The notes under the pieces: generated by a model | Databases searched by the model: none | What the model was told of the DNA's origin: nothing | What the model saw: the letters and a program-made list of their open reading frames with translations, nothing else | Virus record (IMG/VR): IMGVR_UViG_3300006037_000005 | Span: 1 to 64,000 of that record | Length of the DNA stretch: 64,000 nucleotides | Origin: a virus | Reading direction: 5' to 3' (one strand) | Program-made: the position numbers and the translations under genes | In this document: in pieces, positions 1-64,000 of the stretch | Numbering within the stretch: the first letter of the stretch is position 1 | Layout of the letters: each line of letters opens with the position of its first letter

Positions 1-2388
1 TGTGATGAAGTTTACAACTATATTGAAAAATTTGGATCTAAAGAACAAAAATCTAAACTAAAGGTTTACAACAAGAAAGTTGAAGAATCTTTAGATGGTG
101 AAAAAGATAAAGATGCTGATATAAGAACAGAAAATTTCAACAAAATCAAATCTTTATTTGGTAAACAAAATTCATATTCTTCTGCTGGATGGGGTGGTAT
201 ATCAGTCTGGGCATTAAAAGATAACAATTCTACTGGAATATTTCTTGTCGTTGATGACAATGACAATGTTGCTATTGTTGAAAGAACCTTCAATGAAGAG
301 AGAGATGAAAATGAAGATGAAGATATAATGTTGGTTTCTATTGATGATGATATAGATGGAATACTTGATAAAGCGATGTCTATCAAATCTGGAAAAATAG
401 TTGAATCAAAAGGTTTTGATATAGAAGATGTTGCAAGTATTCTGTATGATTTGAGATCTTTCGGACTTGTTGATCAAGAAAAAAATTATCAAAAACTACT
501 CGATTATCTTGAATCGAAAGATGATAAATTGGGAATTCCTAAAGATTCTGTTGGTTTTGGTAATTTCGTTTTCGATTTATATGAAAGATTTGGACTGGGT
601 GTATCACCAGGAGATGATGAAGTAAAAGAAGCTATATCAGATAGGATAAAGGAGATGATAGAGATTGGTGAATCTAAAAAACCAAATTCTGAATCTCCCA
701 TGGATGAATACAAAAGAAAAGCCAAGGAAAGATTTTCAAAAGCAATGGGTAAATCTAAAACCATGCTCGGCTACAAATCTGGAAACGGTGAATTTGAATA
801 TTCGGTATCAGATAAAGCATCTAAACAGAACCAAAAGAATTTTTCAACAAAAGGTGGTTCTTTGATGGATGAATATAAAAAAGATGCTAAGAAAAGATTT
901 GATAAAGCTTTTTCCAAAGTTAAGGAATCCAAATCTGATAATCTTGACATTTCTGTTTCAATAATGGAAGATATCCTGCTTTCTAAACATTTAACAAAAC
1001 TTGGTATAGAATTTGAAAGAAACAAGGCAGATAATATACCAAACGGTATCAGATATGAAATTTCTTGTTCTGCCAAAGAAAGAACATCTCTGGAAGATTA
1101 TTTAGAAAAAGTTGGTTACAAAATTAAAATCAATGAATCAAGAATAAAAGAAGATAACTCTAAAGCATATCGAAAATCTGGACACAAAGACTTTGTTAAA
1201 CTTCTTTCTAAATACAAACTTTCACCAGAAATGGGCAAGGTTACTGGTGAAGAATCTCAAGAATATTTCTTTCCAGACAATGCTGAAAAAGAACTTGAGA
1301 AATTTGGTTATTCAAGACTTAAAAAAGATAAAGTTACTGATAAGGGTGATAAAAATTTCGGAAAATCTGGATATTTTGTTACTTATAATTGGGTTAATGA
1401 GTCTATTTATCGTGATCCATTGAAACAAAGTTCGTTGGAACACATCGCAGATATGATAAAAAGGTCAATAAAACGCAACGGAGGTGAATTATCACAAAGT
1501 ACAATTTTAGACGAGATAGATTATGATGATGGTGATTATCAAATTAGACGAGATGAGGATTTGGATTCAAATGATATACATTTCATAGAAAAATATTTAT
1601 TAGGAGAAATAAATGAGTCTATTTATTTCGAATCTTCAGAAGATATTATAACAATAGATCATGATCAAAATTGTTCGTTTGTTGGACAAATAGGCGGTTC
1701 TTGTTTTTTAACTGCTGGTACAAAAGTTAAAGTATTATCAAATGATGGTTTATCAAAAACTGTTAAAATACTTGATGGATCTTTCAAAGGTGATGTTTGT
1801 ACAATATCTTCAATAACAAATGAATCAAAATCTTTAAATTTCAGAAAACCAATAATCCTTGGTGTCAGTCATTTCATAAATGAAGCCAAAATCAAAAAAG
1901 ATTACATGCTTGAAATCACTAAAAAAGATGGTTTCGACAGAGAATATTTTGAAGATATTAATGATATGAATGATGCTCTTGAATCTTTATCTGAAGAAGA
2001 GGCTAAAAATTATAAAACCTATAAAAGAGATAATAAAGGCCAATATAAGCCAATCACTGAATCAAAAGATTTAAAATTGTCGTATATTGGCAAAGATTCT
2101 TGGGGTAGAAAAACATATAAAGGATCTGATGACAGAAACTATGTTGGGGTAGATGATGAAATCTATTCCACAACAACACAAGGAGAACCGTCATATCCAA
2201 TAACAAATTATACAATAATTTTTCCAATCACTGAATCAAAAGATGATTTCGATGCTCAATTATTGAAAGTTAAAAACTGGTTCGATTCAAAATATGACAG
2301 TTCCCATGATTTCGCCTTCGATGGAAATCTTATTCAAGTATACAACGGGAAGAAACTTGTTGAAAGTCTTGATATTACAACAATATAA
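1..2388 (+). CDS. Large acidic protein with repeated prohead-protease-like sites (5' partial)
   Basis: The frame is open from base 1, so the start lies outside the window; 795 codons are visible. I recognise no catalytic domain. The protein is Lys/Asp/Glu rich and modular. Two copies of an 18-residue MDEYK...KRF element begin near bases 700 and 865. Short segments are separated by about nine I/L/V-x-E-S/A motifs (IVES, IGES, VKES, INES, VNES, INES, INEA, ITES, ITES, LVES). T4 gp21 prohead protease cuts after Glu in (I/L)-x-E, and the same motif recurs in this phage's scaffold and capsid N-terminus. I infer an internal head protein or polyprotein cut during maturation. It ends at a bidirectional terminator facing terL. 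Confidence 0.75.
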   Translation, partial: CDEVYNYIEKFGSKEQKSKLKVYNKKVEESLDGEKDKDADIRTENFNKIKSLFGKQNSYSSAGWGGISVWALKDNNSTGIFLVVDDNDNVAIVERTFNEERDENEDEDIMLVSIDDDIDGILDKAMSIKSGKIVESKGFDIEDVASILYDLRSFGLVDQEKNYQKLLDYLESKDDKLGIPKDSVGFGNFVFDLYERFGLGVSPGDDEVKEAISDRIKEMIEIGESKKPNSESPMDEYKRKAKERFSKAMGKSKTMLGYKSGNGEFEYSVSDKASKQNQKNFSTKGGSLMDEYKKDAKKRFDKAFSKVKESKSDNLDISVSIMEDILLSKHLTKLGIEFERNKADNIPNGIRYEISCSAKERTSLEDYLEKVGYKIKINESRIKEDNSKAYRKSGHKDFVKLLSKYKLSPEMGKVTGEESQEYFFPDNAEKELEKFGYSRLKKDKVTDKGDKNFGKSGYFVTYNWVNESIYRDPLKQSSLEHIADMIKRSIKRNGGELSQSTILDEIDYDDGDYQIRRDEDLDSNDIHFIEKYLLGEINESIYFESSEDIITIDHDQNCSFVGQIGGSCFLTAGTKVKVLSNDGLSKTVKILDGSFKGDVCTISSITNESKSLNFRKPIILGVSHFINEAKIKKDYMLEITKKDGFDREYFEDINDMNDALESLSEEEAKNYKTYKRDNKGQYKPITESKDLKLSYIGKDSWGRKTYKGSDDRNYVGVDDEIYSTTTQGEPSYPITNYTIIFPITESKDDFDAQLLKVKNWFDSKYDSSHDFAFDGNLIQVYNGKKLVESLDITTI

Positions 2389-2401
2389 AACCATAAAAAT
2401 T

Positions 2402-2429
2402 AAAGGGCAACAAATATTTGTTGCCCTTT
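2402..2429. terminator. Bidirectional terminator, 28-bp perfect palindrome
   Basis: A perfect palindrome with arms AAAGGGCAACAAAT is bordered by T-runs on both strands. It sits between the convergent ends of the head-protein candidate (+) and terL (-), so it can stop transcription from both sides. Confidence 0.85.
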
Positions 2430-2436
2430 TCTATAT

Positions 2437-4344
2437 CTAAACAAGACCATCAAATTCTGATGTATCAAGTTCTCTTTCTTCATCCTCTTCCAAATCTTCA
2501 CCCCCATTAAGTAAAAATGAATACATATCAGAATTTTTACCATCTGATTCTTTGAAATCAATACCTGAACCATCCATTTTGGCTGATATTTCTTTTGAAA
2601 ATTCTATATTTTTCTCCTTGGACCAACCATCCATGATAGCATATATCTGCTCAAGATACATTCTTGCCTCCATATATTTTGCTTGGTTTATGAGGGTAGC
2701 ACAAGTATCATCATGCCCTGTATTCGAAGCATATGATCCAGATTTTGTCTTGGCATATGACATAAGTTCGTTAACAGTATTTTGTTCGAGTATTATAAGC
2801 TGTTTATTTTTTGCTTTAACTTTAAATTTATTAGTTGCATCTATTTTTATGTTCACATTTGTTTTAACACCAATTTTTTCGGTCTTTCCGTCTATTCTGT
2901 GTAGAAATTTAACAAAAAGATCTTGTATTGATATTCTATTGTTGTCACCATAAAGTTTTTGTAATTCTGAAAGGAAATAATTTCCCTCAAAATTTACTTC
3001 AAGTATAGCCTTTATATTATCATTAAAAAGATCAATTATAATGTGGTAGAACATTCTTGCTTGCTCTGGTATTTCCACATTGTTACATCTCCACATTGCA
3101 ATTTGTACAGATTTAAAAAATCCAGATTCATTACCATAATAATCAAGATTCAAGATTTCATCTTTAGACATTGGTAAAATCTTGAAAATATTGAAAACAG
3201 TATAATCACCAAGACCATCCTCTCCACCTCCGATGTCCATTATGATCGTATATTGATTATTTTTGTTTTTGAATTCTGAAATATCAATTTTATTGAAAAC
3301 ACAAAAATTATAATAAGGTAGATCAAGATTTTCCCAATTTTGTGGATATTTATTAACAAAATTTGATGCTTGTGATTTTATCTTTCTTAATTCATCGGAT
3401 TTCAATATCAAAGTTGACCCAGCTAAAAATTGACATGCATATTCTTGGTTGAAATCTTCTTCGTTACCGCCAAGATTAGCTATCTCATCTTTTTTCCATA
3501 ATTCATCTCTGTATGAAATCTCATTACCATTTTCATCAACCTTGGTAGGAACTTCATACCAATAGGTAACCATTGGATGGAAACCATTTTTAGAATTTAT
3601 AGCAAGATTCCAAATTTCCCAAAATTTGTTGAATCCTCTTGGTGTTGATGTTAAAATAAGCTTGTGGCTTGGTATAGATGAGATTGTTGGTAATGCTGTT
3701 CTCCAAAAATCGTCTATAAAATTTTTGTCGATCAGAGCAAATTCATCTATATAAAGAAAATCTGCAGTAAAAGATGCGCCAGATTTAGCAGTAGTAGTAA
3801 GACCAGTTATTTTCACTCCATTGTCAAAAACTTTGGTTTGAGTATTGTTTGTCACAATTCCAGGCTTTAACCAAAATGGTAGGTTTTTATAGATAGACAT
3901 TATTTTGTCTAATAGATCTTTAACTTTGTCACCATTTTGTGAAATTAGTACTATATTTTTATCAGTATTAGCTAGAATATACCAAACAATGTATATAGCA
4001 GTAACAATGGATTTGCCACATTGTCTACTTGCCATATAGATAATTTTTTGATAATTGATATAACCCTCTAAAACTCTTTTTTGGTATTTCCTTAATTTTA
4101 TAATTTTCTGACCATCATCAGTCTTAACTTTAGCATAGGTTTGTGTAAAATAATAAGGATTTGCACAGATCTTTGTATACTCATCTGCCTCCCATTGGTT
4201 ATATTCGAAATTTATGTTCTGATTTCGAAGTTCAGAATCCCCATCAAAAAAAGGTGTACTCTTTGGTTTTCTACCAGTAGTATTAATTTCCTTAATAAGT
4301 TTATCTATTGATATTGTTGACCATATACCAGATGAAACTTTCAT
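2437..4344 (-). CDS. terL: Terminase large subunit (gp17-like)
   Basis: 635 aa packaging motor ATPase plus headful nuclease, close to T4 gp17 (610 aa). The ATPase has a Walker A-type SRQCGKS at residues 106-112 and a Walker B FLYIDE near 196-201, followed by a coupling-type TSTPRGFNKFWE segment. The C-terminal RNase H-fold nuclease shows IIMDIGGGEDG near residue 370 and GHDDTC near 560, which supply acidic metal ligands. It lies on the opposite strand to most late genes and faces a divergent + strand gene across 36 bp. The start ATG at 4344 follows an A/T-rich leader. Identification is firm from the motif order. Confidence 0.95.
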   Translation of the reverse strand: MKVSSGIWSTISIDKLIKEINTTGRKPKSTPFFDGDSELRNQNINFEYNQWEADEYTKICANPYYFTQTYAKVKTDDGQKIIKLRKYQKRVLEGYINYQKIIYMASRQCGKSIVTAIYIVWYILANTDKNIVLISQNGDKVKDLLDKIMSIYKNLPFWLKPGIVTNNTQTKVFDNGVKITGLTTTAKSGASFTADFLYIDEFALIDKNFIDDFWRTALPTISSIPSHKLILTSTPRGFNKFWEIWNLAINSKNGFHPMVTYWYEVPTKVDENGNEISYRDELWKKDEIANLGGNEEDFNQEYACQFLAGSTLILKSDELRKIKSQASNFVNKYPQNWENLDLPYYNFCVFNKIDISEFKNKNNQYTIIMDIGGGEDGLGDYTVFNIFKILPMSKDEILNLDYYGNESGFFKSVQIAMWRCNNVEIPEQARMFYHIIIDLFNDNIKAILEVNFEGNYFLSELQKLYGDNNRISIQDLFVKFLHRIDGKTEKIGVKTNVNIKIDATNKFKVKAKNKQLIILEQNTVNELMSYAKTKSGSYASNTGHDDTCATLINQAKYMEARMYLEQIYAIMDGWSKEKNIEFSKEISAKMDGSGIDFKESDGKNSDMYSFLLNGGEDLEEDEERELDTSEFDGLV

Positions 4345-4380
4345 AAAATATTAAAATAATTTTTATATATACTACTTTTA

Positions 4381-4734
4381 ATGCATACATATCACAAAAT
4401 AGGTGACAGAACATTTTATAGTTTCGAAAACACAAATACTGAACTCAAACCAAAAGAAAAAGCCAAATTTATATTCGATAAACTTGTTAAAAAAGAATAT
4501 AGCATGGCACAATTATCAAGTGCCATATCGGAAATCATAATATCAGAATCTTTTTGGTACACCAAAAATCCAGAGAGGGAAATATCAATAATAGTAAAAG
4601 CTTTGTTTATAGCAACAAAAGGTTTTATCACAGAGGATAATAGACTAAGGATTGTTAAATCAATGTCTGATGAAATACAGAAACTTGCTGATATAGCAAA
4701 AATAACAAATGAAAATAATAACAGAATAGAATAA
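4381..4734 (+). CDS. Small helical protein next to terL, possible small terminase
   Basis: 117 aa, largely helical by composition, with no motif I recognise. It starts 36 bp from the divergent terL start and its stop is followed after 8 bp by the next + gene. Size and position next to terL would suit a small terminase subunit (T4 gp16), but no sequence feature confirms this and the call is only a suggestion. Confidence 0.7.
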   Translation: MHTYHKIGDRTFYSFENTNTELKPKEKAKFIFDKLVKKEYSMAQLSSAISEIIISESFWYTKNPEREISIIVKALFIATKGFITEDNRLRIVKSMSDEIQKLADIAKITNENNNRIE

Positions 4735-4742
4735 GATACAAT

Positions 4743-5306
4743 ATGAGCAAACATTTAGTTCTAGTAACAGAATTCAATACTTGTGGTGGTCGTGAAGTTA
4801 AAAAATTCACAGAAAGAACAGTACCATCTGTTGAAACAAGAGATTCCTCAATATCGTTAATTTTTGAAGAATTATCAGAATATGCTAAAGCCTCTGGTAG
4901 AAATACAAAATTTGCTGAATTTTGTAGGAAATACTACTTCGATAGTCTTGTTAAAACAGAAAATGGATTCGAATTGCCACCAAACACAGATAAATTTGAT
5001 GAAGCAGAAGTTCTCGATGCTTTAAATGATCTTGAGGTAACAGTCCTTGGTGGATACAATGTTTGTGGTTATACAGATATCGCAGATGAAAGTTTTCAAG
5101 ATGTTATGGAATCAAACATGTCAAAATTCCTTGATAATAAAGAGGACGCTATCGAAGCTTGTAAAGAAAATTCAGAACTGATGTTTGTCGAAATATCTCT
5201 TGAAAATAGAATTGTTTATGCTCTAAGGAGAATATCTGACAACAAAATCATGAAAGGGAAGAATTATAAGAAAGTTGATCACAAAGAAAAATATTTCTCG
5301 AAATAA
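4743..5306 (+). CDS. Hypothetical protein (187 aa)
   Basis: An unrecognised soluble protein, acidic in the middle with a basic C-terminus. It shares an apparent + strand transcript with the preceding gene (8-bp spacing). It contains two Cys-Gly pairs (NTCGG near residue 13 and NVCGY near 107) but no complete zinc motif. Position among late genes suggests a virion or assembly role, which is inference only. Confidence 0.75.
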   Translation: MSKHLVLVTEFNTCGGREVKKFTERTVPSVETRDSSISLIFEELSEYAKASGRNTKFAEFCRKYYFDSLVKTENGFELPPNTDKFDEAEVLDALNDLEVTVLGGYNVCGYTDIADESFQDVMESNMSKFLDNKEDAIEACKENSELMFVEISLENRIVYALRRISDNKIMKGKNYKKVDHKEKYFSK

Positions 5307-5327
5307 AAATTTTTTGGTTTGCACAAA

Positions 5328-5335
5328 AATAAATA
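5328..5335 (+). promoter_or_regulatory. AATAAATA late-promoter-like box
   Basis: This octamer resembles the T4 late box TATAAATA. It lies 23 bp before the ATG of a 37-codon ORF and 160 bp before the terminator at 5495. In DNA this AT-rich, one copy alone would mean little. Confidence 0.3.
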
Positions 5336-5358
5336 TTGAGAATTATGCAAAATTCTTG

Positions 5359-5472
5359 ATGCATAATGGTCTATTTGATGGTATTGATAAGGCAATGGTC
5401 GAATCCAAAAGATGCTATGGTGAATTTATAAGATTATCAATAGGTAATAATCTATTGTTTTGCAAAATATAA
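5359..5472 (+). CDS. Possible small protein (37 aa)
   Basis: A short ORF beginning MHNGLFDG, between the 187-aa gene and the 5495 terminator. The frame is also open upstream, overlapping the previous gene, so the true start is uncertain. Only its position between a late-type box and a terminator supports it. Confidence 0.35.
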   Translation: MHNGLFDGIDKAMVESKRCYGEFIRLSIGNNLLFCKI

Positions 5473-5494
5473 AAGAAATAGGTTGAGGTTCAGT

Positions 5495-5523
5495 AAAAGC
5501 CCAACAAATTTTGTTGGGCTTTT
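5495..5523. terminator. Bidirectional terminator
   Basis: Arms AAAAGCCCAACA and TGTTGGGCTTTT enclose a 5-base loop. The T-run favours termination on +, and the A-run lets it serve the convergent - gene ending at 5529. Confidence 0.85.
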
Positions 5524-5528
5524 CTTTA

Positions 5529-6410
5529 TTATTCTGCAAGAGTTAATATATCAGCCCAATCTTCTTTAGCCTTATTTAAATCAGAAAACCAATTTTCATT
5601 GAACAAATATATTCTATTACAAAGTTCGTCCTTTATCTCATCTTTGTAATTAGAATTCCTTATCTTGCTACAAACAGCATCGATATCAGAAGTCTTAACC
5701 TCTTGGTCTTCATCGGTTATTTTAGCCAAAAGTTCAGCAATCTCTTGGAAACATTCATTAACAACATCTTCTGAAATTATTTCTTTTTGCCATTCTTTCT
5801 GTTTGAAAGATTCTTTTATTTGAAAATAACACTCGTCTATATCAGTGTTAATGAAGGTCAATTCCAAATATTCCTTACATTTATCAAGTGCCAATTGCTT
5901 TACACCATCCTTAACTGATGGATCAACAAGAATATCAAGAAGTTTAGTCATAAGTTGAGTATCCTCCTCCCTCTTATTAATGAAATTTTTACCTTCTATG
6001 AGTTCAGTCAAAATTTCAGAATCAGTTTTTCCTGTAGATTCATCAGATTCAATCAATTTGGTTGTTATGATCTCTTTAAATTCATCCTCTGTTGGGTTTG
6101 TTAACAACAGATCACCGTTTTTGTATAATAAAATATCATTATCATAATTCAAATCGAATTTATCAACACCAATTTTAAAATCTATATTTTCACCATTGAC
6201 TGATGACGATGCTCCATGTGGTACAACAGAAAGATATCCATATTTGATGTTATTCTTTTTTAATAAATCAGAAAAAACATCAAATTTATCATCATTTGAC
6301 AATTTTTCCGACTCAGAGGCTTTATCTATAGATTCTGAGATTTTTGATTCAATAATCTTTTTTTTATTTTTAAGAAAATCACTAAAAGAGATTCTATTTA
6401 TTTTTTCCAT
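5529..6410 (-). CDS. Candidate internal head protein with capsid-targeting-like N-terminus
   Basis: 293 aa from the ATG at 6410, which follows an AATAAAAATTAGT leader; an upstream ATG at 6455 would add a short hydrophobic stretch. The N-terminus reads MEKINRISFSDFLKNKK and then IIES and KISES. A short hydrophobic/basic head followed by I-x-E-S resembles the capsid targeting sequence of T4 internal proteins, which gp21 removes after Glu. The rest is acidic and helical with no recognised domain. The opposite orientation to its neighbours is notable. The head role is inference from the N-terminal motif and late-gene context. Confidence 0.75.
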   Translation of the reverse strand: MEKINRISFSDFLKNKKKIIESKISESIDKASESEKLSNDDKFDVFSDLLKKNNIKYGYLSVVPHGASSSVNGENIDFKIGVDKFDLNYDNDILLYKNGDLLLTNPTEDEFKEIITTKLIESDESTGKTDSEILTELIEGKNFINKREEDTQLMTKLLDILVDPSVKDGVKQLALDKCKEYLELTFINTDIDECYFQIKESFKQKEWQKEIISEDVVNECFQEIAELLAKITDEDQEVKTSDIDAVCSKIRNSNYKDEIKDELCNRIYLFNENWFSDLNKAKEDWADILTLAE

Positions 6411-6453
6411 ACTAATTTTTATTGTATATAATATTCCTTTGACCATTACCGAC

Positions 6454-6461
6454 AATAAATA
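6454..6461 (+). promoter_or_regulatory. AATAAATA late-promoter-like box before sheath gene
   Basis: Located 21 bp upstream of the sheath ATG, in the gap between divergent genes. Compare the T4 late consensus TATAAATA recognised by gp55. Confidence 0.45.
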
Positions 6462-6482
6462 TTTAAAATAAATTACGTAATC

Positions 6483-9400
6483 ATGGCAATAATTTCTGGA
6501 ATAGATCTTTCAAAATTTAGTTCGTCTGGAGCAGGTGTATATACAGTATACAATGATGATACCCAACAACCAAATCAAATCGGCAACCAAGTTGTTAAAT
6601 TGGTGGTTGGTTTTTCTAAAACTGGTCCATTCAACACTTTAACCTTTATAAATACGAGAGATAAAAAAACTGCACAATCGATATATGGTTCTATAGATAA
6701 ATCCTTGGAAAGAAAAGGCTCTTTTTTCCATAGATCTCTTGATATTGCATTGGAATCTGGTCCAGTTTTGGCCTTAAACTTATTGAAATTAAACAATGAA
6801 ACTGTATACGGAGTACCAACAGCAAACGCTGATACAACTCAATATAGGTCATTTTCTCTGGATATCGTTGATCCAAATGGTGTAAATAGATCAAAATTAC
6901 TGTCTTCTTTCTATAACAAAGAAAGACTTTGGAGAGCAGACAGAAATTATTTGCTTGCTACAAGAGATGTTGTTGATAATAAAAAATTATTCAATATAGT
7001 GAATTTATCACAATCGCCTTGCTCTATCATATTGAGAAAATCATCTGCTACTGGGTATGATGTTACAGCAAAGGAATGGTATGGTTCTAAAGATATACCG
7101 AGTTTCGTAAAGGAGGGGGATTTCATTTCAGATTATTTCATCGATGTCTATGTTATTGATGGTAAATTTGATTCATCAAAATATCTGCAATTATCAACTG
7201 ATCCTGTTATGGGTAAGTATTTTGATGTGAATGGTTTAATAGTTTCAAATCTAACAGAATTTTTGAATCTACCAGAGGTTAGTGTGAGATCACAATTTAC
7301 TGGTTGTATCATACCGAATTTCAAAGATAAAAACAATGTTTCTCAATTTATTGAAGATATCATAAATCGTGATACTTCGAGAACAGGTCTACTTTGTGCC
7401 ATTGATAGAAAAGAACTTGATGCTTATGATACTGAAACCAATACAAGTTTCGTTGATCTAATAGGACATAGATTGCTTTCTAATCCAATAACAGATGTTA
7501 ATTTCTTATCTTATAAGAAAAGAATTGTAAGCAATTTTGCATATGTTAGACAATCTAATGTTACACAATCATACACAGCAACTTCTTACACTGGTGTTAC
7601 GATAGCTAGTTTACCAAACAAGATAACTGTCACTATCACTAATGCAAACCCTGGATTCGCTAATTTTACTTCCAATAATTTCAGTTTAAAAAGTCATGTA
7701 ATTGGATTAACAACAGCGGCAGGTTTATCTGCTGGTATCACGAATCCATCTCCTGTCTTAACAATCACTAGATTACAAAAATCAGCAACTCAAATAGTTT
7801 TTGATTTAACATCACCACTAAAAGCCACAGAAAATACTTATTCTGGATCTTTTGTTGACATAAACGGTGTATCAACCACACAATTGACTTATACATATAA
7901 TCATACAGAATTCGAAATTGATGGTACAGATACATTCTATGTGGCTAAACCAGATTCTGCATTTGCTGTTGATTATTTGGCTGGTAAAATTGTTGATGGT
8001 GATAAAATTTTTGATGGTATTGCTACTCAATATATCAAAATTGATAAAATTTATGATGATTCAACTTTCTATAATGATTATAGTCCAATATTCAAAGTTA
8101 GTCTATTCTCAGATCAGGATTTAACAGTGCCAATATCGACTGGTCAGGCTATTGGATTTGGTCAAAGTTTCGATTCATCTGGATTTGCTATAACAAATAT
8201 TAACACCATTAATATTATTTCTTATTTAGATTCTTTAAACAAAAGATATCAGGCTATAAGAATTTCATCGAATATTGTCATTGTTCCAATAGCTAATCAA
8301 TCAGAGATAGCTTATGGTGATTACCTTATTGGTCTAGATTCTGATGGTAATGAGGTCTTGACAAAGATACTCTCTATAAAGAAATATAATTATCCAAGCA
8401 ATTCACCATCACCAACACATATTGCACTTGAAACCTATTATCCAGCCAAATTGATAATAGATCCATCTGGTGATACTTATGTTGAAAGATATAAACCAAT
8501 CCAGAATTTCTTTGATAGATTTGATTTGACTTATCTTCCTGGCTTCTCAATAAAAACTACCGCCTTGCCTAACAACACGACTCAGAGGGTAAATGAGATC
8601 TATGGTGTTCTTGAATCAACAAATCTTTTCAATACTTTGATTGATCCAGAGATGGTTAATTTCAGATATATTGTTGATACTTTCAATGGTGGTCTTGAGA
8701 CAAATTCGAAAAGGCTATTATCAAGACTTGCCAAATTCAGATCTAAAGCATTGGGTTTGTTGAACACACCATCTGTGCAAGAATTCTTGAATTCAACAGA
8801 TCCAAGATTTACTAATACACCAACACCATCCGACCCTCTGCCAGTTCTTAATGTGGCACACATATTTGATGGTGGTAACTTGGCTGAAGCACCATCTTTT
8901 AGATACACCCTACCAGAAGAAATAGATGGAGCGTCTTATGTTGGTTTCTTTACACCAAATATTGTCATAAACGACGATGGTGAAGTTTCTGTTCCACCAG
9001 CAGCTTATGTTTCTAACAATTTTGTTGAAAAATTTACATCTGGTAATCCTTACAAACCAACTGCTGGTAAAAGAAGAGGTTCTATTGTTGGGGCGAACAT
9101 ATTGAGATTGGAAAGAGATTTTGATATAAAAGAAAGAGGTTTACTTGAAGCAAAAGGTATAAACCCCATCAAACAATCATCTGATGGTTCTATGCAAATC
9201 TATGGTAATACTACTTCTTTCAAAAAATATAGTTCTACTTTGAATGATTTACATGCAAGAGATACCTTAATTCAAATCGAAATCGAAACGGAAAATATTC
9301 TTAACAATTATGTTTTTGAATATAATGATGATCCAACAAGAATTGAAGTTAAGGGTTTATTGAAAAATTATCTGAATACTTTACAAACTGGTTTCAAAGC

Positions 9401-9578
9401 AATAACCTTTAATGATGTTATATTTGATTCTAAAAATAATCCAGATGCGATCATAAGAGAGAATATCGGTCTTGTTGATATTGTTGTTCAAATACCAAAT
9501 GTGCTTAGAGTTTTTGTTAATAGAATTACTATAACTAGAACAGGTGGAGCATCATCTGGAGGTTTCATACCAGCATAA
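6483..9578 (+). CDS. Contractile tail sheath protein (gp18-like)
   Basis: 1031 aa, larger than T4 gp18 (659 aa). The N-terminus (MAIISGIDLSKF, then VVGFSKTGPFN) and the C-terminal domain (LERDFDIKERGLLEAKGINPI, then ILNNYVFEYND, then an alternating hydrophobic VDIVVQIPNVLRVFV strand near the end) follow sheath architecture. These termini form the conserved core that polymerises round the tube and contracts. The extra length lies in the middle, roughly residues 350-650, rich in Thr/Ser/Asn and probably surface domains. The tube gene follows 36 bp later, the T4 order. Confidence 0.92.
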   Translation: MAIISGIDLSKFSSSGAGVYTVYNDDTQQPNQIGNQVVKLVVGFSKTGPFNTLTFINTRDKKTAQSIYGSIDKSLERKGSFFHRSLDIALESGPVLALNLLKLNNETVYGVPTANADTTQYRSFSLDIVDPNGVNRSKLLSSFYNKERLWRADRNYLLATRDVVDNKKLFNIVNLSQSPCSIILRKSSATGYDVTAKEWYGSKDIPSFVKEGDFISDYFIDVYVIDGKFDSSKYLQLSTDPVMGKYFDVNGLIVSNLTEFLNLPEVSVRSQFTGCIIPNFKDKNNVSQFIEDIINRDTSRTGLLCAIDRKELDAYDTETNTSFVDLIGHRLLSNPITDVNFLSYKKRIVSNFAYVRQSNVTQSYTATSYTGVTIASLPNKITVTITNANPGFANFTSNNFSLKSHVIGLTTAAGLSAGITNPSPVLTITRLQKSATQIVFDLTSPLKATENTYSGSFVDINGVSTTQLTYTYNHTEFEIDGTDTFYVAKPDSAFAVDYLAGKIVDGDKIFDGIATQYIKIDKIYDDSTFYNDYSPIFKVSLFSDQDLTVPISTGQAIGFGQSFDSSGFAITNINTINIISYLDSLNKRYQAIRISSNIVIVPIANQSEIAYGDYLIGLDSDGNEVLTKILSIKKYNYPSNSPSPTHIALETYYPAKLIIDPSGDTYVERYKPIQNFFDRFDLTYLPGFSIKTTALPNNTTQRVNEIYGVLESTNLFNTLIDPEMVNFRYIVDTFNGGLETNSKRLLSRLAKFRSKALGLLNTPSVQEFLNSTDPRFTNTPTPSDPLPVLNVAHIFDGGNLAEAPSFRYTLPEEIDGASYVGFFTPNIVINDDGEVSVPPAAYVSNNFVEKFTSGNPYKPTAGKRRGSIVGANILRLERDFDIKERGLLEAKGINPIKQSSDGSMQIYGNTTSFKKYSSTLNDLHARDTLIQIEIETENILNNYVFEYNDDPTRIEVKGLLKNYLNTLQTGFKAITFNDVIFDSKNNPDAIIRENIGLVDIVVQIPNVLRVFVNRITITRTGGASSGGFIPA

Positions 9579-9614
9579 TAAAATATAATTTGTTAAATAT
9601 TAAAAGAATAAAAT

Positions 9615-10166
9615 ATGTACGATTATAAAAGCAGTAGAACATCTACTTCAAAAGACGAACCAGTTTACCAGACCAAATTCAGAGCCTTGTTCACATTACC
9701 TGCTCCACTTAGAAATGTGTATGGGACAGAGATTTTAACAGAACAGCTGAAAAAAATTGATGGTTTGGATACATATAGAGTACCAGAAGCAGTTGAACAA
9801 GAATATAGATTCGTAAAAAGATCTTTTGCTGGTTCTACACCGAATACTGTTTATGAACTTGAAATGGAGTTCGAAGTAAACGTTGACACGAATGGTGTTC
9901 AATATCCATTCAATGTTTTCAGAGATTGGAGTAAAATCATTTATGATAAACAATCTGGATTTCAGGCTTTAAAGAAAGACTATTGTGGCTCTGTTTTCAT
10001 AGAAATGCACAGAAAGGATGGGTTGGTTTTGGAAAATTGGACTTTCAATACAATATTCATAATGGAACCTATTACGCCAAAAACCCTTGAATATGTCGAA
10101 GACAATTTATACAAGGTTACCGTTAAATTCAGATGTGATCCAGATTTCGATAACCAAGGCTATTAA
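9615..10166 (+). CDS. Tail tube protein (gp19-like)
   Basis: 183 aa, close to T4 gp19 (163 aa). It shows the family pattern of beta-rich blocks: YQTKFRALFTLP, then the surface loop RSFAGSTPNTVYELEMEFEV, then FNVFRDW with a C-terminal EPITPKTLEYVEDNLYKV strand pair. It forms the inner tube inside the sheath. It lies between the sheath and endolysin genes on one late transcript. Confidence 0.88.
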   Translation: MYDYKSSRTSTSKDEPVYQTKFRALFTLPAPLRNVYGTEILTEQLKKIDGLDTYRVPEAVEQEYRFVKRSFAGSTPNTVYELEMEFEVNVDTNGVQYPFNVFRDWSKIIYDKQSGFQALKKDYCGSVFIEMHRKDGLVLENWTFNTIFIMEPITPKTLEYVEDNLYKVTVKFRCDPDFDNQGY

Positions 10167-10176
10167 TTAATAACAA

Positions 10177-10776
10177 ATGGATATTAATAAATTAAAAGGT
10201 TCTATACCGCAATCTGTTTTAAACGAACTACCATCGGTTATTGATAAATTTAATATCAACACACCACTCAGATTGTCGCATTTTCTTGCTAATGCCTCCC
10301 ATGAAAGTGGGGGCTTTACCAAAGTTTTTGAAAATCTTAATTATAGTGCTGGCCGTTTGATGCAAATATTCCCAAGATATTTCCCAACACTGAAATTTGC
10401 TAAAACCTATGAACGCAAACAGGAACTTATCGCAAACAGGGTGTATGGTGGTAGAATGGGTAACGGAGATGAATTGTCTGGTGATGGATGGAAACACAGA
10501 GGTAGAGGATATTTCCAATTAACTGGTGCTGATAAATATAAGGATTTCGATAAATTCGTTAATGATGATATCTCCAAAAATCCAGATCTTGTTGCTACAA
10601 AATATCCTTTGTTATCTGCTGGGTGGTTTTGGAACAGAGCAAATCTCAATATTAGGGCAGACAAAGGTGATTCAAATGCTGTCTGTGAGAGTGTAAGGAG
10701 ATCAATAAATGGCGGAACAATAGGTTTGGAAGATACAACTAAGCTTTTTGGTGTATATTACAAACTTTTACGATAA
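10177..10776 (+). CDS. GH19-family endolysin
   Basis: 199 aa glycoside hydrolase family 19 (chitinase-like) domain acting on peptidoglycan. The catalytic Glu sits in ANASHESGGF (about E43). The hallmark GNGDELSGDGWKHRGRG, then GYFQLTG, follows at residues 96-116. There is no signal peptide or membrane segment, so release to the wall would need a holin, which I did not identify. The gene ends just before a strong terminator and starts 10 bp after the tube gene. Confidence 0.92.
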   Translation: MDINKLKGSIPQSVLNELPSVIDKFNINTPLRLSHFLANASHESGGFTKVFENLNYSAGRLMQIFPRYFPTLKFAKTYERKQELIANRVYGGRMGNGDELSGDGWKHRGRGYFQLTGADKYKDFDKFVNDDISKNPDLVATKYPLLSAGWFWNRANLNIRADKGDSNAVCESVRRSINGGTIGLEDTTKLFGVYYKLLR

Positions 10777-10801
10777 ATATTAATTTAATTTCTTGAATAC
10801 T

Positions 10802-10830
10802 AAAAAAGGCTACCAATGGTAGCCTTTTTT
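10802..10830. terminator. Bidirectional terminator
   Basis: Arms AAAAAAGGCTACC and GGTAGCCTTTTTT with a 3-base loop, between the convergent endolysin gene and the - gene ending at 10834. Confidence 0.9.
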
Positions 10831-10833
10831 GTT

Positions 10834-11283
10834 TTAATCCTCTGTGTCAACAAGTTTGATACTTGTAGTATCAATATCTTTCAAGGCTTTTTCGTTACCT
10901 AGAACATTTAGATGTTCCTTTAAATTTATGAGACAATCTATTTTACCTAAAACAAGACCTCTTTTATAATCAAAATCTTCAGACTGTGTTGATGGATCAA
11001 TTTTATCGAGTTCCATTAATTCCATTCTATATTCACCAATGAATTTGTTTGAGGATATCGATGTTTTTTGATCGATGTAGTTTATAATGTTCGCAATCTC
11101 TATTTGGCTATCTAATAATTTTGATTCTATAAAAAGAATTTCGGAGAATTCACCATCCATTTTACCAGACAAGAATTGTTTCTCTCTGTTGTTGGATTCT
11201 GATTCATTCAAATTTGATCTTCTTGTTTGAATATCTTTTGTAAATTCCCTTAGTTTTCCAAATATACTATCTCTTTCTAACAT
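10834..11283 (-). CDS. Hypothetical helical protein (149 aa)
   Basis: Glu/Lys/Asp-rich with long predicted helices and no recognised motif. It is a single - gene between a terminator and a divergent + gene pair. Confidence 0.75.
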   Translation of the reverse strand: MLERDSIFGKLREFTKDIQTRRSNLNESESNNREKQFLSGKMDGEFSEILFIESKLLDSQIEIANIINYIDQKTSISSNKFIGEYRMELMELDKIDPSTQSEDFDYKRGLVLGKIDCLINLKEHLNVLGNEKALKDIDTTSIKLVDTED

Positions 11284-11369
11284 GTTTTTCTTTTTTATAG
11301 TTTATATACTAATGATATTGAAGTTTCGCAATATATAAAAAAAAGAAATTAAATTAAATTATATTAAAT

Positions 11370-11786
11370 ATGGCTCAAGAGGAAATACTTGAAAAAATTC
11401 TGAAAAATATTGTATTTACACCATCTGATATAAAAGATTTTACAATAAATCTATCTAAAATTATAACAGATACGGGCTTGGATATAGGAAATTACAAAAA
11501 TTCCGACAAACTTTCTTGGGATGTTGCTAAATCTCTTCTCTCTAAACACAAACTTGATATACAATACAAGAACGATATTAAAAATGAGATCAAAACAAAA
11601 ATCATGACTGAAAATATAGATGATACTATATTGAAATCTATCATTGAAGATGAATTCATGTCTAAAAATGAGAAAATAAAAAAACTTTTAGACAATGGTA
11701 TGTCAATATCTGCTATATCGAAATCTCTTGAAATAGGATATCAAAGAACAAAAAATGTTTTCAAAAAATATATTAAAAATGACTAA
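11370..11786 (+). CDS. Small protein with C-terminal helix-turn-helix
   Basis: 138 aa. The last 40 residues (KIKKLLDNGMSISAISKSL, then EIGYQRTKNVFKKY) fit a helix-turn-helix of the recombinase/resolvase type, suggesting DNA binding. The N-terminal 90 residues are unrecognised. It is directly coupled to the RuvC-like nuclease, whose ATG lies 1 bp after this stop, so an accessory role in resolving DNA is possible. A transcription-factor role is the alternative. Confidence 0.75.
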   Translation: MAQEEILEKILKNIVFTPSDIKDFTINLSKIITDTGLDIGNYKNSDKLSWDVAKSLLSKHKLDIQYKNDIKNEIKTKIMTENIDDTILKSIIEDEFMSKNEKIKKLLDNGMSISAISKSLEIGYQRTKNVFKKYIKND

Positions 11787-11787
11787 T

Positions 11788-12705
11788 ATGGTAGACAAAC
11801 TTTACATAGGTATAGATATTTCTTTAAACTCAACTGGTATTTGTTTTAATTATAAAGGTAATACTGAATTTATATCAGTTTCATCAAAACTCTGCTATAC
11901 AACTTCAAAAAAGAAGACAACAGAAGAAATAATAAAAGGTTCAGATATTCTAAATTCTCTTTCGAATTCTTCCGATGTTACACTTGTAGTAGTAAGCAGA
12001 GATAAAACCACAAAATCAGATGATTTCATGTGCAACCAAAGAGATCAACTTGAAAAATCTGTATTATCAGCGGATATAATCTTTGCTTCAATACAAAAAT
12101 TGTTTCTTGAGAAATATTCAGAAATAAATAGAAAGGATATTGTTGTCGGCATAGAATCTTATTCCTATGGTAGCATAGGTGACCAACTTGTACAGATCGT
12201 GGAATTATCAACTCTAATAAAATATAAAGTCATCAAATATCTTTTGAATGATAATTATGAAAATTTTTATAGTATACCTGGACCAAGAATAAAATCTTTT
12301 GCTGGTGGTGGTAATTTCGATAAATACCAAATGTATAAATCTTATCTTGAAAATACATCAAACAAAAAATCAGAATTTTTTACATTTCTTTTGGAAAATG
12401 AACTTCTTCTAACAGAATCGTCAATAAAACCTTTAAAGAGTAGCATGACAATTTCAACAAACGAAAATCTGTATTACAATTCTGGAACGGTTTTAAATGA
12501 AATTACAGTTATTGGTATTAATGATAAACCAAAGAAAACAGAGAAGAAATTCACAATTTCTGAAAAAGGAAAAATTTGGTATGCCAACAAACCAGAACTT
12601 GTTGCTATGAAATTGAAGAAAAAAATTACACTTATGAAAACACCAATATCTGATTTGGTTGATGCATATTGGATATCAAAATGTGTTGAATCTATAATAA
12701 AATAA
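11788..12705 (+). CDS. RuvC-like Holliday junction resolvase
   Basis: 305 aa from MVDKLYIG (an ATG 9 bp earlier overlaps the previous stop). RNase H-fold signatures in order: YIGIDISLNSTGICF with the first catalytic Asp near residue 10, VVGIESYSYG with Glu near 120, and a C-terminal PISDLVDAYWISKC giving the last two acids. RuvC-like enzymes cut branched DNA and trim concatemers before packaging. T4 uses the unrelated endonuclease VII (gp49), so this is a replacement. It is longer than bacterial RuvC (about 170 aa). Fold assignment is fairly sure, exact substrate less so. Confidence 0.78.
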   Translation: MVDKLYIGIDISLNSTGICFNYKGNTEFISVSSKLCYTTSKKKTTEEIIKGSDILNSLSNSSDVTLVVVSRDKTTKSDDFMCNQRDQLEKSVLSADIIFASIQKLFLEKYSEINRKDIVVGIESYSYGSIGDQLVQIVELSTLIKYKVIKYLLNDNYENFYSIPGPRIKSFAGGGNFDKYQMYKSYLENTSNKKSEFFTFLLENELLLTESSIKPLKSSMTISTNENLYYNSGTVLNEITVIGINDKPKKTEKKFTISEKGKIWYANKPELVAMKLKKKITLMKTPISDLVDAYWISKCVESIIK

Positions 12706-12707
12706 TA

Positions 12708-12740
12708 TTTTGGTGGATTCTAAGGATAGAATCCACCAAA
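12708..12740. terminator. Bidirectional terminator
   Basis: Arms TTTGGTGGATTCTA and TAGAATCCACCAAA around a 4-5 base loop, between the RuvC-like gene (+) and the convergent - block. Confidence 0.85.
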
Positions 12741-12741
12741 A

Positions 12742-12894
12742 CTAATCCCATTTACCAATGACTTTCACATTTTTAGAATTCAATATCATATTTTTACCAC
12801 TATCTAAATAAACCATCATTTTGCCATAATCTGGTTTATCTTCATTTTTAGTTTTGCCCTTGCCGTAATTTGTTTCAACGATTTTTCCTGCCAT
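12742..12894 (-). CDS. Very small protein (50 aa)
   Basis: Begins MAGKIVETNYGKGK at 12894. An upstream start would add a hydrophobic tail that overlaps the neighbour, so this ATG is preferred. It is beta-rich, with the look of a small SH3/KOW-like fold, but without a firm family. Confidence 0.6.
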   Translation of the reverse strand: MAGKIVETNYGKGKTKNEDKPDYGKMMVYLDSGKNMILNSKNVKVIGKWD

Positions 12895-12901
12895 AAAATT
12901 T

Positions 12902-13093
12902 TTATATTGGATTAATAACAGAGTTTCCAAGATGTAAATCAATATACCCCGTATGATATTGATCGGCAGAATTATACTCGAATTCTCTCCAATATTTTAT
13001 TTTTTCTTCATCTGCCATACCAACAGATTCAACACCACATATATCATAGAAATCCATTTTTACGATTTCCTCGTCTGTCATGATTTTATTCAT
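12902..13093 (-). CDS. Hypothetical protein (63 aa)
   Basis: An acidic small protein in the replication block, overlapping the end of the gp62-like gene by 8 bp and therefore probably translationally coupled. Function is unknown. Confidence 0.65.
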   Translation of the reverse strand: MNKIMTDEEIVKMDFYDICGVESVGMADEEKIKYWREFEYNSADQYHTGYIDLHLGNSVINPI

Positions 13094-13514
13094 AATTTTT
13101 AGATTCTTTTTTCATCAAAGATTCAGTTTTCTTTAACTCATCTATTAATCCTTGTGGATCTATTTTTGATAAAAATCCCATATCATTTTCATCAAAATCC
13201 TTATCATAGATAAACCTTTTTAAAACATCTTTATTTTCAAGGGCTTTATCGGAATTTTCCTTCTTGGGTTTTGCTGTCTTGGTATAAATCCATGGTGGAA
13301 TATTCCCGTTGTAAAGTTTTACCATCATAACATTCCAATATTTTGCAATGGCAACTTCATCAGCACCAATTTCTGACATCAAACAAGCCTGTATTGGATA
13401 TTTAATCGACATGAATCTGAGTGTCATGAAAGAATGTTTTTTAATAATATTGTTTGGAACATTTTCTAAACCATCTCTTTTGAATAACAATTTTACGTAG
13501 TCTATTAAATCCAT
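13086..13514 (-). CDS. Clamp loader small subunit (gp62-like)
   Basis: 142 aa. The segment KYPIQACLMSEIGADEVAI, followed about 20 residues later by a Pro/Trp/Lys patch (NIPPWIYTKTAK), matches in spacing the T4 gp62 stretch FPECMPAVYAMNLIGSGLSD ... PRGKRYGKWAK. Gp62 joins the gp44 ATPase to load the sliding clamp. It lies in one - operon with the gp44-like gene and the FEN nuclease, which supports the call. It is shorter than T4 gp62 (187 aa). Assignment rests on weak similarity plus context. Confidence 0.6.
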   Translation of the reverse strand: MDLIDYVKLLFKRDGLENVPNNIIKKHSFMTLRFMSIKYPIQACLMSEIGADEVAIAKYWNVMMVKLYNGNIPPWIYTKTAKPKKENSDKALENKDVLKRFIYDKDFDENDMGFLSKIDPQGLIDELKKTESLMKKESKNYE

Positions 13515-13516
13515 TA

Positions 13517-14638
13517 TTATATTGTTCTGTTATAATTGTCAGTACTATTGATATAACTTTTATATTCAAATTCAGTTCCTATGAAATAATCTGAAAAATT
13601 TTTAATATTAAAATTATGGTTGGTTTTGTGGTTAACTATCCTATTGAAACATTCTGTAATTTGAAAATCTGTCAGATATCTGTCATAAACACTCCTGTTG
13701 AGCCATATCAAATCCATATTTCTTATTATATTTTTTGATATGTCTTTCTTATTTGAAATATCTGTTTTCGTTAAATTCGTTATGGATTCGGCTATTTTTA
13801 ATCTAAAATCTGAATCCAAATATAAATCTGTAACAAATTTAGAATCAATTTTACCAAATTCTCCTAACAATTGTTTTGCTCTCAGATCTGTAAAGGATAT
13901 CATGGTTTTACCTTTTTGGTAATGATAGCATGATGGTATATTGTCAGATTTTTTATCACCACTCAATATTTTTATCATGAGTGCTTCTTTCGGATTTATG
14001 AATTTTGAATCTGAATTGATAGTAGACACTATGCCATTAAAATTGAGACCACCAAGCAAATCTGAAGCATTCATATCAAATAAAGATTCAGTTATATCAA
14101 ATGATTCTGTCTTATCTTTAATTGGACTTTCACCAAAATAAAGTTTTGTGAAAGGATCATAACAGACTATAAAAGAATCATCGGTGTTTATTATATTCTG
14201 TCTCAAATCAGAATCACCGCTCATAATGATGAGGTTTCTTTTCTGATTGGCTTTTATGACAGATATGAAATAGATCAAATCATCACCTTCTAAATCCTTG
14301 TATGATATCGGATTCAAAATATCCCTTGTGATATCACCAAAATTAACCATGCATTTTTCTAGATCAGAATATCTGAAAACCTTATCTTTTTGTCTATTTC
14401 CTTTATATTCACCATATAAAGATTTTCTAAAAGAAATACCAGAATCAAAAACAAAATAAACTTCACCAATAGATCCTTTGAATCTTTGGAAAGTGTTAGA
14501 TAGCATATGTATAGTAGCATAAATTAAAAATCTTTTATCTTCCTCTGATTCAAGGAAGATAAAAGATTTGCTACTGTTTGATTGTGCATATGCGAATCTA
14601 TTGAAAATGTAATTACCATCTATGACAATATCAACCAT
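13517..14638 (-). CDS. 5'-3' exonuclease / RNase H (FEN family)
   Basis: 373 aa PIN/FEN-like nuclease similar in kind to T4 RNase H (rnh, 305 aa), which removes RNA primers. Acidic metal ligands appear in order: VIDGNYIFNRF near residue 7, VYFVFDSG near 80, YKDLEGDDLIYF near 115 and IIMSGDSDLRQ near 140. The helical-arch arginines RKSLYGEYKGNR follow the second motif. A later SGDKKSDNIP segment corresponds to the H3TH region. Adjacent clamp-loader genes fit a lagging-strand role. Confidence 0.88.
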   Translation of the reverse strand: MVDIVIDGNYIFNRFAYAQSNSSKSFIFLESEEDKRFLIYATIHMLSNTFQRFKGSIGEVYFVFDSGISFRKSLYGEYKGNRQKDKVFRYSDLEKCMVNFGDITRDILNPISYKDLEGDDLIYFISVIKANQKRNLIIMSGDSDLRQNIINTDDSFIVCYDPFTKLYFGESPIKDKTESFDITESLFDMNASDLLGGLNFNGIVSTINSDSKFINPKEALMIKILSGDKKSDNIPSCYHYQKGKTMISFTDLRAKQLLGEFGKIDSKFVTDLYLDSDFRLKIAESITNLTKTDISNKKDISKNIIRNMDLIWLNRSVYDRYLTDFQITECFNRIVNHKTNHNFNIKNFSDYFIGTEFEYKSYINSTDNYNRTI

Positions 14639-14910
14639 CAGCGATCCGTATTAATTTTAACAGAAGTTCCAATATTGTGCAAAAATAATTTCGGTTCAGA
14701 ACCTTCTTCTATCAATTTGGTTTCACCATTTCCAAATTTTACGACAGTCAAATATTTGGTACTCATAGTGCTATTATCAAAAACAACATAATGTGATTCT
14801 ACTATACCAGTTCTATATTCTACTGATTTTTCATTATCATTAGATTGGTATACCATAATAGACAATATTACTATCATCATACAAGCAGGTACTATTAGGG
14901 CTTTCATCAT
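14638..14910 (-). CDS. Small membrane-anchored protein (90 aa)
   Basis: An N-terminal hydrophobic helix (residues 3-20, ALIVPACMMIVILSIMVY) is followed by a polar, beta-rich domain. It could be a signal anchor. It overlaps the genes on both sides by a few bases (coupled translation) inside the replication operon. Function is unknown. Confidence 0.75.
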   Translation of the reverse strand: MMKALIVPACMMIVILSIMVYQSNDNEKSVEYRTGIVESHYVVFDNSTMSTKYLTVVKFGNGETKLIEEGSEPKLFLHNIGTSVKINTDR

Positions 14911-15872
14911 TTTTGATTATTTTTGAGCATTATATTTATTTCAAAAAGACAAGCCTTCATGACAAGTGCATTATCGACTCTTGGTAGCATTGAAAGGTAC
15001 TTTGCTATCAGTATGGTTATGTTCGGTACGATATTCATATGATTTTTGTGATTCTTAATTATGAAGGTACAGAAATCTTGACCAATTGAATTTAAAACAT
15101 CCAAAGATTTCATTCCATACTCTCCAATCAAAACTGTGTGTAATTGCTCAGAAGTTGTACTTGGATCTATCATGATTTTGTATAAATCCATGAAGTTATA
15201 GGTTGCAATGTCTAGATCTTCCTTGGTTGGATTTACAGTTCCATTTTCATAAAGTTGTTGAAAAATTTGAAGAGGCTTCCTGAAATCTGGGTAGTTCTCT
15301 CTCATTATGATATTAAAGAGATCCTCCTGTATGGAAAGTTTCATCTGACTTAAACTAGATATTTTTTTAAATCTAGTACAATATAACTCATATAATTCAG
15401 CATCTTCATCAGAAGAGATTGGATCAAAATTTATGACTTTGAATCTTGATTTCAAAGGATCTGGTATCTTGCTAATATAATTCAGAGTTGCAACAAATCT
15501 GACATTCGTATCTTCGAATTCATCCATAAAACCCCTTAATCCATCAAAGAAAGATTCTGATGCTTTATCAAGTTCCTCTAGCTGAATTACCTTGTATGTA
15601 GTATCCTTCTCAAATTCCAATCTAACAGTGGAGCAAAATTCCAAGATATCGTTTCTAAGAGCATCTATTCTACCATCGATGGAAGCATTGATTTTCATTG
15701 AAACATATTTGTTCCCATATATTCTGCTAACGGTTGATTTGCCCATACCAGGCCTACCATGGAGAAGAACATGTTTTGTTGGTGCTTCCCCTATATCAGA
15801 TTTCAATCTTTTTGTTAGAACCAAATCGGATATCTTTTTTGGTTCAAATGTTTTTGTGAATAATGCTTTCAT
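14907..15872 (-). CDS. Sliding-clamp loader ATPase (gp44-like)
   Basis: 321 aa, the same size as T4 gp44 (319 aa). It is an AAA+ subunit: Walker A HGRPGMGKS at residues 38-46, Walker B region VIQLEELDKAS in which Glu stands at the first acidic position, sensor 1 FVATLNY, and the arginine finger PLKSRFKVINF. With the gp62-like protein it would load the clamp for DNA polymerase and, in T4, link replication to late transcription. The operon context agrees. Confidence 0.93.
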   Translation of the reverse strand: MKALFTKTFEPKKISDLVLTKRLKSDIGEAPTKHVLLHGRPGMGKSTVSRIYGNKYVSMKINASIDGRIDALRNDILEFCSTVRLEFEKDTTYKVIQLEELDKASESFFDGLRGFMDEFEDTNVRFVATLNYISKIPDPLKSRFKVINFDPISSDEDAELYELYCTRFKKISSLSQMKLSIQEDLFNIIMRENYPDFRKPLQIFQQLYENGTVNPTKEDLDIATYNFMDLYKIMIDPSTTSEQLHTVLIGEYGMKSLDVLNSIGQDFCTFIIKNHKNHMNIVPNITILIAKYLSMLPRVDNALVMKACLFEINIMLKNNQK

Positions 15873-15873
15873 T

Positions 15874-16473
15874 TTATGATAGTGAACACTGTGTTAAATC
15901 ATTAACTTCGATTTTGTAATATTCTCTTAAAATATACACCAATTTATAGTGCAGTTTCACGAATTCACGATATGCAGTATTTTCATCCATTATAGAAACA
16001 GAATGGTTGGTATTTAACATGGCTGTCATTTCATCTTGGGCGAGATTTTTATCCATAATCTTGATCTCTCTAGGGAAAGGGTACTCAAAACCATAGTGTC
16101 TTGCTATTGTTTCCTCTAGCTTATTTTCGTGGATCTTCAAACTTTCACCTAATATGGCTTTAACTGGACCAGGTATATCACCGAAACCCATAGCTTCTGT
16201 AAAACTTTCATGGTGCAAAAAAATGTATGCCAAATATGGTTTACCAGTAAGCATAAAAGCTTCTGCCCCACGAATACAATGCTGTGCAACCGACATTGGT
16301 GAATTCCCACAATATCTTTTCAATCTAGACAATGCTGTTGCTATTTTCTCTGGTGTAATATATGAAAATTCCTTGAAATCAAGAAGATTCACAACAACAC
16401 CATCTTGTGCAACTGATGCACCTTTTATATTAGCTTTTTCAGTTTCGGACTGATAACCTTTTAGAATATCCAT
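15874..16473 (-). CDS. HD-domain nucleotide phosphohydrolase
   Basis: 199 aa. It carries SVAQHC, then LHHESFTEAMGFGDIPGPVK, then NLAQDEM. This is the YfbR-type 5'-deoxynucleotidase pattern of phage HD hydrolases, with HHES where HHDA/HHDS is usual, that is Glu for the metal-binding Asp. The likely role is trimming dNMP pools, consistent with nearby replication genes. It is the first gene of the - operon, whose promoter must lie in 16474-16571. The Asp-to-Glu change might alter activity. Confidence 0.8.
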   Translation of the reverse strand: MDILKGYQSETEKANIKGASVAQDGVVVNLLDFKEFSYITPEKIATALSRLKRYCGNSPMSVAQHCIRGAEAFMLTGKPYLAYIFLHHESFTEAMGFGDIPGPVKAILGESLKIHENKLEETIARHYGFEYPFPREIKIMDKNLAQDEMTAMLNTNHSVSIMDENTAYREFVKLHYKLVYILREYYKIEVNDLTQCSLS

Positions 16474-16536
16474 TTGTTAAATATTTCTATTGGTAGATAG
16501 GTTTCAATATATATAAGCATTAATATTTTAGAATTT

Positions 16537-16544
16537 AATAAATA
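16537..16544 (+). promoter_or_regulatory. AATAAATA late-promoter-like box before protease/scaffold gene
   Basis: Found 27 bp upstream of the ATG at 16572 in the 98-bp divergent gap. Same octamer and similar spacing as before the sheath and capsid genes. Confidence 0.45.
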
Positions 16545-16571
16545 CTAAAAATAATTAAGTTTAATTTATTA

Positions 16572-18620
16572 ATGGCTAACGAGATTAAAGAATCGCTAAA
16601 ATTTTTTGACAGATCATTATCAAACATGGTTGTTGAATCAATAACCAATGTTGGTAAGGACAAGGTTTATCGTTTGCGTGGTATGTGTGCCGATTTCAGC
16701 GGAGAACTTAATGAAAACGGTAGATATTATGTTCCAGAAAATTATCTTCCTTTAGTAGAAAATTTGCAACCATTAATACAAAAGAATAAACTTGTTGGTG
16801 AAACAGAGCATCCAAAATCTGATGAAGAATATGATCTTGATCTGAAAAAGGAACTTTCTCACATCATAACTAAACTTTGGTATGATGAAGTTAAAAAACA
16901 GGTTTGGATAGAAGTTGAATTGTTGCCAACACAATCTGGTAAGAACATAATGACTTATGTTGATAGAGGAATTCCGATTTCCATATCATCAAGAGCAGAG
17001 GGTTTTGTTGGTAAAGATGGGAAAACGATACTTGATAGAATTATAACTTTTGATATAGTATGGGAACCAGGTTTCAAAGATGCAAAACTTGAAATCATCT
17101 GTGAACACCTTACTAAAAAGAATCAATTAACAATCTGCAGAGAAAAAAATAATATGGAAAATAATAAAACACCATTGCAAATCCTTGAAGAAAAATTCAC
17201 AAATCAGTTACAAGAAATAAAAAGTCAAGTATCTGAAATGAAAATGACTTCTATTAAACATACCAAAAATTTAGCTGAAGTTAAAACTGCTATAAACTCT
17301 ACCCAAAAGAAAATTAGCAAAATATCCAAATTCAGAAAAATATCAGAAGGTCTTGAAAAAATAGAAATTCTGAAAAATTCTGAAGGTAAAGAAATTTCTT
17401 TCTTTGAAGATAAGCTTTCAGTTAATGATGTTTTCTCTATAGATGGAGTTAACTATATCATAAGAGAAGTCGAAGATGCAAAGGAAGAAGACAATAATGG
17501 TACAGATGAACCTATTGTTTACAGATACAAAACTAATGATGGTGAAAATGATGTAGTATTTTTATCAAATGCAAAAGGTGAAGTTTTCAAAACTGATGGA
17601 GAAACTGTCGAAAAAGAGGAAGAAAAAGAAGGCATAACTGAAGCCTTGGAATCAAATCCAATTTTTGCTAAACTGTTTGCTCACATAGATTCTGTTACGG
17701 AATCTCACAATAAAATGGTTGATGAAGTTAATGGTCAATCAGAGAAAATACAAGGTATTCTTGACTATTGTAACCACCAAGATGAAATTCTATCTTCATT
17801 GTCTGATGATACTGAATCTTTATCAGATGTCGTTAACAAATTGGTTGGTCATATAGAGAATGATATAAGAGAGTTTATCAATGAATTGGCTGATCAAAAC
17901 GATCAGATTGTTGATTTTGTTAATGATTTAGCCGACAAATCTGATGAAATAGTTGATTTTAACAATGATCTAGCTGATGATGCTGACAAGAAAACAGATT
18001 TTGTTAATGATATAGCAGAATATCTAGACAAGGGTACAGAAGAAATTAATCCAATCCTTGGCAAAAAGGAAGAAATAAAAGAAAATAAAGAGAATATTTT
18101 ATCTCTTACAAAGAAATTTAGTGACAAAATTGCAAATATTGGAGAATCAGTTAAAAAACAGAGAGCTGATAGAGAAGAGATTTCAATTGCCACTAAATAC
18201 GCAACCTATGATTCAATGGGTGAAGAATTGAAATCAAGATTTAAAAGCCTTGGCGGTGATCAAAGATCACTTGTTAATGAAAGTATTTCTAAATTAAGAT
18301 TCATCACACCAGAAAAAATCGAGGAAATATTTGTTGATGCGGAAAAATCACAAAAGAACACGAAATTCTTGGTTGGAGTTTCAGAATCTCATAGAAAGAT
18401 ATGGGAATCTTTAGATCCAAACAGTAAAAGAAATATAGTTTCTTTGGTTTCATTGAGGAATATTAACAATGATGCTGAAATAGAGACTATTATTGAACAA
18501 TACAACACAGGTGGTTCAAGAATTTCAGAATCTTTCAATGGTGTAAATAACAACCAAGCAGAGGATTTTGATGGCCTAGGATATACTGATGCTGATATTG
18601 ATCGTGCTTTGGGGTTATAA
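16572..18620 (+). CDS. Prohead protease fused to scaffold/core protein (gp21-gp22-like)
   Basis: 682 aa. Residues 1-190 match T4 gp21-type proteases of herpesvirus-like fold: NENGRYYVPENYLPLVE, catalytic His in GETEHPKSD, and catalytic Ser in PISISSRAEG. From about residue 195 the protein becomes Glu/Lys/Asp-rich coiled coil like a scaffold, including four 14-residue repeats. Scattered I/V-x-E-S/G/A motifs (ISEG, ITEA, VTES, VNES, VSES, ISES) suit self-digestion during maturation. In T4 these are two genes. An in-frame ATG at 17154 preceded by AATAAT could give the scaffold alone. The capsid gene follows. Confidence 0.88.
   Translation: MANEIKESLKFFDRSLSNMVVESITNVGKDKVYRLRGMCADFSGELNENGRYYVPENYLPLVENLQPLIQKNKLVGETEHPKSDEEYDLDLKKELSHIITKLWYDEVKKQVWIEVELLPTQSGKNIMTYVDRGIPISISSRAEGFVGKDGKTILDRIITFDIVWEPGFKDAKLEIICEHLTKKNQLTICREKNNMENNKTPLQILEEKFTNQLQEIKSQVSEMKMTSIKHTKNLAEVKTAINSTQKKISKISKFRKISEGLEKIEILKNSEGKEISFFEDKLSVNDVFSIDGVNYIIREVEDAKEEDNNGTDEPIVYRYKTNDGENDVVFLSNAKGEVFKTDGETVEKEEEKEGITEALESNPIFAKLFAHIDSVTESHNKMVDEVNGQSEKIQGILDYCNHQDEILSSLSDDTESLSDVVNKLVGHIENDIREFINELADQNDQIVDFVNDLADKSDEIVDFNNDLADDADKKTDFVNDIAEYLDKGTEEINPILGKKEEIKENKENILSLTKKFSDKIANIGESVKKQRADREEISIATKYATYDSMGEELKSRFKSLGGDQRSLVNESISKLRFITPEKIEEIFVDAEKSQKNTKFLVGVSESHRKIWESLDPNSKRNIVSLVSLRNINNDAEIETIIEQYNTGGSRISESFNGVNNNQAEDFDGLGYTDADIDRALGL
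17154..18620 (+). other. Possible nested scaffold start within the protease-scaffold gene
   Basis: Met195, in the same frame, opens the scaffold part (MENNKTPLQILEEKF) and has the A/T-rich AAAAATAAT leader typical of starts here. A separate scaffold product in excess over protease would resemble the nested lambda C/Nu3 pair. No direct proof. Confidence 0.4.
17874..18041 (+). repeat. Four 14-residue repeats in the scaffold
   Basis: Four consecutive 42-bp units encode F-x-N-D/E-I/L-A-D/E plus seven residues: FINELADQNDQIVD, FVNDLADKSDEIVD, FNNDLADDADKKTD, FVNDIAEYLDKGTE. Fourteen residues is two heptads, so this forms a regular coiled-coil rod. Confidence 0.85.
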
Positions 18621-18630
18621 AAAAACAACA

Positions 18631-18638
18631 AATAAATA
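18631..18638 (+). promoter_or_regulatory. AATAAATA late-promoter-like box before capsid gene
   Basis: Lies 34 bp upstream of the capsid ATG, between the scaffold stop and the capsid start. It would allow extra capsid transcription. Confidence 0.45.
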
Positions 18639-18672
18639 AATTTTAAATTCAACAAATCGAAAAAAGACAAAA

Positions 18673-20364
18673 ATGGCTAAAAATTTAGTTACGGAAAAAT
18701 TGGTCGAGAAATGGTCTGATAAGATCAGAAAAGTTCTCGATAGCGAATCGAAATTCAAAAGGATTTCAGAATCAAAATTGAGTAAAATCGCAGAAATGTG
18801 TAATACTCGTATGTTAAGTACAAGGGTACAAGAAAGTTCTGGTGCTTACGGAATGGCACAAGTTGGTGGTATCCCAGGTAAAGGTGCTTTTGCTTTTGGT
18901 AACAATCCATCTGCAGGCAGTGCAGGATTTTATTCTACAAAAGGATCTGGCGAAGCAATGGGCAATTTGTTCGGTGTATTCATCGAAGTTGTTGCAAATA
19001 CAATCGGTTTCGATCTATTGCCTATGGTCCCTATGACCAAATCTTCTGGAACAATCTATATTGCTGAGCCAATCTACGCTGATGGTAAGATGGATTCTTC
19101 TACTAATAAACCACTTGTTATCCAAGTAGCTGGTACTGCAGTTGGTACTGCACCAAACCTAGTAAATGGTACTGCATATGACCTAGTTAATACTGCTGGT
19201 GCACAAATCGCTTCAGTTACTTTTGTCGGTAAAGAAAGATTAAGAGGAAATCTTGTATTCAGAATTGGTGCAGTAGATCCAGCTTATTCTACTGCTACAA
19301 CGCCAGATTTGTTTGATACAGCAGTTAATGGTTCACGTATTGGTACTTTTACTAATGCTATGACATTTACTGCCGCTTCGGTTGATTATGTTGCTGGTTT
19401 CACTAACTTTATCGCTGGATATTCTGGAGCAGGTTTAAATGACGCTGATGCTTGGACATTAAACAGAGGTAATGGTGCACAATATGGTAAGGCAATGTCA
19501 AGACAAACTGGTGAAGGTACTTACTACCGTTCTTTGGGTGTAAAAAACTGGTCTAGAAATTACTCTGCTGAAACGGTTCATGTTGATATCGAGTATACTA
19601 CCGAACAAATCCAAGATATGAAAATGGATATGGGAGAGGATGCTATTGCGTTTGGTGATTCAATTTTGCAAAACGAATTAACTCAACATATCAACGAACA
19701 CATTCTTGGTAGAATTTTCGCACTGGGATGGCAGAACCATTATGACATGTATAAAGCTAATGGCTTTAATTTGAATACTCTATTAGATGTAAATACTAAT
19801 ACTGGTGCTTCTAAATCTTATTTGGGTGCTTCTGATTCATTGCTTACAATTCCTGGACAAGGTGGTGTGTTACCATCTACTGGTGCAATCTCTGAAAATT
19901 TAAGTACTATACAGAGAAGGATCATAACTCGTATGATGTATGCTTCTGGTGTGATCAACAACAGATCAAGAAGAGGTCGTGGTGATAAGGCAGTTATGAA
20001 CACACACTTCGCTTCAGCAGTAAAAGATGTTAGAGGTTATTCATATGCCCCATTCCCCAATGATTTGAATGATGGTAATTTGGCTCATATTGGTAGTTTA
20101 TACAATATTGATATTTATGAAGATCCTATGATGGATTTGAATGATGGCAGATTATCAGTATTCAGAAAAGGTAATGAAAAAGATCCAGGTGCTAAATTCT
20201 GTCCTTTCATACTTGCTGAAAAAATTGATACTATTGCTGAATTAACAATGGCCCCTAAATCAGCATTGAAATCAAGATATTCAATCGTTGAGGCTGGTAG
20301 TCAACCACAATTGAATTATTTGACAATGGAGATCCAAGAAGCTAATGGCTATTCAGTTGTTTAA
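18673..20364 (+). CDS. Major capsid protein (gp23-like)
   Basis: 563 aa, near T4 gp23 (521 aa). It has a charged N-terminal propeptide (VEKWSDKIRKVL) and then ISES (E33) and VQES (E54), candidate protease sites comparable to the T4 cut at E65. The HK97-fold body follows, with IGFDLLPMVPMTKSSGTIY and RGYSYAPFPNDLNDG and the terminal LTMEIQEANGYSVV. Thr/Gly/Ala-rich loops around residues 150-250 form the inserted domain. Codons look more C-containing than in neighbours, as expected for high expression. A strong terminator follows. Confidence 0.93.
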   Translation: MAKNLVTEKLVEKWSDKIRKVLDSESKFKRISESKLSKIAEMCNTRMLSTRVQESSGAYGMAQVGGIPGKGAFAFGNNPSAGSAGFYSTKGSGEAMGNLFGVFIEVVANTIGFDLLPMVPMTKSSGTIYIAEPIYADGKMDSSTNKPLVIQVAGTAVGTAPNLVNGTAYDLVNTAGAQIASVTFVGKERLRGNLVFRIGAVDPAYSTATTPDLFDTAVNGSRIGTFTNAMTFTAASVDYVAGFTNFIAGYSGAGLNDADAWTLNRGNGAQYGKAMSRQTGEGTYYRSLGVKNWSRNYSAETVHVDIEYTTEQIQDMKMDMGEDAIAFGDSILQNELTQHINEHILGRIFALGWQNHYDMYKANGFNLNTLLDVNTNTGASKSYLGASDSLLTIPGQGGVLPSTGAISENLSTIQRRIITRMMYASGVINNRSRRGRGDKAVMNTHFASAVKDVRGYSYAPFPNDLNDGNLAHIGSLYNIDIYEDPMMDLNDGRLSVFRKGNEKDPGAKFCPFILAEKIDTIAELTMAPKSALKSRYSIVEAGSQPQLNYLTMEIQEANGYSVV

Positions 20365-20387
20365 TAGAAATTTATAATAAACCTTAT

Positions 20388-20417
20388 AAAAAGGCTAACC
20401 AATTGGTTAGCCTTTTT
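20388..20417. terminator. Terminator after the capsid gene
   Basis: A perfect 30-bp palindrome with arms AAAAAGGCTAACCAA and TTGGTTAGCCTTTTT. The next gene is also +, so it needs its own promoter; TATAATAAATCC just before it is a candidate. Confidence 0.9.
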
Positions 20418-20463
20418 TGTTTTTTATAAAAGATCAGATAGAACTATAATAAATCCAAAAATT

Positions 20464-21072
20464 ATGAAAATCTCAATTATATTTCTGTTTCTGCTATGTG
20501 CACAAACTTTAGCACAACAATCGGATACAATTTTTTCAACCAAGATTTTGAAATGTATATATGATACAAAATTGAAATATCCAAGATTTATTCAATACAA
20601 ACTATATAAAGGTGGTGGTGATTGTGATAGATCCAAATTTAGATTCTTGTCTTGTGATTGGACTGCTTCAAATTCTGATTATATTAATTCTGGTTATGAT
20701 AGAGGACATTTGGCTAATGCTGAGGATTTTGCTTCTGACTGTGGAAAAGAATCTCTAACTTTCTGGTATTATAATGTTGTACCACAGACACACATTTTCA
20801 ATGCTGGCATATTTAAAAAACATGAAACTTTGGTAAGGTATGATTCACAAAATGATTCACTTTTAATAATCTATATAAATACACCTTCGGAAGATATCAT
20901 AGGTAGAGGTGTTCATAAAATAAAAAATACTTATAAAATCGTGCAGTCGCTTTCCACAAAGAAAATTTTATATTGTATAAGATTCACAGATGAACCAAAT
21001 CCAAAACAAGAAGATTGCGACATCGGAACTATCACTAAAGAATCTGGAGTTGGATTTGATATTAAAAGATAA
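20464..21072 (+). CDS. Secreted DRGH-family DNA/RNA non-specific endonuclease
   Basis: 202 aa. Residues 1-18 form a signal peptide (hydrophobic core IIFLFLLC, cleavage near TLAQQ). The NucA/EndA ββα-metal motif follows: DRGHLAN at residues 79-85 with catalytic His82, then YYNVVPQTHIFNAG supplying the metal-binding Asn. Six or more cysteines suit an oxidising periplasm. It would act outside the cytoplasm, for instance on incoming or released DNA. It is a lone + gene after the capsid terminator and faces the long - block. Confidence 0.88.
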   Translation: MKISIIFLFLLCAQTLAQQSDTIFSTKILKCIYDTKLKYPRFIQYKLYKGGGDCDRSKFRFLSCDWTASNSDYINSGYDRGHLANAEDFASDCGKESLTFWYYNVVPQTHIFNAGIFKKHETLVRYDSQNDSLLIIYINTPSEDIIGRGVHKIKNTYKIVQSLSTKKILYCIRFTDEPNPKQEDCDIGTITKESGVGFDIKR

Positions 21073-21076
21073 TAAT

Positions 21077-21661
21077 TTATCTTATTATCTTTAAGTGTAA
21101 TCCGTGTGATTCACACACTACATCACCTATTCTTGGCTCAACATTATCAAGTGTTATATGATCTTCCGTAATATAACATTCAAAAGATTTTTCATAAAAA
21201 TATCCATTTATCGGTTTATTTTTGTTTATAATAACAAACCAATCATCATACTTTCTATTATGATGGAATTTGGCTTTAATCAATGGTTTAATGAATTGAT
21301 TAGGTATTTTCCAATATCCACTAAGTGGTGTGCCATATAAACTTCTGCAATCATCTATAATAGTTGTCACAAATTTAGAAGTAACAATTCTATTATTCGG
21401 TAATTTGTATCTCTTTCTTGACAATATACAGATTGATAAGTCGTTACCAAGTGCATCAACCAAAAAAGGTTCACCATGTTGTATAATTTTCTCTTTCTCG
21501 GTTTTCCTAGATGTACCAAAGTATTCAATATCAAAAACAGAATGGCCTTCAAACAACTTTGGATTTTGTGGTTTCGCCCAGTTCCTTTCTATTTGATCTT
21601 CTTTTAAGGATTTTAGATATTCTTCTAGACCTTTATAATCAATCCAATATTTTAATTTCAT
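21077..21661 (-). CDS. Hypothetical protein (194 aa)
   Basis: An unrecognised basic protein, last gene of the first - block, overlapping the upstream gene by 23 bp. It has aromatic, beta-rich blocks and no metal or nucleotide motif. Confidence 0.75.
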   Translation of the reverse strand: MKLKYWIDYKGLEEYLKSLKEDQIERNWAKPQNPKLFEGHSVFDIEYFGTSRKTEKEKIIQHGEPFLVDALGNDLSICILSRKRYKLPNNRIVTSKFVTTIIDDCRSLYGTPLSGYWKIPNQFIKPLIKAKFHHNRKYDDWFVIINKNKPINGYFYEKSFECYITEDHITLDNVEPRIGDVVCESHGLHLKIIR

Positions 21662-22265
21662 GGCTCTCTGTTTTTACTATTTCAATTAATTTTTTAAGAC
21701 AAGCTAGTTCTGCTTCTTTATAAATATCATACTCACATGAATCAGCAATACATTTCTTGCCATTCCCATTGTATTGATTTATTTTCCATTTATACCATAC
21801 AAAATCTTCTGCCTGTTGGGTAATACCTTCCAATTTGTACACATCTCTAAACCAATCAAAAACCTGTTGATATAAGGGTGCTGTACAAACCCACATATGA
21901 TCACTATTTCTGTCTGAATTTTTAATACCTCTATTTTTTGTATAAATATTAAAAGAATTTACATAATGAACCGCTAGGCAAGGTTCATCAAATCCTAACT
22001 CTTTTAATTTCAAGGCTGTGTCATAAGGGATAAATAGTTCTTCGAGGTATGTTTTTTGTTGTGGTAATGAAAAATGTATCTTGGTTACATTTTTACCATC
22101 GTGTTCAATATACCAGTCATTACTAACTATATGTTCGATGCCATCCATGGTAATGAATTTGTATTTTGAATATTCAAGTTTACCCCAACAATCGTGACCA
22201 TCCTCTATTGCACCAATTCTAACAAGAGCACAATCCTTTACAGATTCTATTATAATATCTTTCAT
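21639..22265 (-). CDS. Conserved Bacteroidetes-phage protein (208 aa)
   Basis: Contains IPYDTALKLKELGFDEPCLA, a W-x-C-T-A-P segment and then YQQVFDWFRDVYKL, followed by a C-terminal YKEAELACLKKLIEIV helix. I recognise this set from many small uncharacterised proteins of Bacteroidetes phages. Function is unknown. The start at 22265 is chosen because its ATGA overlaps the upstream stop. Confidence 0.85.
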   Translation of the reverse strand: MKDIIIESVKDCALVRIGAIEDGHDCWGKLEYSKYKFITMDGIEHIVSNDWYIEHDGKNVTKIHFSLPQQKTYLEELFIPYDTALKLKELGFDEPCLAVHYVNSFNIYTKNRGIKNSDRNSDHMWVCTAPLYQQVFDWFRDVYKLEGITQQAEDFVWYKWKINQYNGNGKKCIADSCEYDIYKEAELACLKKLIEIVKTESHEIKILD

Positions 22266-22747
22266 AATTTCCATCCACTGTGCTTATCTTGACAACATTT
22301 CTTGTATTTCAAATTTGAACCACAAAGACACTTGTCATTTCTTTTGGTATTAGAAAATTTTTGAAGTTCAAGAATTCTTTCCTTTCTAATATTTGATTGT
22401 ATCTCCGCCTCGATTCTGATTTCCTCCTCAAGACCTGCATCAGATTCTATTATCTCTTGGTATTCTTGTGGTTTCAGAATTTCGTGCAATGATTTGTGGA
22501 GAGATCCTCTGTTGATGAAATTGAAATTACCATAAAATCTTTTAAAATTTTCGGTTCTATATTTTGCATAACGAAGTCTCTGCTCCTGTATTTTATTCCT
22601 ATCCACGGAGGAATAATCAATATTAGGGTTATGCTGTGTACCACAAACATTGCAAGTTTTATCCTTGTTATTGGTACGTTCAAATATCTCGAAGTCATCA
22701 CAATTTGAACAATATTCCCTATAAAATATCTTATTTCTTATTGGCAT
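22262..22747 (-). CDS. Zinc-binding protein with SEC-C motif
   Basis: 161 aa. The N-terminus holds a zinc ribbon (CSNC ... CNVCG). The C-terminus is a SEC-C motif (CLCGSNLKYKKCC), as in the SecA tail, which binds zinc and can bind other proteins. The middle carries NRGSLHKS encoded by a 24-nt stretch identical to one at 29657-29680. Role unknown; a protein-protein adaptor is plausible. Confidence 0.82.
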   Translation of the reverse strand: MPIRNKIFYREYCSNCDDFEIFERTNNKDKTCNVCGTQHNPNIDYSSVDRNKIQEQRLRYAKYRTENFKRFYGNFNFINRGSLHKSLHEILKPQEYQEIIESDAGLEEEIRIEAEIQSNIRKERILELQKFSNTKRNDKCLCGSNLKYKKCCQDKHSGWKL

Positions 22748-22782
22748 AATATTTTCTTTTTAATATACATTCAAATTCGATT

Positions 22783-23475
22783 CTAGAAATTTTCGTTTGT
22801 TACAATTAGATCAAATTCAGATTTGTGTAATAGACCTAAATCTATTTCGTCTTGCTTAAATCTTCTTGTAGCAGAATCAGCATCCAATCTTTCTTCTAAT
22901 CTCTTTAATCTAACTTTTGGATCTATATCAAGCAATATACAGAAACATTTATCTTTGATTCCCTGTGGTAGAGATCTGAAAGATTTTGGTGAAAATATAA
23001 ATAAATTCGAATTTTCGAAATTTTCTTTTGTTAAACCATATTTCCAGCCATTATGTTCTTGTTGTTCAAGGAATTCTAAGGAATCAAATTCCTCGCTTGA
23101 TATGAAATTGTAGTCTTTACCATCAATTTCTAAATCCCTCTTTGGTCTTGTGGTGTGGTTTATACCAAAGACATAATTTTTGGATTCATATCTTTCTCTC
23201 AATGTGTCTTTTCCAGATGCACCACCACCAACGATTATGATCTTCTGTCTGGATTTTACAGAATTCGCCATTATTACACCAGCATAGAACATTTGCTTTA
23301 GATTCGTTAAAAAACTCTGATCTGGTGTATCCTGTATTAAATCTGAGGCAACTTCTCCTATTAGTGACATGGTTTCTTCTTTCGTTATATCAAATACCTT
23401 CTCCCCATGAAGATATTCTATTCTATCGACTATGGTTTGTATTATTGAATTAGTCTTTCCCATTGTTTTATTCAT
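22783..23475 (-). CDS. Guanylate-kinase-like (d)NMP kinase with N-terminal extension
   Basis: 230 aa. After about 75 residues of unknown helical sequence comes a P-loop (IIIVGGGASGKDTL, residues 80-93). The guanylate-kinase signature TTRPKRDLEIDGKDYNFIS follows, then the lid/Arg region RLKRLEERL. It probably phosphorylates (d)GMP or a related nucleotide to feed phage DNA synthesis. The ATG overlaps the upstream stop. Confidence 0.85.
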   Translation of the reverse strand: MNKTMGKTNSIIQTIVDRIEYLHGEKVFDITKEETMSLIGEVASDLIQDTPDQSFLTNLKQMFYAGVIMANSVKSRQKIIIVGGGASGKDTLRERYESKNYVFGINHTTRPKRDLEIDGKDYNFISSEEFDSLEFLEQQEHNGWKYGLTKENFENSNLFIFSPKSFRSLPQGIKDKCFCILLDIDPKVRLKRLEERLDADSATRRFKQDEIDLGLLHKSEFDLIVTNENF

Positions 23476-23762
23476 TAAGTATCCTCTCTTTTAATATTTT
23501 CAATTTTTATGATGGTAGTATCCGTAAATATGCTAACCGACTGTTTAGACTGTATTTCATGGAAATTGAACCCATGGTTGTTAGTCATCAAATTAATAGC
23601 TATATGTAGATTATCAGATATTAAAAAACCATCTTTCATTGTTTCCTCTATACAGATTCTAAATATCTCCTCGAATTCTTCGAAAGTAAATTCTTTTTCG
23701 TGAGTTAAGAATAGGTAACTATTGCTTTCGTATCCTTGATAATGAATTCTGTATATGTTCAT
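23475..23762 (-). CDS. Hypothetical protein (95 aa)
   Basis: A small alpha/beta protein whose reading frame overlaps both neighbours by 1-4 bp. No recognised motif. Confidence 0.7.
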   Translation of the reverse strand: MNIYRIHYQGYESNSYLFLTHEKEFTFEEFEEIFRICIEETMKDGFLISDNLHIAINLMTNNHGFNFHEIQSKQSVSIFTDTTIIKIENIKREDT

Positions 23763-24007
23763 TTATTGAAAGTTTTTCTGTTAAGAATATAGTCTGTTGG
23801 TGTCTTATAGTAATAATTGTTTTTACCTGATATATGAAATTCTTCATATAATGTTAGTTTAACAATATCTTTATATTCTTCTAATACGACTTTATCCAAA
23901 TCCCATATGTATATCAACAGATGACATATTCCGACAAACAATACAACCAATATTAAAGAGAATATAACAAACATAGTTCTTAGAATTGGAATTACTATGT
24001 ATTTCAT
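23759..24007 (-). CDS. Small membrane protein (82 aa)
   Basis: A long hydrophobic segment at residues 4-33 (IPILRTMFVIFSLILVVLF and on) is followed by a charged tail. It is probably one or two membrane passes. Function is unknown. Confidence 0.72.
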   Translation of the reverse strand: MKYIVIPILRTMFVIFSLILVVLFVGICHLLIYIWDLDKVVLEEYKDIVKLTLYEEFHISGKNNYYYKTPTDYILNRKTFNK

Positions 24008-24013
24008 ATATAA

Positions 24014-25057
24014 TTATTTCTTTTTGAATCGTTTAAACCATTTTTCAAATCCGTGGAATATATATACCCCTGAGTGGTGACAAGCTTGGTGTATTAAATG
24101 TTTAACCTCCTCCTCGCTATAGCTTCTTTCTTGTTGCCACTTAGCACCAAATTCAGCACATTTTAACATTCTATTGGCTTGAGTTTTAGTTTCTAAAGAA
24201 TTAAATGAAAACTTCATTGTATTTTCAATATAATCTTTACTAGCTTCTTCAAGTGTTTGTTGTTTAGACCCAGTTTGTTGACTCATAGTGTCCCAGTCAT
24301 TAGACATTTCTTCAATTTCTGAATCAACCCTTTTGATTGAATCTTCAAAAGTTTTACCAGTATGAGTAATTGTAATTCCCCTTTCAAGTTCTTCTTTCGG
24401 ATTTTGCCTTATAGCAGTGCTTCTGGATAGCCTTAAATTATATTCTCCATATGTTATCTTTTCTTCAAACCAAGAATATTGAAAATTTTTCCTATCCCAA
24501 CCATCTGGATCTAACACTGTGACTTGTGAATATTGTTTCTGCCATTCTTCAGATGTTTTTAATTCTTCTTTTTGGATAATTGTTTTGTAAATACTTCTAC
24601 AAAGAATTGTATTATACCAAGCTCTATCCGTAACATCTTTTACTTTTTGAACTTCAACAAATTCAAGTTGTGAATTATCACAAAACCATTTTAGAAACTC
24701 ATCTGATATAGGCTGTACACCATCTTTGATTAAGTCTTCATTGTTTGTTAGAATGATTTTCTGAGTCCATTGGGGAGTTACACTATATAATTTCAATGTT
24801 TTGGGGCATTTAGCGAATTTATTTTCTTTTGGCAAATAATACCAATCCCCTTCTTTAATTTCTTCATTGGAAGTGATATAGATGTTTCTTGCAAATATTC
24901 TTTTTCCAGATCCTTTTGGTTTATCATATAAAATCCATTTGGATCTATCAACATTCAAGGATTTATTATGGTGGTCATAATCATCTGGTGCTTTTAATGT
25001 GACATGTAACCTACTTGGTTTGTCTGTTGATAATACAAAAATGTTTTTCTCCATCAT
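24014..25057 (-). CDS. Conserved Bacteroidetes-phage protein (347 aa)
   Basis: It combines short conserved blocks I know from uncharacterised Bacteroidetes-phage proteins: EIKEGDWYYLPKENKFAKC, TILTNNEDLIKDGVQPISD, ILCRSIYK, DPDGWDRKNFQYSWFEE and AEFGAKWQQERSYSEEEV. It shares the first blocks with the 53643-54269 gene, so the two are distant relatives. No catalytic motif is visible. Confidence 0.82.
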   Translation of the reverse strand: MMEKNIFVLSTDKPSRLHVTLKAPDDYDHHNKSLNVDRSKWILYDKPKGSGKRIFARNIYITSNEEIKEGDWYYLPKENKFAKCPKTLKLYSVTPQWTQKIILTNNEDLIKDGVQPISDEFLKWFCDNSQLEFVEVQKVKDVTDRAWYNTILCRSIYKTIIQKEELKTSEEWQKQYSQVTVLDPDGWDRKNFQYSWFEEKITYGEYNLRLSRSTAIRQNPKEELERGITITHTGKTFEDSIKRVDSEIEEMSNDWDTMSQQTGSKQQTLEEASKDYIENTMKFSFNSLETKTQANRMLKCAEFGAKWQQERSYSEEEVKHLIHQACHHSGVYIFHGFEKWFKRFKKK

Positions 25058-25635
25058 CTATCTTGATTTAATAAAAATTTCATTTCCTCGAACATTGGTT
25101 TGTAAATTTCCACAAAATCTTTCAACTTGTCAACAAAAATTGGATATTCTTTTCTGTACATTTCCAATTTTGAATTATCTGAACTAATCAAAGCGGAATA
25201 TTTGATATTGGCAAGTCTATCACACAATTTAACAAAAACTGCACCTTTTGTTTCAATCATACCTTTATAGTATGCTTCATCCTCTCTTTCTTTTCTATTT
25301 CTGCCTTTAGAATTTGTGACAGCAAATATAACCTCGGCGACATTTATGTCTTCATATGATCCGCTTCCAAATCTTCTTACAAGATCACTGTAGTTTGTGG
25401 TTGTATCTTCTAACAAATCATGTCCGAAACAAGCTACTACATAACTGTTGATGTATGCTTGAGCATCTATTTTTTGTTGCAGATAAAAGTATTTTTTACA
25501 AATATTAGCTACCAACCTCAAATGGAATTCATAAGGTAGACAACCATCATATTTGTGATTCGCCTTTTCATATTGGTGTATACACCATGCAATATCATCA
25601 TCCTCTGTGGTGGATACAAATCTGTTTATCTTCAT
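25054..25635 (-). CDS. SpoT/Mesh1-type HD hydrolase
   Basis: 193 aa. It shows the metal-binding set of (p)ppGpp hydrolases: YEFHLRL (H38), FGHDLLEDTTTNY (H72, D73, E76, D77), and VKLCDRLANIKY (D139). There is no synthetase domain, as in Mesh1. It could hydrolyse ppGpp, NADPH phosphate or another signal nucleotide and so damp host stress signalling during infection. It overlaps the upstream and downstream genes by 4 bp. Confidence 0.8.
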   Translation of the reverse strand: MKINRFVSTTEDDDIAWCIHQYEKANHKYDGCLPYEFHLRLVANICKKYFYLQQKIDAQAYINSYVVACFGHDLLEDTTTNYSDLVRRFGSGSYEDINVAEVIFAVTNSKGRNRKEREDEAYYKGMIETKGAVFVKLCDRLANIKYSALISSDNSKLEMYRKEYPIFVDKLKDFVEIYKPMFEEMKFLLNQDR

Positions 25636-25817
25636 CTGTTTAGAATTTTCTCAATCTCTTTTATTGGTATTGTAAATTTCATGATAAGAGGCCTTATGAA
25701 GAATTTATTATTCTCCTCTCTGAAAGTTACAAGGCCAGCACCAATTGATCTGATTTCATCATATTGAGATTTGGTTACCTCTACTAAAACATTATATTTC
25801 AATTTAATATTTACCAT
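25632..25817 (-). CDS. Hypothetical protein (61 aa)
   Basis: A small beta-rich basic protein coupled to the HD hydrolase (ATGA-type overlap). Function unknown. Confidence 0.65.
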   Translation of the reverse strand: MVNIKLKYNVLVEVTKSQYDEIRSIGAGLVTFREENNKFFIRPLIMKFTIPIKEIEKILNR

Positions 25818-25819
25818 TG

Positions 25820-26161
25820 TTATATTCTTTTTATTTTGAAATTTTTGAAATTCTCTATATCAACTCTGATGTCATATCCTTTTGGATCTACCAGATTTTT
25901 TGTTACACCAATGTCACCAAATCTTGAAACCATCCAAATCCTGACTTCGTCACCTTGGTTTATATCGCTGATTTGATGACAACAAACTGCAGTTATCTCG
26001 AATCTGAACCAAATTCCACCATAGCATCTCTTTAGTTCCTCTGTATTTTTTATTGGATACATTAAATTAAAGAGTTCATCCCATGTAAGAATTTCCATTT
26101 CTAGTATCTGGCCTTGCTCCAAGGAGATACAATCTTTAACAAATTTACAGTCCTGTTCCAT
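25820..26161 (-). CDS. Hypothetical protein (113 aa)
   Basis: Acidic N-terminus, then a beta-rich core with WFRFEITAVCCHQ and VRIWMVSRFGDIG. The motif SRFGDIG echoes AIGRFGDW of the next upstream gene, hinting at a related small fold. It overlaps that gene by 17 bp. Confidence 0.7.
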   Translation of the reverse strand: MEQDCKFVKDCISLEQGQILEMEILTWDELFNLMYPIKNTEELKRCYGGIWFRFEITAVCCHQISDINQGDEVRIWMVSRFGDIGVTKNLVDPKGYDIRVDIENFKNFKIKRI

Positions 26162-26384
26162 TGAATTTCACCATAAGTAATTCTTTCAAAGCAAGTTCTT
26201 TAGTCTTTACTATACCGCCTGTAATGGAGAAGGGATCTATACGTTTAACATTATAACTCCAAGTCCAATCACCAAATCTTCCTATGGCTAATACCTGTCC
26301 TATTCTTATATCATTGACAGCGATAAAGAATGCTTGTTCGTATGGTTCTATTTTCTCCTCTGTTATATCTTGTTTGAGCATCAT
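26145..26384 (-). CDS. Hypothetical protein (79 aa)
   Basis: A small alpha/beta protein with QVLAIGRFGDWTWSYNV. It may share a fold with its downstream neighbour. No function assigned. Confidence 0.68.
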   Translation of the reverse strand: MMLKQDITEEKIEPYEQAFFIAVNDIRIGQVLAIGRFGDWTWSYNVKRIDPFSITGGIVKTKELALKELLMVKFNGTGL

Positions 26385-26463
26385 TTTTAAATTTAGTGTT
26401 TATTTCATTATACCTTCCTTGTGATCGTTGCATTTTTGTAAATACAGTTCGTTAAATGCAAGT

Positions 26464-26898
26464 TTAAACCAACCTCACCCAACCGAATGAAATTAAATCG
26501 TTAATCGAATATTCCATAAAAGGTGTAGCATAACCCTCAGCTCTATATTGGTCTATTCCCATATTTATTTTTGTAGGCCAAATCATATCGTATTTATAAC
26601 CATCTTCATTTAAAGCAATATCATTAATTTCATATTGTTTTCTTATTTTCATTCCTGAATAACCATGTTCTTTATGGGTGTATTCTTTAAAAAACTCCCA
26701 TCCATATGGAATTTTATATTCTGTATCATTTAGAATTGGTTTTAATTCTAAATGATAATTTTCTAATTTCCCTATTAATAAAACGGTTGTAGTGTTAATA
26801 GTAGGTGAATTTGGATATTTTGTTTCTTTAGCGATTATTTGTTCTAAATATTGGCCAAAAAACCTGCATTTAACAGCTAGTTTTGCTTTGGTGCTTTT
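26464..26898 (-). pseudogene. Phage protein with an in-frame TGA near its 5' end
   Basis: A continuous frame runs from 26898 to 26464 (144 codons plus stop) and reads like a real protein, with a GWEFFKEY block and the C-terminal block ATPFMEYSINDLISFGWVRL. The only late ATG (26652) would give 62 aa and drop the first half. The frame goes on upstream through TGA (26899-26901) to a TTG about 11 codons earlier, just below the sigma-54-like promoter. A nonsense mutation, readthrough or an unusual start are the options. Confidence 0.6.
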
Positions 26899-26954
26899 TC
26901 AACTTTTGTTTCTTTGTTTTTGTTGGATTTTCAAAATGTTATTATATAAATTAT

Positions 26955-27003
26955 TGCAAAAATCGTGCCAAATTCATTATGACATGACAAATCGTCATGT
27001 CAT
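26955..27003 (-). promoter_or_regulatory. Sigma-54-like promoter with palindromic operator (copy 1)
   Basis: On the - strand TTGGCACGATTTTTGCA (26971 to 26955) matches the -24/-12 consensus with 10 bp between GG and GC. Just upstream is a perfect inverted repeat ATGACATGAC-5bp-GTCATGTCAT (26979-27003). It precedes the TGA-interrupted gene. Confidence 0.65.
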
Positions 27004-27270
27004 ATTATTTGCTTTATTTTCAAACTCATCTAGCAATATTTTAACTTCTTTTGCTCTTTCATAATTTTCTTGGTCGATATAAGTATTGTAAATGCTTTTG
27101 AGATTATAGATGAGTACTTCATCAGTGCGTTTATGGTTCTCCAAAATATATTCTCTTATTTGGTTCGTTGTTTTGCGTTCTATATAAAAATAGAAACACA
27201 TAAAAATTATCTGAATGATCCCAATGATGACCATTAACATTATCATCTGATCCAAATATTGTGGCTTCAT
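26995..27270 (-). CDS. Small membrane-anchored helical protein (91 aa)
   Basis: N-terminal membrane helix (residues 10-29, MLMVIIGIIQIIFMCFYFYI) and a C-terminal helical hairpin ending ENYERAKEVKILLDEFE, like a UVR-type helix pair. Its last residues and stop lie inside the operator palindrome at 26979-27003. Confidence 0.72.
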   Translation of the reverse strand: MKPQYLDQMIMLMVIIGIIQIIFMCFYFYIERKTTNQIREYILENHKRTDEVLIYNLKSIYNTYIDQENYERAKEVKILLDEFENKANNMT

Positions 27271-27776
27271 CTATAATAAATTTTAGTTGGTAATGTTGAT
27301 TTAAATTGTTGAAGTGATTTTTCATAAGATACAATATCGGTGTCAATTGCATATTTTGCAAACATAATAACCTCTTCATCACCCAAACTGTGGGTTTCGG
27401 AGTGCTGTTGATAACCTTTTACAAATCCTTGCTTTCTATCTCCTTCTAAATCAAAAGGGTTACTACTTCTGTAGGAATCTATTTCCGTTCCATAATGAGA
27501 TTCCGCTAAATATTCTGCATAATTAACCACTTGTGGACATTGTAGTGATGTGTCGGTGGTAGCTAACACAGGTCTACCAAGATAACCATCTGAAATATGT
27601 TTGGTATATTTAACAATTCTTCTGGAGTTTTCTTCAACCGAATAATACACCTCATCAGTATCCATATATAAATCTTCGTGTGTGTAATAATCCTCACCAT
27701 CAATCGTAATTTTTTCACACATTTCAAATTTATTGGTGTCTATGTGTATTAGTTTATACTGTTTTGTTGTTCCCAT
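27267..27776 (-). CDS. Conserved Bacteroidetes-phage protein (169 aa)
   Basis: Carries the blocks VLATTDTSL, then YAEYLAESHYGTEI, then a polar HSETHSLGDEEVIMFAKY tail. This order resembles the phage family also represented at 53643-54269 (IIATTDNEL and a C-terminal SRDEVEILLFNLAEHY). Function is unknown. Confidence 0.75.
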   Translation of the reverse strand: MGTTKQYKLIHIDTNKFEMCEKITIDGEDYYTHEDLYMDTDEVYYSVEENSRRIVKYTKHISDGYLGRPVLATTDTSLQCPQVVNYAEYLAESHYGTEIDSYRSSNPFDLEGDRKQGFVKGYQQHSETHSLGDEEVIMFAKYAIDTDIVSYEKSLQQFKSTLPTKIYYR

Positions 27777-28330
27777 AATATAATTTCAACGTTATTATTA
27801 ATTTCCAAGGCTCTTGACCATTTACTAACATCATTACAATAACCAATTATTTTATGGTCAGGATTTGTGTGTTTACAAAGTTTTTCGAACCACCCAAAAT
27901 CTGTGAAAGTGGTGGAAAATGTAATATATTTTGCTCTATTGAAATATTCTGAAATTTCAATATCGCTTCTGAGAAAGAAATTGCTGATAACAGTTATATC
28001 TTGGTTTCCGAATCTTTCTTCTAGATATTTTACCCAATTTGGATCTGCTTTCTTGTCATTCTCACAAATGACTATTTCTGAGAATTTATCTATTGGGAAA
28101 TGCACACCATATTTTTCAACAATATTATTGTAATCGAGATTGTGGCAACCAATCAATTTGGCTCTGTACAATAGATCACCTTTATCTACAACAGCGTGTA
28201 GACCACCTTGAACCTCGTTGTGAAACAGAGTTTCTTTCATTCTTTTGTTGAATTCATCTGATATTGGTGAGTCCTTGGTGCAAACCAAAAACCAATTACC
28301 ATGTCCAGCAATTTTTATGTATCTGTTCAT
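27749..28330 (-). CDS. Hypothetical protein (193 aa)
   Basis: A soluble alpha/beta protein with no motif I can name. It overlaps the downstream start by 28 bp. First gene after a 144-bp gap that should contain its promoter. Confidence 0.75.
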   Translation of the reverse strand: MNRYIKIAGHGNWFLVCTKDSPISDEFNKRMKETLFHNEVQGGLHAVVDKGDLLYRAKLIGCHNLDYNNIVEKYGVHFPIDKFSEIVICENDKKADPNWVKYLEERFGNQDITVISNFFLRSDIEISEYFNRAKYITFSTTFTDFGWFEKLCKHTNPDHKIIGYCNDVSKWSRALEINNNVEIILWEQQNSIN

Positions 28331-28474
28331 AATTTTCTCTTTGTATTATTTTTAAGATATCTTTTTTCCATTTTTGCTTAGTTATAACAGAAAGGTTTAT
28401 CAATATAATATCTACAAAAATATATTACATCTATTCTAGCCACATATATGCGTATTTTTTCTTTATGTAAATAT

Positions 28475-28939
28475 TTAGGACTTTTGTTGTGGTGCTTTTC
28501 CATTTGGTATTAATTTTAAAGCCTCATACAAGCCATCCTCTAATGCTTCTTCATATATTTCTTTCGCTACACAAATCTTCAATTTTCTTTCACCATAATA
28601 AACAAGAGAAATATATTTTATCCCATCTTGTTTGATACATTCTACATCAATATTATGAATTTCTCTTAACCATTTTTGAAGCAGAGATTGAGTTGACCTT
28701 GTGATATAATGACCAAGATCCATATTGTTATTAGTTCTATTATAATATCTTCTGAAGTAGACCAATGCCTTATCACTATGACCAGTCTCACAATCCTTAG
28801 AATATTCCAAACATGCTTTTTTATAAAAATCCATCTCGATATTGTTGTTATACAGATCAAAGACAACATTACAAGGCAAATTAAATCCTTTTTCTTGAGC
28901 CAATTCAGCAGTCTGAAAATTTATGCGAGTATCTTCCAT
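28475..28939 (-). CDS. Conserved Bacteroidetes-phage protein (154 aa)
   Basis: TAELAQEKGFNLPC at the N-terminus, then ITRSTQSLLQKWLREIHNI, then YEEALEDGLYEALKLIP. These three blocks define a very common uncharacterised family in Bacteroidetes phages. No enzyme motif. Confidence 0.85.
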   Translation of the reverse strand: MEDTRINFQTAELAQEKGFNLPCNVVFDLYNNNIEMDFYKKACLEYSKDCETGHSDKALVYFRRYYNRTNNNMDLGHYITRSTQSLLQKWLREIHNIDVECIKQDGIKYISLVYYGERKLKICVAKEIYEEALEDGLYEALKLIPNGKAPQQKS

Positions 28940-28951
28940 GTTTTTAAAATT

Positions 28952-29239
28952 CTATATCTCCGTTACAAAATCGTCAAAATCACCGTCTCTTGGTTGTATT
29001 CTATCTAAAATATAAAAAGAAGCTACTGCTAGACCATCATCATCTTGACTATCCCAATTACATATCTCTAAATAATAATTTTCTGTCAAAATATATTCTG
29101 TTGGATCAAAATCTGTGTGAACAAATGTTACTCTGGCTAAATATTCGCCAAATCCACCAGAATATTCGAAGGAAGTAGCACCTCCGAATTCGTAAGATAG
29201 TTTTTCCTCTATTTCTTTTTTATTAATGTTGTTTTCCAT
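28952..29239 (-). CDS. Hypothetical protein (95 aa)
   Basis: Acidic, beta-rich small protein; no recognised motif. It lies 12 bp upstream of the 154-aa gene in the same - block. Confidence 0.7.
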   Translation of the reverse strand: MENNINKKEIEEKLSYEFGGATSFEYSGGFGEYLARVTFVHTDFDPTEYILTENYYLEICNWDSQDDDGLAVASFYILDRIQPRDGDFDDFVTEI

Positions 29240-29279
29240 TATTTTCCTAATATTCTTAAATCAAAAATCGAATTTTACA

Positions 29280-29531
29280 TCAAAAAATCCTCTTCCCAAA
29301 TAAGTTTGCTAGACATATCTTCATAAAAGTCTCTTCCCAAATAAGTTTGCTAGACATATCTTCATAAAAGTCTCCACCAGGAAAGAATTCTTTAAATCTA
29401 GTAGGTATCCGTAATCTCTCGTCTTTCGGTGGAATCTTATAATGTTTTTGAGATTGCCTCAATTCCTCTTGTAATTCAAAAATCTCTTTTCCAATTATCT
29501 CTGGTCTTCTAACTGTTTGTGTTGAATCCAT
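29280..29531 (-). CDS. Hypothetical protein with C-terminus rewritten by a tandem duplication
   Basis: 83 aa. The N-terminal part is well formed (RPEIIGKEIFELQEELRQS, then PPKDERLRIPTRFKEFFPGG). Near the 3' end a 41-bp sequence is duplicated. Because 41 is not a multiple of three, the second copy is read in another frame, giving a tail TFMKICLANLFGKRIF. Without the duplication the protein would end SSKLIWEEDFLM. Confidence 0.75.
   Translation of the reverse strand: MDSTQTVRRPEIIGKEIFELQEELRQSQKHYKIPPKDERLRIPTRFKEFFPGGDFYEDMSSKLIWEETFMKICLANLFGKRIF
29290..29371. repeat. Exact 41-bp tandem duplication
   Basis: Two identical 41-bp units, 29290-29330 and 29331-29371, with no mismatch, so the event is recent. 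They lie in the 3' end of the 29280-29531 gene. Confidence 0.95.
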
Positions 29532-29556
29532 ATTTTGTTTTTAAATATTATTTTAA

Positions 29557-29835
29557 TTACCATTCAGTGACAACTTTCAATTCTTTCATGAATTCAAGAA
29601 TAGCTTTATCTTTTACACCATCTGTTAATGGCACGTCAGACAATTTTATTTTTGAAGATTTGTGGAGAGATCCTCTGTTGTAAAATGCATCGTTTGTTGC
29701 ATACCAAACTTTTGTTGATTTGGATTTTCTATATTGGCTTGAATATTCTTCCAATATTATACGAAATCCATGTACTGAAAACGAAAAAAACTCTCTTGTT
29801 AAATCCCCTGTTGATATTATTACTTCTATTCTCAT
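29557..29835 (-). CDS. Hypothetical protein (92 aa) below a sigma-54-like promoter
   Basis: A basic beta-rich protein, start at 29835 about 35 bp below the -12 element. It contains YNRGSLHKSS, encoded by the 24-nt block shared exactly with the SEC-C protein gene. Function is unknown. Confidence 0.72.
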   Translation of the reverse strand: MRIEVIISTGDLTREFFSFSVHGFRIILEEYSSQYRKSKSTKVWYATNDAFYNRGSLHKSSKIKLSDVPLTDGVKDKAILEFMKELKVVTEW

Positions 29836-29869
29836 AACTTTGTTTTTAAAATGTTCTTATAATAAATAT

Positions 29870-29935
29870 TGCAAAAATCGTGCCAAATTTATTTTGTCAT
29901 ATTCTAAATGTCAGTCTGTCATGTCATAGTGTCAT
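29870..29935 (-). promoter_or_regulatory. Sigma-54-like promoter with operator repeats (copy 2)
   Basis: - strand TTGGCACGATTTTTGCA from 29886 to 29870, identical to copy 1. Upstream come TGTCAT, ATGTCA, TGTCATGTCA and GTCAT repeats (29895-29935), running up to the stop of the next gene. Confidence 0.65.
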
Positions 29936-30519
29936 GGTATGTAAAGTATTGTTGGATTATCCTTGTGGAAATCAATATTATCAAATAAGGCATCTCTTCT
30001 GAATTCCAACAGATTGAATGGTTTCGAAATCAAATGGTAACCATTTTTAGTCTCGATTATTGCTATATCTTTCTTACCAACTGGCTCTACACTTTCTATA
30101 TGCTTTTTGATAATTTCAACAAATTCTAGATTCTTTTCATCGATATCAATTATCCATTTTTTGTTAGATTCATTTGAATAAGTACCACAAACACTTTCAT
30201 AAGCCTTTCTTATTGACTTAAAATCTTTATTCATGATCTGATCTGTAATTTTTCTCAAGGTGTGGAAACCAATTTTCTCGAAAGATCTTTTATTAAGATT
30301 TATGCATGCTCTTGCATTATGAAAATCGCAAAGAGATTTTATTTCTGGGAATTTTAGATTCAGATATTCAATAGAACTTACATAGTAGGTTTTTATACAA
30401 GCAGAATTTGAACCAAGATCTTTGTGTTCTTTCTTGCGTTTTATGATTTGAAGATGGTAAAAATCATCTTCTGATTCGAAATTCAACAAATCTGATATTT
30501 GTTCTAAATTGTTTACCAT
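29932..30519 (-). CDS. Conserved phage protein, primase-like features uncertain (195 aa)
   Basis: Starts at the ATG at 30519 (MVNNLEQISDLLNFES); a TTG 14 codons earlier also opens the frame. Blocks FYHLQIIKRKKEHKDLG, IKTYYVSSIEYL, FHNARACINLNKRSF and KKWIIDIDEKN match an uncharacterised family in large phages. The NARACINLN and WIIDID strands recall archaeo-eukaryotic primase folds, but no full catalytic triad is evident to me. Confidence 0.75.
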   Translation of the reverse strand: MVNNLEQISDLLNFESEDDFYHLQIIKRKKEHKDLGSNSACIKTYYVSSIEYLNLKFPEIKSLCDFHNARACINLNKRSFEKIGFHTLRKITDQIMNKDFKSIRKAYESVCGTYSNESNKKWIIDIDEKNLEFVEIIKKHIESVEPVGKKDIAIIETKNGYHLISKPFNLLEFRRDALFDNIDFHKDNPTILYIP

Positions 30520-30569
30520 ATTTTCTATATTACAAAGTGGTTGTATTGTTTCATAAATCAATCAAAAAC

Positions 30570-30605
30570 AGTTTTGGCATCACATATATATGTGATGCCA
30601 AAACT
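30570..30605 (-). terminator. 36-bp perfect palindrome, probable terminator
   Basis: Arms AGTTTTGGCATCACATAT and its complement with no spacer, followed on the - strand by GTTTTTG. It lies downstream of the 30639 gene and upstream of the 29932-30519 gene. It may also be a binding site. Confidence 0.65.
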
Positions 30606-30638
30606 CTATAAATTATTTCAAGATGCCTATTTAGATAT

Positions 30639-31040
30639 CTATGAATCCAAAGCCTTTAATTGCTCATCTATTTCAGCTAAAGACAATTTTCCAATTTCTT
30701 CTGTCTGTTTTTTGGCTCTAAGAGCAAGTAATTCCTGTCTTTTTTCTTCTTTGTTTGCTTTTTCTTTTTGTTTTTTCTCGTTTTCTTCTATTTCATCGAG
30801 TAAAGAAGAAATTATATTTAAACGAAGTTCAACCAGTTTTTGTTCTGAAGATTTTGATTCAGTCTGTCTTCTTGTTGATTTACCAAAAGAATCTTTCTGA
30901 ATAGTAAGATTCTCTTCATAAGAGATTAATTCTTCCTTTAGAGATTGTGAGATTCTCATAGAATATAATTGCTCTATGGATATCTGACCTCTAAAATCAA
31001 ATCTTAATTGCTGACGTACAGCTTGTTCGAAATTATTCAT
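30639..31040 (-). CDS. Coiled-coil protein (133 aa)
   Basis: Highly charged Glu/Lys/Gln helices, with EENEKKQKEKANKEEKRQE near residues 85-105. It starts 18 bp after the 701-aa gene. Possibly a structural or partner protein of that gene; function unknown. Confidence 0.75.
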   Translation of the reverse strand: MNNFEQAVRQQLRFDFRGQISIEQLYSMRISQSLKEELISYEENLTIQKDSFGKSTRRQTESKSSEQKLVELRLNIISSLLDEIEENEKKQKEKANKEEKRQELLALRAKKQTEEIGKLSLAEIDEQLKALDS

Positions 31041-31058
31041 TTTATTGGAAATTTATTG

Positions 31059-33164
31059 TTAAAAATTTATTTTCAAAATTCTTTGGTGAGATCCTTTAAC
31101 TTTTACTATTAAAGAATCTCTCACCGTACAATTGAATCCTATATCAGATAATTGTTTATCTGATGGTTCTACCATTTTGTAATTACCAAGCATATCGATG
31201 GCTTTTCTACTACCCATCAATTCACTATTTAATTGGTCAATATGGAATGCTCTCATTGGATCTTGAGACTTGCAATCTTGTATCATAAAGAAATATTCTT
31301 TAGTTCCAATATTGTTGTCACCCCAATGGTTTGGTGAAGAACATACCAAATTAACTTTATGGAATTGATTTGTTTCTATATTCCACAGATTTTTACTAGA
31401 ATTTGTGGTGCATGGCAATTTGTGTTCTATGTTAAATTTACCGTTTTTGAGTGTTATGTCTGCCACTGGTATTTTACCAACCACTGGCTTATTATATTCA
31501 TAGCAGAACAATTCACCTTCGAACTCTATTTCAAATTTGAAACCTTTCGACGAATTGCGACCACTGAATTGATTGACATAAAAAGAATAAACACCATCCT
31601 TCATTTCATTGATACTTCTGAAATATATGTTCTCAACAGCCAATTTTCCTTTTGGGTTTGTGTTATCTAAATCAAGTTGTCCTCCACAATTAGAAAAAAG
31701 ATTACTAGAATCTTTTCTAAAACCAGTATTGTATCCAATAAATTGATTGGTTGATTGTTTGCACCATACATCAAGATCAGAAGAATCAGAACCAGATTCA
31801 TTCCATATCATTGATGCTCTTAGTACACCGTCTATGTTACCACCAGCGGTTTTTACAGCCTCTTTTATCATAGATTTTCCACTGAGATTACCATTGTAGG
31901 TCCAACTGAAAGTGTTATCCCATTTAAACAGATTTTTGGCTGTTTTATTTTTCGCTGTAAACAATGATACTAGATTACCTTCAAATCTATTCTCCATGAA
32001 GACCTCAATAGAGTTTGCCACAGGAAGAATGTCTGATAAAAATTTGTCTATATGGATTTCTTCCACTTTGTCAAATTCTGAACGTTTGTGTCTATTGTTT
32101 GATGATGTCACCACACCTGCCTTGCCAAATAATCCAACTGGTTTTTCTTTTGAAGCATCAATATTGGAATGTTTAATCTCTGAAACATCTATATCGTCTA
32201 TATTAGCAAATATTCTTTCAAAAGAATCTCCATAACCAAGATCTGTGATGGTTTTCTCTGCCTCCTCTATCATAGATTTTGTTACTGGTGATTTTGCTTT
32301 ATTGTAGTTGGCCGGATCAACCCTTATATTGAAGTCTTTGCAAACTTTATTAAGTTCTTTACCTTCAACCAATTCTATACAAGTAGTACCTATGAGTTCA
32401 TTAGCAAAACGGGCAAAAGGTGTCGATTTAAAATTGTTCCACAACCAATTACCTTGCTGATTTACAGATATTTTATTGAACTCTTTTTTGAGTTTTATTA
32501 CATCTAATACTTTGTTTAGGTACATATCTCCTTTCAACAAAGATCCTTGTTGTATCAAATCTCTCACAAGTTCCAAAGTATCAAGAGGAATCCCCATTGT
32601 TTTTCCGAACAACTGTCTTGTGGTGTTTAATTCACCAATGATAGATTCACAACTTTCTCTTTTGAAATTTATGAAATTGTTCGGTATGAACACATGGAAA
32701 TGGTTAAAGGTATAAGAATAATCTATCTTTTTACCTTTGGCTTCCTCCTCTGTTCTATAAATTTTAAATGTTTTCTCTTTACCCAAACAATAGACACCAG
32801 TATTTGTCTTATGTAGATCGATTGGAGATTCTACATAAACTGAATCTATTTCTGAATTTTTTATTCTTTCACGAACATTAATTATTGAATTTTTATATTC
32901 ACAATCTGAAATATCAAAATCAAACATTGTTACGATCTCATTGTCAACTATGGCTACAATATTAGCATATCTTTCAAAGAAATGCCTATCATTGTCACAA
33001 TTGTGTACAGAATTCACTCTCCATAAAGGATGAATATCAAAAGAATTCATGTAAATTTCCCACAAATACCCCCCAGGAACATCAGTCTTAAACAGATTCC
33101 CTGTCTTTGTGAGTACGTGGAATTGCTCCTGCATTAGTCTATTTAACTCTAAAAAATTGCTCAT
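31059..33164 (-). CDS. Large protein with DUF2135/YfaP-like C-terminal region (701 aa)
   Basis: The N-terminal 400 residues are unrecognised. Around residues 450-600 it reads RASMIWNESGSDSSDLDVWC, then GGQLDLDNTNPKGKLAVENI, YSFYVNQFSGRNSSKGFKFE and VADITLKNGKF. This beta-sandwich pattern is what I associate with DUF2135/YfaP and similar phage proteins. The segment just before it (FKWDNTFSWTYNGNLSGKS) suggests a modular protein. No signal peptide. Its size is striking among early genes and its function is unknown. Confidence 0.82.
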   Translation of the reverse strand: MSNFLELNRLMQEQFHVLTKTGNLFKTDVPGGYLWEIYMNSFDIHPLWRVNSVHNCDNDRHFFERYANIVAIVDNEIVTMFDFDISDCEYKNSIINVRERIKNSEIDSVYVESPIDLHKTNTGVYCLGKEKTFKIYRTEEEAKGKKIDYSYTFNHFHVFIPNNFINFKRESCESIIGELNTTRQLFGKTMGIPLDTLELVRDLIQQGSLLKGDMYLNKVLDVIKLKKEFNKISVNQQGNWLWNNFKSTPFARFANELIGTTCIELVEGKELNKVCKDFNIRVDPANYNKAKSPVTKSMIEEAEKTITDLGYGDSFERIFANIDDIDVSEIKHSNIDASKEKPVGLFGKAGVVTSSNNRHKRSEFDKVEEIHIDKFLSDILPVANSIEVFMENRFEGNLVSLFTAKNKTAKNLFKWDNTFSWTYNGNLSGKSMIKEAVKTAGGNIDGVLRASMIWNESGSDSSDLDVWCKQSTNQFIGYNTGFRKDSSNLFSNCGGQLDLDNTNPKGKLAVENIYFRSINEMKDGVYSFYVNQFSGRNSSKGFKFEIEFEGELFCYEYNKPVVGKIPVADITLKNGKFNIEHKLPCTTNSSKNLWNIETNQFHKVNLVCSSPNHWGDNNIGTKEYFFMIQDCKSQDPMRAFHIDQLNSELMGSRKAIDMLGNYKMVEPSDKQLSDIGFNCTVRDSLIVKVKGSHQRILKINF

Positions 33165-33288
33165 CTTTCATCTCTTTTTATATTTTATTTTGTTATGATT
33201 CTCTGGTTTCCAAATTTACCCCAGTGGATATTTGATGTGTACCAAACAAAGAGAAATAGGGCGAGAAGAATCTTGGTGGTTTTATAAT

Positions 33289-33314
33289 TTTGTTATATTT
33301 TAAAATATAACAAA
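33289..33314. repeat. 26-bp perfect palindrome in a 200-bp gap
   Basis: Arms TTTGTTATATTTT and its complement, with no loop. The gap 33165-33364 holds no ORF I can support; this may be a terminator for the gene ending at 33365 on the other side or a promoter-linked operator for the 701-aa gene. Confidence 0.6.
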
Positions 33315-33364
33315 CAGTGTCGATTATAGAGAATATAGCGTAGAATTAATTGAAAATATATCAG

Positions 33365-33610
33365 TTAATACATATATGTATCCATAATTCTGTGTGTGGT
33401 TTTAAAAATCTCTTCGGAGATCACAAACGAAGTGACCATTATCTTACCTTTTAGAATTTTGATCACAGAATCGTCTTGATATATTTCATCTCCTCTTAAT
33501 AATCTTTTATATTCGATAAGATAAAAGAAACCGTTCTGTTCTTTATTGAAAAATTTCGTTATGGAAGTTCTTTTGTTTTTAGATTTTATGGTTCTAGTGA
33601 TTGCTTCCAT
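33365..33610 (-). CDS. Hypothetical protein (81 aa)
   Basis: A basic N-terminus (MEAITRTIKSKNKRTSITKFF) and an alpha/beta remainder. It follows the ABC-type ATPase gene by 6 bp. No family recognised. Confidence 0.68.
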   Translation of the reverse strand: MEAITRTIKSKNKRTSITKFFNKEQNGFFYLIEYKRLLRGDEIYQDDSVIKILKGKIMVTSFVISEEIFKTTHRIMDTYMY

Positions 33611-33616
33611 TGTTTT

Positions 33617-34477
33617 TCAAATTTTGTGTAAATTTAAAAATTCTGAACTCTTTAGCCATTTCTTATGTTCAAGACTATACACTTCTTTCTGACTTTCTAT
33701 AAGCGGTACACAATGGGTAGATATAAAAATTTGACAATCATTTGAAACAGCTTTATTTAAAACCTCTATTAATTTAAACTGATTCCTTGGTGACAGAGCC
33801 GATTCTGGTTCATCTAGAAATATTATACAGTCTTGTGCTTTCGACAAAACACCAACCGTGAAATCAACGAGGGTTTCTCCATGTGATCTAAAATGTGACA
33901 TCAAAGCATTGCCCACACCATATCCCTTTGATCCCCCACCTGGCGTTGTATAATTATCAATGCTTGTTGTTCTTGGATTCATTTTCTCTGTATCAAAATA
34001 GAAAGTGTTTATTTCCATTTTGGAGTATTCATCCTTTATCTTAACATCTAGAAATTCTTGGTGTTTTTGCAATCCTAATAACAGTGTTGATTTACCACAA
34101 CCTTGATCTCCAACAATGAGATTTATACCAGATTTTGGTTTTATCACGAATTTTTTATTGAAACATATACCTTTGGATACTGTTATTGATTCAATGTATG
34201 ATACACCAATAGAATCTTCCCTTGATAATCCAGATTCTATTCTTGATATTTTTTCGTCATAAGTTTCTTTCATAATCACAAATTTGACATTATTTTTTAA
34301 AAATTCTTCTCTTACCCATCTTGGTAAATTCTCTTTCGATCCAGATTTTATTTGGATCTGGAGTTGAGATAATGTTTTTCTATATCTAGCACAATGATCC
34401 CAAACAATTTGGTGGGCTTTTTGTGTTTTTGTCATTGGTTTATCTGACCACCATGTTCCGCAACTCGATTTACACAT
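33617..34477 (-). CDS. ABC-type/OLD-like AAA ATPase (286 aa)
   Basis: Residues 1-105 form an unrelated helical extension. The ATPase follows: Walker A NLIVGDQGCGKST, a signature-like GGGSKGYGVGNAL segment, Walker B CIIFLDEPESALSPRNQ, and H-loop IFISTHC. This is the single-domain SMC/RecF/OLD type of ATPase seen in DNA repair and defence proteins. No TOPRIM or nuclease is fused. A second ATG (34435) is possible. Function open. Confidence 0.82.
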   Translation of the reverse strand: MCKSSCGTWWSDKPMTKTQKAHQIVWDHCARYRKTLSQLQIQIKSGSKENLPRWVREEFLKNNVKFVIMKETYDEKISRIESGLSREDSIGVSYIESITVSKGICFNKKFVIKPKSGINLIVGDQGCGKSTLLLGLQKHQEFLDVKIKDEYSKMEINTFYFDTEKMNPRTTSIDNYTTPGGGSKGYGVGNALMSHFRSHGETLVDFTVGVLSKAQDCIIFLDEPESALSPRNQFKLIEVLNKAVSNDCQIFISTHCVPLIESQKEVYSLEHKKWLKSSEFLNLHKI

Positions 34478-34517
34478 AACGTAAGCAATAATTGCACCAG
34501 ATCCATCTTCATATTGT

Positions 34518-34566
34518 AATAGATGAAAATCTTATTATTTCACAAGTTATTAGATTTTCATCTATT
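34518..34566. repeat. 15-bp perfect inverted repeat (19-base loop)
   Basis: Arms AATAGATGAAAATCT and its complement. It lies in the 150-bp gap between the ATPase gene and the 34628 gene. There is no clear T-run, so it is either a weak terminator or an RNA processing hairpin. Confidence 0.55.
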
Positions 34567-34627
34567 ATACATTCAACCAATGCACCTATTCTGTATGGAT
34601 TGGGATTATTATTGTGTTGTGGTATTT

Positions 34628-34831
34628 CTATATTACCAAAAATGGGTTCTTAAATTTGGTAATTTTGTATGTTTTAGATGGTTTATTTTTGAATATAAAT
34701 TCTTCTTTCTCTTTGTCTGTCAATCCAGAAGAGACAATATCATGTATCAATTGATCAATGTGGCTTGTTTTATCTCTTGATACAACAATTAACATCTTGG
34801 TGTTACCCTCTTCTTTCATCTGATGCTCCAT
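34628..34831 (-). CDS. Hypothetical protein (67 aa)
   Basis: A small charged protein starting MEHQMKEEGNTKMLIVVSRD. No motif recognised. Confidence 0.62.
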   Translation of the reverse strand: MEHQMKEEGNTKMLIVVSRDKTSHIDQLIHDIVSSGLTDKEKEEFIFKNKPSKTYKITKFKNPFLVI

Positions 34832-34840
34832 AATTTTGTA

Positions 34841-35035
34841 TTAATTTTTAACAATATTATATTTTGACTTCAAGATCTTGATATCTCCATTTACATATTG
34901 GAAAATAACCATGTGTGCCATTTTGATTTTTGATATGGTTTCTAGATCAAAACAATCAATATTAACATCTTGTATTTGATTTTGTACATCTGTTAAATCA
35001 GCGGTTTCGAGTATTAAAATATCTGAATTTTTCAT
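34841..35035 (-). CDS. Hypothetical protein (64 aa)
   Basis: A small acidic alpha/beta protein, overlapping the next gene upstream by 4 bp (coupled). Function unknown. Confidence 0.62.
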   Translation of the reverse strand: MKNSDILILETADLTDVQNQIQDVNIDCFDLETISKIKMAHMVIFQYVNGDIKILKSKYNIVKN

Positions 35036-35301
35036 TTATCATGAAGATTTTTAAATTGTAATTTTTCATGATAGGATTTCCTCTTCTCGGTATTTGCCTG
35101 TCTATTGAATTTCCTTCTATAAAGTTCAATAACACTATATTTTGGTAAGACAGCTTCAACCATTGATTTTACGGCAGAACCAAGGGATCTGTGTTCTGAA
35201 TATTCTTCATTAAGCCTGTCCAAAACAGTAAATCCAAATAATCCAGACTGTTTTTTAACAATAAATCTTTTCCTTATTTTTCTTAACAATTTGACTTTCA
35301 T
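35032..35301 (-). CDS. Basic small protein (89 aa)
   Basis: Starts MKVKLLRKIRKRFIVKKQ at 35301, just below the tRNA; an upstream start would run through the tRNA and is rejected. Arg/Lys-rich, RRKFNRQANTEKRKSYHEK near the end, so nucleic-acid binding is plausible. Confidence 0.72.
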   Translation of the reverse strand: MKVKLLRKIRKRFIVKKQSGLFGFTVLDRLNEEYSEHRSLGSAVKSMVEAVLPKYSVIELYRRKFNRQANTEKRKSYHEKLQFKNLHDK

Positions 35302-35315
35302 TTTATCTCTTGTTG

Positions 35316-35389
35316 TGGGGCTTGTAGGATTCGAACCTACCACCTACTGATTATGAGTCAGTTGCTCTAACCTAATGAGCTAAAACCCC
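35316..35389 (-). tRNA. tRNA with anticodon CAU (Met or Ile2)
   Basis: Full cloverleaf: acceptor GGGGTTT/AAGCCCC with one G-U pair, D arm GCTC...GAGC, anticodon stem ACTGA/TCAGT with loop CTCATAA, T arm GTAGG TTCGAAT CCTAC. Discriminator A, CCA not encoded. The anticodon is at 35353-35355. Whether it is elongator Met or lysidine-modified Ile cannot be settled here. Confidence 0.93.
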
Positions 35390-35575
35390 CTATTTTAAAA
35401 TGTATTTCTTGCTTGTCACATTATCTATATAATAAGCATTAAGTACAGTTTCATCAATTGAATCCAAATATGGCTTCAATTCAGCCATTGATTTGAAATC
35501 TTCTTTTATATCAGAATTTTTAGAGAACCAACCCTTCGATGGGAATTTTATGAATATTGTGTATCTCATACCCAA
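35390..35575 (-). CDS. Hypothetical protein (61 aa)
   Basis: Ends with TAG directly abutting the tRNA 5' end. Alpha/beta composition, starts MGMRYTIFIKFP. Overlaps the upstream gene by 10 bp. Confidence 0.65.
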   Translation of the reverse strand: MGMRYTIFIKFPSKGWFSKNSDIKEDFKSMAELKPYLDSIDETVLNAYYIDNVTSKKYILK

Positions 35576-36003
35576 CCCTTTTCTCGGTTTCTCCAGAATT
35601 TACCAAATTTACTATACATACAATAACACAAAAATTGTTTCTCTATTGTTATGGTATCTAAAGTTCTTATAAATATATTGAAATTATCAGCCCATGAGGC
35701 AAATCCTGCAACATTTTTGTTATTCATGATCCCTGATATATCCTCAAATCTTGGTATCCATTTTATAAGTTCTTTCTGTTCTTCAAGAACAAAGATTTTG
35801 ATTTCATCACAATCCTCTGTTAAAAAAGTACCAATGAAATTATTTGAATCATTTGATAAAGAATAACTTGTTACAATATAGACTTCATCTGACCCATTAA
35901 GCCCAATATTTATGAATTTATCACCAAGATAGTATCTTGTTTTCAGATCCTGTATTTCCTGTGCCTTTAAGCACATTTCAATATATTCTTTGTCAACAGC
36001 CAT
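35566..36003 (-). CDS. Conserved Bacteroidetes-phage protein (145 aa)
   Basis: Starts KEYIEMCLKAQEIQDL, has ELIKWIPRFEDISGIM in the middle, and ends TIEKQFLCYCMYSKFGKFW followed by RNREKGW. This N-, middle- and C-terminal set is typical of a widespread uncharacterised family whose end reads like a conserved KxWxxxxW tail. Confidence 0.82.
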   Translation of the reverse strand: MAVDKEYIEMCLKAQEIQDLKTRYYLGDKFINIGLNGSDEVYIVTSYSLSNDSNNFIGTFLTEDCDEIKIFVLEEQKELIKWIPRFEDISGIMNNKNVAGFASWADNFNIFIRTLDTITIEKQFLCYCMYSKFGKFWRNREKGWV

Positions 36004-36012
36004 ATATTTTTA

Positions 36013-36219
36013 TCAATTTAAACAACCGAGGTTACAATTTTTGTTGTAAATATTTGATTTTAGACCAATAAAATAATGGAGTTGTGATTCTGCAGAATCA
36101 AGTATGATGGCTTTCCTTTCTTCTGATGCTTTTGTATCTGAAATTATATTTAAAATTTCATTTTCCTGTTCCTTTATTCTTGCCTCTATGAAATCGATGT
36201 CTGTTGTTGGATCGTACAT
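36013..36219 (-). CDS. Hypothetical helical protein (68 aa)
   Basis: Acidic helical protein, MYDPTTDIDFIEARIKEQE, ending with two cysteines. It overlaps the upstream gene by 34 bp. Confidence 0.65.
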   Translation of the reverse strand: MYDPTTDIDFIEARIKEQENEILNIISDTKASEERKAIILDSAESQLHYFIGLKSNIYNKNCNLGCLN

Positions 36220-36692
36220 TTTCTTTCCATTTTTATTGTTAAAAATTTATTTAATCTGATTTCCATTGATTCCATTTTAACACCACTGTGTTTCATTGAT
36301 ATACCACAACCATTTTGTAATTTTGTGATGGGATGAAAGACATGGGATATCATAGATTTGTGGGCTTTTACAAATCGATATAGAGTTGATTTTGTTATGG
36401 GCATATCTTTTAGGTTCAAATATCTGATTTTGTCACGTATTTCACGTATTATGAGATTCAAATATTCTTGTGGTAAATCAAGCCTAAGATTAACGATATT
36501 TGAATCCTCCTTTATACAAGGGTCAAAAATATAATAACCGTTTGATTCAGATATGATACCAACAAATTTCCTATCAATATAGCATTCTGAAGTTTTTACA
36601 AAATACTCAATATTGAATTCCACCAGAAAATCTGATAACATCTTGTTCCTATCCATTATGGTGTGTGGAATAAAAGATCTAATTCTTCTCAT
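36186..36692 (-). CDS. Hypothetical protein (168 aa)
   Basis: Basic at the C-terminus, with FDPCIKEDSNIVNLRLDLP in the middle. No recognised domain. Coupled to the kinase-fold gene 2 bp upstream. Confidence 0.72.
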   Translation of the reverse strand: MRRIRSFIPHTIMDRNKMLSDFLVEFNIEYFVKTSECYIDRKFVGIISESNGYYIFDPCIKEDSNIVNLRLDLPQEYLNLIIREIRDKIRYLNLKDMPITKSTLYRFVKAHKSMISHVFHPITKLQNGCGISMKHSGVKMESMEIRLNKFLTIKMERKCTIQQQTSIS

Positions 36693-36694
36693 TT

Positions 36695-37225
36695 TTAATC
36701 AAATGATTTTATTAATCCAGTATTATCAATACCCATATTTCCATACCCTATATCTGAATCTACCCCAGCTTTACTGATGAGGCTTTGATATTCATCAAAC
36801 ATAAACAGCAGATTGCTATTAAAGTTATCATATTTTATTTTCTTTCTGTTTAAAAATAGATTGTATATTGGATCAAAATCAGGATCTTTTTCTATATCTA
36901 AAGAATCGATATATGCATCTATATCATATTTGATTTTATCTGATATTGGATTTAGATATTCTTTTATACTGTAATCATAGCCAAATAAAGTTCCACAATC
37001 TATTACTTTGGCTATACATCTGTAATCTTTGTGTATACTAATCTCGTCCATCTTTTTGAAGGAGGTTTCAAAATTCTTGTGAACTGAGATTTTGATCACT
37101 AAGCCACCATATCTATAAGCAATACCCTCAGCACCATGCCCAATCTCTATCGCACCAGAGAATTTTAACCCATCTAAAATTCTCTGGTGCGATAACTTTA
37201 TATTAGCATTATTATAATTTTTCAT
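36695..37225 (-). CDS. Minimal protein-kinase-fold protein (176 aa)
   Basis: N-terminal glycine loop IGHGAEGIAYRYGG (residues 28-41), a VAIK-like Lys in LVIKIS (K45), and at the very end D158-x4-N163 in SDIGYGNMGID followed by IKSFD with D176 as a DFG-type Asp. These fit the ATP- and metal-binding residues of a protein kinase, but the protein stops there, without a C-terminal lobe. The usual His before the catalytic Asp is Ser. Active kinase, aminoglycoside-kinase relative or pseudokinase are possible. Its 5' end contains a 19-bp hairpin. Confidence 0.72.
   Translation of the reverse strand: MKNYNNANIKLSHQRILDGLKFSGAIEIGHGAEGIAYRYGGLVIKISVHKNFETSFKKMDEISIHKDYRCIAKVIDCGTLFGYDYSIKEYLNPISDKIKYDIDAYIDSLDIEKDPDFDPIYNLFLNRKKIKYDNFNSNLLFMFDEYQSLISKAGVDSDIGYGNMGIDNTGLIKSFD
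37149..37193 (-). repeat. 19-bp perfect inverted repeat inside a gene start
   Basis: Arms 37149-37167 and 37175-37193 with a 7-base loop, lying 33-77 nt downstream of the start codon of the kinase-fold gene, in coding sequence. A stem this long should form in the mRNA and could slow translation. Confidence 0.85.
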
Positions 37226-37315
37226 CGCAATATATTTTGTTATGTACCATTTTTAGGCATTCTGATAGATAATACAAAAATTTGATTTATTCATTCTAGA
37301 TGTGAGAATACCATA

Positions 37316-37441
37316 TTATAAATTTCCATTTAAAATAATATATTGAAAATCCACAATTCCCATAATACATACTGTACATGAGAAAAAACAGAACACTAAA
37401 AGTATCACCATGATAAGGAAATCTTTTAGTAATCTATTCAT
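37316..37441 (-). CDS. Very small membrane protein (41 aa)
   Basis: MNRLLKDFLIMVILLVFCFF opens the ORF, one membrane helix at residues 7-30. The ATG overlaps the stop of the upstream gene. Short, but the coupling and the clear hydrophobic helix support it. Confidence 0.5.
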   Translation of the reverse strand: MNRLLKDFLIMVILLVFCFFSCTVCIMGIVDFQYIILNGNL

Positions 37442-37619
37442 TATTATAGATCTTTGTGACATTATCATTTATCTCTATTGATCTTCTAACAAGGCTTAGT
37501 ATTGATTCTTTTGAGATTATGATATGTTTCAAAATTTGTGTGTGGTAAGAACCATTATGCTCTCTAATAATTGGCATTTTTGTTCTATTTCCATTACCAC
37601 CAATTTTATGTTTTTTCAT
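37434..37619 (-). CDS. Small basic protein (61 aa)
   Basis: Begins MKKHKIGGNGNRTKMP. The same opening (MRKHKIGGN) starts the 308-aa protein at 38075-39001, so the N-terminus is a shared module. Overlaps both neighbours. Function unknown. Confidence 0.65.
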   Translation of the reverse strand: MKKHKIGGNGNRTKMPIIREHNGSYHTQILKHIIISKESILSLVRRSIEINDNVTKIYNNE

Positions 37620-37885
37620 TATTTTATATTATTTAAATCATAAGCATTCAGAATTGAGTTTTCATCGATTGAGGCATCAAGATAACTTCCTCCGTTTCCA
37701 GATTTATATATCTTGGCTTTTTTACTAGCTTGTACTAAAGCTTCTCGGGTATGTGATTTTGTGAACACAACCAAAGCCTCCTTAAAATCCTCTTTATCCA
37801 TGAGATACTCTGAATCACCTTCTTCAAAACTACATAAGATAGAGTATCTATCAAACAGTTCATCTATTGTTGGTATTTTGTCCAT
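37619..37885 (-). CDS. Conserved Bacteroidetes-phage protein (88 aa)
   Basis: PTIDELFDRY, then DKEDFKEALVVFTKSHTREAL, then ENSILNAYDLNNIK. The DKEDF...AL block and the SILNAY...I end are frequent in short Bacteroidetes-phage proteins. Function unknown. Confidence 0.8.
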   Translation of the reverse strand: MDKIPTIDELFDRYSILCSFEEGDSEYLMDKEDFKEALVVFTKSHTREALVQASKKAKIYKSGNGGSYLDASIDENSILNAYDLNNIK

Positions 37886-38081
37886 CTTGCTTTGCTTTAT
37901 GATATATCACAAAAATTAATATAAATATTGACAAAAATAGAAATATCATCAGAATGGGCAACCATAAAATACAATAAATGGTTGTTGTGATAATTTCTTG
38001 GATGTCATACCCACATTTGAATTCATTAAACAGAAATCCTGCTATAAATGAATATATAGCAACTATTAAAATTATTAGCAT
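37860..38081 (-). CDS. Small membrane protein, two helices (73 aa)
   Basis: Hydrophobic helices at residues 1-18 and 30-59 (with LPILMIFLFLSIFILIFVIY) and a polar tail. A holin-like outline, but no holin family evidence and it is in an early region. Function unknown. Confidence 0.7.
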   Translation of the reverse strand: MLIILIVAIYSFIAGFLFNEFKCGYDIQEIITTTIYCILWLPILMIFLFLSIFILIFVIYHKAKQDGQNTNNR

Positions 38082-39001
38082 AATGATTTTGCTTTTCTTG
38101 AAATACCTACAACTTTGGATTTTTCAACAAATGATTCTGAAACTGTATTATGTGTACCACCAGACCAATCACCTTTCAATAGGAATCCTCTGTTTGAAAT
38201 ACCAACAATTTCGAATTCAGAATTATTATAATCCAAATGTTTCACATAATCACCAATTTCTATCTTGCTCAATGATGACAATTCATTATATGCTGTCATC
38301 ATATTGCATACAACACCTTTGTAGAAATAGAAAATATCATCATTCTTCAACGCATCTCTCAATCCATCGATATTGTTGGCTATATATTCGATTGGTAATA
38401 TTTGTCTTTCTTTTAAATAAGATCCTAGCAATTTTTTGTCTACCAATACCAATTGTTCCTTTGGTCTTTCTAGCGGATCACCAACATGCTGAAGGGTATA
38501 TGATACTCTGTCTGAATCAGCAATTTTGAATAGACCTTGTATGTTATGGAAATCTCTGTGGTGGTTTTCACCAAATTTAACATATCTTCCAATATTATCA
38601 TCTTTGATGGAAGCTGAGCCATTTCTGTCTGTAAGTTCCGATATGGAAACAATTATTGCTCCATTACCATAGGAATTGGTTTGACTGCTCATTAAACCAT
38701 TGTTAAATCCAACTAAATTACAATCTGTGTTATTAAAAAATTTTGAAATTTTGAAATTTATACCATGTGGTACACCTATTTTTGGTTGGAAATCCTGCCA
38801 ATATATGACATTGTTATTTTCCTCAAAAACATATGACATAGACAGATAAGATTCAATGTCTATGTTTTCTTCTGTGTTATCCTCTTTCGCAATTTCTGTG
38901 GTTTGAACAGATTTCTCCTCTTGGGGAGATGATAAAGATGTAGATCCTCTCTGTATACCACCTGGATGTTTTTTATTACCACCAATTTTGTGTTTCCTCA
39001 T
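38075..39001 (-). CDS. Hypothetical protein (308 aa)
   Basis: Opens with MRKHKIGGN, shared with the 61-aa gene downstream, followed by a low-complexity Ser/Glu/Thr linker (residues 15-50) and then an alpha/beta body. The C-terminus has YVKHLDYNNSEFEIVGI and FLLKGDWSGGTHNTV, similar in layout to FKGEWVVATGRGSKTIS of the 39511 gene. No enzyme motif. Confidence 0.75.
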   Translation of the reverse strand: MRKHKIGGNKKHPGGIQRGSTSLSSPQEEKSVQTTEIAKEDNTEENIDIESYLSMSYVFEENNNVIYWQDFQPKIGVPHGINFKISKFFNNTDCNLVGFNNGLMSSQTNSYGNGAIIVSISELTDRNGSASIKDDNIGRYVKFGENHHRDFHNIQGLFKIADSDRVSYTLQHVGDPLERPKEQLVLVDKKLLGSYLKERQILPIEYIANNIDGLRDALKNDDIFYFYKGVVCNMMTAYNELSSLSKIEIGDYVKHLDYNNSEFEIVGISNRGFLLKGDWSGGTHNTVSESFVEKSKVVGISRKAKSLC

Positions 39002-39002
39002 A

Positions 39003-39119
39003 ATTTTTATTTATCAATTTTTATCGAAATTAGAAAACTATTATATCTGGCTTCTTTATTATCCAATGAAACAAATTTATCACCAAACAGACTTTTGATG
39101 TAATAAATTTCAGATAATT
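39003..39119 (-). pseudogene. Gene tail cut off by a minisatellite
   Basis: Immediately beyond the 23-bp repeats a coding-like frame reads LELSEIYYIKSLFGDKF, VSLDNKEARYNSFLISIKIDK and a TAA just before the next ATG. It has no start codon. It looks like the original C-terminus of the zinc-ribbon gene above, or of a lost gene. Confidence 0.5.
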
Positions 39120-39211
39120 CCAGATTTGATCTATTGTATAATCCAGATTTGATCTATTGTATAATCCAGATTTGATCTATTGTATAATCCAGATTTGATC
39201 TATTGTATAAT
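39120..39211. repeat. Minisatellite, four 23-bp units
   Basis: Four exact tandem copies of CCAGATTTGATCTATTGTATAAT-type sequence in 92 bp. They overlap the stop of the zinc-ribbon gene, whose TAG lies in the first unit. Confidence 0.95.
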
Positions 39212-39511
39212 CTGAATATTATTGTAATATTCTAAAATATCTCTACTTACATATTTCAATATCTTATCTATGAATAAATTCAGAGTTTTGAGTGATTGTG
39301 GATATTCTTCGAAGATTTTTACTTCGTTGGTATCATCATCCATTTTATGGCATCCACAACAATAATGTTTGCCGTTCAATTCAAACCAACCACTGTCAAT
39401 AGAATTTTCTATAGCTGAATTCTTATCATCCCAAAAGGAATGTTCACCATCTTGGTATAATTCACCACAACGATTACATTTTACACCATAAAAAACTTCT
39501 GTTGTTACCAT
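39200..39511 (-). CDS. Zinc-ribbon protein (103 aa)
   Basis: CNRC near residue 12 and YCCGC near residue 50 form a four-Cys zinc site separated by a helical FWDDKNSAIENSIDSGW segment. This is a common small-protein layout in Bacteroidetes phages. The 3' end runs into the 23-bp minisatellite, which supplies the stop, so the protein is probably truncated. Confidence 0.78.
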   Translation of the reverse strand: MVTTEVFYGVKCNRCGELYQDGEHSFWDDKNSAIENSIDSGWFELNGKHYCCGCHKMDDDTNEVKIFEEYPQSLKTLNLFIDKILKYVSRDILEYYNNIQIIQ

Positions 39512-39966
39512 TATTTCATGCTTTTACCAAATGTTTCACCATTTGAAAATTTCAAGATTTTATATGCCTCATCATATGATAGTTTCAAACCACCAACAAA
39601 TACACCGAACTCATCAAAGCCAGTTATCATGTGTTCTGCTGATATGGTTTTTGATCCTCGACCTGTCGCCACTACCCATTCCCCTTTAAAAAGATTTGAA
39701 TCTGAATTTGTAAAAGGTATTGTTACTGTTGGGTTCAAAGATTCAATTTCGAAATAAAATATAGGTTTTTTAACAAAATTCGGGAATTCAATACCAATCA
39801 TATCACCATATGAAATATCCACAACAACTCCAATCTTACCCACTGTTTCATCCATGGATGAATCCCAAGATATAAAATTTTCAGATCTTTTGTGTATGAT
39901 TATGCTACTACCAACTGATATTTTATTTGAAATCAAAAATTTCTTGGTTGCTTCTTGTCTTGTCAT
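39511..39966 (-). CDS. Hypothetical beta-rich protein (151 aa)
   Basis: Starts MTRQEATKKFLIS. Two SH3-like stretches: VGKIGVVVDISYGDMIGIEF and LFKGEWVVATGRGSKTISAE, then FDEFGVFVGGLKLSYDEAY. Related in layout to the C-terminus of the 38075-39001 protein. Function unknown. Confidence 0.75.
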   Translation of the reverse strand: MTRQEATKKFLISNKISVGSSIIIHKRSENFISWDSSMDETVGKIGVVVDISYGDMIGIEFPNFVKKPIFYFEIESLNPTVTIPFTNSDSNLFKGEWVVATGRGSKTISAEHMITGFDEFGVFVGGLKLSYDEAYKILKFSNGETFGKSMK

Positions 39967-39991
39967 TCTGAAATTTTATTTAGCATAATAT

Positions 39992-40174
39992 TTATTCAAT
40001 CATTTTTAAAATTCTACACCATTCCTCGGTTTTGATTTCCATATCCTTAATATACTCTTTTTCTCTGCTGATATCTTTTATGCTTTTACAATTGGTTAAT
40101 GTGGTCCATATTATATCCAATCTATCTTTTGGTATGATAAGATTACCATCACAGTTTTGCTCACAATCATACAA
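39992..40174 (-). CDS. Hypothetical protein (60 aa, TTG start)
   Basis: The frame reads through YDCEQNCDGNLIIPKDRLDI with no nearby ATG; TTG at 40174 is the first start-like codon, and the frame stays open about 7 codons further up. Two overlapping frames compete here (a 57-codon ORF starts at 40284), so a frameshift is possible. Confidence 0.5.
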   Translation of the reverse strand: MYDCEQNCDGNLIIPKDRLDIIWTTLTNCKSIKDISREKEYIKDMEIKTEEWCRILKMIE

Positions 40175-40201
40175 TTGGCGATATCTGCTATCTGACTAAA
40201 C

Positions 40202-40249
40202 ACTTCTGAAAGATATAGAAAATGCCAAATCACAATATCTTTCAGAAGT
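40202..40249. repeat. 15-bp perfect inverted repeat (18-base loop)
   Basis: Arms ACTTCTGAAAGATAT and its complement, between the 56-aa gene and the 39992 gene. Same type as the hairpin at 34518. No T-run. Confidence 0.6.
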
Positions 40250-40270
40250 ATCGATTGTATCTTCAGAATT

Positions 40271-40441
40271 TTATTTTCTTCCATTTTCGATCCTGCTTAA
40301 AACATCTTTTATTTCTTTGTGCATGGGCTGTGGTTCGTCACAGCCAGATTCTATATCGGATAATCCTTGATCGAAATACTTCAAAATTAGTAATATTTCA
40401 ATTAGAAGATCTTCATCTATCTTTACACTCTTTTTTGCCAT
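40271..40441 (-). CDS. Small helical protein (56 aa)
   Basis: MAKKSVKIDEDLLIEILLIL starts the ORF at 40441, directly after the AAA+ gene's stop region, which it overlaps by a base or two. The helical layout resembles the 59-aa protein at 49164-49343 (MARKKHKLELTDLELISLV). Function unknown. Confidence 0.65.
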   Translation of the reverse strand: MAKKSVKIDEDLLIEILLILKYFDQGLSDIESGCDEPQPMHKEIKDVLSRIENGRK

Positions 40442-40442
40442 A

Positions 40443-42056
40443 TTAATCAGAATCTTTGTTTATGTATACATAACCCTCAATATCCTTTAGCATATCTAAG
40501 TCTATTGGTTGATCACCATAATATTTTTTGACAAGTTTACAGATATTTTTAATAGATCTACCTGTAATGTTTTTGAAATGTTCTGTTATCAATGGTAATT
40601 GACCATTTTTTATCTCAATATCATAATTATCCAATAAAACATTCCATAACTTTGTGAGTTCTTCATCTTTGGGAACACCATATTCAACAATTGCTGTTGC
40701 TCTTGATAAAATCGCATCATCAACCGAACTTGCTCTGTTGGTGGTCATAAACAATAGACCATTGTAATATTCAAGTGTTCTAAGAAATGTACAGACTACA
40801 GCATTTCTGTGCAGATCTTGATCTCTTGATTGTATATAAACATCGGCTTCATCAATAAGTAAGACAGCACCCCATCTTGATGCTCTTTTTAGAACTGCTT
40901 CAAGATTTTTCTCAAGATCATCTATCTTGATACCAAGCTGATCTGATTGTACTTTATATAGAGGTTTTTCCATTATTTCAGAATAGATTTCTGCAGATAA
41001 TGTTTTACCAGTACCAGGTATACCTTTACAGATGATAATAGTTCCACCTGTTTTACCAGACACAATATCTTCGAAATTATCTTTTGTGTTCAAAGTTAAT
41101 ATCTCTATTAACTTATTGATGTTTGGTGGTAAAACAAGTTTTTCTTTTAACTTTGGGTTATAGACATATTCTTCAAGAGATTCAGTGTGTATCCAAAAAT
41201 CTCTGTGTTTGCTCAAAGAAAACATATAAACAAAAGGATGAGTTGGAACTATATGATCTACATCTGTCTCAATGTCTTTATCCCAAAATACTGAATTAAC
41301 ATAATTGTTCGGTATTTTGTTTGTGATAGTATCCATATTGTTAACAAAATTCATATAAGAACCATCACCAACTGTTTTGTTTATACCACCCCATCTATCA
41401 TATTGTATTATAATTTTGGATTTATATTGTTTACCTATGGATTCAACTATATTCTTATATTTTCCATATTGATTAAAGAAAATCTTTCGGATTTCGGGGT
41501 TTTCTTTATAATAACCTTTTGATTCCAAAATTTCTGATACTGTTTTACCAGATACAATATCAGAAGAATAAAATGTGATATCAGTCTTTCTCTCCTCCAC
41601 GCAAGCAATATGTCTCAATGATATTTGAACATATGCTGGACTTTCTTTTTCCGCTGGTTTGTATATTATGCTATTTACATAATAAGGAAGTGGTATGTCT
41701 ACATCATTTATGTTTTGGATTTTATATAGATAATAGTCCAAAGAATCATTTTTAATATATTGTCTTAACGCATCTCTTAACGCATCAAGTCTTTTGGGTA
41801 CTACCTTATCTACATTTGATTTAATGGACTTCAACATTGATATCTGTTGTAATATTGAATTGAATCCAGATTCGGTAGCAACATTGGCTTTTGCCATTTC
41901 CTGCAATGCATCCATAAAATCATCATCGAGTTTATCAGAATTGATAGATACTACATTGCTATCATTGTTCCATGATATACAGCCATCTAAATATCTTGAT
42001 TGAAATCCTTTTGATTTCAATTCTTTTATAGTCTTTATTGTCAATTTTAATTCCAT
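40443..42056 (-). CDS. AAA+ ATPase (537 aa)
   Basis: Classical AAA+ core in the C-terminal half: Walker A KGIPGTGKTLSAE, Walker B AVLLIDEADVYIQSRD, sensor 1 LLFMTTNRASSVD, and arginine-finger region DAILSRATA. It resembles the FtsH/BCS1-type AAA domain. The first 300 residues are a unique domain likely to select substrate. It may unfold or remodel host or phage proteins. No protease motif is fused. Confidence 0.88.
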   Translation of the reverse strand: MELKLTIKTIKELKSKGFQSRYLDGCISWNNDSNVVSINSDKLDDDFMDALQEMAKANVATESGFNSILQQISMLKSIKSNVDKVVPKRLDALRDALRQYIKNDSLDYYLYKIQNINDVDIPLPYYVNSIIYKPAEKESPAYVQISLRHIACVEERKTDITFYSSDIVSGKTVSEILESKGYYKENPEIRKIFFNQYGKYKNIVESIGKQYKSKIIIQYDRWGGINKTVGDGSYMNFVNNMDTITNKIPNNYVNSVFWDKDIETDVDHIVPTHPFVYMFSLSKHRDFWIHTESLEEYVYNPKLKEKLVLPPNINKLIEILTLNTKDNFEDIVSGKTGGTIIICKGIPGTGKTLSAEIYSEIMEKPLYKVQSDQLGIKIDDLEKNLEAVLKRASRWGAVLLIDEADVYIQSRDQDLHRNAVVCTFLRTLEYYNGLLFMTTNRASSVDDAILSRATAIVEYGVPKDEELTKLWNVLLDNYDIEIKNGQLPLITEHFKNITGRSIKNICKLVKKYYGDQPIDLDMLKDIEGYVYINKDSD

Positions 42057-42062
42057 CTTTAT

Positions 42063-42536
42063 TTAAATTATTCTTTTAGTTTTACAATTGAATACTGGTG
42101 CTGTATTTTTAATATTGGTCCAAACACCAGTGAATTCACCATTTCTGAAATATAATAGTTGAATTCTCGGATAATAATTTCCAGTGATATGTGTATAATA
42201 TAGTCTGCCTCTGTACATAACAATGAAACAATGGGGGATATTATTAACAGTACGAGTTGGAATATTTCTACCTACGATATATTTTTCTTTTTCATCACCG
42301 AAATTATCAAGTTTTTTATATTCTACATCCTCAAAAACCCATTTATATTTGTTGTTTCTGAACCATTTATTGAGTTCTTCTGAATATTGATTCTTCTTTA
42401 TCCTTATTGGATTGGAAAAATTGAAACTTTCTTCAGATAAGATTTCAAGGTTGTAGCTTGATTTTAAAACGAAACCGCATCGATTTTTGATGACAACACC
42501 AATGTCTGTAATGAAATATTCCACTCTGTTTTCCAT
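42063..42536 (-). CDS. Hypothetical protein (157 aa) below a sigma-54-like promoter
   Basis: A basic, aromatic protein ending NTAPVFNCKTKRII, start at 42536, 36 bp below the -12 element. It precedes the AAA+ gene by 6 bp, so both are likely controlled by this promoter. No recognised domain. Confidence 0.73.
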   Translation of the reverse strand: MENRVEYFITDIGVVIKNRCGFVLKSSYNLEILSEESFNFSNPIRIKKNQYSEELNKWFRNNKYKWVFEDVEYKKLDNFGDEKEKYIVGRNIPTRTVNNIPHCFIVMYRGRLYYTHITGNYYPRIQLLYFRNGEFTGVWTNIKNTAPVFNCKTKRII

Positions 42537-42571
42537 AATTTTATTTTAAAATGTTCCTATAACAAGTATAG

Positions 42572-42615
42572 CAAAAACCGTGCCATATCAAAATTTGGTA
42601 TTATGACATATCATA
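42572..42615 (-). promoter_or_regulatory. Sigma-54-like promoter with operator (copy 3)
   Basis: - strand ATGGCACGGTTTTTGCT, 42588 to 42572, keeps GG/GC and the 10-bp spacing with two substitutions from copies 1, 2 and 4. Upstream an ATGACAT/ATCAT sequence (42603-42615) overlaps the stop of the 713-aa gene. Confidence 0.6.
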
Positions 42616-44752
42616 TGTTTATTTTAATATTATCTTTTTTAATAGAGTGTATATTTGCACAATTGTGGCATATATAAAACCCATAAGTTATCCCGTTCGG
42701 GCGTTCCTCAGATAATGGATCATACAATCTAAGATATGGGTGTATCTGATCAAGAAGACTATTTCCACTATATGCTTTATGTCCATAATATTTGTAGTTT
42801 TGATAATATGGTGGTAATTGTTTCCTATCAGTAAGATCAAGAAGCCACATAAAACCAGCATAATGCCTTATATTGATTTGGTATGTATGTTTGGCTTTAT
42901 TCTTTCCACAACACTCACATATATCAGCATCCATAAAGTTGTCTGATTTTCCAATACCAACGCCTCTATAAATATCCACACCTTCTTTTTTAGTTCTTCT
43001 ATTTATGATTATGGTCTCGCAATAATCACCATTAATACCATGTGGTGATATTAAATTTGTTACTGATTTGCATATCGAATTAAGTATCTTGTTGTATACA
43101 GTTTTTGAAGAAAATATCATTTTTTCGAATTCTTTTGTATCAGCATAGCTTCTGTTCTTTAGTTGCAATAGCAGTGGTTCTATTGTGTCTACAAATCTGT
43201 TATCTAAAATCAACCATTCAGACAATGATTCAAGATTATCATTTGTGGCAAGCCAATTGGCATCATACATGGGGTTAGACATAATTTCATTATACGATGC
43301 TTTTTCAAGAGATTTATAATTTTTGTTTAAATCGAGACTATTGAGTGTTTCCATAATCTCGTTGAATCTATTTTTATTTTTATCGTTCCAATATTCCATC
43401 TTTGTATTATCATTAAGTAGGATGTTTTCACCAGACAACAATTTGTTGTTAATAAATTTCTTTGCTGTGGTCATTCCTGTTGATATATTGTTATTATCTA
43501 TCGATAAGAAATTTATGATTTCATTTGATAATAACAATATGAAAGCTTTGTTGCTATCGGATAGGGAATTTATATCATACTTAATAAAAATTGGATTTAT
43601 AAAGATAAATTCATCTTTATCCCATCTTACTATAACCTCCCCATTTTTCTTTATTGTACCATAATTTGGTGTATCACTATCAAAGAAATATCTTTCTTTC
43701 CTATCAACATGTATTGATGAGAAATCAACACCTAAAGATGTCAGATATTCTGAGATTTTCTTTTTTGTTATAATTTCAGATGTCTTATGATAAGTCCCAC
43801 TTTTGTGGTTTTTTCTATATAAATCAAATTCTTCCCTAACTTCTTTTAAGATATCATATTTTATAATCTTATTCTTTATTATTTGATTTTGTTGTATTGC
43901 CAATTCTTCTATATTTTCAAATATTTCATATGGCAAATCACAATTTTCTATTTTATCATCGTAATTTCTCCATATTGAAGCCCTCTCCATCCTAAGATGT
44001 GGTTGTCTAGGATTATCAAAATGTATTTGGTCTGATACTATCCATATTGTATCACCTTTATGAATAGTGAACACGAAACTCGATAGTATCGGATTTATAT
44101 TTGACAATTTACCAAATAATGTTATAAATATTTTATCAGAATCGGCTTTTTTAATGAATTCTTTTTGTTTAGACAAAAAATCGAGCCAGCTGTTTATATC
44201 AGATGATATACCTATCTCTGGATAGAAAACATATTTGTCTGATATAAATATTTTGTCTTGACCACCATGGTGCAAATATGTTTTAAAGAATTGTTTAGAA
44301 AAAACCATTTTATTCAATTTTAGAATATCTTGTGGTTTAAACGAAAAATTATCATCAAAATTGAACCCCATGGATTTTATCTGATTCATCCTTGGTATAA
44401 AATAAAACAATTCCCATTCACTATACAAATCTATTATTCCAGAGATTGTGTCTATTAATAGTTTGACCGATTCTATACTTTGTTTTGTGAAATCTTTTTT
44501 ATGTGGTAGGTTTATATAATCTGATAGACAATTATAATAAGAATTGGTTTTAAAGCAAATAGAATGGAGCTTTATTATGCAGATATCCGAATCAAATTCA
44601 TAAGAATTTTTAATATCAAACACTGTTTTTTTGATATTATCAGATGGTAAGATTCTCACAGATTTTGATTTATCTTCAGGAAAAGCATCTGTAAAATCAA
44701 ACTCAAATACCTGTTCTAGATTAGAAACAATCGATATTATTTTATCTTTCAT
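42611..44752 (-). CDS. Large unknown protein with C-terminal zinc cluster (713 aa)
   Basis: No domain recognised over 600 residues. Two parts stand out: PRQPHLRMERASIWRNYDD near residue 255 and a C-terminal region with CECCGKNKAKHTYQINIRH near 620 and YICHNCANIH near 695, which together could form a zinc site. The gene shares its start (ATGA overlap) with a helical 142-aa gene. Large, soluble, acidic/basic mixed. Function unknown. Confidence 0.8.
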   Translation of the reverse strand: MKDKIISIVSNLEQVFEFDFTDAFPEDKSKSVRILPSDNIKKTVFDIKNSYEFDSDICIIKLHSICFKTNSYYNCLSDYINLPHKKDFTKQSIESVKLLIDTISGIIDLYSEWELFYFIPRMNQIKSMGFNFDDNFSFKPQDILKLNKMVFSKQFFKTYLHHGGQDKIFISDKYVFYPEIGISSDINSWLDFLSKQKEFIKKADSDKIFITLFGKLSNINPILSSFVFTIHKGDTIWIVSDQIHFDNPRQPHLRMERASIWRNYDDKIENCDLPYEIFENIEELAIQQNQIIKNKIIKYDILKEVREEFDLYRKNHKSGTYHKTSEIITKKKISEYLTSLGVDFSSIHVDRKERYFFDSDTPNYGTIKKNGEVIVRWDKDEFIFINPIFIKYDINSLSDSNKAFILLLSNEIINFLSIDNNNISTGMTTAKKFINNKLLSGENILLNDNTKMEYWNDKNKNRFNEIMETLNSLDLNKNYKSLEKASYNEIMSNPMYDANWLATNDNLESLSEWLILDNRFVDTIEPLLLQLKNRSYADTKEFEKMIFSSKTVYNKILNSICKSVTNLISPHGINGDYCETIIINRRTKKEGVDIYRGVGIGKSDNFMDADICECCGKNKAKHTYQINIRHYAGFMWLLDLTDRKQLPPYYQNYKYYGHKAYSGNSLLDQIHPYLRLYDPLSEERPNGITYGFYICHNCANIHSIKKDNIKINI

Positions 44753-45177
44753 ATTTTTATTTTGTAGATGTCCCCTTCGAGTTCCTCTATCTGTGTTTTT
44801 GTTTTGTTGAAGTATGATTGTTTCACATCATGTTGATATTTCATTCTAAAAATATCAGATTTTTTGTAAAAATCTTCATTAATTCTTTCTATCAGAAATT
44901 CCACTATACCATCGAATTTACACAGATTTTCAAAATAGGCATCATTGTTTGGAATCTCTGTTTGCATCTCTGGCACAGATTTGTATGTTCTTTCCTTTAG
45001 TACTTTCATGTTCCAAATGAAAGATGTCGATAATATACCCAAAAGATATGAATCTTCTTTTGAAATTTTATTAATATTTTCCTTATGATATTGAGAAAAA
45101 TAATAGATTAAGATGTCTATTTCTTGCGAACAAAATGCAAGTAGAGGTTTTATGGTATCTTTGATCCTATTCTCCAT
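44749..45177 (-). CDS. Hypothetical helical protein (142 aa)
   Basis: Helical throughout, ending in a basic/acidic KTKTQIEELEGD segment. Overlaps the 713-aa gene by 4 bp, so a partner role is possible. Confidence 0.72.
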   Translation of the reverse strand: MENRIKDTIKPLLAFCSQEIDILIYYFSQYHKENINKISKEDSYLLGILSTSFIWNMKVLKERTYKSVPEMQTEIPNNDAYFENLCKFDGIVEFLIERINEDFYKKSDIFRMKYQHDVKQSYFNKTKTQIEELEGDIYKIKI

Positions 45178-45181
45178 ATTG

Positions 45182-45505
45182 TTATGGTATTATTATTTCT
45201 CCAAACACTGATTCTGCAAATTCTGGTGTCATAGAATGCATAAACAATTTTAATGCATCTCTTTTAATTTCATAGCCTTCAGATTTAAATGGTTCTGTTT
45301 CATTTACCCTATTTATGAAAGAAATAGATTTTAGTTCCATCTCTTTAAATACTGCAATAACGGATTCATTAGTTGTTGCTTTTCTTTGTGAGATTATATC
45401 TTTTGCCTCAATAACCATACCACTCAAAGCTATCAACAATCTTTGCTCTGCAGATTTATCTTGATCTTCCTCCTGATAAATTCTAAAATATTCTCTGGCT
45501 TTCAA
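45182..45505 (-). CDS. Hypothetical helical protein (107 aa, TTG start)
   Basis: The start is TTG overlapping the upstream TGA (TTGA), a coupled start; no in-frame ATG precedes the conserved-looking KAREYFRIYQEEDQDKS segment. Helical and acidic. Function unknown. Confidence 0.65.
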   Translation of the reverse strand: MKAREYFRIYQEEDQDKSAEQRLLIALSGMVIEAKDIISQRKATTNESVIAVFKEMELKSISFINRVNETEPFKSEGYEIKRDALKLFMHSMTPEFAESVFGEIIIP

Positions 45506-45780
45506 TTTATATGTATTAAAGATTGTATGATATTTTCGTCTTTATTGAACATCATGCCTGTGATAAATTTATCACAGGCATTTTCAACTTTATTCCAGTC
45601 AATGAATTTTGTTGGCATATTACACAAATGTTTATAACCAAGATTAACATCTTCTCTAGATCCTATAATTTCATATGTGTTATCTTTATGCATTGCTATC
45701 ACAAATAAACCATATCCGAAGAAAATTGGTGTATCCTCTTTTTTGGGATCGAATGCTACTAATATAAAAAGATTTTTCAT
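45502..45780 (-). CDS. Hypothetical protein (92 aa)
   Basis: Starts MKNLFILVAFDPKKEDTP, with IIGSREDVNLGYKHLCNM later. Alpha/beta; function unknown. Coupled to the downstream gene. Confidence 0.68.
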   Translation of the reverse strand: MKNLFILVAFDPKKEDTPIFFGYGLFVIAMHKDNTYEIIGSREDVNLGYKHLCNMPTKFIDWNKVENACDKFITGMMFNKDENIIQSLIHIN

Positions 45781-45785
45781 ATCTA

Positions 45786-46253
45786 TTAAAAACTTGGATC
45801 CCAGTATTCTTCTTGCATACCAAAAACTATATTTATCTTTGGATAGCTAGTTACAATTTTAGTAATACCATCTATTAATTTCAAGAAACCATTTTCATCA
45901 AAATGATCTGGATTATAAACATTTTCTTTTCCACAGAATTGTATAGATCTTGAGATTTGTCTCCAACAGCCTTGTCTGAATACCAATTCCACAGACTGTT
46001 CTTCAAGTTCCGAATAATCATATTGTTGACCACTATCAGTTAAACCAAGATTATCTATTCTTTTTGCTCTACATCTTCTGATGGTACATTTGGTTTGGTC
46101 TTTTGAAACTTCAACAACTTGATAAGCATGTCTATCTGTCCAAAATAGAACTGTTGCACCTTTACCAACTTCTGGCTTTGCTTGAGACCCAGACATCATA
46201 TGGTTCATTAAACTTCCTGTTTGTGAACCCAATTTTAGCATTGTATTTTTCAT
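45786..46253 (-). CDS. Widespread Bacteroidetes-phage protein (155 aa)
   Basis: VGKGATVLFWTDRHAYQVVE, then RRCRAKRIDNLGLTDSGQ, and the C-terminal GMQEEYWDPSF. This family, ending in a Y(W/Y)DxSF tail, is one of the most common uncharacterised proteins in Bacteroidetes phages, which supports the host assignment. It is transcribed from the sigma-54-like promoter 36 bp upstream. The role is unknown. Confidence 0.87.
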   Translation of the reverse strand: MKNTMLKLGSQTGSLMNHMMSGSQAKPEVGKGATVLFWTDRHAYQVVEVSKDQTKCTIRRCRAKRIDNLGLTDSGQQYDYSELEEQSVELVFRQGCWRQISRSIQFCGKENVYNPDHFDENGFLKLIDGITKIVTSYPKINIVFGMQEEYWDPSF

Positions 46254-46289
46254 AATTTTTTATTTTTAAAATGTTCTTATATAAATTAT

Positions 46290-46365
46290 TGCAAAAATCG
46301 TGCCAAATTTTTCAGATGGATTTTGTGACATGACAATTTGGCAGACATGACACCGTGACATGACA
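46290..46365 (-). promoter_or_regulatory. Sigma-54-like promoter with three operator repeats (copy 4)
   Basis: - strand TTGGCACGATTTTTGCA (46306 to 46290). Upstream on the + strand three direct repeats TGACATGACA at 46326, 46343 (first base A) and 46356. The repeats lie inside the 3' end of the upstream gene. Confidence 0.68.
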
Positions 46366-46611
46366 ATTTTTAATATGATTATAAAGTTTCTTTGTTCCAA
46401 CAAGACCCCATTGTTTATGTTTTGATATCAAAGCATTAAAGACAAGAAGTTTATCAATGGAATTCTGATCTTTTTGTTTCATTTCGCAATATTTGAAGAC
46501 TGGTGTTCTGTATAGACCATGTATCAATTCAAAATTATCTTTGATTAAAGTTATGTGTTCTTCTGTTAATTCAGATAGCTGTTTTTGGATTTCTTTTGTT
46601 GAATTTGCCAT
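46312..46611 (-). CDS. Hypothetical protein with operator-encoded C-terminus (99 aa)
   Basis: Helical N-terminus (MANSTKEIQKQLSELTEEH). The last residues, NCHVTVSCLPNCHVTKSI, are the translation of the TGACATGACA operator repeats, so the tail is imposed by regulatory DNA. Promoter copy 5 precedes the gene. Function unknown. Confidence 0.72.
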   Translation of the reverse strand: MANSTKEIQKQLSELTEEHITLIKDNFELIHGLYRTPVFKYCEMKQKDQNSIDKLLVFNALISKHKQWGLVGTKKLYNHIKNCHVTVSCLPNCHVTKSI

Positions 46612-46649
46612 AATTTTTGATTTTAAAAATGTTCTTATATAAAAATTAT

Positions 46650-46703
46650 TACAAAAATCGTACCAAAATTTAGGTGTGCTTCATCGGATGACAATCTGAC
46701 ATG
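46650..46703 (-). promoter_or_regulatory. Degenerate sigma-54-like promoter (copy 5)
   Basis: - strand TTGGTACGATTTTTGTA (46666 to 46650) differs from the perfect copies by two C-to-T changes, one in the critical -12 GC. ATGACA and TGACATG repeats lie at 46688-46703. It is probably weaker. Confidence 0.5.
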
Positions 46704-46785
46704 GTTTGTTTCAGTACAGAAGATAGTAGTTCTGAAATAACCTTATTAAACGAGATAGTTTTGATAAATTCTGTATGCTATGGTA

Positions 46786-47202
46786 TTAAACACACAAATG
46801 GTTAGGATTATCATATGGAAGATGTGGTATTATTGAAATGTCTATATAATATTGAGGATCTGTATGTTCTGTTTGTTGAATCACAAGCCCACTATATTTT
46901 AATTTGATACTCCTATTTATGTTTATCACATATGCTTCTCTACCATGGTGTGATTGTTTGAATCTATTAAAATTCTCTTCATCTTCATTGAGTATACTAC
47001 CACCAATAGTGTTTGCTATCTCATCAAGCATTAGAATTTTGTCTCCTATGGTTTTTTGCCAGGGTATAGCTATGAGATCCAAATCTCTGTTCATAGACCC
47101 ATGTAGAACTATATTATATCCATACCTTAATCCTATCTCTTTTATGATCTCGAAATAAAATGCATATAGACTTGGCTTTGCGTGTATTGGTTTATTATTC
47201 AT
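46786..47202 (-). CDS. Nucleotidyltransferase-like phage protein (138 aa)
   Basis: YNIVLHGSMNRDLDLIAIPW fits the G-S-x...D-x-D motif of the nucleotidyltransferase fold, followed by SHHGREAYVI and a C-terminal YIDISIIP strand that often supplies the third acid. This family is frequent in Bacteroidetes phages. Substrate unknown. Confidence 0.8.
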   Translation of the reverse strand: MNNKPIHAKPSLYAFYFEIIKEIGLRYGYNIVLHGSMNRDLDLIAIPWQKTIGDKILMLDEIANTIGGSILNEDEENFNRFKQSHHGREAYVININRSIKLKYSGLVIQQTEHTDPQYYIDISIIPHLPYDNPNHLCV

Positions 47203-47204
47203 TA

Positions 47205-47585
47205 TTATATTAAATTTACAACCATATCAAGATATATGAATCTTTTAATTATAACCTTATTTTGATCTGATATAATAGCTTCAAAAACAGGCTTAAATTT
47301 TATGTATTCCTTGTGTATATTGTATATTTCTTCTGATTCTTTTGTTAGTAGTGTGATATCTGCAAACAATGTTCTATCTTCAACATAAATAGTAGATTCA
47401 AAATGAATAAAATCGTGGTGCGATTCATCCCTATAAATATGATCTATTATATTTCTTATTCTGCCATATATTTTGGTTTTATCTCGCATCATTGACAACA
47501 AGATATCATTCGTCTCATATGGATATATTCTACCAGAATCCAGGATTTCATCAAATCTGAGAATTTGAATCTTTTTAATAATCAT
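47205..47585 (-). CDS. Hypothetical protein (126 aa)
   Basis: Start at 47585 (MIIKKIQILRFDEIL) chosen because its ATGA overlaps the upstream stop. Alpha/beta, no motif. Sits between the nucleotidyltransferase-like gene and a zinc-ribbon gene. Confidence 0.7.
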   Translation of the reverse strand: MIIKKIQILRFDEILDSGRIYPYETNDILLSMMRDKTKIYGRIRNIIDHIYRDESHHDFIHFESTIYVEDRTLFADITLLTKESEEIYNIHKEYIKFKPVFEAIISDQNKVIIKRFIYLDMVVNLI

Positions 47586-47851
47586 TTTATAATCCTCCCA
47601 CATTCGTAACAGTTATCAAAATTTATGTGGTTCATATGCCCACAGTCACATTTGTTTGTACTTAAAATAATATCTGACGATCTGTGTGTTGCAGAAAGAT
47701 CGTGGTGATCTATGAACATTATAACATCAGATAGACCAGGTTTTTTGGGTAAAGATGCTCTGTTTTTATTTAGATATTTTAAAGTATTAATGAATAGATT
47801 AAAATACCTTTCATTGAAAATTATCAATAATATGATATGAATCTTTCTCAT
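47582..47851 (-). CDS. Protein with C-terminal zinc ribbon (89 aa)
   Basis: Hydrophobic N-terminus (IHIILLIIF), a basic middle, and a CDCGHMNHINFDNCYECG zinc ribbon at residues 68-85. The ATGA overlaps the upstream membrane protein's stop. Confidence 0.72.
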   Translation of the reverse strand: MRKIHIILLIIFNERYFNLFINTLKYLNKNRASLPKKPGLSDVIMFIDHHDLSATHRSSDIILSTNKCDCGHMNHINFDNCYECGRIIK

Positions 47852-48207
47852 GATAAAATAAGAAATAATATGAAAATTTTAGGAAAATAGAATATGATAT
47901 TAAAAAACCAAAATTCAGTATCATTATTATATTGGAAATATTTAATAATAAAAAATCTAAAAATTTCAATGGTCGAATTCAAAAGACTTAAATATAAAGA
48001 GTACATATAAATATTCTGCCATTTATCTTCAATACCAATAATATACAATAATAAGGTATAGAAAACCCACCAAAATGATGTATATATAGCCAATGAATCT
48101 GGGAATTTATTTATATCTGTGTGTGAACCATATAAATCTGATATAAAAATTGTAAGAATTTCAAAAAGAATCACAGACAGAAACAGTATTTCTATTTTAC
48201 TAGTCAT
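47848..48207 (-). CDS. Polytopic membrane protein (119 aa)
   Basis: Starts MTSKIEILFLSVILFEILT at 48207. Four hydrophobic segments (about residues 5-24, 38-55, 65-85 and 95-118). An inner-membrane protein of unknown function. Confidence 0.72.
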   Translation of the reverse strand: MTSKIEILFLSVILFEILTIFISDLYGSHTDINKFPDSLAIYTSFWWVFYTLLLYIIGIEDKWQNIYMYSLYLSLLNSTIEIFRFFIIKYFQYNNDTEFWFFNIIFYFPKIFILFLILS

Positions 48208-48634
48208 TTTTTCTTTTGATGAAATTTTCAACAATATGATCGATGTCACTACTATCAGAATTCATAGATTTAGCTAATTCAAAGAGATCAGATCTAGAAT
48301 AAAGCTTAGAATCATCATTATTGCACATAATACCCAAATCCAAAATTTGCTCTTCTATATTAGATTTTAAATCGAGTTTTATTGATTTAAAACCACAGTT
48401 AGAAAGTATATCAGATTCTGCTTTAGATAAATAATATTTATATGATATAGGTGAATTTGAAGCGAAGATTTTCTTGTTGAAAAAACCAGAATCTTGGTTT
48501 GTTTGTGATACTTGTACTCTACCTATTGATAAATCGAGATAAATCTCAGATTTTTTAATAAGATACATTTGATATAGAAGATAAACCGAAGCACCTATTA
48601 TTTGTATTTGCAATTCTTTTATATCTTGTTCCAT
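48200..48634 (-). CDS. Hypothetical protein (144 aa)
   Basis: Mixed alpha/beta with an acidic C-terminal half (NNDDSKLYSRSDLFELAKS). Overlaps the membrane-protein gene by 8 bp. Function unknown. Confidence 0.72.
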   Translation of the reverse strand: MEQDIKELQIQIIGASVYLLYQMYLIKKSEIYLDLSIGRVQVSQTNQDSGFFNKKIFASNSPISYKYYLSKAESDILSNCGFKSIKLDLKSNIEEQILDLGIMCNNDDSKLYSRSDLFELAKSMNSDSSDIDHIVENFIKRKND

Positions 48635-48724
48635 TTTGTTTTTATTAACAAAATTAGCTATGGTTACAAAATTTCTAATTTAGAATAATTATATCCAATA
48701 TCTCTGATATTGTTATAGAATATA

Positions 48725-49189
48725 TTATATTACCAAGTTATCAATATTAAGAACCCATTGTTTATCATGGATTTCTGATGTATGAATATCAAAGATTGTG
48801 TTATCACCTTTTGATATTGGAGTTATTATAATTTTTGGTGGTATTGGTGAACTAAAAGGTTTAAAGTGTTCTTTCTCAGGAAAACCAAGTTTCTGAAATT
48901 TTCGCATAATCTCTATAGAAAGTAAATGTGCCTCTCTATCAAGGGGTAAATTGTAATTTTCATAAAAATGAACTTGTTCTTGATCATAGACAAAATCAAA
49001 ATCGAATCTTTGTATAGTATCAATTATATTGAACCCCCAAGAATACATTCTGAGATGTAAAACATCAGTTGATATTGAGCGACTACCACCCAATTTTGAT
49101 ATAAGATCTGATCCAAGATTGAAATATTTCTCTATTATCTCTTGTGTTATGAATTGTTTATTTTTAGTGATGTTCACGTTTGAATCCAT
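48725..49189 (-). CDS. Hypothetical protein (154 aa)
   Basis: Begins MDSNVNITKNKQFITQEII. No known domain; a proline-rich KPFSSPIPPKIIITPISK stretch near residue 112. Overlaps the upstream 59-aa gene by 26 bp. Confidence 0.72.
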   Translation of the reverse strand: MDSNVNITKNKQFITQEIIEKYFNLGSDLISKLGGSRSISTDVLHLRMYSWGFNIIDTIQRFDFDFVYDQEQVHFYENYNLPLDREAHLLSIEIMRKFQKLGFPEKEHFKPFSSPIPPKIIITPISKGDNTIFDIHTSEIHDKQWVLNIDNLVI

Positions 49190-49343
49190 TTTTCTCCAAC
49201 ATTTTATCGACTCTATTTAGATCTTTTTTCGATTCATAATTATCCCAAAAACCGTCACTAACAGCAGAAAAAGTATCAAGAATTGATACCAAAGATATCA
49301 ATTCTAAATCTGTTAATTCCAATTTGTGTTTTTTTCGTGCCAT
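49164..49343 (-). CDS. Small helical protein (59 aa)
   Basis: MARKKHKLELTDLELISLV starts at 49343. Composition and length resemble the 56-aa protein at 40271-40441, so they may be paralogues. ATGGCACG of its start resembles the -24 box but lacks a -12 partner. Confidence 0.68.
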   Translation of the reverse strand: MARKKHKLELTDLELISLVSILDTFSAVSDGFWDNYESKKDLNRVDKMLEKNGFKREHH

Positions 49344-49425
49344 AGCATATTTATTATTTAAAACATATTAAGTTACATTAAATTAGTGGTGTGATCCACA
49401 CTAACCACACCAAAATAACGATTGC

Positions 49426-49872
49426 TTAAAAAGGAAATTCCGACTTGTTCATCTCTATACCATTTTTTCGTGTGGGTATTTCTTTTATGTCTTTGTTTTC
49501 ATAGAAATTCTTCAATATGATTCTAATTGCTTCACTAAAAGTACACCCATGGTACATCTGCAAAAAAGATATTGGTGTTGAACCAGAATTTCCACATCTG
49601 TAGCATTTATATCTATCAAGACGTTTAGATACTCTCATGATAGTTCTTGATGAAAAATCTTTACATTTTGGGCAAAAACATTGGAAATTAGAACCTTTTT
49701 TTGTTAACACCAAATATTTAGATAGCACTTCGAATGTTCGGGCGTTTTTTAAAACAATATTTATATCTTCCTGTTTGAAATAAAAATTATCTTTTATCCT
49801 AGATTTTAGACGAGGTTTTCGATTCTTTTGAAAAATTTTAAATTCAGATGTATCAAAAACAGAATTTTTCAT
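49426..49872 (-). CDS. DnaG-type primase zinc-domain protein (148 aa)
   Basis: CFCPKC ... KCYRCGNSGSTPISFLQMY, then FSEAIRIIL, is the CHC2/DnaG zinc-binding domain, which recognises template DNA for primer synthesis. No TOPRIM catalytic domain is attached, so this is either a stand-alone zinc domain working with a primase elsewhere or a regulator. The N-terminal 45 residues are basic. Confidence 0.78.
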   Translation of the reverse strand: MKNSVFDTSEFKIFQKNRKPRLKSRIKDNFYFKQEDINIVLKNARTFEVLSKYLVLTKKGSNFQCFCPKCKDFSSRTIMRVSKRLDRYKCYRCGNSGSTPISFLQMYHGCTFSEAIRIILKNFYENKDIKEIPTRKNGIEMNKSEFPF

Positions 49873-50228
49873 TTTATTAATTCAAATCCTTTTTCTATAG
49901 CACGATTGAGTGCTGTATGATAGTTATACCATTTCTTGTCTGAACTATGCAAAATGACACCATTTTTGAATATAACAAAATCAAAAATATTTCTAAACCC
50001 TTTATCATCATTGATAGTTTTTATTTTTCTTGGTGATATATCGATTTTATGTTTTGTTCTGAACCAATCTATTGCATCTTGATATGTTGGTACTGGTAAA
50101 AGATTTTTCGGATCTTCTGCCTTGCCATATATTGGTTTTTCACCATCATAATACATGGTAAAATCAGCTTTAAAATGTTTAGTTTTAAAGATTTCAGCTA
50201 TGTTTCTATTCACAAATACAGTTTTCAT
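49869..50228 (-). CDS. Conserved phage protein (119 aa)
   Basis: PVPTYQDAIDWFRTKHKID in the middle is a block I know from Bacteroidetes phages, followed by FVIFKNGVILHSS and a C-terminal NRAIEKGFELI helix. Start at 50228 (ATGA overlap). Function unknown. Confidence 0.78.
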   Translation of the reverse strand: MKTVFVNRNIAEIFKTKHFKADFTMYYDGEKPIYGKAEDPKNLLPVPTYQDAIDWFRTKHKIDISPRKIKTINDDKGFRNIFDFVIFKNGVILHSSDKKWYNYHTALNRAIEKGFELIK

Positions 50229-50449
50229 ACTTTTGTTATTTTGCACCAATCTTTGCCGTCACCATCGATATTATTAATAAAAAAGAATACCCCATCGCAA
50301 TTAGTTGCGTAAATTTTATATCCAATTCTGTGATGCTGTTGAAGAATATTCATATCAAACTCTAACTCTCTATGATCATTAACATCAAAATTAACTGCTA
50401 CTATTTTGATGTTTTCTTTGCTAATATAAACCCTTTTGCTCTCGATCAT
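50225..50449 (-). CDS. Hypothetical protein (74 aa)
   Basis: Start at 50449 (MIESKRVYISKENIKIVAV) so that it does not overlap the upstream membrane gene. Beta-rich. Function unknown. Confidence 0.66.
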   Translation of the reverse strand: MIESKRVYISKENIKIVAVNFDVNDHRELEFDMNILQQHHRIGYKIYATNCDGVFFFINNIDGDGKDWCKITKV

Positions 50450-50451
50450 TA

Positions 50452-50646
50452 TTAAAACAAATCTTTCTCTATGAACCAAAAATTTTTTAATTGCCCTTTA
50501 GCAGAATTTGGTGCAAGCAATAAGATGTAAGATACAGATCTAACTATTTTTGAAAGAAAATAAAGAATAATACCAATAGAGAATATAAATATGATATAAA
50601 GTATGAAAATTACAAGTCTGAAGTATTTTTGAATTCTGTCTTTCAT
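50452..50646 (-). CDS. Small membrane protein (64 aa)
   Basis: One long hydrophobic stretch (residues 10-45, with VIFILYIIFIFSIGIILYF) and a polar tail. Start overlaps the upstream stop (ATGA). Confidence 0.68.
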   Translation of the reverse strand: MKDRIQKYFRLVIFILYIIFIFSIGIILYFLSKIVRSVSYILLLAPNSAKGQLKNFWFIEKDLF

Positions 50647-50822
50647 GTTGGATCATATTGTTGTATTTCTGATTCTGATATGTAATCTATGGTATATCTA
50701 ACATCTGGAACACAAATTGGAGTTCCAAGATATATCCTTGTTTTACCACCAATAGTAACAACTTGTGCTATTGTTGTGTTTTGATTGTAAGTCTTTATTT
50801 TTGCACCTTCTACCAATTTCAT
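50643..50822 (-). CDS. Small beta-rich protein (59 aa)
   Basis: MKLVEGAKIKTYNQNTTIAQ starts at 50822, 15 bp below the tRNA-Cys 3' end; it has GGKTRIYLGTPICVPDVRY later. Its TGA overlaps the ATG of the membrane protein. Function unknown. Confidence 0.68.
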   Translation of the reverse strand: MKLVEGAKIKTYNQNTTIAQVVTIGGKTRIYLGTPICVPDVRYTIDYISESEIQQYDPT

Positions 50823-50836
50823 AACATATTATTTTG

Positions 50837-50912
50837 AGTTTGAGAGGAGAATTGAACTCCTGTTAAATTAGTTTTGCGGACTAATCCCTATACCAACATT
50901 GGGTACTCAAAC
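50837..50912 (-). tRNA. tRNA-Cys (GCA)
   Basis: Acceptor GTTTGAG/CTCAAAC, D arm CCC...GGG, anticodon stem TTAGT/ACTAA with loop CCGCAAA (anticodon GCA), T arm AGGAG TTCAATT CTCCT, discriminator T as in Cys tRNAs. CCA is not encoded. Confidence 0.92.
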
Positions 50913-50915
50913 ATA

Positions 50916-51416
50916 TTATTTAGTTTTTAAATGTTGTTCTATTGTATTAGATACCGCAAGTATCATTTTTGATTTGAAAACATTATCATTTTTCAAATCA
51001 TTGTGTACTTTATCAAGTAAACTATCATTAACCTGCACTATATTTTTGGCGAGTTTATGTGAAAATGCTTCTTTTATGGATTGTTTGAAAAAATCAGAAT
51101 CAACAATTTCTGTGAAATGTTCTCTAATGATAGAAGAAATTTGTGGTTCGAATTCAGTTATGACTTTTGAAGTGAGTTGTGAAAGATTATTTTGGTATGA
51201 ATCCTGCAATTTCTTTTTGATCGCTTCTTTTATAGCACCTTGTACCTCAGCAAGAATTGATTTTTCCAAATCCACTGGCTGATAGGTACTAACGACTTTC
51301 TTATCGATCTTTTCTACCAAAGACTTTATATCGCTTCTAAAATTCTGATTCTCCTCTCTCAGAATCTTAACAGTCTCTAATAGATCTTTTATGTGTGCTT
51401 CTTCTTTTTGTGTCAT
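50916..51416 (-). CDS. Coiled-coil protein (166 aa)
   Basis: Helical: HIKDLLETVKILREENQNF opens it and the C-terminal half alternates amphipathic helices. Its C-terminal block resembles the 108-aa protein at 62934-63260 in composition (EQQ/KxAxxHKLAKNIV). It is close to tRNA-Cys and may be cotranscribed. Function unknown. Confidence 0.75.
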   Translation of the reverse strand: MTQKEEAHIKDLLETVKILREENQNFRSDIKSLVEKIDKKVVSTYQPVDLEKSILAEVQGAIKEAIKKKLQDSYQNNLSQLTSKVITEFEPQISSIIREHFTEIVDSDFFKQSIKEAFSHKLAKNIVQVNDSLLDKVHNDLKNDNVFKSKMILAVSNTIEQHLKTK

Positions 51417-51448
51417 ATAATTTTATTAAGAAATTCCATAGAGGTTTC

Positions 51449-51640
51449 CTAATTTTTAATAGAGGCTATATATTCATAACAGAAGGCTCTGGCTTGAAGC
51501 TCTGCCTCTATAGGTGAATTATCTCGAAAAGATTTTAACACAATATTATCTTTTATGACAGAGCATTCATAATAAGAATTATCATTTATTAGTCTGAACC
51601 AAATGCCATGGTACTGCCACAAATTCATTTTGGTATTCAT
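51449..51640 (-). CDS. Hypothetical protein (63 aa)
   Basis: Beta-then-helix: WQYHGIWFRLINDNSYYEC and then SPIEAELQARAFCYEYI. Reminiscent of short phage host-takeover proteins, with no firm family. Confidence 0.65.
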   Translation of the reverse strand: MNTKMNLWQYHGIWFRLINDNSYYECSVIKDNIVLKSFRDNSPIEAELQARAFCYEYIASIKN

Positions 51641-51754
51641 ATTATAAATCCTTTTGGTTATCTAATCCAATTGTTTTAGTATGATATAATATTTTTAATC
51701 TTATGTTCCTTTTATATAAAGGGCAATTTTTATAATTGAAATCCAACACAATTT

Positions 51755-52177
51755 TTAATCAGAGTACAGTTCCAAATCGAAGTACAGTTTTATTGATTCA
51801 ATCAATGGGGTTTTTGACCATTCACTAACTTTACCACCGCTTATGATATATTCAAGTCTTTGAACTGCACCTTTAATTGAATTATCCACATCCTTCCAGT
51901 CCATGGAAAATAAGAAATTCCATTCTGGTGAAATCGATTTCAATCCAGTAAATTGTTCTGACCATTTATGAAAATCTATCTCGCCTGATAAATCATCAAC
52001 ATAATTTGCTTTCACATTTTCTTTATCAATAATGGTGCAGTGACCTATTATGCACCCAACAGATTCACATTCTGGGTCATAATAATTATATTCCTCCCTG
52101 TATATGGACATATCGAAACTTTGTTGTGGTATGGTTTTGATATAATCAGCCATTTTCTGCAAATTAACTTTGTTCAT
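51755..52177 (-). CDS. Hypothetical phage protein (140 aa)
   Basis: Contains ESVGCIIGHCTIID and WNFLFSMDWKDVDNSIKGAV, a conserved pair I have seen in phage proteins of unknown function. The C-terminus is amphipathic helical. Confidence 0.73.
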   Translation of the reverse strand: MNKVNLQKMADYIKTIPQQSFDMSIYREEYNYYDPECESVGCIIGHCTIIDKENVKANYVDDLSGEIDFHKWSEQFTGLKSISPEWNFLFSMDWKDVDNSIKGAVQRLEYIISGGKVSEWSKTPLIESIKLYFDLELYSD

Positions 52178-52215
52178 ACTTTATGGTTTTGGTTTTTCTC
52201 TTTTAAATGTATATC

Positions 52216-52416
52216 TTAATTCAGGAATACTAGGTGGTCTGAAAGTGTCAAACCAATAAGTTCCCAGCCTTCCTCACCGTACTTGTTTAAAATACTATCA
52301 GTAATATTTTCTTTGTTGTTGTTAAGTGTTAAGTATTCAAATTTTTTAGTAGGTTTCAGTTTTTCTTTATTGTCTTTACTTGACTTTAATGATTGGTGAT
52401 TTTTTAAATCATTCAA
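52216..52416 (-). CDS. DUF4177-like domain (66 aa, TTG start or read-through product)
   Basis: The C-terminal half KFEYLTLNNNKENI ... LNKYGEEGWELIGLTL matches DUF4177. The first codon after the upstream gene's TGA is TTG in the same frame, so the gene either starts at TTG coupled to that stop or is the second half of one split gene. No ATG is available. Confidence 0.6.
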   Translation of the reverse strand: MNDLKNHQSLKSSKDNKEKLKPTKKFEYLTLNNNKENITDSILNKYGEEGWELIGLTLSDHLVFLN

Positions 52417-52650
52417 TCAAATACAGTTTAGTTCACTGAGTAATGAGTATTCCTGTTCATTCAGTTCAATAGCCATGACTGTATCAAGGCATTGAGTTAT
52501 AGGGAAGAGTTTTAAAGGTTTTGTTGACTCATTAAAGTCTTTAATAAATTTATTTGCACGCTCCTCAGTTAAACAAACCATATAGTTTTTAATTACAATT
52601 TCTTGACTAGGGTTGCTTATTTCAATTAATGCTACTTTGTATGCTACCAT
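52417..52650 (-). CDS. Hypothetical protein (77 aa), in frame with the DUF4177-like ORF
   Basis: MVAYKVALIEISNPSQEI opens it; TVMAIELNEQEYSLLSELN ends it. Its TGA stop is followed in the same frame by the DUF4177-like ORF, with no intervening base. Confidence 0.65.
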   Translation of the reverse strand: MVAYKVALIEISNPSQEIVIKNYMVCLTEERANKFIKDFNESTKPLKLFPITQCLDTVMAIELNEQEYSLLSELNCI

Positions 52651-52701
52651 TTTTATTTGTTTAAATTTAATAATTTCTCTTTCATCAATTAGTCATCCAA
52701 T

Positions 52702-52785
52702 GGAAAGGTAGGGGGATTCGAACCCCCACTAGAAACCAGTTTTAACATGGATGAAGAACCAATACCCCATTATACTTTACCTTTC
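52702..52785 (-). tRNA. tRNA-like sequence with an oversized anticodon region
   Basis: An acceptor stem (GAAAGGT/ACCTTTC, with an eighth A-T possible) and T arm (GGGGG TTCGAAT CCCCC) are perfect, and the D loop has a GG. The part between is about ten bases too long: TTGGT and ACTGG pair weakly round a 17-base loop, or ACTGG/CTAGT form a long variable arm. No anticodon could be assigned. Degenerate or atypical. Confidence 0.55.
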
Positions 52786-52802
52786 ATAAAAATATCCAAT
52801 CA

Positions 52803-53288
52803 TCACTTTTCTGATATAAGTGTACCATTATTAATTGCATCTTGATACTCTTCAAAACCCTTTTTAAGTGTATCAGCAATTTTATTTGGAACAACTGTAT
52901 AATCTTGGTCTCTTATTTTGACTATATTTTCAGAGTTTGTCCAAGATGTTTCTATTTCTCCATTTGGATTTTCAAGTTTAAATATAAGACATTTATTGTG
53001 ATCATCAAAAATCACTTTAACAAGTCTATAAAATGTATTTTGCATCCTTTTTATTTCAGAAATGTAGATTACAAAGGGTTTATGAATATATGTACCTTCT
53101 TTCCACTCAATAATGGATTTTACTTTTTCATATTCCTCTAATTTAGTTTCATAAATGGTATAACCATCTATTCCATTAGCTACAACTATCACAAAACATT
53201 CTCCTACATATACAACTGTAAAAATAGTTTCAATTGAACAATGTTTGATCTTATCATTTATGGAAGTTTCACTTATTTTCATATACAA
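52803..53288 (-). CDS. Hypothetical protein (161 aa)
   Basis: Beta-rich first half (TIFTVVYVGECFVIVVANGI) and a helical C-terminus. First gene below the RNA-rich gap, with a 15-base hairpin (GCTTG/CAAGC) about 30 bp before its start. Function unknown. Confidence 0.72.
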   Translation of the reverse strand: MYMKISETSINDKIKHCSIETIFTVVYVGECFVIVVANGIDGYTIYETKLEEYEKVKSIIEWKEGTYIHKPFVIYISEIKRMQNTFYRLVKVIFDDHNKCLIFKLENPNGEIETSWTNSENIVKIRDQDYTVVPNKIADTLKKGFEEYQDAINNGTLISEK

Positions 53289-53417
53289 AATGTTTAAAAT
53301 GTGCTTGTCTTTCCAAGCTGTCCAATTGTTTGCAGTACCAACTAAATGTAAAAGAATCTAACTTTTATCGCTTATTTAACCAAACCTCAATCAACGGGCT
53401 GAATAGAAAAGCATTTG

Positions 53418-53537
53418 TAGCAAAGGTAAGATTTGAACTTACAATGGTCATAATAATTAATTTATCGGTCATTCTCACTTCCACATGGATATTACCCTTA
53501 ATTTATTACTAGTGTCTACCAATTCCACCACTTTGCT
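53418..53537 (-). tRNA. Interrupted tRNA-Leu-like sequence
   Basis: Acceptor AGCAAAG/CTTTGCT, the Leu-type D arm TGGTGGAATTGGTAGACAC, T arm GTAAG TTCAAAT CTTAC and discriminator A are all present. The span is 120 nt, about 33 more than a class II tRNA. Between the D and T arms TAATAAATTAA faces TTAATTATTA at a distance, enclosing the excess. It could be a short intron-like insertion or a decayed gene. Confidence 0.6.
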
Positions 53538-53541
53538 ATTT

Positions 53542-53631
53542 ATTTCTACAGTTGTTGTAATAGTAGTATAATCTCTGTTTGGTAACTACTCTCACTTACT
53601 ACAACAACTTACCATTTAAGGCAGTAGAAAT
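53542..53631 (-). ncRNA. Structured RNA element, copy A
   Basis: Three nested helices: ATTTCTAC with GTAGAAAT (8 bp), AGTTGTTGTA with TACAACAACT (10 bp), and the short hairpin CC-TTAAAT-GG lying between the two. It starts 12 bp after the stop of the 53643 gene and ends just before the interrupted tRNA. Bases 53289-53417 beyond the tRNA hold no ORF. Orientation - is assumed because all neighbours are -. Confidence 0.55.
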
Positions 53632-53642
53632 GTTTAATGTTT

Positions 53643-54269
53643 TTAAAGATTTTGTTCAATCCAAGTATTAAAATCCTCTATTTCTGATTTAGTTGAAGTC
53701 ATTCCATAATGTTCAGCTAAATTAAATAATAAGATTTCAACTTCATCTCTACTAAAACTATCTTTAACAGCTTTAATATTGATTGTATTGTTTGGATTGG
53801 TTTTTAATTTAAACCTTTCTGGTTGACATTCTCCACATAATGTAGAACAATTATTACCACAACTTCTTCCATACTCAACTAATACATCACTAATAATATT
53901 ACTTTTATTATATTCAGTAACATAGTGTTCTATAAATTGTTGAGGTATTTGAGGCAAATGTTCAAAATAACCAGTACCATCACCAAAACCTAATTCATTA
54001 TCTGTTGTGGCTATAATTTTCTTCCACTGACCATTACACTCATGTTTACCTAAATGTTTTTCAAATTGACCATATAATTTAGAAGTTTTATCAGCCATCA
54101 TTCTCCAATCACCTTCTTTTATTCTATCACATGAAATAATATAAAGATGTTGAAATGATTGTGTACAATTGATAATTTTTACTCTATCTGTAACAAGTTT
54201 GTTAAACTCTAAACAAATTGGTGCTTTATCTTTAGTCGGAAGTAAAATTGCTTTACATTTATTCCACAT
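53643..54269 (-). CDS. Conserved Bacteroidetes-phage protein (208 aa)
   Basis: DRIKEGDWRMM, then KKIIATTDNELGFG, HLPQIPQQFIEHYVTEYNK, a CSTLCGEC cluster, and SRDEVEILLFNLAEHY at the C-terminus. This is a well-spread uncharacterised family; related blocks occur in the 24014 and 27267 genes. It is flanked on both sides by structured RNA elements. Confidence 0.83.
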   Translation of the reverse strand: MWNKCKAILLPTKDKAPICLEFNKLVTDRVKIINCTQSFQHLYIISCDRIKEGDWRMMADKTSKLYGQFEKHLGKHECNGQWKKIIATTDNELGFGDGTGYFEHLPQIPQQFIEHYVTEYNKSNIISDVLVEYGRSCGNNCSTLCGECQPERFKLKTNPNNTINIKAVKDSFSRDEVEILLFNLAEHYGMTSTKSEIEDFNTWIEQNL

Positions 54270-54289
54270 GATATTGTTGTTAAAATCTG

Positions 54290-54547
54290 AATTTCTTTTA
54301 AAATAAAACTATTTGGAAGAATTCTAACTTCATATTATTGACTCAACGCTTAATTTACTCACAACAAGAGCTAAGTGAATTTAATACCTTTACAATAGAC
54401 ACAATCTCTAGTAAGATTTAATAATATGAAGTTTTCTAAGACTTCATGTAACCCCCGTTACAGACTTGTTAATTCAAGCAAATATTATTGCTTATCTTCA
54501 AGCAAGTAATTTTAAATGCTAGTTTTTTACAGAACTAGCAAACTGTT
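54290..54547 (-). ncRNA. Hairpin-rich non-coding region
   Basis: No ORF in this stretch. Paired segments: AACTTCATATTATT (54326) with its complement at 54420; ATGAAGT/ACTTCAT (54426/54441); TGTAAC-CCCC-GTTACA (54447-54462); TTGCTT/AAGCAA (54488/54500); TGCTAGTT/AACTAGCA (54517/54533). Some compete, for example AAATGCTA (54514) can pair instead with TAGCATTT (54547). Function unknown; attenuator, regulatory RNA or origin are options. Confidence 0.5.
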
Positions 54548-54660
54548 AGCATTTATAAAATTGTTGTAACTAACAATACAAGGTTTCAACATCCTAGAAC
54601 TTTCCAATTAAAGTATATTTGTTTACAACAACTTATCCATTTAAGGACAGTAGAAATGCT
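54548..54660 (-). ncRNA. Structured RNA element, copy B
   Basis: Same architecture as copy A: outer helix AGCATTT/AAATGCT, inner helix TTGTTGTAA/TTACAACAA, and the TCC-TTAAAT-GGA hairpin between them. Primary sequence shared with copy A is the 3' part ACAACAACTTA...CCATTTAAGG...CAGTAGAAATG, while the loops differ. It begins at the stop of the SPFH gene. Confidence 0.55.
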
Positions 54661-55496
54661 TATTTTTTGATGTTAACCATGTCATAAAACCCATTTTGGT
54701 TAACATATTGTGGCATGGGGCATTTGGCATCGATCCATCCCTTGATAGCAATTTCTTTTATATAGAGTTCTTTTTCTTTTAATAAAAGTTCTGTAACACC
54801 CTGTGATCTTGCTCTGTTTGCTTCCGAAGTCAAATTTGCTAAATCAATTTCTTTCTTTGTATTAGCAAGTTTTTTATCCAGAATTTGAGATTCTTGTTCA
54901 ACCTTGTTTCTTTCAGCTATCTTTGCTATCATTGCATCTGTGAAAGAAAGTTGTGATGAATATGTTAGAAGTTCGAATCCTGCTTTTTCAAATATTTTTC
55001 TTAGTGTATCTGTACAAGCCTTCTCATACCTTAATTTACCACCATTGTTCATTAATTGTTCATCAGATAAACTGTTAGAGATCTCTCTTGATATATCTTT
55101 TATCCTTGGTTCTAATATTTGGTCTTCAATCATATCTAAATCAACACCAGTTCCAAGATGTTTATAATCAAACACTATATCTATTGCCCTATTTTTCAAA
55201 GCTTTATAAGTATACATCGGTGAGACATAGTAATTTGTATTATCCGTTGATGAAATTGTCAGTTTATCACCATACTCACCTTTTTGTTCGAATAGAGGAA
55301 CTTGTATGAGTTCAGTTCCCCAAGAAATTGTTGAGACTTTACCAGTAACATTATGGAAATCGTTTTTCCCATCTCTACCATAATTTTCCATCAACACACC
55401 TGCATAATTTGGTTTCACCCAACTGTTACAAGATGTAATACCAATAACTAATGCTAAAATTATAGCACCAAATCCGAGATTTTTGAAATTTTTCAT
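54660..55496 (-). CDS. SPFH/prohibitin-like lipoprotein (278 aa)
   Basis: A signal with lipobox (GITSC, Cys23) is followed by an SPFH/Band 7-type region (YVSPMYTYKALKNRAIDIVF, VDLDMIEDQILEPRIKDI, SREISNSLSDEQLM) and a C-terminal coiled coil (AERNKVEQESQILDKKL). Lipidated prohibitin-like proteins are found in several Bacteroidetes phages. They could assemble rings at the membrane; a role in superinfection exclusion or lysis control is unproven. Confidence 0.83.
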   Translation of the reverse strand: MKNFKNLGFGAIILALVIGITSCNSWVKPNYAGVLMENYGRDGKNDFHNVTGKVSTISWGTELIQVPLFEQKGEYGDKLTISSTDNTNYYVSPMYTYKALKNRAIDIVFDYKHLGTGVDLDMIEDQILEPRIKDISREISNSLSDEQLMNNGGKLRYEKACTDTLRKIFEKAGFELLTYSSQLSFTDAMIAKIAERNKVEQESQILDKKLANTKKEIDLANLTSEANRARSQGVTELLLKEKELYIKEIAIKGWIDAKCPMPQYVNQNGFYDMVNIKK

Positions 55497-55660
55497 TTGT
55501 TTTTAAAGATTTTTGTTAATATGAAATAAAAGCCTATTATTGTTGCTCCCATAGACAGAAGGGATAGAGGTGGTGAAACATAATTGAATATGTAGACATT
55601 GAGATTTACTAAAATCATAAACAATATTACTAAACCAACTATTATAGATAGATTTTTCAT
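55493..55660 (-). CDS. Small membrane protein (55 aa)
   Basis: Starts MKNLSIIVGLVILFMILVNL at 55660, with a second hydrophobic stretch SMGATIIGFYFILTKIF. Its TGA overlaps the start of the SPFH gene, so the two are coupled and may be partners. Confidence 0.65.
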   Translation of the reverse strand: MKNLSIIVGLVILFMILVNLNVYIFNYVSPPLSLLSMGATIIGFYFILTKIFKNK

Positions 55661-55662
55661 TT

Positions 55663-56130
55663 CTATTCTTCTGTTTTTGTTTCAGTCAATGATTTAGCGA
55701 TCGGTGAAGGTTGTACCCATTTACCACCATTCATCCAACCTATTTGATTTTCAGTATCGAAAACACTCTTTCTATATTCAGTATTGCGAACAAGTCCCAT
55801 AGTAACTGATTTCACAAATTCTGATTTTTCTTTTTCTACAGTTAGTTGTGATTTTAAAATCTCTAACTCTAAATTGAATTGCATTTTATTCAATTCTCTT
55901 TCCCTTTGGTCAAGTTCAGAATTTCTCGCATCATGTTTTCTGTATTCTTCTACAATAGAATTCAATTTTTCCACTTCTTGTGATTTGGTGGCAAGAAGAT
56001 TTTTATATAATTCTAAAGACTTAGCATCTTTATCTGCCTGCTCAAGTCTTACTTTCAAGACATCACCAACATGTGCTGGTAGATTTTTCTTTATGATTTC
56101 TTAAATCTCCTTGTTTGTGTTTGTATCCAT
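55663..56130 (-). pseudogene. Conserved phage coiled-coil protein with an in-frame TAA after codon 9
   Basis: From ATG 56130 the frame reads MDTNTNKEI, stop TAA (56101-56103), then EIIKKNLPAHVGDVLKVRLEQ, a coiled coil, and VRNTEYRKSVFDTENQIG near the end. The whole is a recognisable Bacteroidetes-phage family, whose members normally start above this stop. Either a nonsense mutation or restart at an internal TTG (56058) gives 131 aa. Confidence 0.75.
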
Positions 56131-56136
56131 TTTTGT

Positions 56137-56625
56137 TTATTGTTTAGCTCCTGTTTTGATTAAATATTCTGAATAAAGAATTTCTATCATACCATCAACT
56201 GGTTGAAATTTCTTATTTCCTTTTGTATCAATGAAAAATTCAGAGGTTTCAGAATTTTCATGAACATTAAAAGAACCAAAATATTTTTTACCAATGTTAA
56301 ATGGCTGGAAATTTATTAAAGCATTTAGAGAATCATATGTTATGATCGGTAATGCTTTAATAGCATCTGCAAATTCAGTTCCTTGTTTTGGCATATATCC
56401 AAGTCTAACTTTCTTCCAAATCTTAGAATCTGGATTTTTGTCGAAAGCGATAGCTGATATACCACCACAAACAGCACCCATGGAATCAGATCCATAATAA
56501 TCAACATCCTCCTCTACAAATTTCATGAATAAAGATTTAGATTCAGATACTGCATTTTTGCAAGAATCAGAAAAATCTTTAAATTTTTGGTGTAATTCAG
56601 ATTCTTTATCTATTTTGTAAAACAT
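56137..56625 (-). CDS. Conserved Bacteroidetes-phage protein (162 aa)
   Basis: FYKIDKESELHQKFKDF, then SGLSYIAFDKNPDSKIWKKV-type spacing (here GGISAIAFDKNPDSKIWKK), GYMPKQGTEFADAIKALP and FNVHENSETSEFFID. Same order as a common uncharacterised family. Function unknown. Confidence 0.82.
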   Translation of the reverse strand: MFYKIDKESELHQKFKDFSDSCKNAVSESKSLFMKFVEEDVDYYGSDSMGAVCGGISAIAFDKNPDSKIWKKVRLGYMPKQGTEFADAIKALPIITYDSLNALINFQPFNIGKKYFGSFNVHENSETSEFFIDTKGNKKFQPVDGMIEILYSEYLIKTGAKQ

Positions 56626-56626
56626 G

Positions 56627-57028
56627 TTATATTTTAGTTTCTAGTGTTTTTCTCAATTCTTTTATCTTCTCAAAAATATCTGGATTTTCTTTTTCCATGA
56701 ACAGATCGTGTTCTAGATTCTCTTTCAAGATGTTGTCTTGATTTATATCTTTGATTATCTCATTATCAGAAATTTCCGATAAAATATCTGGATTTTCAAC
56801 AGATTTGTGGCTATATTGTGGTGATCCTCTACCATCAGTTATTTTTAAAAAACCATCACCATTGTGATTATCTATAATAAATGATGTTCCACAATACTTT
56901 ATTTTTATACCTTGTCTCGTAGAACCAACATGTAAATTCTGCCAATGGAGTGGAGTACCAGATGGTGTCACAACATAATTAATACCAACAATTGATACCT
57001 CTTCATTGTTCCAATAATATTTTATCAT
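56627..57028 (-). CDS. Hypothetical protein (133 aa)
   Basis: Beta-rich first half ending in DGRGSPQYSHKSVENPD, a relative of the RGSLHKS motif in two other genes here, then an acidic helical tail. ATG overlaps the thyX stop region by 4 bp. Confidence 0.72.
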   Translation of the reverse strand: MIKYYWNNEEVSIVGINYVVTPSGTPLHWQNLHVGSTRQGIKIKYCGTSFIIDNHNGDGFLKITDGRGSPQYSHKSVENPDILSEISDNEIIKDINQDNILKENLEHDLFMEKENPDIFEKIKELRKTLETKI

Positions 57029-58140
57029 AGATTAAAAGTTTTAGTTTCAATATACTCTCTTAATTGTATGAAACCTTTATAATTTTTACACCAACCAAAA
57101 TTGTTTGGATCTGTTATCTTACCTCTACAGTAGCTATTATATTCATCAGTAGACATAGATTTGGCACAATGTTGCAAAGGACTATTGTGATTTTGTTTAA
57201 TTAAATTATCAAAAAGTTTAAAATCATTTTCATAATTATGTTTGTCTGGATGGCCAACTGTTGTATAAGAAACCCTTGCACATCTTGCTGTTGCAATCTT
57301 AATTTTTGCTTTCACGAAATTATCTTTTGAAAACTCCGATTTAGATTTTAGGATTTCAACAAGTTTTGTATTATCAATATCATCACCAAAAGGTGTGTGC
57401 CATTCAGATGATTCAAGTATTTTTGGGGTTGAGTTATTGTAAGCATCATACATATCTTCTGCCAAAGATGATATATGTATTTCTGCCATCCCATCATTCA
57501 TAGATAACCAATCTGTATCTGACCATTCGGAAATTTTCTCATAATCGGACAAACCGTTTTTGATACTGGACCAATGTTTTTTAGCCTCTTCCCTACTCTT
57601 ATACCTAAGATCATTTTCTTTACCAACATATTGATAGTATTGTGGACATCTTAGATTATAAAAATTTTTTAAAGCAGATTCAGTGGTTGTACAAATAACT
57701 GTTTGCCACATGAAACTTTCCAATAATCTATTGGAAATCTGCTTGGTAAGACCCATGGAATCAAGATATTTAGCATTTTTAACTGCATCATTTCTTGCTA
57801 TTAACCATCTATCTTGTAATCTTTCGATATCACAAATTGTTTCACCACCAACCAAATTTTCGATACCATCTGATTCAGTGAAATATTCTGAACCCTGCAT
57901 ACCTTTGTGTTGTTTTTGCCAGGCTATTGGTATGAATGGATCTTCCTCTACAACAGATAACATCTTGCTGAATGGTATAGCCCTAGAAGAACTTGAATTC
58001 TTTGAAAACATATTGTGTGTATTGAGTTCAGCAAGAACTATTCTTGGTAAAACACAAACAAAAGATATCAAATCCTCCCCACCAGATATTGATTTACTGT
58101 GCGCTACAATTTTGGCTGAAATTTTTGTTTTATTATTCAT
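57025..58140 (-). CDS. thyX: Flavin-dependent thymidylate synthase ThyX
   Basis: 371 aa, of the long phage type. LAELNTHNMFSKNSSSSRAIPF carries the ThyX dUMP/FAD segment (usually ELNTHRMFSRNSASSRAIP), with Asn for the common Arg. KIATARCARVSY and HNSPLQHCA follow, then KNYKGFIQLR at the C-terminus. It makes dTMP from dUMP using FADH2 and methylenetetrahydrofolate, and fits the phage's AT-rich DNA demand. It is part of a - operon with a deaminase. Confidence 0.93.
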   Translation of the reverse strand: MNNKTKISAKIVAHSKSISGGEDLISFVCVLPRIVLAELNTHNMFSKNSSSSRAIPFSKMLSVVEEDPFIPIAWQKQHKGMQGSEYFTESDGIENLVGGETICDIERLQDRWLIARNDAVKNAKYLDSMGLTKQISNRLLESFMWQTVICTTTESALKNFYNLRCPQYYQYVGKENDLRYKSREEAKKHWSSIKNGLSDYEKISEWSDTDWLSMNDGMAEIHISSLAEDMYDAYNNSTPKILESSEWHTPFGDDIDNTKLVEILKSKSEFSKDNFVKAKIKIATARCARVSYTTVGHPDKHNYENDFKLFDNLIKQNHNSPLQHCAKSMSTDEYNSYCRGKITDPNNFGWCKNYKGFIQLREYIETKTFNL

Positions 58141-58160
58141 TATTTTATTGTTAGTATAAT

Positions 58161-58574
58161 TTATTTTCCGTTGTGTATTTGGTTTCTGAATTTTATGATA
58201 TCAGAAAGTTTTGAACATTTTTCATATTCTTCAATTTCTATATAATATTTGTGCATATCTTCTATCAAATCAGAATCAAGACCCACCATTCTTTGGTGTC
58301 TTTCAATGTACATTTCAATACTTTTATAATTTGGATACATTAACATTATAGTTTCATATATGTTATCATAAACCACAAAACCACCATTGTTTATCATATG
58401 ATACAATATTGACATGCATATGTTTATGTGTGCACTTCCTATATTGGTCTGATAACCATTGTGCTGTAAATTACTAGAGGCATAATAAAGAATGTAAACA
58501 TCTGATTTCATCATTCTTAGTATGGTATTCATTTTACTGTTGAAAGCCTGTAATCTGTCTTTTATCCTTTTCAT
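58161..58574 (-). CDS. Hypothetical protein (137 aa)
   Basis: Helical, starting MKRIKDRLQAFNSKMN, with IGSAHINICMSILYHMI in the middle. Between thyX and the deaminase gene. Function unknown. Confidence 0.72.
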   Translation of the reverse strand: MKRIKDRLQAFNSKMNTILRMMKSDVYILYYASSNLQHNGYQTNIGSAHINICMSILYHMINNGGFVVYDNIYETIMLMYPNYKSIEMYIERHQRMVGLDSDLIEDMHKYYIEIEEYEKCSKLSDIIKFRNQIHNGK

Positions 58575-58578
58575 GATT

Positions 58579-59571
58579 CTAGCAATACAAATCTATTTTC
58601 CTTTCATCTGATCTGAAACCATGATTAAACGAACATCTGAAAGAATTCGATATTAATTTTTCAATTTGATCATCGCTAACACCACAAAATTCCTTCAAAA
58701 TTTTGAATTCTTTTCTAATAGAGGTCTGTAAAAAAGAAAATCCGTCAGTATTTATAGTATAAAGAATTTTATACTCATTAAGTTTATCAAAAATGTATTT
58801 AAAATCCTCAATGGCAGTAACACAATCAGTTACTATATTTGATGTTGGGCAAATTTCAAGGCAAATACCTTTTTCCGATACAAGTTCCAAATGTTTGTCA
58901 TTATCTACAATACGAATACCATGCCCTATTCTATCAATTTTTATGTTGTTTAGCACAAAATCCAGTTCATCGGAAGAGCCTCTGGTTTCACCAGCATGTA
59001 TTGTTATTCCAATGTCTGTAGATTCTAAAGATTTAAAGACCTCAAGGTGTGTGTCAAAATTTTTATCTTTGAATTCTCCAGACATATCAAATCCAACTAT
59101 ACCCATCTTTGAATATTTATATGCTTTATCTGCTAATATCAAAGAATTTTCTTTGTTGAAATTTCTTGCTGTTTCTATTATGATACCAATTTTTATTGGA
59201 TATATAGATTCTGCTTTCATTTTGCCTTTTATAGCAGATAGTATGATAGCATCTAAATCATAGAGGCCAGAAAAATTCCTAAGCATTGGATTAAATCTGA
59301 ACTCAATATTAGTAACATTGTGGTTTATATAGAGATTAGAGGCTGATCTATAAACGGATAATTCAACACCATATGGTGTTGATTGTATCTTCTGTGTTAG
59401 ATTGAATTTTTCTAGATATTTGCTATGATCTATTTTATCAGAGAGATAAACAATTTTCTCGAATTCATTATAATCCTTGTATGGTAGCGCTATACCCTGT
59501 TCGTGAGCAATTTGCCACAAATCTTCTGCAGAGCATGAAGATCCAAGGTGGCTGTGTAAATCAGAATACAT
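58579..59571 (-). CDS. Adenosine deaminase-like enzyme
   Basis: 330 aa TIM barrel with all the ADA metal and catalytic signatures: DLHSHLGSS (H6, H8), GITIHAGETRG with catalytic Glu, RIGHGIRI, LEICPTSNIVT, and the C-terminal INTDGFSF supplying Asp (usual TDDP). It would convert adenosine or deoxyadenosine to (deoxy)inosine. Phage ADA is uncommon; purine salvage or removal of adenosine-type signals are possible roles. Confidence 0.88.
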   Translation of the reverse strand: MYSDLHSHLGSSCSAEDLWQIAHEQGIALPYKDYNEFEKIVYLSDKIDHSKYLEKFNLTQKIQSTPYGVELSVYRSASNLYINHNVTNIEFRFNPMLRNFSGLYDLDAIILSAIKGKMKAESIYPIKIGIIIETARNFNKENSLILADKAYKYSKMGIVGFDMSGEFKDKNFDTHLEVFKSLESTDIGITIHAGETRGSSDELDFVLNNIKIDRIGHGIRIVDNDKHLELVSEKGICLEICPTSNIVTDCVTAIEDFKYIFDKLNEYKILYTINTDGFSFLQTSIRKEFKILKEFCGVSDDQIEKLISNSFRCSFNHGFRSDERKIDLYC

Positions 59572-59574
59572 AAA

Positions 59575-59829
59575 TTATTTGTTATGGTTAATAATTTTAA
59601 AATGTCTGAAATAAGAAAGTGTGGTATCGACTTCAAATGGCATAACACCACAATTTCTATTTATCCATGGTATACACATGGCAAGTTCGAATGTTGTGAT
59701 ATCCTCTTGTGGTTGCCATATCATTTCCAATGGAATTTGTAATTTAAAATTTGAATAATCCACAAAAATCGCTGTATTATCAAATTTAACTATGTTGCCT
59801 TCTGATTTAATTATTGAATTATCATCCAT
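59575..59829 (-). CDS. Conserved Bacteroidetes-phage protein (84 aa)
   Basis: FELAMCIPWINRNCGVMPFEVD, then LSYFRHFKIINH. The LAMCIPxxxxxxGxMPxEV pattern is a conserved small-protein block in these phages. Function unknown. Confidence 0.8.
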   Translation of the reverse strand: MDDNSIIKSEGNIVKFDNTAIFVDYSNFKLQIPLEMIWQPQEDITTFELAMCIPWINRNCGVMPFEVDTTLSYFRHFKIINHNK

Positions 59830-59830
59830 A

Positions 59831-60187
59831 CTAATATTTTTTTAATTCTAATATTTCTTTTGATATTGTTTTAAAAATTATTTTTGATAAAGACAAGAGG
59901 TGAGATCCCTTATTTTTATTATAAATAGATCTTTTTCTCTTTGAAAATTCCTTCATAAAATTCAATACATCACACTGACTCTTATTTTTTAGATAGTTAG
60001 CTTTAAACTCCAAAAAATCATAATGTAATAATATTGCTTTATAGAAGGATAATTGTGGTTTTTCTAAATTTAGAACAAATTCATCAAATTTTATTGAAAA
60101 TTCTTCATCTACCAAATCTTTATACTTGGTGTGAAGAATTTTCAAATAATCATAATTCAAAGTTTTATATATACGTGTTGTTGACAT
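59831..60187 (-). CDS. Hypothetical basic protein (118 aa)
   Basis: Starts MSTTRIYKTLNYDYLKILH; helical and Lys-rich with a C-terminal SKIIFKTISKEILELKKY helix. No domain recognised. Between the gp46-like gene and the 84-aa gene. Confidence 0.72.
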   Translation of the reverse strand: MSTTRIYKTLNYDYLKILHTKYKDLVDEEFSIKFDEFVLNLEKPQLSFYKAILLHYDFLEFKANYLKNKSQCDVLNFMKEFSKRKRSIYNKNKGSHLLSLSKIIFKTISKEILELKKY

Positions 60188-60209
60188 TAAAAAATTTATA
60201 TCTAGAATC

Positions 60210-62606
60210 TTACAAAGTTTCTATATTGATATCTGAGAAATTGCCGTCGTTTGTTACCGAAAGTTTGTAATCGAAATGGTGGCTTGGTATTTCTGAGTGG
60301 TTACAGATAAAAGTATGCATTTTAAGTTCATCACAACATATCTGTTTTATTGTTCCTATAATGTGATCTCTTGATTCGACATCTATAGAAGATAAAACTT
60401 CATCCAAAAATATGACATTGATATCATTATATTTGGATTTTATGGTTTTTATGATTGATATTAAAGTACAGATGTCCATTTTGGCTCTTGTACCATCAGA
60501 AAAACTATCAAAATCAACTGTTATACCATTTCTATAAAATGTTGGTTTGAATTCCGCATTGAATGCTATATTGCCATTGACATCAAATTTCGGTAGATTT
60601 CTAGATACTTCATTGTTTATGGCTGGTATAATTTGTTGTAATATAAACGCTTTTATACCAGAATCAGAAACAATATCCAATAAAATTGAATCTTCGTATT
60701 TTTCAATCAATAATTTGTTTATAGCCTCTTTTTTGGTTGAAATATTGAGTTCTTGGACACTTGAGATTTTTGTCAAATCTTCTACTGCTTTATTTATATC
60801 TGAAATGTCTTCTAAAACAGATATCTTTGAATTCAGATGTGTGATTTCTTTTTGATAAAGATTTTGGGTTGCTAAAGAGGATTCCAGAGTTTGATTTATA
60901 TATTTCAGAGAATTTTGTATATCTATCAATTTCAAGGGATCAACATCTGATTCCAAATTTTTATCCTTTGTTTTATCAGAAAGTATGGATTTCTTTGAAA
61001 CCATACTTGATAATTCAGATCTTTTAATGGTTATTGTTTTTGAAATAGATTCAGAAGCATTTTTTATCTCTGATATATTCGTTTTGATATCAGATTCCAA
61101 AATCTGTTCTGGTAAGGAGGATTTTGATTTTTGGATCAGAATTTCTGTTTGGGAGAAATCAAAATCAGTTGTTGTACCAAGATTGTTGTAGAAATCAAGG
61201 AGATTAGTAGAAATTTCTTCGAAATCAGTTATAGTATCAAGCAAATTTTTGATATCTGAAATCTTGCCTCTCATGTCACGAAGTTTCTCTGAATTCTGTG
61301 ATGATATAAGATATGAATTCTCCTTATCTTTTATCTTGGCTTCCATAAAGTAGTTAACATAAACCAATTTGTCTTCATCTTCTTTTATTGAAAGTTCAAG
61401 ATTTTCTAAATAAGATGTATTTAAACCCGAATGTAAATCCGAATTACAAGTTGGGCATTTATCATTTTTTTCATAAACCTCTTTATATTTCTTGTTTGAA
61501 AATAAACGATTTTTTATGTCAGAGACAGTAGCTAAATTGTTCGCAATGTCTGTATTATAATCTTCAACAAGTTTCGAATGAATTTCAATATTTGATTTTA
61601 TTGCACCGATCGTATTCTGAATAAATTTAGAATAAGCTACAATTTGTTCAAATTTATCAAGTTTAGCTTTAAGAATTTTATTTGATTCGGCAGAAATGAG
61701 TTCCTGATACAACAATTCAATATCTGCCGTATTTTTATTTACAATAGATTCATTTAACTGAATATCTCTTTCAATATTGTGAATCAATTGGTCTATATCA
61801 GAAAGTTCTTTCTTATTAAGAAATAACTCTATATCAAGCAAATCATTTGATAATTTTAAACGATCAGCTTCTTTTGAAAGTGCTTCAGATTTTAAATTCT
61901 CTAATTCCAGACTATATTTATCCACATATGCTTTACATTCAGAGATCTCTAAATTTCTCTTAGAAAGCATATCGGTTCTGATCTCCTCAATTTTTGCTTT
62001 ATTGGATTCAACACTATGCTCTAGACCAGATATTTCATCATTCAATATATCAATATTGTCTGATTTCTCTTTATAAGATAGCTTAATTTTAGTAAGCATC
62101 AAATTCAAAACATAGAAATTGAAAAGTCTATCTCTAATTTGTCTTGCATCCTCTGGCTTCATAGACAAGAAAGATTTGAAAGATCTTATATTTAGAGATA
62201 TTGTGTTTCTGAATATGTGGATAGGTATGTCTGAAACTTGATTTTTGATGAAATCCTTTAATGAATCAAGAGAACCCAGATCTTCAGCCTCTTGGGAATC
62301 ATTTTTATATAATTTTATGAAATCTGGAGAATAACCCATATGGATTCTCCATTTCGTATTGTTGGATACGATCTGGATATCAATTTCAGCACCTTTCTTG
62401 TTGATTTCGTTTACAATCTGTTTTTTTGTTTTACCACCAAGATCAAAATATAATACTATTTTTAAAATATCAAGTATGGTGGTTTTACCAGTTCCGTTTC
62501 TTCCTTTTAGTAGCCATAGACCAGTTGGTAATGCTTTGAAGTCTATCTCTTGCCATTTGTCACCATAGATTTTAATATTCTTGAATCTTAAACTCTCAAT
62601 TACCAT
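60210..62606 (-). CDS. Recombination exonuclease subunit, gp46/Rad50-like SMC ATPase
   Basis: 798 aa (T4 gp46 is 560). Head: Walker A LLKGRNGTGKTTILD near residue 35; two long coiled coils with a zinc-hook KCPTC near residue 385; then ABC signature SFSDGTRAKMD near 695 and Walker B NVIFLDEVLSSID near 730, H-loop FICNHSE. It works with the gp47-like nuclease in end resection, recombination-dependent replication and host DNA breakdown. The longer coiled coils account for the extra size. Confidence 0.92.
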   Translation of the reverse strand: MVIESLRFKNIKIYGDKWQEIDFKALPTGLWLLKGRNGTGKTTILDILKIVLYFDLGGKTKKQIVNEINKKGAEIDIQIVSNNTKWRIHMGYSPDFIKLYKNDSQEAEDLGSLDSLKDFIKNQVSDIPIHIFRNTISLNIRSFKSFLSMKPEDARQIRDRLFNFYVLNLMLTKIKLSYKEKSDNIDILNDEISGLEHSVESNKAKIEEIRTDMLSKRNLEISECKAYVDKYSLELENLKSEALSKEADRLKLSNDLLDIELFLNKKELSDIDQLIHNIERDIQLNESIVNKNTADIELLYQELISAESNKILKAKLDKFEQIVAYSKFIQNTIGAIKSNIEIHSKLVEDYNTDIANNLATVSDIKNRLFSNKKYKEVYEKNDKCPTCNSDLHSGLNTSYLENLELSIKEDEDKLVYVNYFMEAKIKDKENSYLISSQNSEKLRDMRGKISDIKNLLDTITDFEEISTNLLDFYNNLGTTTDFDFSQTEILIQKSKSSLPEQILESDIKTNISEIKNASESISKTITIKRSELSSMVSKKSILSDKTKDKNLESDVDPLKLIDIQNSLKYINQTLESSLATQNLYQKEITHLNSKISVLEDISDINKAVEDLTKISSVQELNISTKKEAINKLLIEKYEDSILLDIVSDSGIKAFILQQIIPAINNEVSRNLPKFDVNGNIAFNAEFKPTFYRNGITVDFDSFSDGTRAKMDICTLISIIKTIKSKYNDINVIFLDEVLSSIDVESRDHIIGTIKQICCDELKMHTFICNHSEIPSHHFDYKLSVTNDGNFSDINIETL

Positions 62607-62920
62607 CTGATTTTCTTTTGTATATTCCTTGGTTTTTCTGTGTTTGATTTGGATATAAGTTCCACTTTATCATACAATCTTGTTGCACAGATTTGTTGGA
62701 AATCTTTGAATATCTTATCTTTAAAATCACTAAAAATATCAAAATAAGAACAGAAACCATAACCATAAATTTCACCCACCTGATTAAAAATATAAACTGC
62801 CACATTATTATCTCTCAATTTAACAAAAACAAATAGGTGAAAATTGGCAAAAAGTACTCCTTGCTCATAGAAAATCTCGTCAAGGATTTTATGTTGTTCT
62901 ATAGAATGTATCTCTCCCAT
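62600..62920 (-). CDS. Hypothetical protein (106 aa)
   Basis: Start at 62920 (MGEIHSIEQHKILDEIFY) lies just below the upstream stop. Aromatic, beta-rich core (GVLFANFHLFVFVKLRD). It overlaps the gp46 start by 7 bp. Function unknown. Confidence 0.68.
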   Translation of the reverse strand: MGEIHSIEQHKILDEIFYEQGVLFANFHLFVFVKLRDNNVAVYIFNQVGEIYGYGFCSYFDIFSDFKDKIFKDFQQICATRLYDKVELISKSNTEKPRNIQKKIRW

Positions 62921-62933
62921 GTTGGTGATGATA

Positions 62934-63260
62934 TCAAGATTGTAATGAAGTCGTGACTTTTTCTGCAATCTTATCTGCAAATTCTTCTATTTTCTTACCA
63001 ATTTTTTCAGAAACCATTTTCTCGATCTTATTTTGGGTTTCAAAACTAAATACTGCTTTGTTTACAATCTTGGCAAGTTCTAATTTGGTTGCTTCACGAA
63101 CAGATTGAACGAAATTATCACCCTCACACAAATCATTTAAGGCAAGTTCAATCCCTTTACCAATTTGTTCCTCAATAGTTCCGTGATGTAATTGAACCTC
63201 CTGGATAAATTTTTGTGCGTTGATTCCTAACTCTAGTCTAATTGTTGCTAATTCTCCCAT
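62934..63260 (-). CDS. Conserved Bacteroidetes-phage helical protein (108 aa)
   Basis: QLHHGTIEEQIGKGIELALN, FVQSVREATKLELAKIVNKAV, EKIGKKIEEFADKIAEKVT. A well-known small helical family of Bacteroidetes phages of unknown role, here between gp47 and gp46 genes. Confidence 0.82.
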   Translation of the reverse strand: MGELATIRLELGINAQKFIQEVQLHHGTIEEQIGKGIELALNDLCEGDNFVQSVREATKLELAKIVNKAVFSFETQNKIEKMVSEKIGKKIEEFADKIAEKVTTSLQS

Positions 63261-63262
63261 CT

Positions 63263-64000
63263 CTATAAGTTAATCTCATTTTGTTTAAGTTCCATTTTGC
63301 ATTCATCATACAAAATTTTTAACCTATCAATAATTTTTGGTTTCAAATCGTTCTCTATCAAAGATTGGTTTACATATGCTGGTATTGTAAATTCTACATC
63401 GACATTTGAATTGAATTCTATATCCTTGTTGGAAATTGTGATTTCTTGTGTTTCTGTATCAATTCTAACAAATTCAAGTTTGATGTATCCAACAAGAAGT
63501 TCCTTTATTAGATTCAAATTGAATTTTTCAAAAATATAACCCTCAACATAAATTTGAACAAAAGAATTTCTGACGTATTCATTAGCTTTTTCTTGATTGA
63601 ATTCTATAAATTCTTTCAATTTTATCTGTTTGAAATCGAAAGAATAAGGGTTTCTAAAAAACGTTTCAGATTCATCGGCAAAATCTAAAAGAACAATACC
63701 TCTATCCTCTGTATTAGCATCGGTGAAATTGAGTTTATTATATGCACCAACAAATCTTATATTGGCTTTTTCTTGTGGATTATGAATATGACCAGATAAA
63801 ACCCTTTTGAATTTTTTAAAATCTTCTATATCGTTGGCTTTCTTTTTTGTATTGGGTATATGTTTTGGATTGTACTGGCCATTGTACCAGAATCCATACA
63901 TAAAAGTATGACAAAACAAAAAAGAATCTTCTTTGAATTTATCAATAACAGAAATTTCAAGTTCTGCAGAATGATTCCAAGGCATCAAAGATAATGTTTG
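63263..64000 (-). CDS. Recombination nuclease, gp47/Mre11-like (5' partial)
   Basis: The visible 245 residues start inside the protein (the frame is open to base 64000). FLFCHTFMYGFW gives a phosphoesterase His and VLSGHIHNPQEKANIRFVG is the terminal GHxH metal motif of Mre11-type metallophosphatases. The C-terminal cap follows. With the gp46-like ATPase nearby this is the nuclease of the pair. The first catalytic motifs lie outside the window. Confidence 0.85.
   Translation of the reverse strand, partial: QTLSLMPWNHSAELEISVIDKFKEDSFLFCHTFMYGFWYNGQYNPKHIPNTKKKANDIEDFKKFKRVLSGHIHNPQEKANIRFVGAYNKLNFTDANTEDRGIVLLDFADESETFFRNPYSFDFKQIKLKEFIEFNQEKANEYVRNSFVQIYVEGYIFEKFNLNLIKELLVGYIKLEFVRIDTETQEITISNKDIEFNSNVDVEFTIPAYVNQSLIENDLKPKIIDRLKILYDECKMELKQNEINL

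Follow-up and report, generated by a model that had tools for sequence, protein, structure and literature searches.

Phage promoters are normally read by the host's housekeeping sigma factor or by phage-encoded specificity factors. In phage 7-11/phiEco32, for example, a repeated motif recognised by a phage sigma-like subunit defines a set of co-regulated genes (PMC8948821), whereas phiX174 PB answers to the host heat-shock system through a weak sigma-32-like site overlapping a sigma-70 promoter (PMC3335065). Sigma-54 and its activator PspF govern the phage-shock response of Escherichia coli (PMC3068692), in which the responding genes are the host's own; PspF is a receiver-less AAA+ activator with a C-terminal helix-turn-helix (HTH), linked to stress. 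In Bacteroidota, 5'-end mapping in Flavobacterium psychrophilum placed sigma-54 motifs (motif SM4) before groESL, dnaK, grpE-dnaJ, htpG, clpB and lon (PMC9723704), and chaperone COGs are enriched in predicted sigma-54 regulons of the phylum (PMC12316311). Here, we describe a phage of Bacteroidota-type bacteria that carries at least seven predicted promoters with the same two-part design, a -24/-12 box plus repeated TGACA sites, suggesting that it lets the host's own stress response switch on a set of its genes. Compared with the F. psychrophilum promoters, these lie before phage genes of unknown function and their operators, which are not described in the parts of that study we consulted, are denser and more regular. 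Compared with phiX174, they form arrays of sigma-54-type promoters with their own putative enhancer sites; compared with the phage-shock response, it is the phage genes that carry the sites; and compared with phage 7-11/phiEco32, no phage-encoded RpoN or activator was found and the host's system appears to be borrowed. We found no earlier report of this in a literature search confined to open-access papers.

The window analysed comprised positions 1 to 64,000 (64,000 nucleotides) of the 126,598-b viral record IMGVR_UViG_3300006037_000005. The initial annotation had noted five copies of a sigma-54-like module with repeated operators between 26,955 and 46,703, and this observation was confirmed. 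The box TTGGCACG-N4-TTGC(A/T) occurred exactly at 26955, 29870 and 46290 and near-exactly at 42570 and 46650 (Table), five matches against 0.25 expected, and no shuffled sequence reached five. Extending the search to the rest of the record, as the initial annotation had proposed, returned further exact matches at 93698 and 108387 and a weak, doubtful copy at 99727 (TTGGAACTATTTTTGTA), in which the C of the -12 GC is lost, as it is at 46650. All eight lie on the - strand, and no exact consensus match was found in 100 simulated first-order-Markov genomes. The operator repeat TGACATGAC was present in eight exact copies in the whole genome (both orientations), all within 100 bp upstream of a box. 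Its underlying unit is the half-site TGACA/TGTCA, of which 31 were counted in the eight 100-bp upstream stretches, with sites upstream of all eight boxes, against a mean of 1.6 and a maximum of 14 in 20,000 random draws. Adjacent half-sites were spaced 5 bp (8 times) or 8 bp (10 times) apart, compared with 0 of 10 background pairs, and all 10 TGWCA-N3-TGWCA and all 8 TGWCATGWCA pairs in the genome lie in the eight modules.

Three details required correction. The copy placed at 42572 starts at 42570; copies 42570 and 46650, said like the others to be accompanied by the repeat, carry only one and two half-sites, respectively, and no exact TGACATGAC; and the distance of about 36 bp to an ATG, given for the three perfect copies, holds for 29870 and 46290, as well as for 42570 and 46650, but not for 26955. 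There, the next ATG-initiated ORF of the simple gene call (26464-26652) starts 303 bp on, and a long open frame has an apparent frame break in a T6 run at 26857-26862.

Table. Features of the five modules within the 64,000-nucleotide window
Position	Strand	Feature	Details
26955..26971	-	Sigma-54-type -24/-12 box	TTGGCACGATTTTTGCA; exact
26980..27002	-	Operator	TGACATGAC inverted repeat; 3 TGACA/TGTCA half-sites
29870..29886	-	Sigma-54-type box	Exact
29895..29934	-	Operator	5 half-sites, all in direct orientation, including TGACA-N3-TGACATGACA-N3-TGACA
29844..29869	-	Putative start-site region and leader	ATATTTATTATAAGAACATTTTAAAA
29557..29835	-	92-aa ORF, first gene after the box	No family match
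42570..42586	-	Sigma-54-type box	ATGGCACGGTTTTTGCT; 3 mismatches to the 17-mer, 1 to the consensus TTGGCACGNNNNTTGCW
42604..42608	-	Operator	Single TGTCA half-site
42063..42536	-	157-aa ORF, first gene after the box	No family match
40443..42056	-	AAA ATPase (PF00004)	Possibly second gene of this unit; weakly like IetA/IteA ATPases
46290..46306	-	Sigma-54-type box	Exact
46326..46365	-	Operator	5 TGTCA half-sites, all in direct orientation
46264..46289	-	Putative start-site region and leader	ATAATTTATATAAGAACATTTTAAAA
45786..46253	-	155-aa ORF, first gene after the box	No family match
46650..46666	-	Diverged sigma-54-type box	TTGGTACGATTTTTGTA; 2 mismatches to the 17-mer; -12 GC to GT
46689..46701	-	Operator	TGTCA-N3-TGTCA (8-bp spacing)
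46312..46611	-	99-aa ORF, first gene after the box	No family match

The interpretation offered by the initial annotation, of host-modifying early genes placed under RpoN and an activator, perhaps phage encoded, was only partly supported. Assignment of the boxes to the sigma-54 class is supported by exact agreement with the consensus, the fixed 10-bp spacing between GG and GC, their position before start codons and their recurrence in other phages. An activator reading TGACATGAC is likewise supported, but as TGACA/TGTCA half-sites. In contrast, a phage-encoded activator is not supported: searches of the phage returned no PF00158 protein, no hit with an HMM of Bacteroidota activators and no RpoN domain (PF04552). 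The early, host-modifying character of the downstream genes remains a suggestion, as most of their proteins match no family.

The operator is instead that of host heat-shock genes. TGACA/TGTCA was the top-ranked 5-mer upstream of groES (86 against 15.8 expected) and grpE (60 against 11.9) in 30 Flavobacteriales genomes each, and in the phage modules (31 against 5.1), but was not enriched before recA; densities were 11.6 and 8.5 per kb against 0.53. In Bacteroidales, a box with a TGACA operator 9-46 bp upstream precedes dnaK (locus L049), groES (L059, L071), hsp20 (L074, L084) and a UspA gene (L062). A CBASS operon (L048) also carries the module. Identical arrangements were shared by phage and host loci, with TGACA-N3-TGACATGACA at 29870 and host locus L044, and TGACATGACA-N3-TGTCA at 99727 and L062, although examples L044-L071 were picked by a search that required both elements, and the homologous promoters compared are not phylogenetically independent. 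Of 51 hits in genome contigs, mainly the Bacteroidota ones were read; the remainder, scattered over many phyla, look like chance. Furthermore, many groES boxes in Flavobacteriales are diverged at -12, and only 6 of 30 groES and 8 of 30 grpE regions have a box with at most two mismatches. One receiver-less activator was found in 8 of 9 Bacteroidota genomes tested, lies about 3 kb upstream of groES in all three Flavobacteriales ones, and is the only strong PF00158 match in G004, the genome with the dnaK module. By position, this groES-linked activator is the ortholog of THC0290_0733. No clear activator was found in G005, a MAG carrying two such modules, which we take as incompleteness. Upstream of the activator genes there were no half-site pairs at 5- or 8-bp spacing, and autoregulation was therefore rejected.

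Comparison with other phages gave a mixed picture. The nearest isolated relatives infect Flavobacterium, Tenacibaculum and Chryseobacterium. A second phage lineage with almost no shared proteins has about 20 such promoters in 17 kb, whereas the distantly related phage G067 has nine boxes without operator clusters. A search of IMG/VR for relatives of the capsid protein and of the phrog_1735 protein confirmed none. An exact-box scan of viral contigs that did not require an operator returned 72 stretches (80 sites), most without TGACA upstream, showing that the box alone is not tied to TGACA in all phages; many such hits are probably chance or belong to other hosts. Across eleven other phage records (mostly Bacteroidota phages, plus PAU and one uncultured huge phage) and T4, a search allowing at most one mismatch gave only a single 1-mismatch hit, in T4, and we therefore know of no cultured phage with the arrays.

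We consider it likely, with fairly good confidence, that the modules are sigma-54 promoters imitating the heat-shock (protein-folding stress) promoters of Bacteroidota hosts. In this view, host RpoN-RNA polymerase would bind the -24/-12 box, and a host AAA+ enhancer-binding protein, most probably the receiver-less protein of roughly 410 aa encoded near groES in the Flavobacteriales genomes examined, would bind the half-sites lying 8-90 bp upstream and open the promoter, such that infection stress, or basal activity of that activator, would turn on the phage genes behind the boxes. The boxes and operators, their co-occurrence and spacing rules, the absence of a phage sigma-54 and activator, and the presence of the same motif upstream of host chaperone genes are established by our analysis; binding by that protein, the identity of the activator, dependence on RpoN, start-site position, induction by heat or proteotoxic stress, timing during infection and the identity of the host are inferred from sequence alone. 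The operators sit unusually close to the promoter for enhancer-binding proteins, though the host sites do too.

Among the alternatives, the one that survives best, although unlikely, is that the boxes are sigma-54 promoters but TGACA is read by a different protein, either another host activator or a phage protein of an undescribed family. The activator was assigned by co-occurrence and neighbourhood only, the gene behind 108387 (107945-108331) has an HTH-like C-terminus with weak, sub-threshold matches, and the boxes without TGACA in G067 suggest that activators may differ between phages. However, sigma-54 promoters need an AAA+ activator, none was found in the phage, and the operator is shared with host chaperone genes. 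Less likely still, the TGACA sites could be repressor or silencer sites that hold the promoters off until stress or a phage protein relieves them, as they lie close to the box (8-54 bp for six of the modules) and some are perfect palindromes (26980-27002, and a 19-bp-arm inverted repeat upstream of 108387). Against this, sigma-54 promoters are off by default and need an activator, and G068, the phage with most boxes, also has multi-site arrays apparently shared among promoters, as enhancers would be. A housekeeping promoter, of the Bacteroidota -33/-7 type or TTGGCA-N17..20-TATAAT-like, is very unlikely and was rejected except possibly for 99727, which contains TATTTTTG. A TATATAA-like sequence follows most boxes, but TAnnTTTG occurs near only two of the eight, in different registers, one of them being 99727; the spacing from box to TATA drifts from 17 to 20 while GG-GC stays fixed, and G068 boxes keep TGGCACG and TTGC while the middle varies. 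Finally, terminators or repetitive DNA without a regulatory role can be all but dismissed as the general explanation, because although 26955 and 108387 form strong hairpins (-18.6 and -31.6 kcal/mol against about -10 for shuffles) and the groES repeat of Flavobacteriales can form a hairpin followed by T's, so that part of it may be a terminator, the half-sites at 29870 and 46290 are pure direct repeats that fold no better than shuffles, no T-run follows in the phage, and grpE sites form no such hairpin by eye.

These results offer a further, tentative possibility: that unrelated phages of Bacteroidota have independently put whole gene blocks (8 to more than 20 promoters) under the host's sigma-54 stress activator, so that the stress caused by infection would itself be the switch, and that host defence such as the CBASS operon in L048 uses the same switch, in which case phage and defence would compete for one stress signal. 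More broadly, the comparison proposes an operator, TGACA/TGTCA half-sites at 5- or 8-bp spacing, and a candidate activator for the chaperone regulon of a phylum that relies on sigma-54 for chaperone genes, both testable in Flavobacterium or Bacteroides. A phage gene set wired to sigma-54 and to the heat-shock enhancer sites of the host would tie phage gene expression to host protein-folding stress, and would offer a ready-made reporter for an understudied stress circuit of Bacteroidota.

The window is the first 64 kb of the phage record, an IMG/VR virus record that comprises 126,598 b of linear sequence with 30% GC and encodes a terminase, a major head protein and a tail sheath. Its closest isolates by tail sheath and terminase were Flavobacterium phage MaF61 (38% and 30% identity), Tenacibaculum and Chryseobacterium phages and the Prevotella Lak phages, and the host is therefore inferred, rather than shown, to be a member of the Bacteroidota. 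The observation made in the initial annotation held: the three exact 17-mers and the two diverged copies of the sigma-54-like box were found where it had placed them, apart from a 2-bp shift at 42570. When the remainder of the record was retrieved and searched, two further full-consensus copies and one weak copy were identified, and all eight point the same way. Five exact consensus boxes occur in the genome, while 100 simulated genomes of the same dinucleotide make-up contained none.

The accompanying repeats can be reduced to the 5-mer TGACA/TGTCA, of which 31 lie in the eight 100-bp stretches upstream of the boxes, against a random mean of 1.6 (maximum 14 in 20,000 draws). Every cluster of four or more half-sites within 60 bp in the genome (4 clusters, 0.13 expected) was located at a module. 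Neighbouring half-sites were 5 or 8 bp apart in 18 of 22 cases, a spacing never observed in the background, and all 10 occurrences of TGWCA-N3-TGWCA and all 8 of TGWCATGWCA in the 126.6 kb fall within the modules. Orientation is free: modules 29870 and 46290 use direct repeats only, whereas 26955 and 108387 are palindromes.

The interpretation offered in the initial annotation, that the modules may place host-modifying early genes under RpoN and an activator that is perhaps phage encoded, was partly supported, but a phage-encoded activator was not. A search with Pfam PF00158 returned nothing in the phage, an HMM built from Bacteroidota activators returned nothing in this phage or in two further phages carrying matching boxes (G067 and G068, described below), and the sigma-54 DNA-binding domain PF04552 was also absent.

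Box modules of the same kind were identified in host chromosomes. A scan of one genome per species for the box plus TGWCATGWC gave 51 hits, and among those in Bacteroidota the next genes include dnaK (locus L049), groES (L059, L071), hsp20 (L067) and a gene for a UspA protein (L062). Other sigma-54 boxes in those genomes precede hsp20, Clp-type ATPases, HtpG and an FKBP-like gene, judged by eye from the sequence. As this search required both elements, the operator was tested without it, using upstream regions of groES, grpE and, as a control, recA from 30 Flavobacteriales genomes each. TGACA/TGTCA density was 11.6, 8.5 and 0.53 per kb, respectively, and the 5-mer ranked first of all 5-mers for groES and grpE, and also for the phage modules. 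The pattern TGTCA-N3-TGTCA-N4..10-TGACA occurred in 53 of 100 Flavobacteriales genomes, nearly always once, with no hit for the reversed control pattern; in those genomes that were shared with the groES set and in which groES was found, it sits just upstream of groES by coordinates. These are homologous promoters, so the counts are not independent, and the groES element doubles as a hairpin followed by T's, a property that neither the grpE element nor the direct-repeat phage operators possess. Published 5′-end mapping assigns sigma-54 motifs to groESL, dnaK, grpE-dnaJ, htpG, clpB and lon in F. psychrophilum (PMC9723704), and a regulon survey finds chaperone COGs enriched in Bacteroidota (PMC12316311), but the TGACA operator is not described in the passages of these papers that we examined.

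A candidate activator emerged from a comparison of nine Bacteroidota genomes, eight of which share one activator type of about 410 aa, lacking a receiver domain and with a C-terminal helix-turn-helix ending in SERTLYRKIKEY or similar (the copy in G004, one of these genomes, was read only in part). In all three Flavobacteriales genomes it lies about 3 kb upstream of groES on the same strand, and in G004, which has the dnaK module, it is the only strong activator. F. psychrophilum has a sigma-54-dependent regulator gene (THC0290_0733) four locus tags from groES. This evidence is one of association, and binding of the operator by this protein remains putative.

Two other phages and related contigs carry similar boxes. 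G067 (110 kb) is a distant relative, with 28 BLAST matches mostly at 25–47% identity. It has nine matching predicted promoters with the conserved flank TAAAGC-TTGGCACGATTTTTGCA-ATGTATATTATATAAA, but with a different upstream flank and no TGACA clusters, which could reflect either remote enhancers or another activator. G068 (116 kb) shares only two protein matches with our phage and has 21 boxes with at most one mismatch, all on one strand in its first 17.3 kb, where seven of its eight TGACA clusters are also found. G069 and G115 are contigs of the same kind, the latter with 24 boxes in 30 kb, and together this phage group, with 10–24 boxes per contig and shared multi-site TGACA arrays, is the densest example found. 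Eleven other phage records, mostly of Bacteroidota phages, had no box with at most one mismatch, whereas T4, included as an outside control, had one.

Coordinates of the predicted sigma-54 boxes and associated features in the phage record (G000) and in other phages and genomes
Record	Position	Feature
G000	26955	Box, exact
G000	29870	Box, exact
G000	42570	Box, diverged
G000	46290	Box, exact
G000	46650	Box, diverged; GT at -12
G000	93698	Box, full consensus
G000	99727	Box, weak; GT at -12
G000	108387	Box, full consensus
G000	26840-26870	Apparent frame break in a T6 run (26857-26862) in the reading frame behind box 26955
G000	40443-42056	AAA ATPase behind module 42570
G000	58579-59571 and 108795-110168	Genes resembling adenosine deaminase and adenylosuccinate lyase
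G000	92172-93671 (L010:9172-10671)	499-aa gene behind box 93698
G000	95581-95931	GroES-like protein
G000	95006-95557, 96005-96865, 99270-99659, 101770-102546, 110916-111521	Family of paralogous repeat proteins (LTSLxGxP-like repeats)
G000	about 108444-108484	Perfect inverted repeat with 19-bp arms built from TGACA half-sites, upstream of 108387
G067	L233-L238	Nine boxes without TGACA clusters
G068	1-17300 (L239)	Box and TGACA arrays
L044 (Flavobacteriales genome)	4955-4987	TGACA-N3-TGACATGACA and sigma-54 box
L048 (Bacteroidales genome)	1548-3470	CBASS-type operon

The apparent frame break behind box 26955 occurs shortly after a possible ATG and may represent a pseudogene, a frameshift signal or an assembly error. 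The AAA ATPase behind module 42570 resembles anti-phage IetA/IteA ATPases, albeit at low score. The 499-aa gene behind box 93698 starts like a signal peptide and its end resembles, by eye, a type IX secretion sorting tail (YPNPS...GVYIVKI), although neither Pfam nor NCBIfam gave a match. One of the paralogous repeat proteins lies behind the doubtful box 99727. The GroES-like protein was recognised only by a sub-threshold NCBIfam match, and no sigma-54 box was found before it. In addition to the genes resembling adenosine deaminase and adenylosuccinate lyase in our phage, MaF61 is annotated with adenylosuccinate synthetase and lyase.

The sequence itself establishes the box, the operator, its spacing grammar, the orientation of the modules towards genes, the absence of a phage activator and an operator shared with host chaperone genes. 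In contrast, RpoN-dependent transcription starts, binding by the groES-linked activator, induction by infection stress and early timing are inferred. The regions concerned hold shorter genes than the structural region (median 135 against 252 aa), which fits early, host-directed genes but does not demonstrate them. The two copies with GT at -12 may be weak, and 99727 may instead be a housekeeping promoter.

Searches of open-access papers found no natural phage with arrays of sigma-54 promoters or with copies of host heat-shock enhancers, although, as most subscription journals and preprints fell outside these searches, such absence is weak evidence. The nearest precedent is a weak sigma-32-like site in phiX174 (PMC3335065). 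That phages borrow a host regulon is already known; what differs in the reading proposed here is the unusual sigma factor and operator. Related modules also lie before other genes in host genomes. In a Flavobacteriales genome (L044), a gene that looks by eye like an IS1595-type transposase has the operator and a sigma-54 box 44 bp before its ATG. In a Bacteroidales genome (L048), a CBASS-type operon encoding an oligonucleotide cyclase, an E2-like protein and a 2TM effector sits behind the same module of TGTCATGTCA-N3-TGACA plus sigma-54 box, and defence and phage genes may answer to one stress switch.
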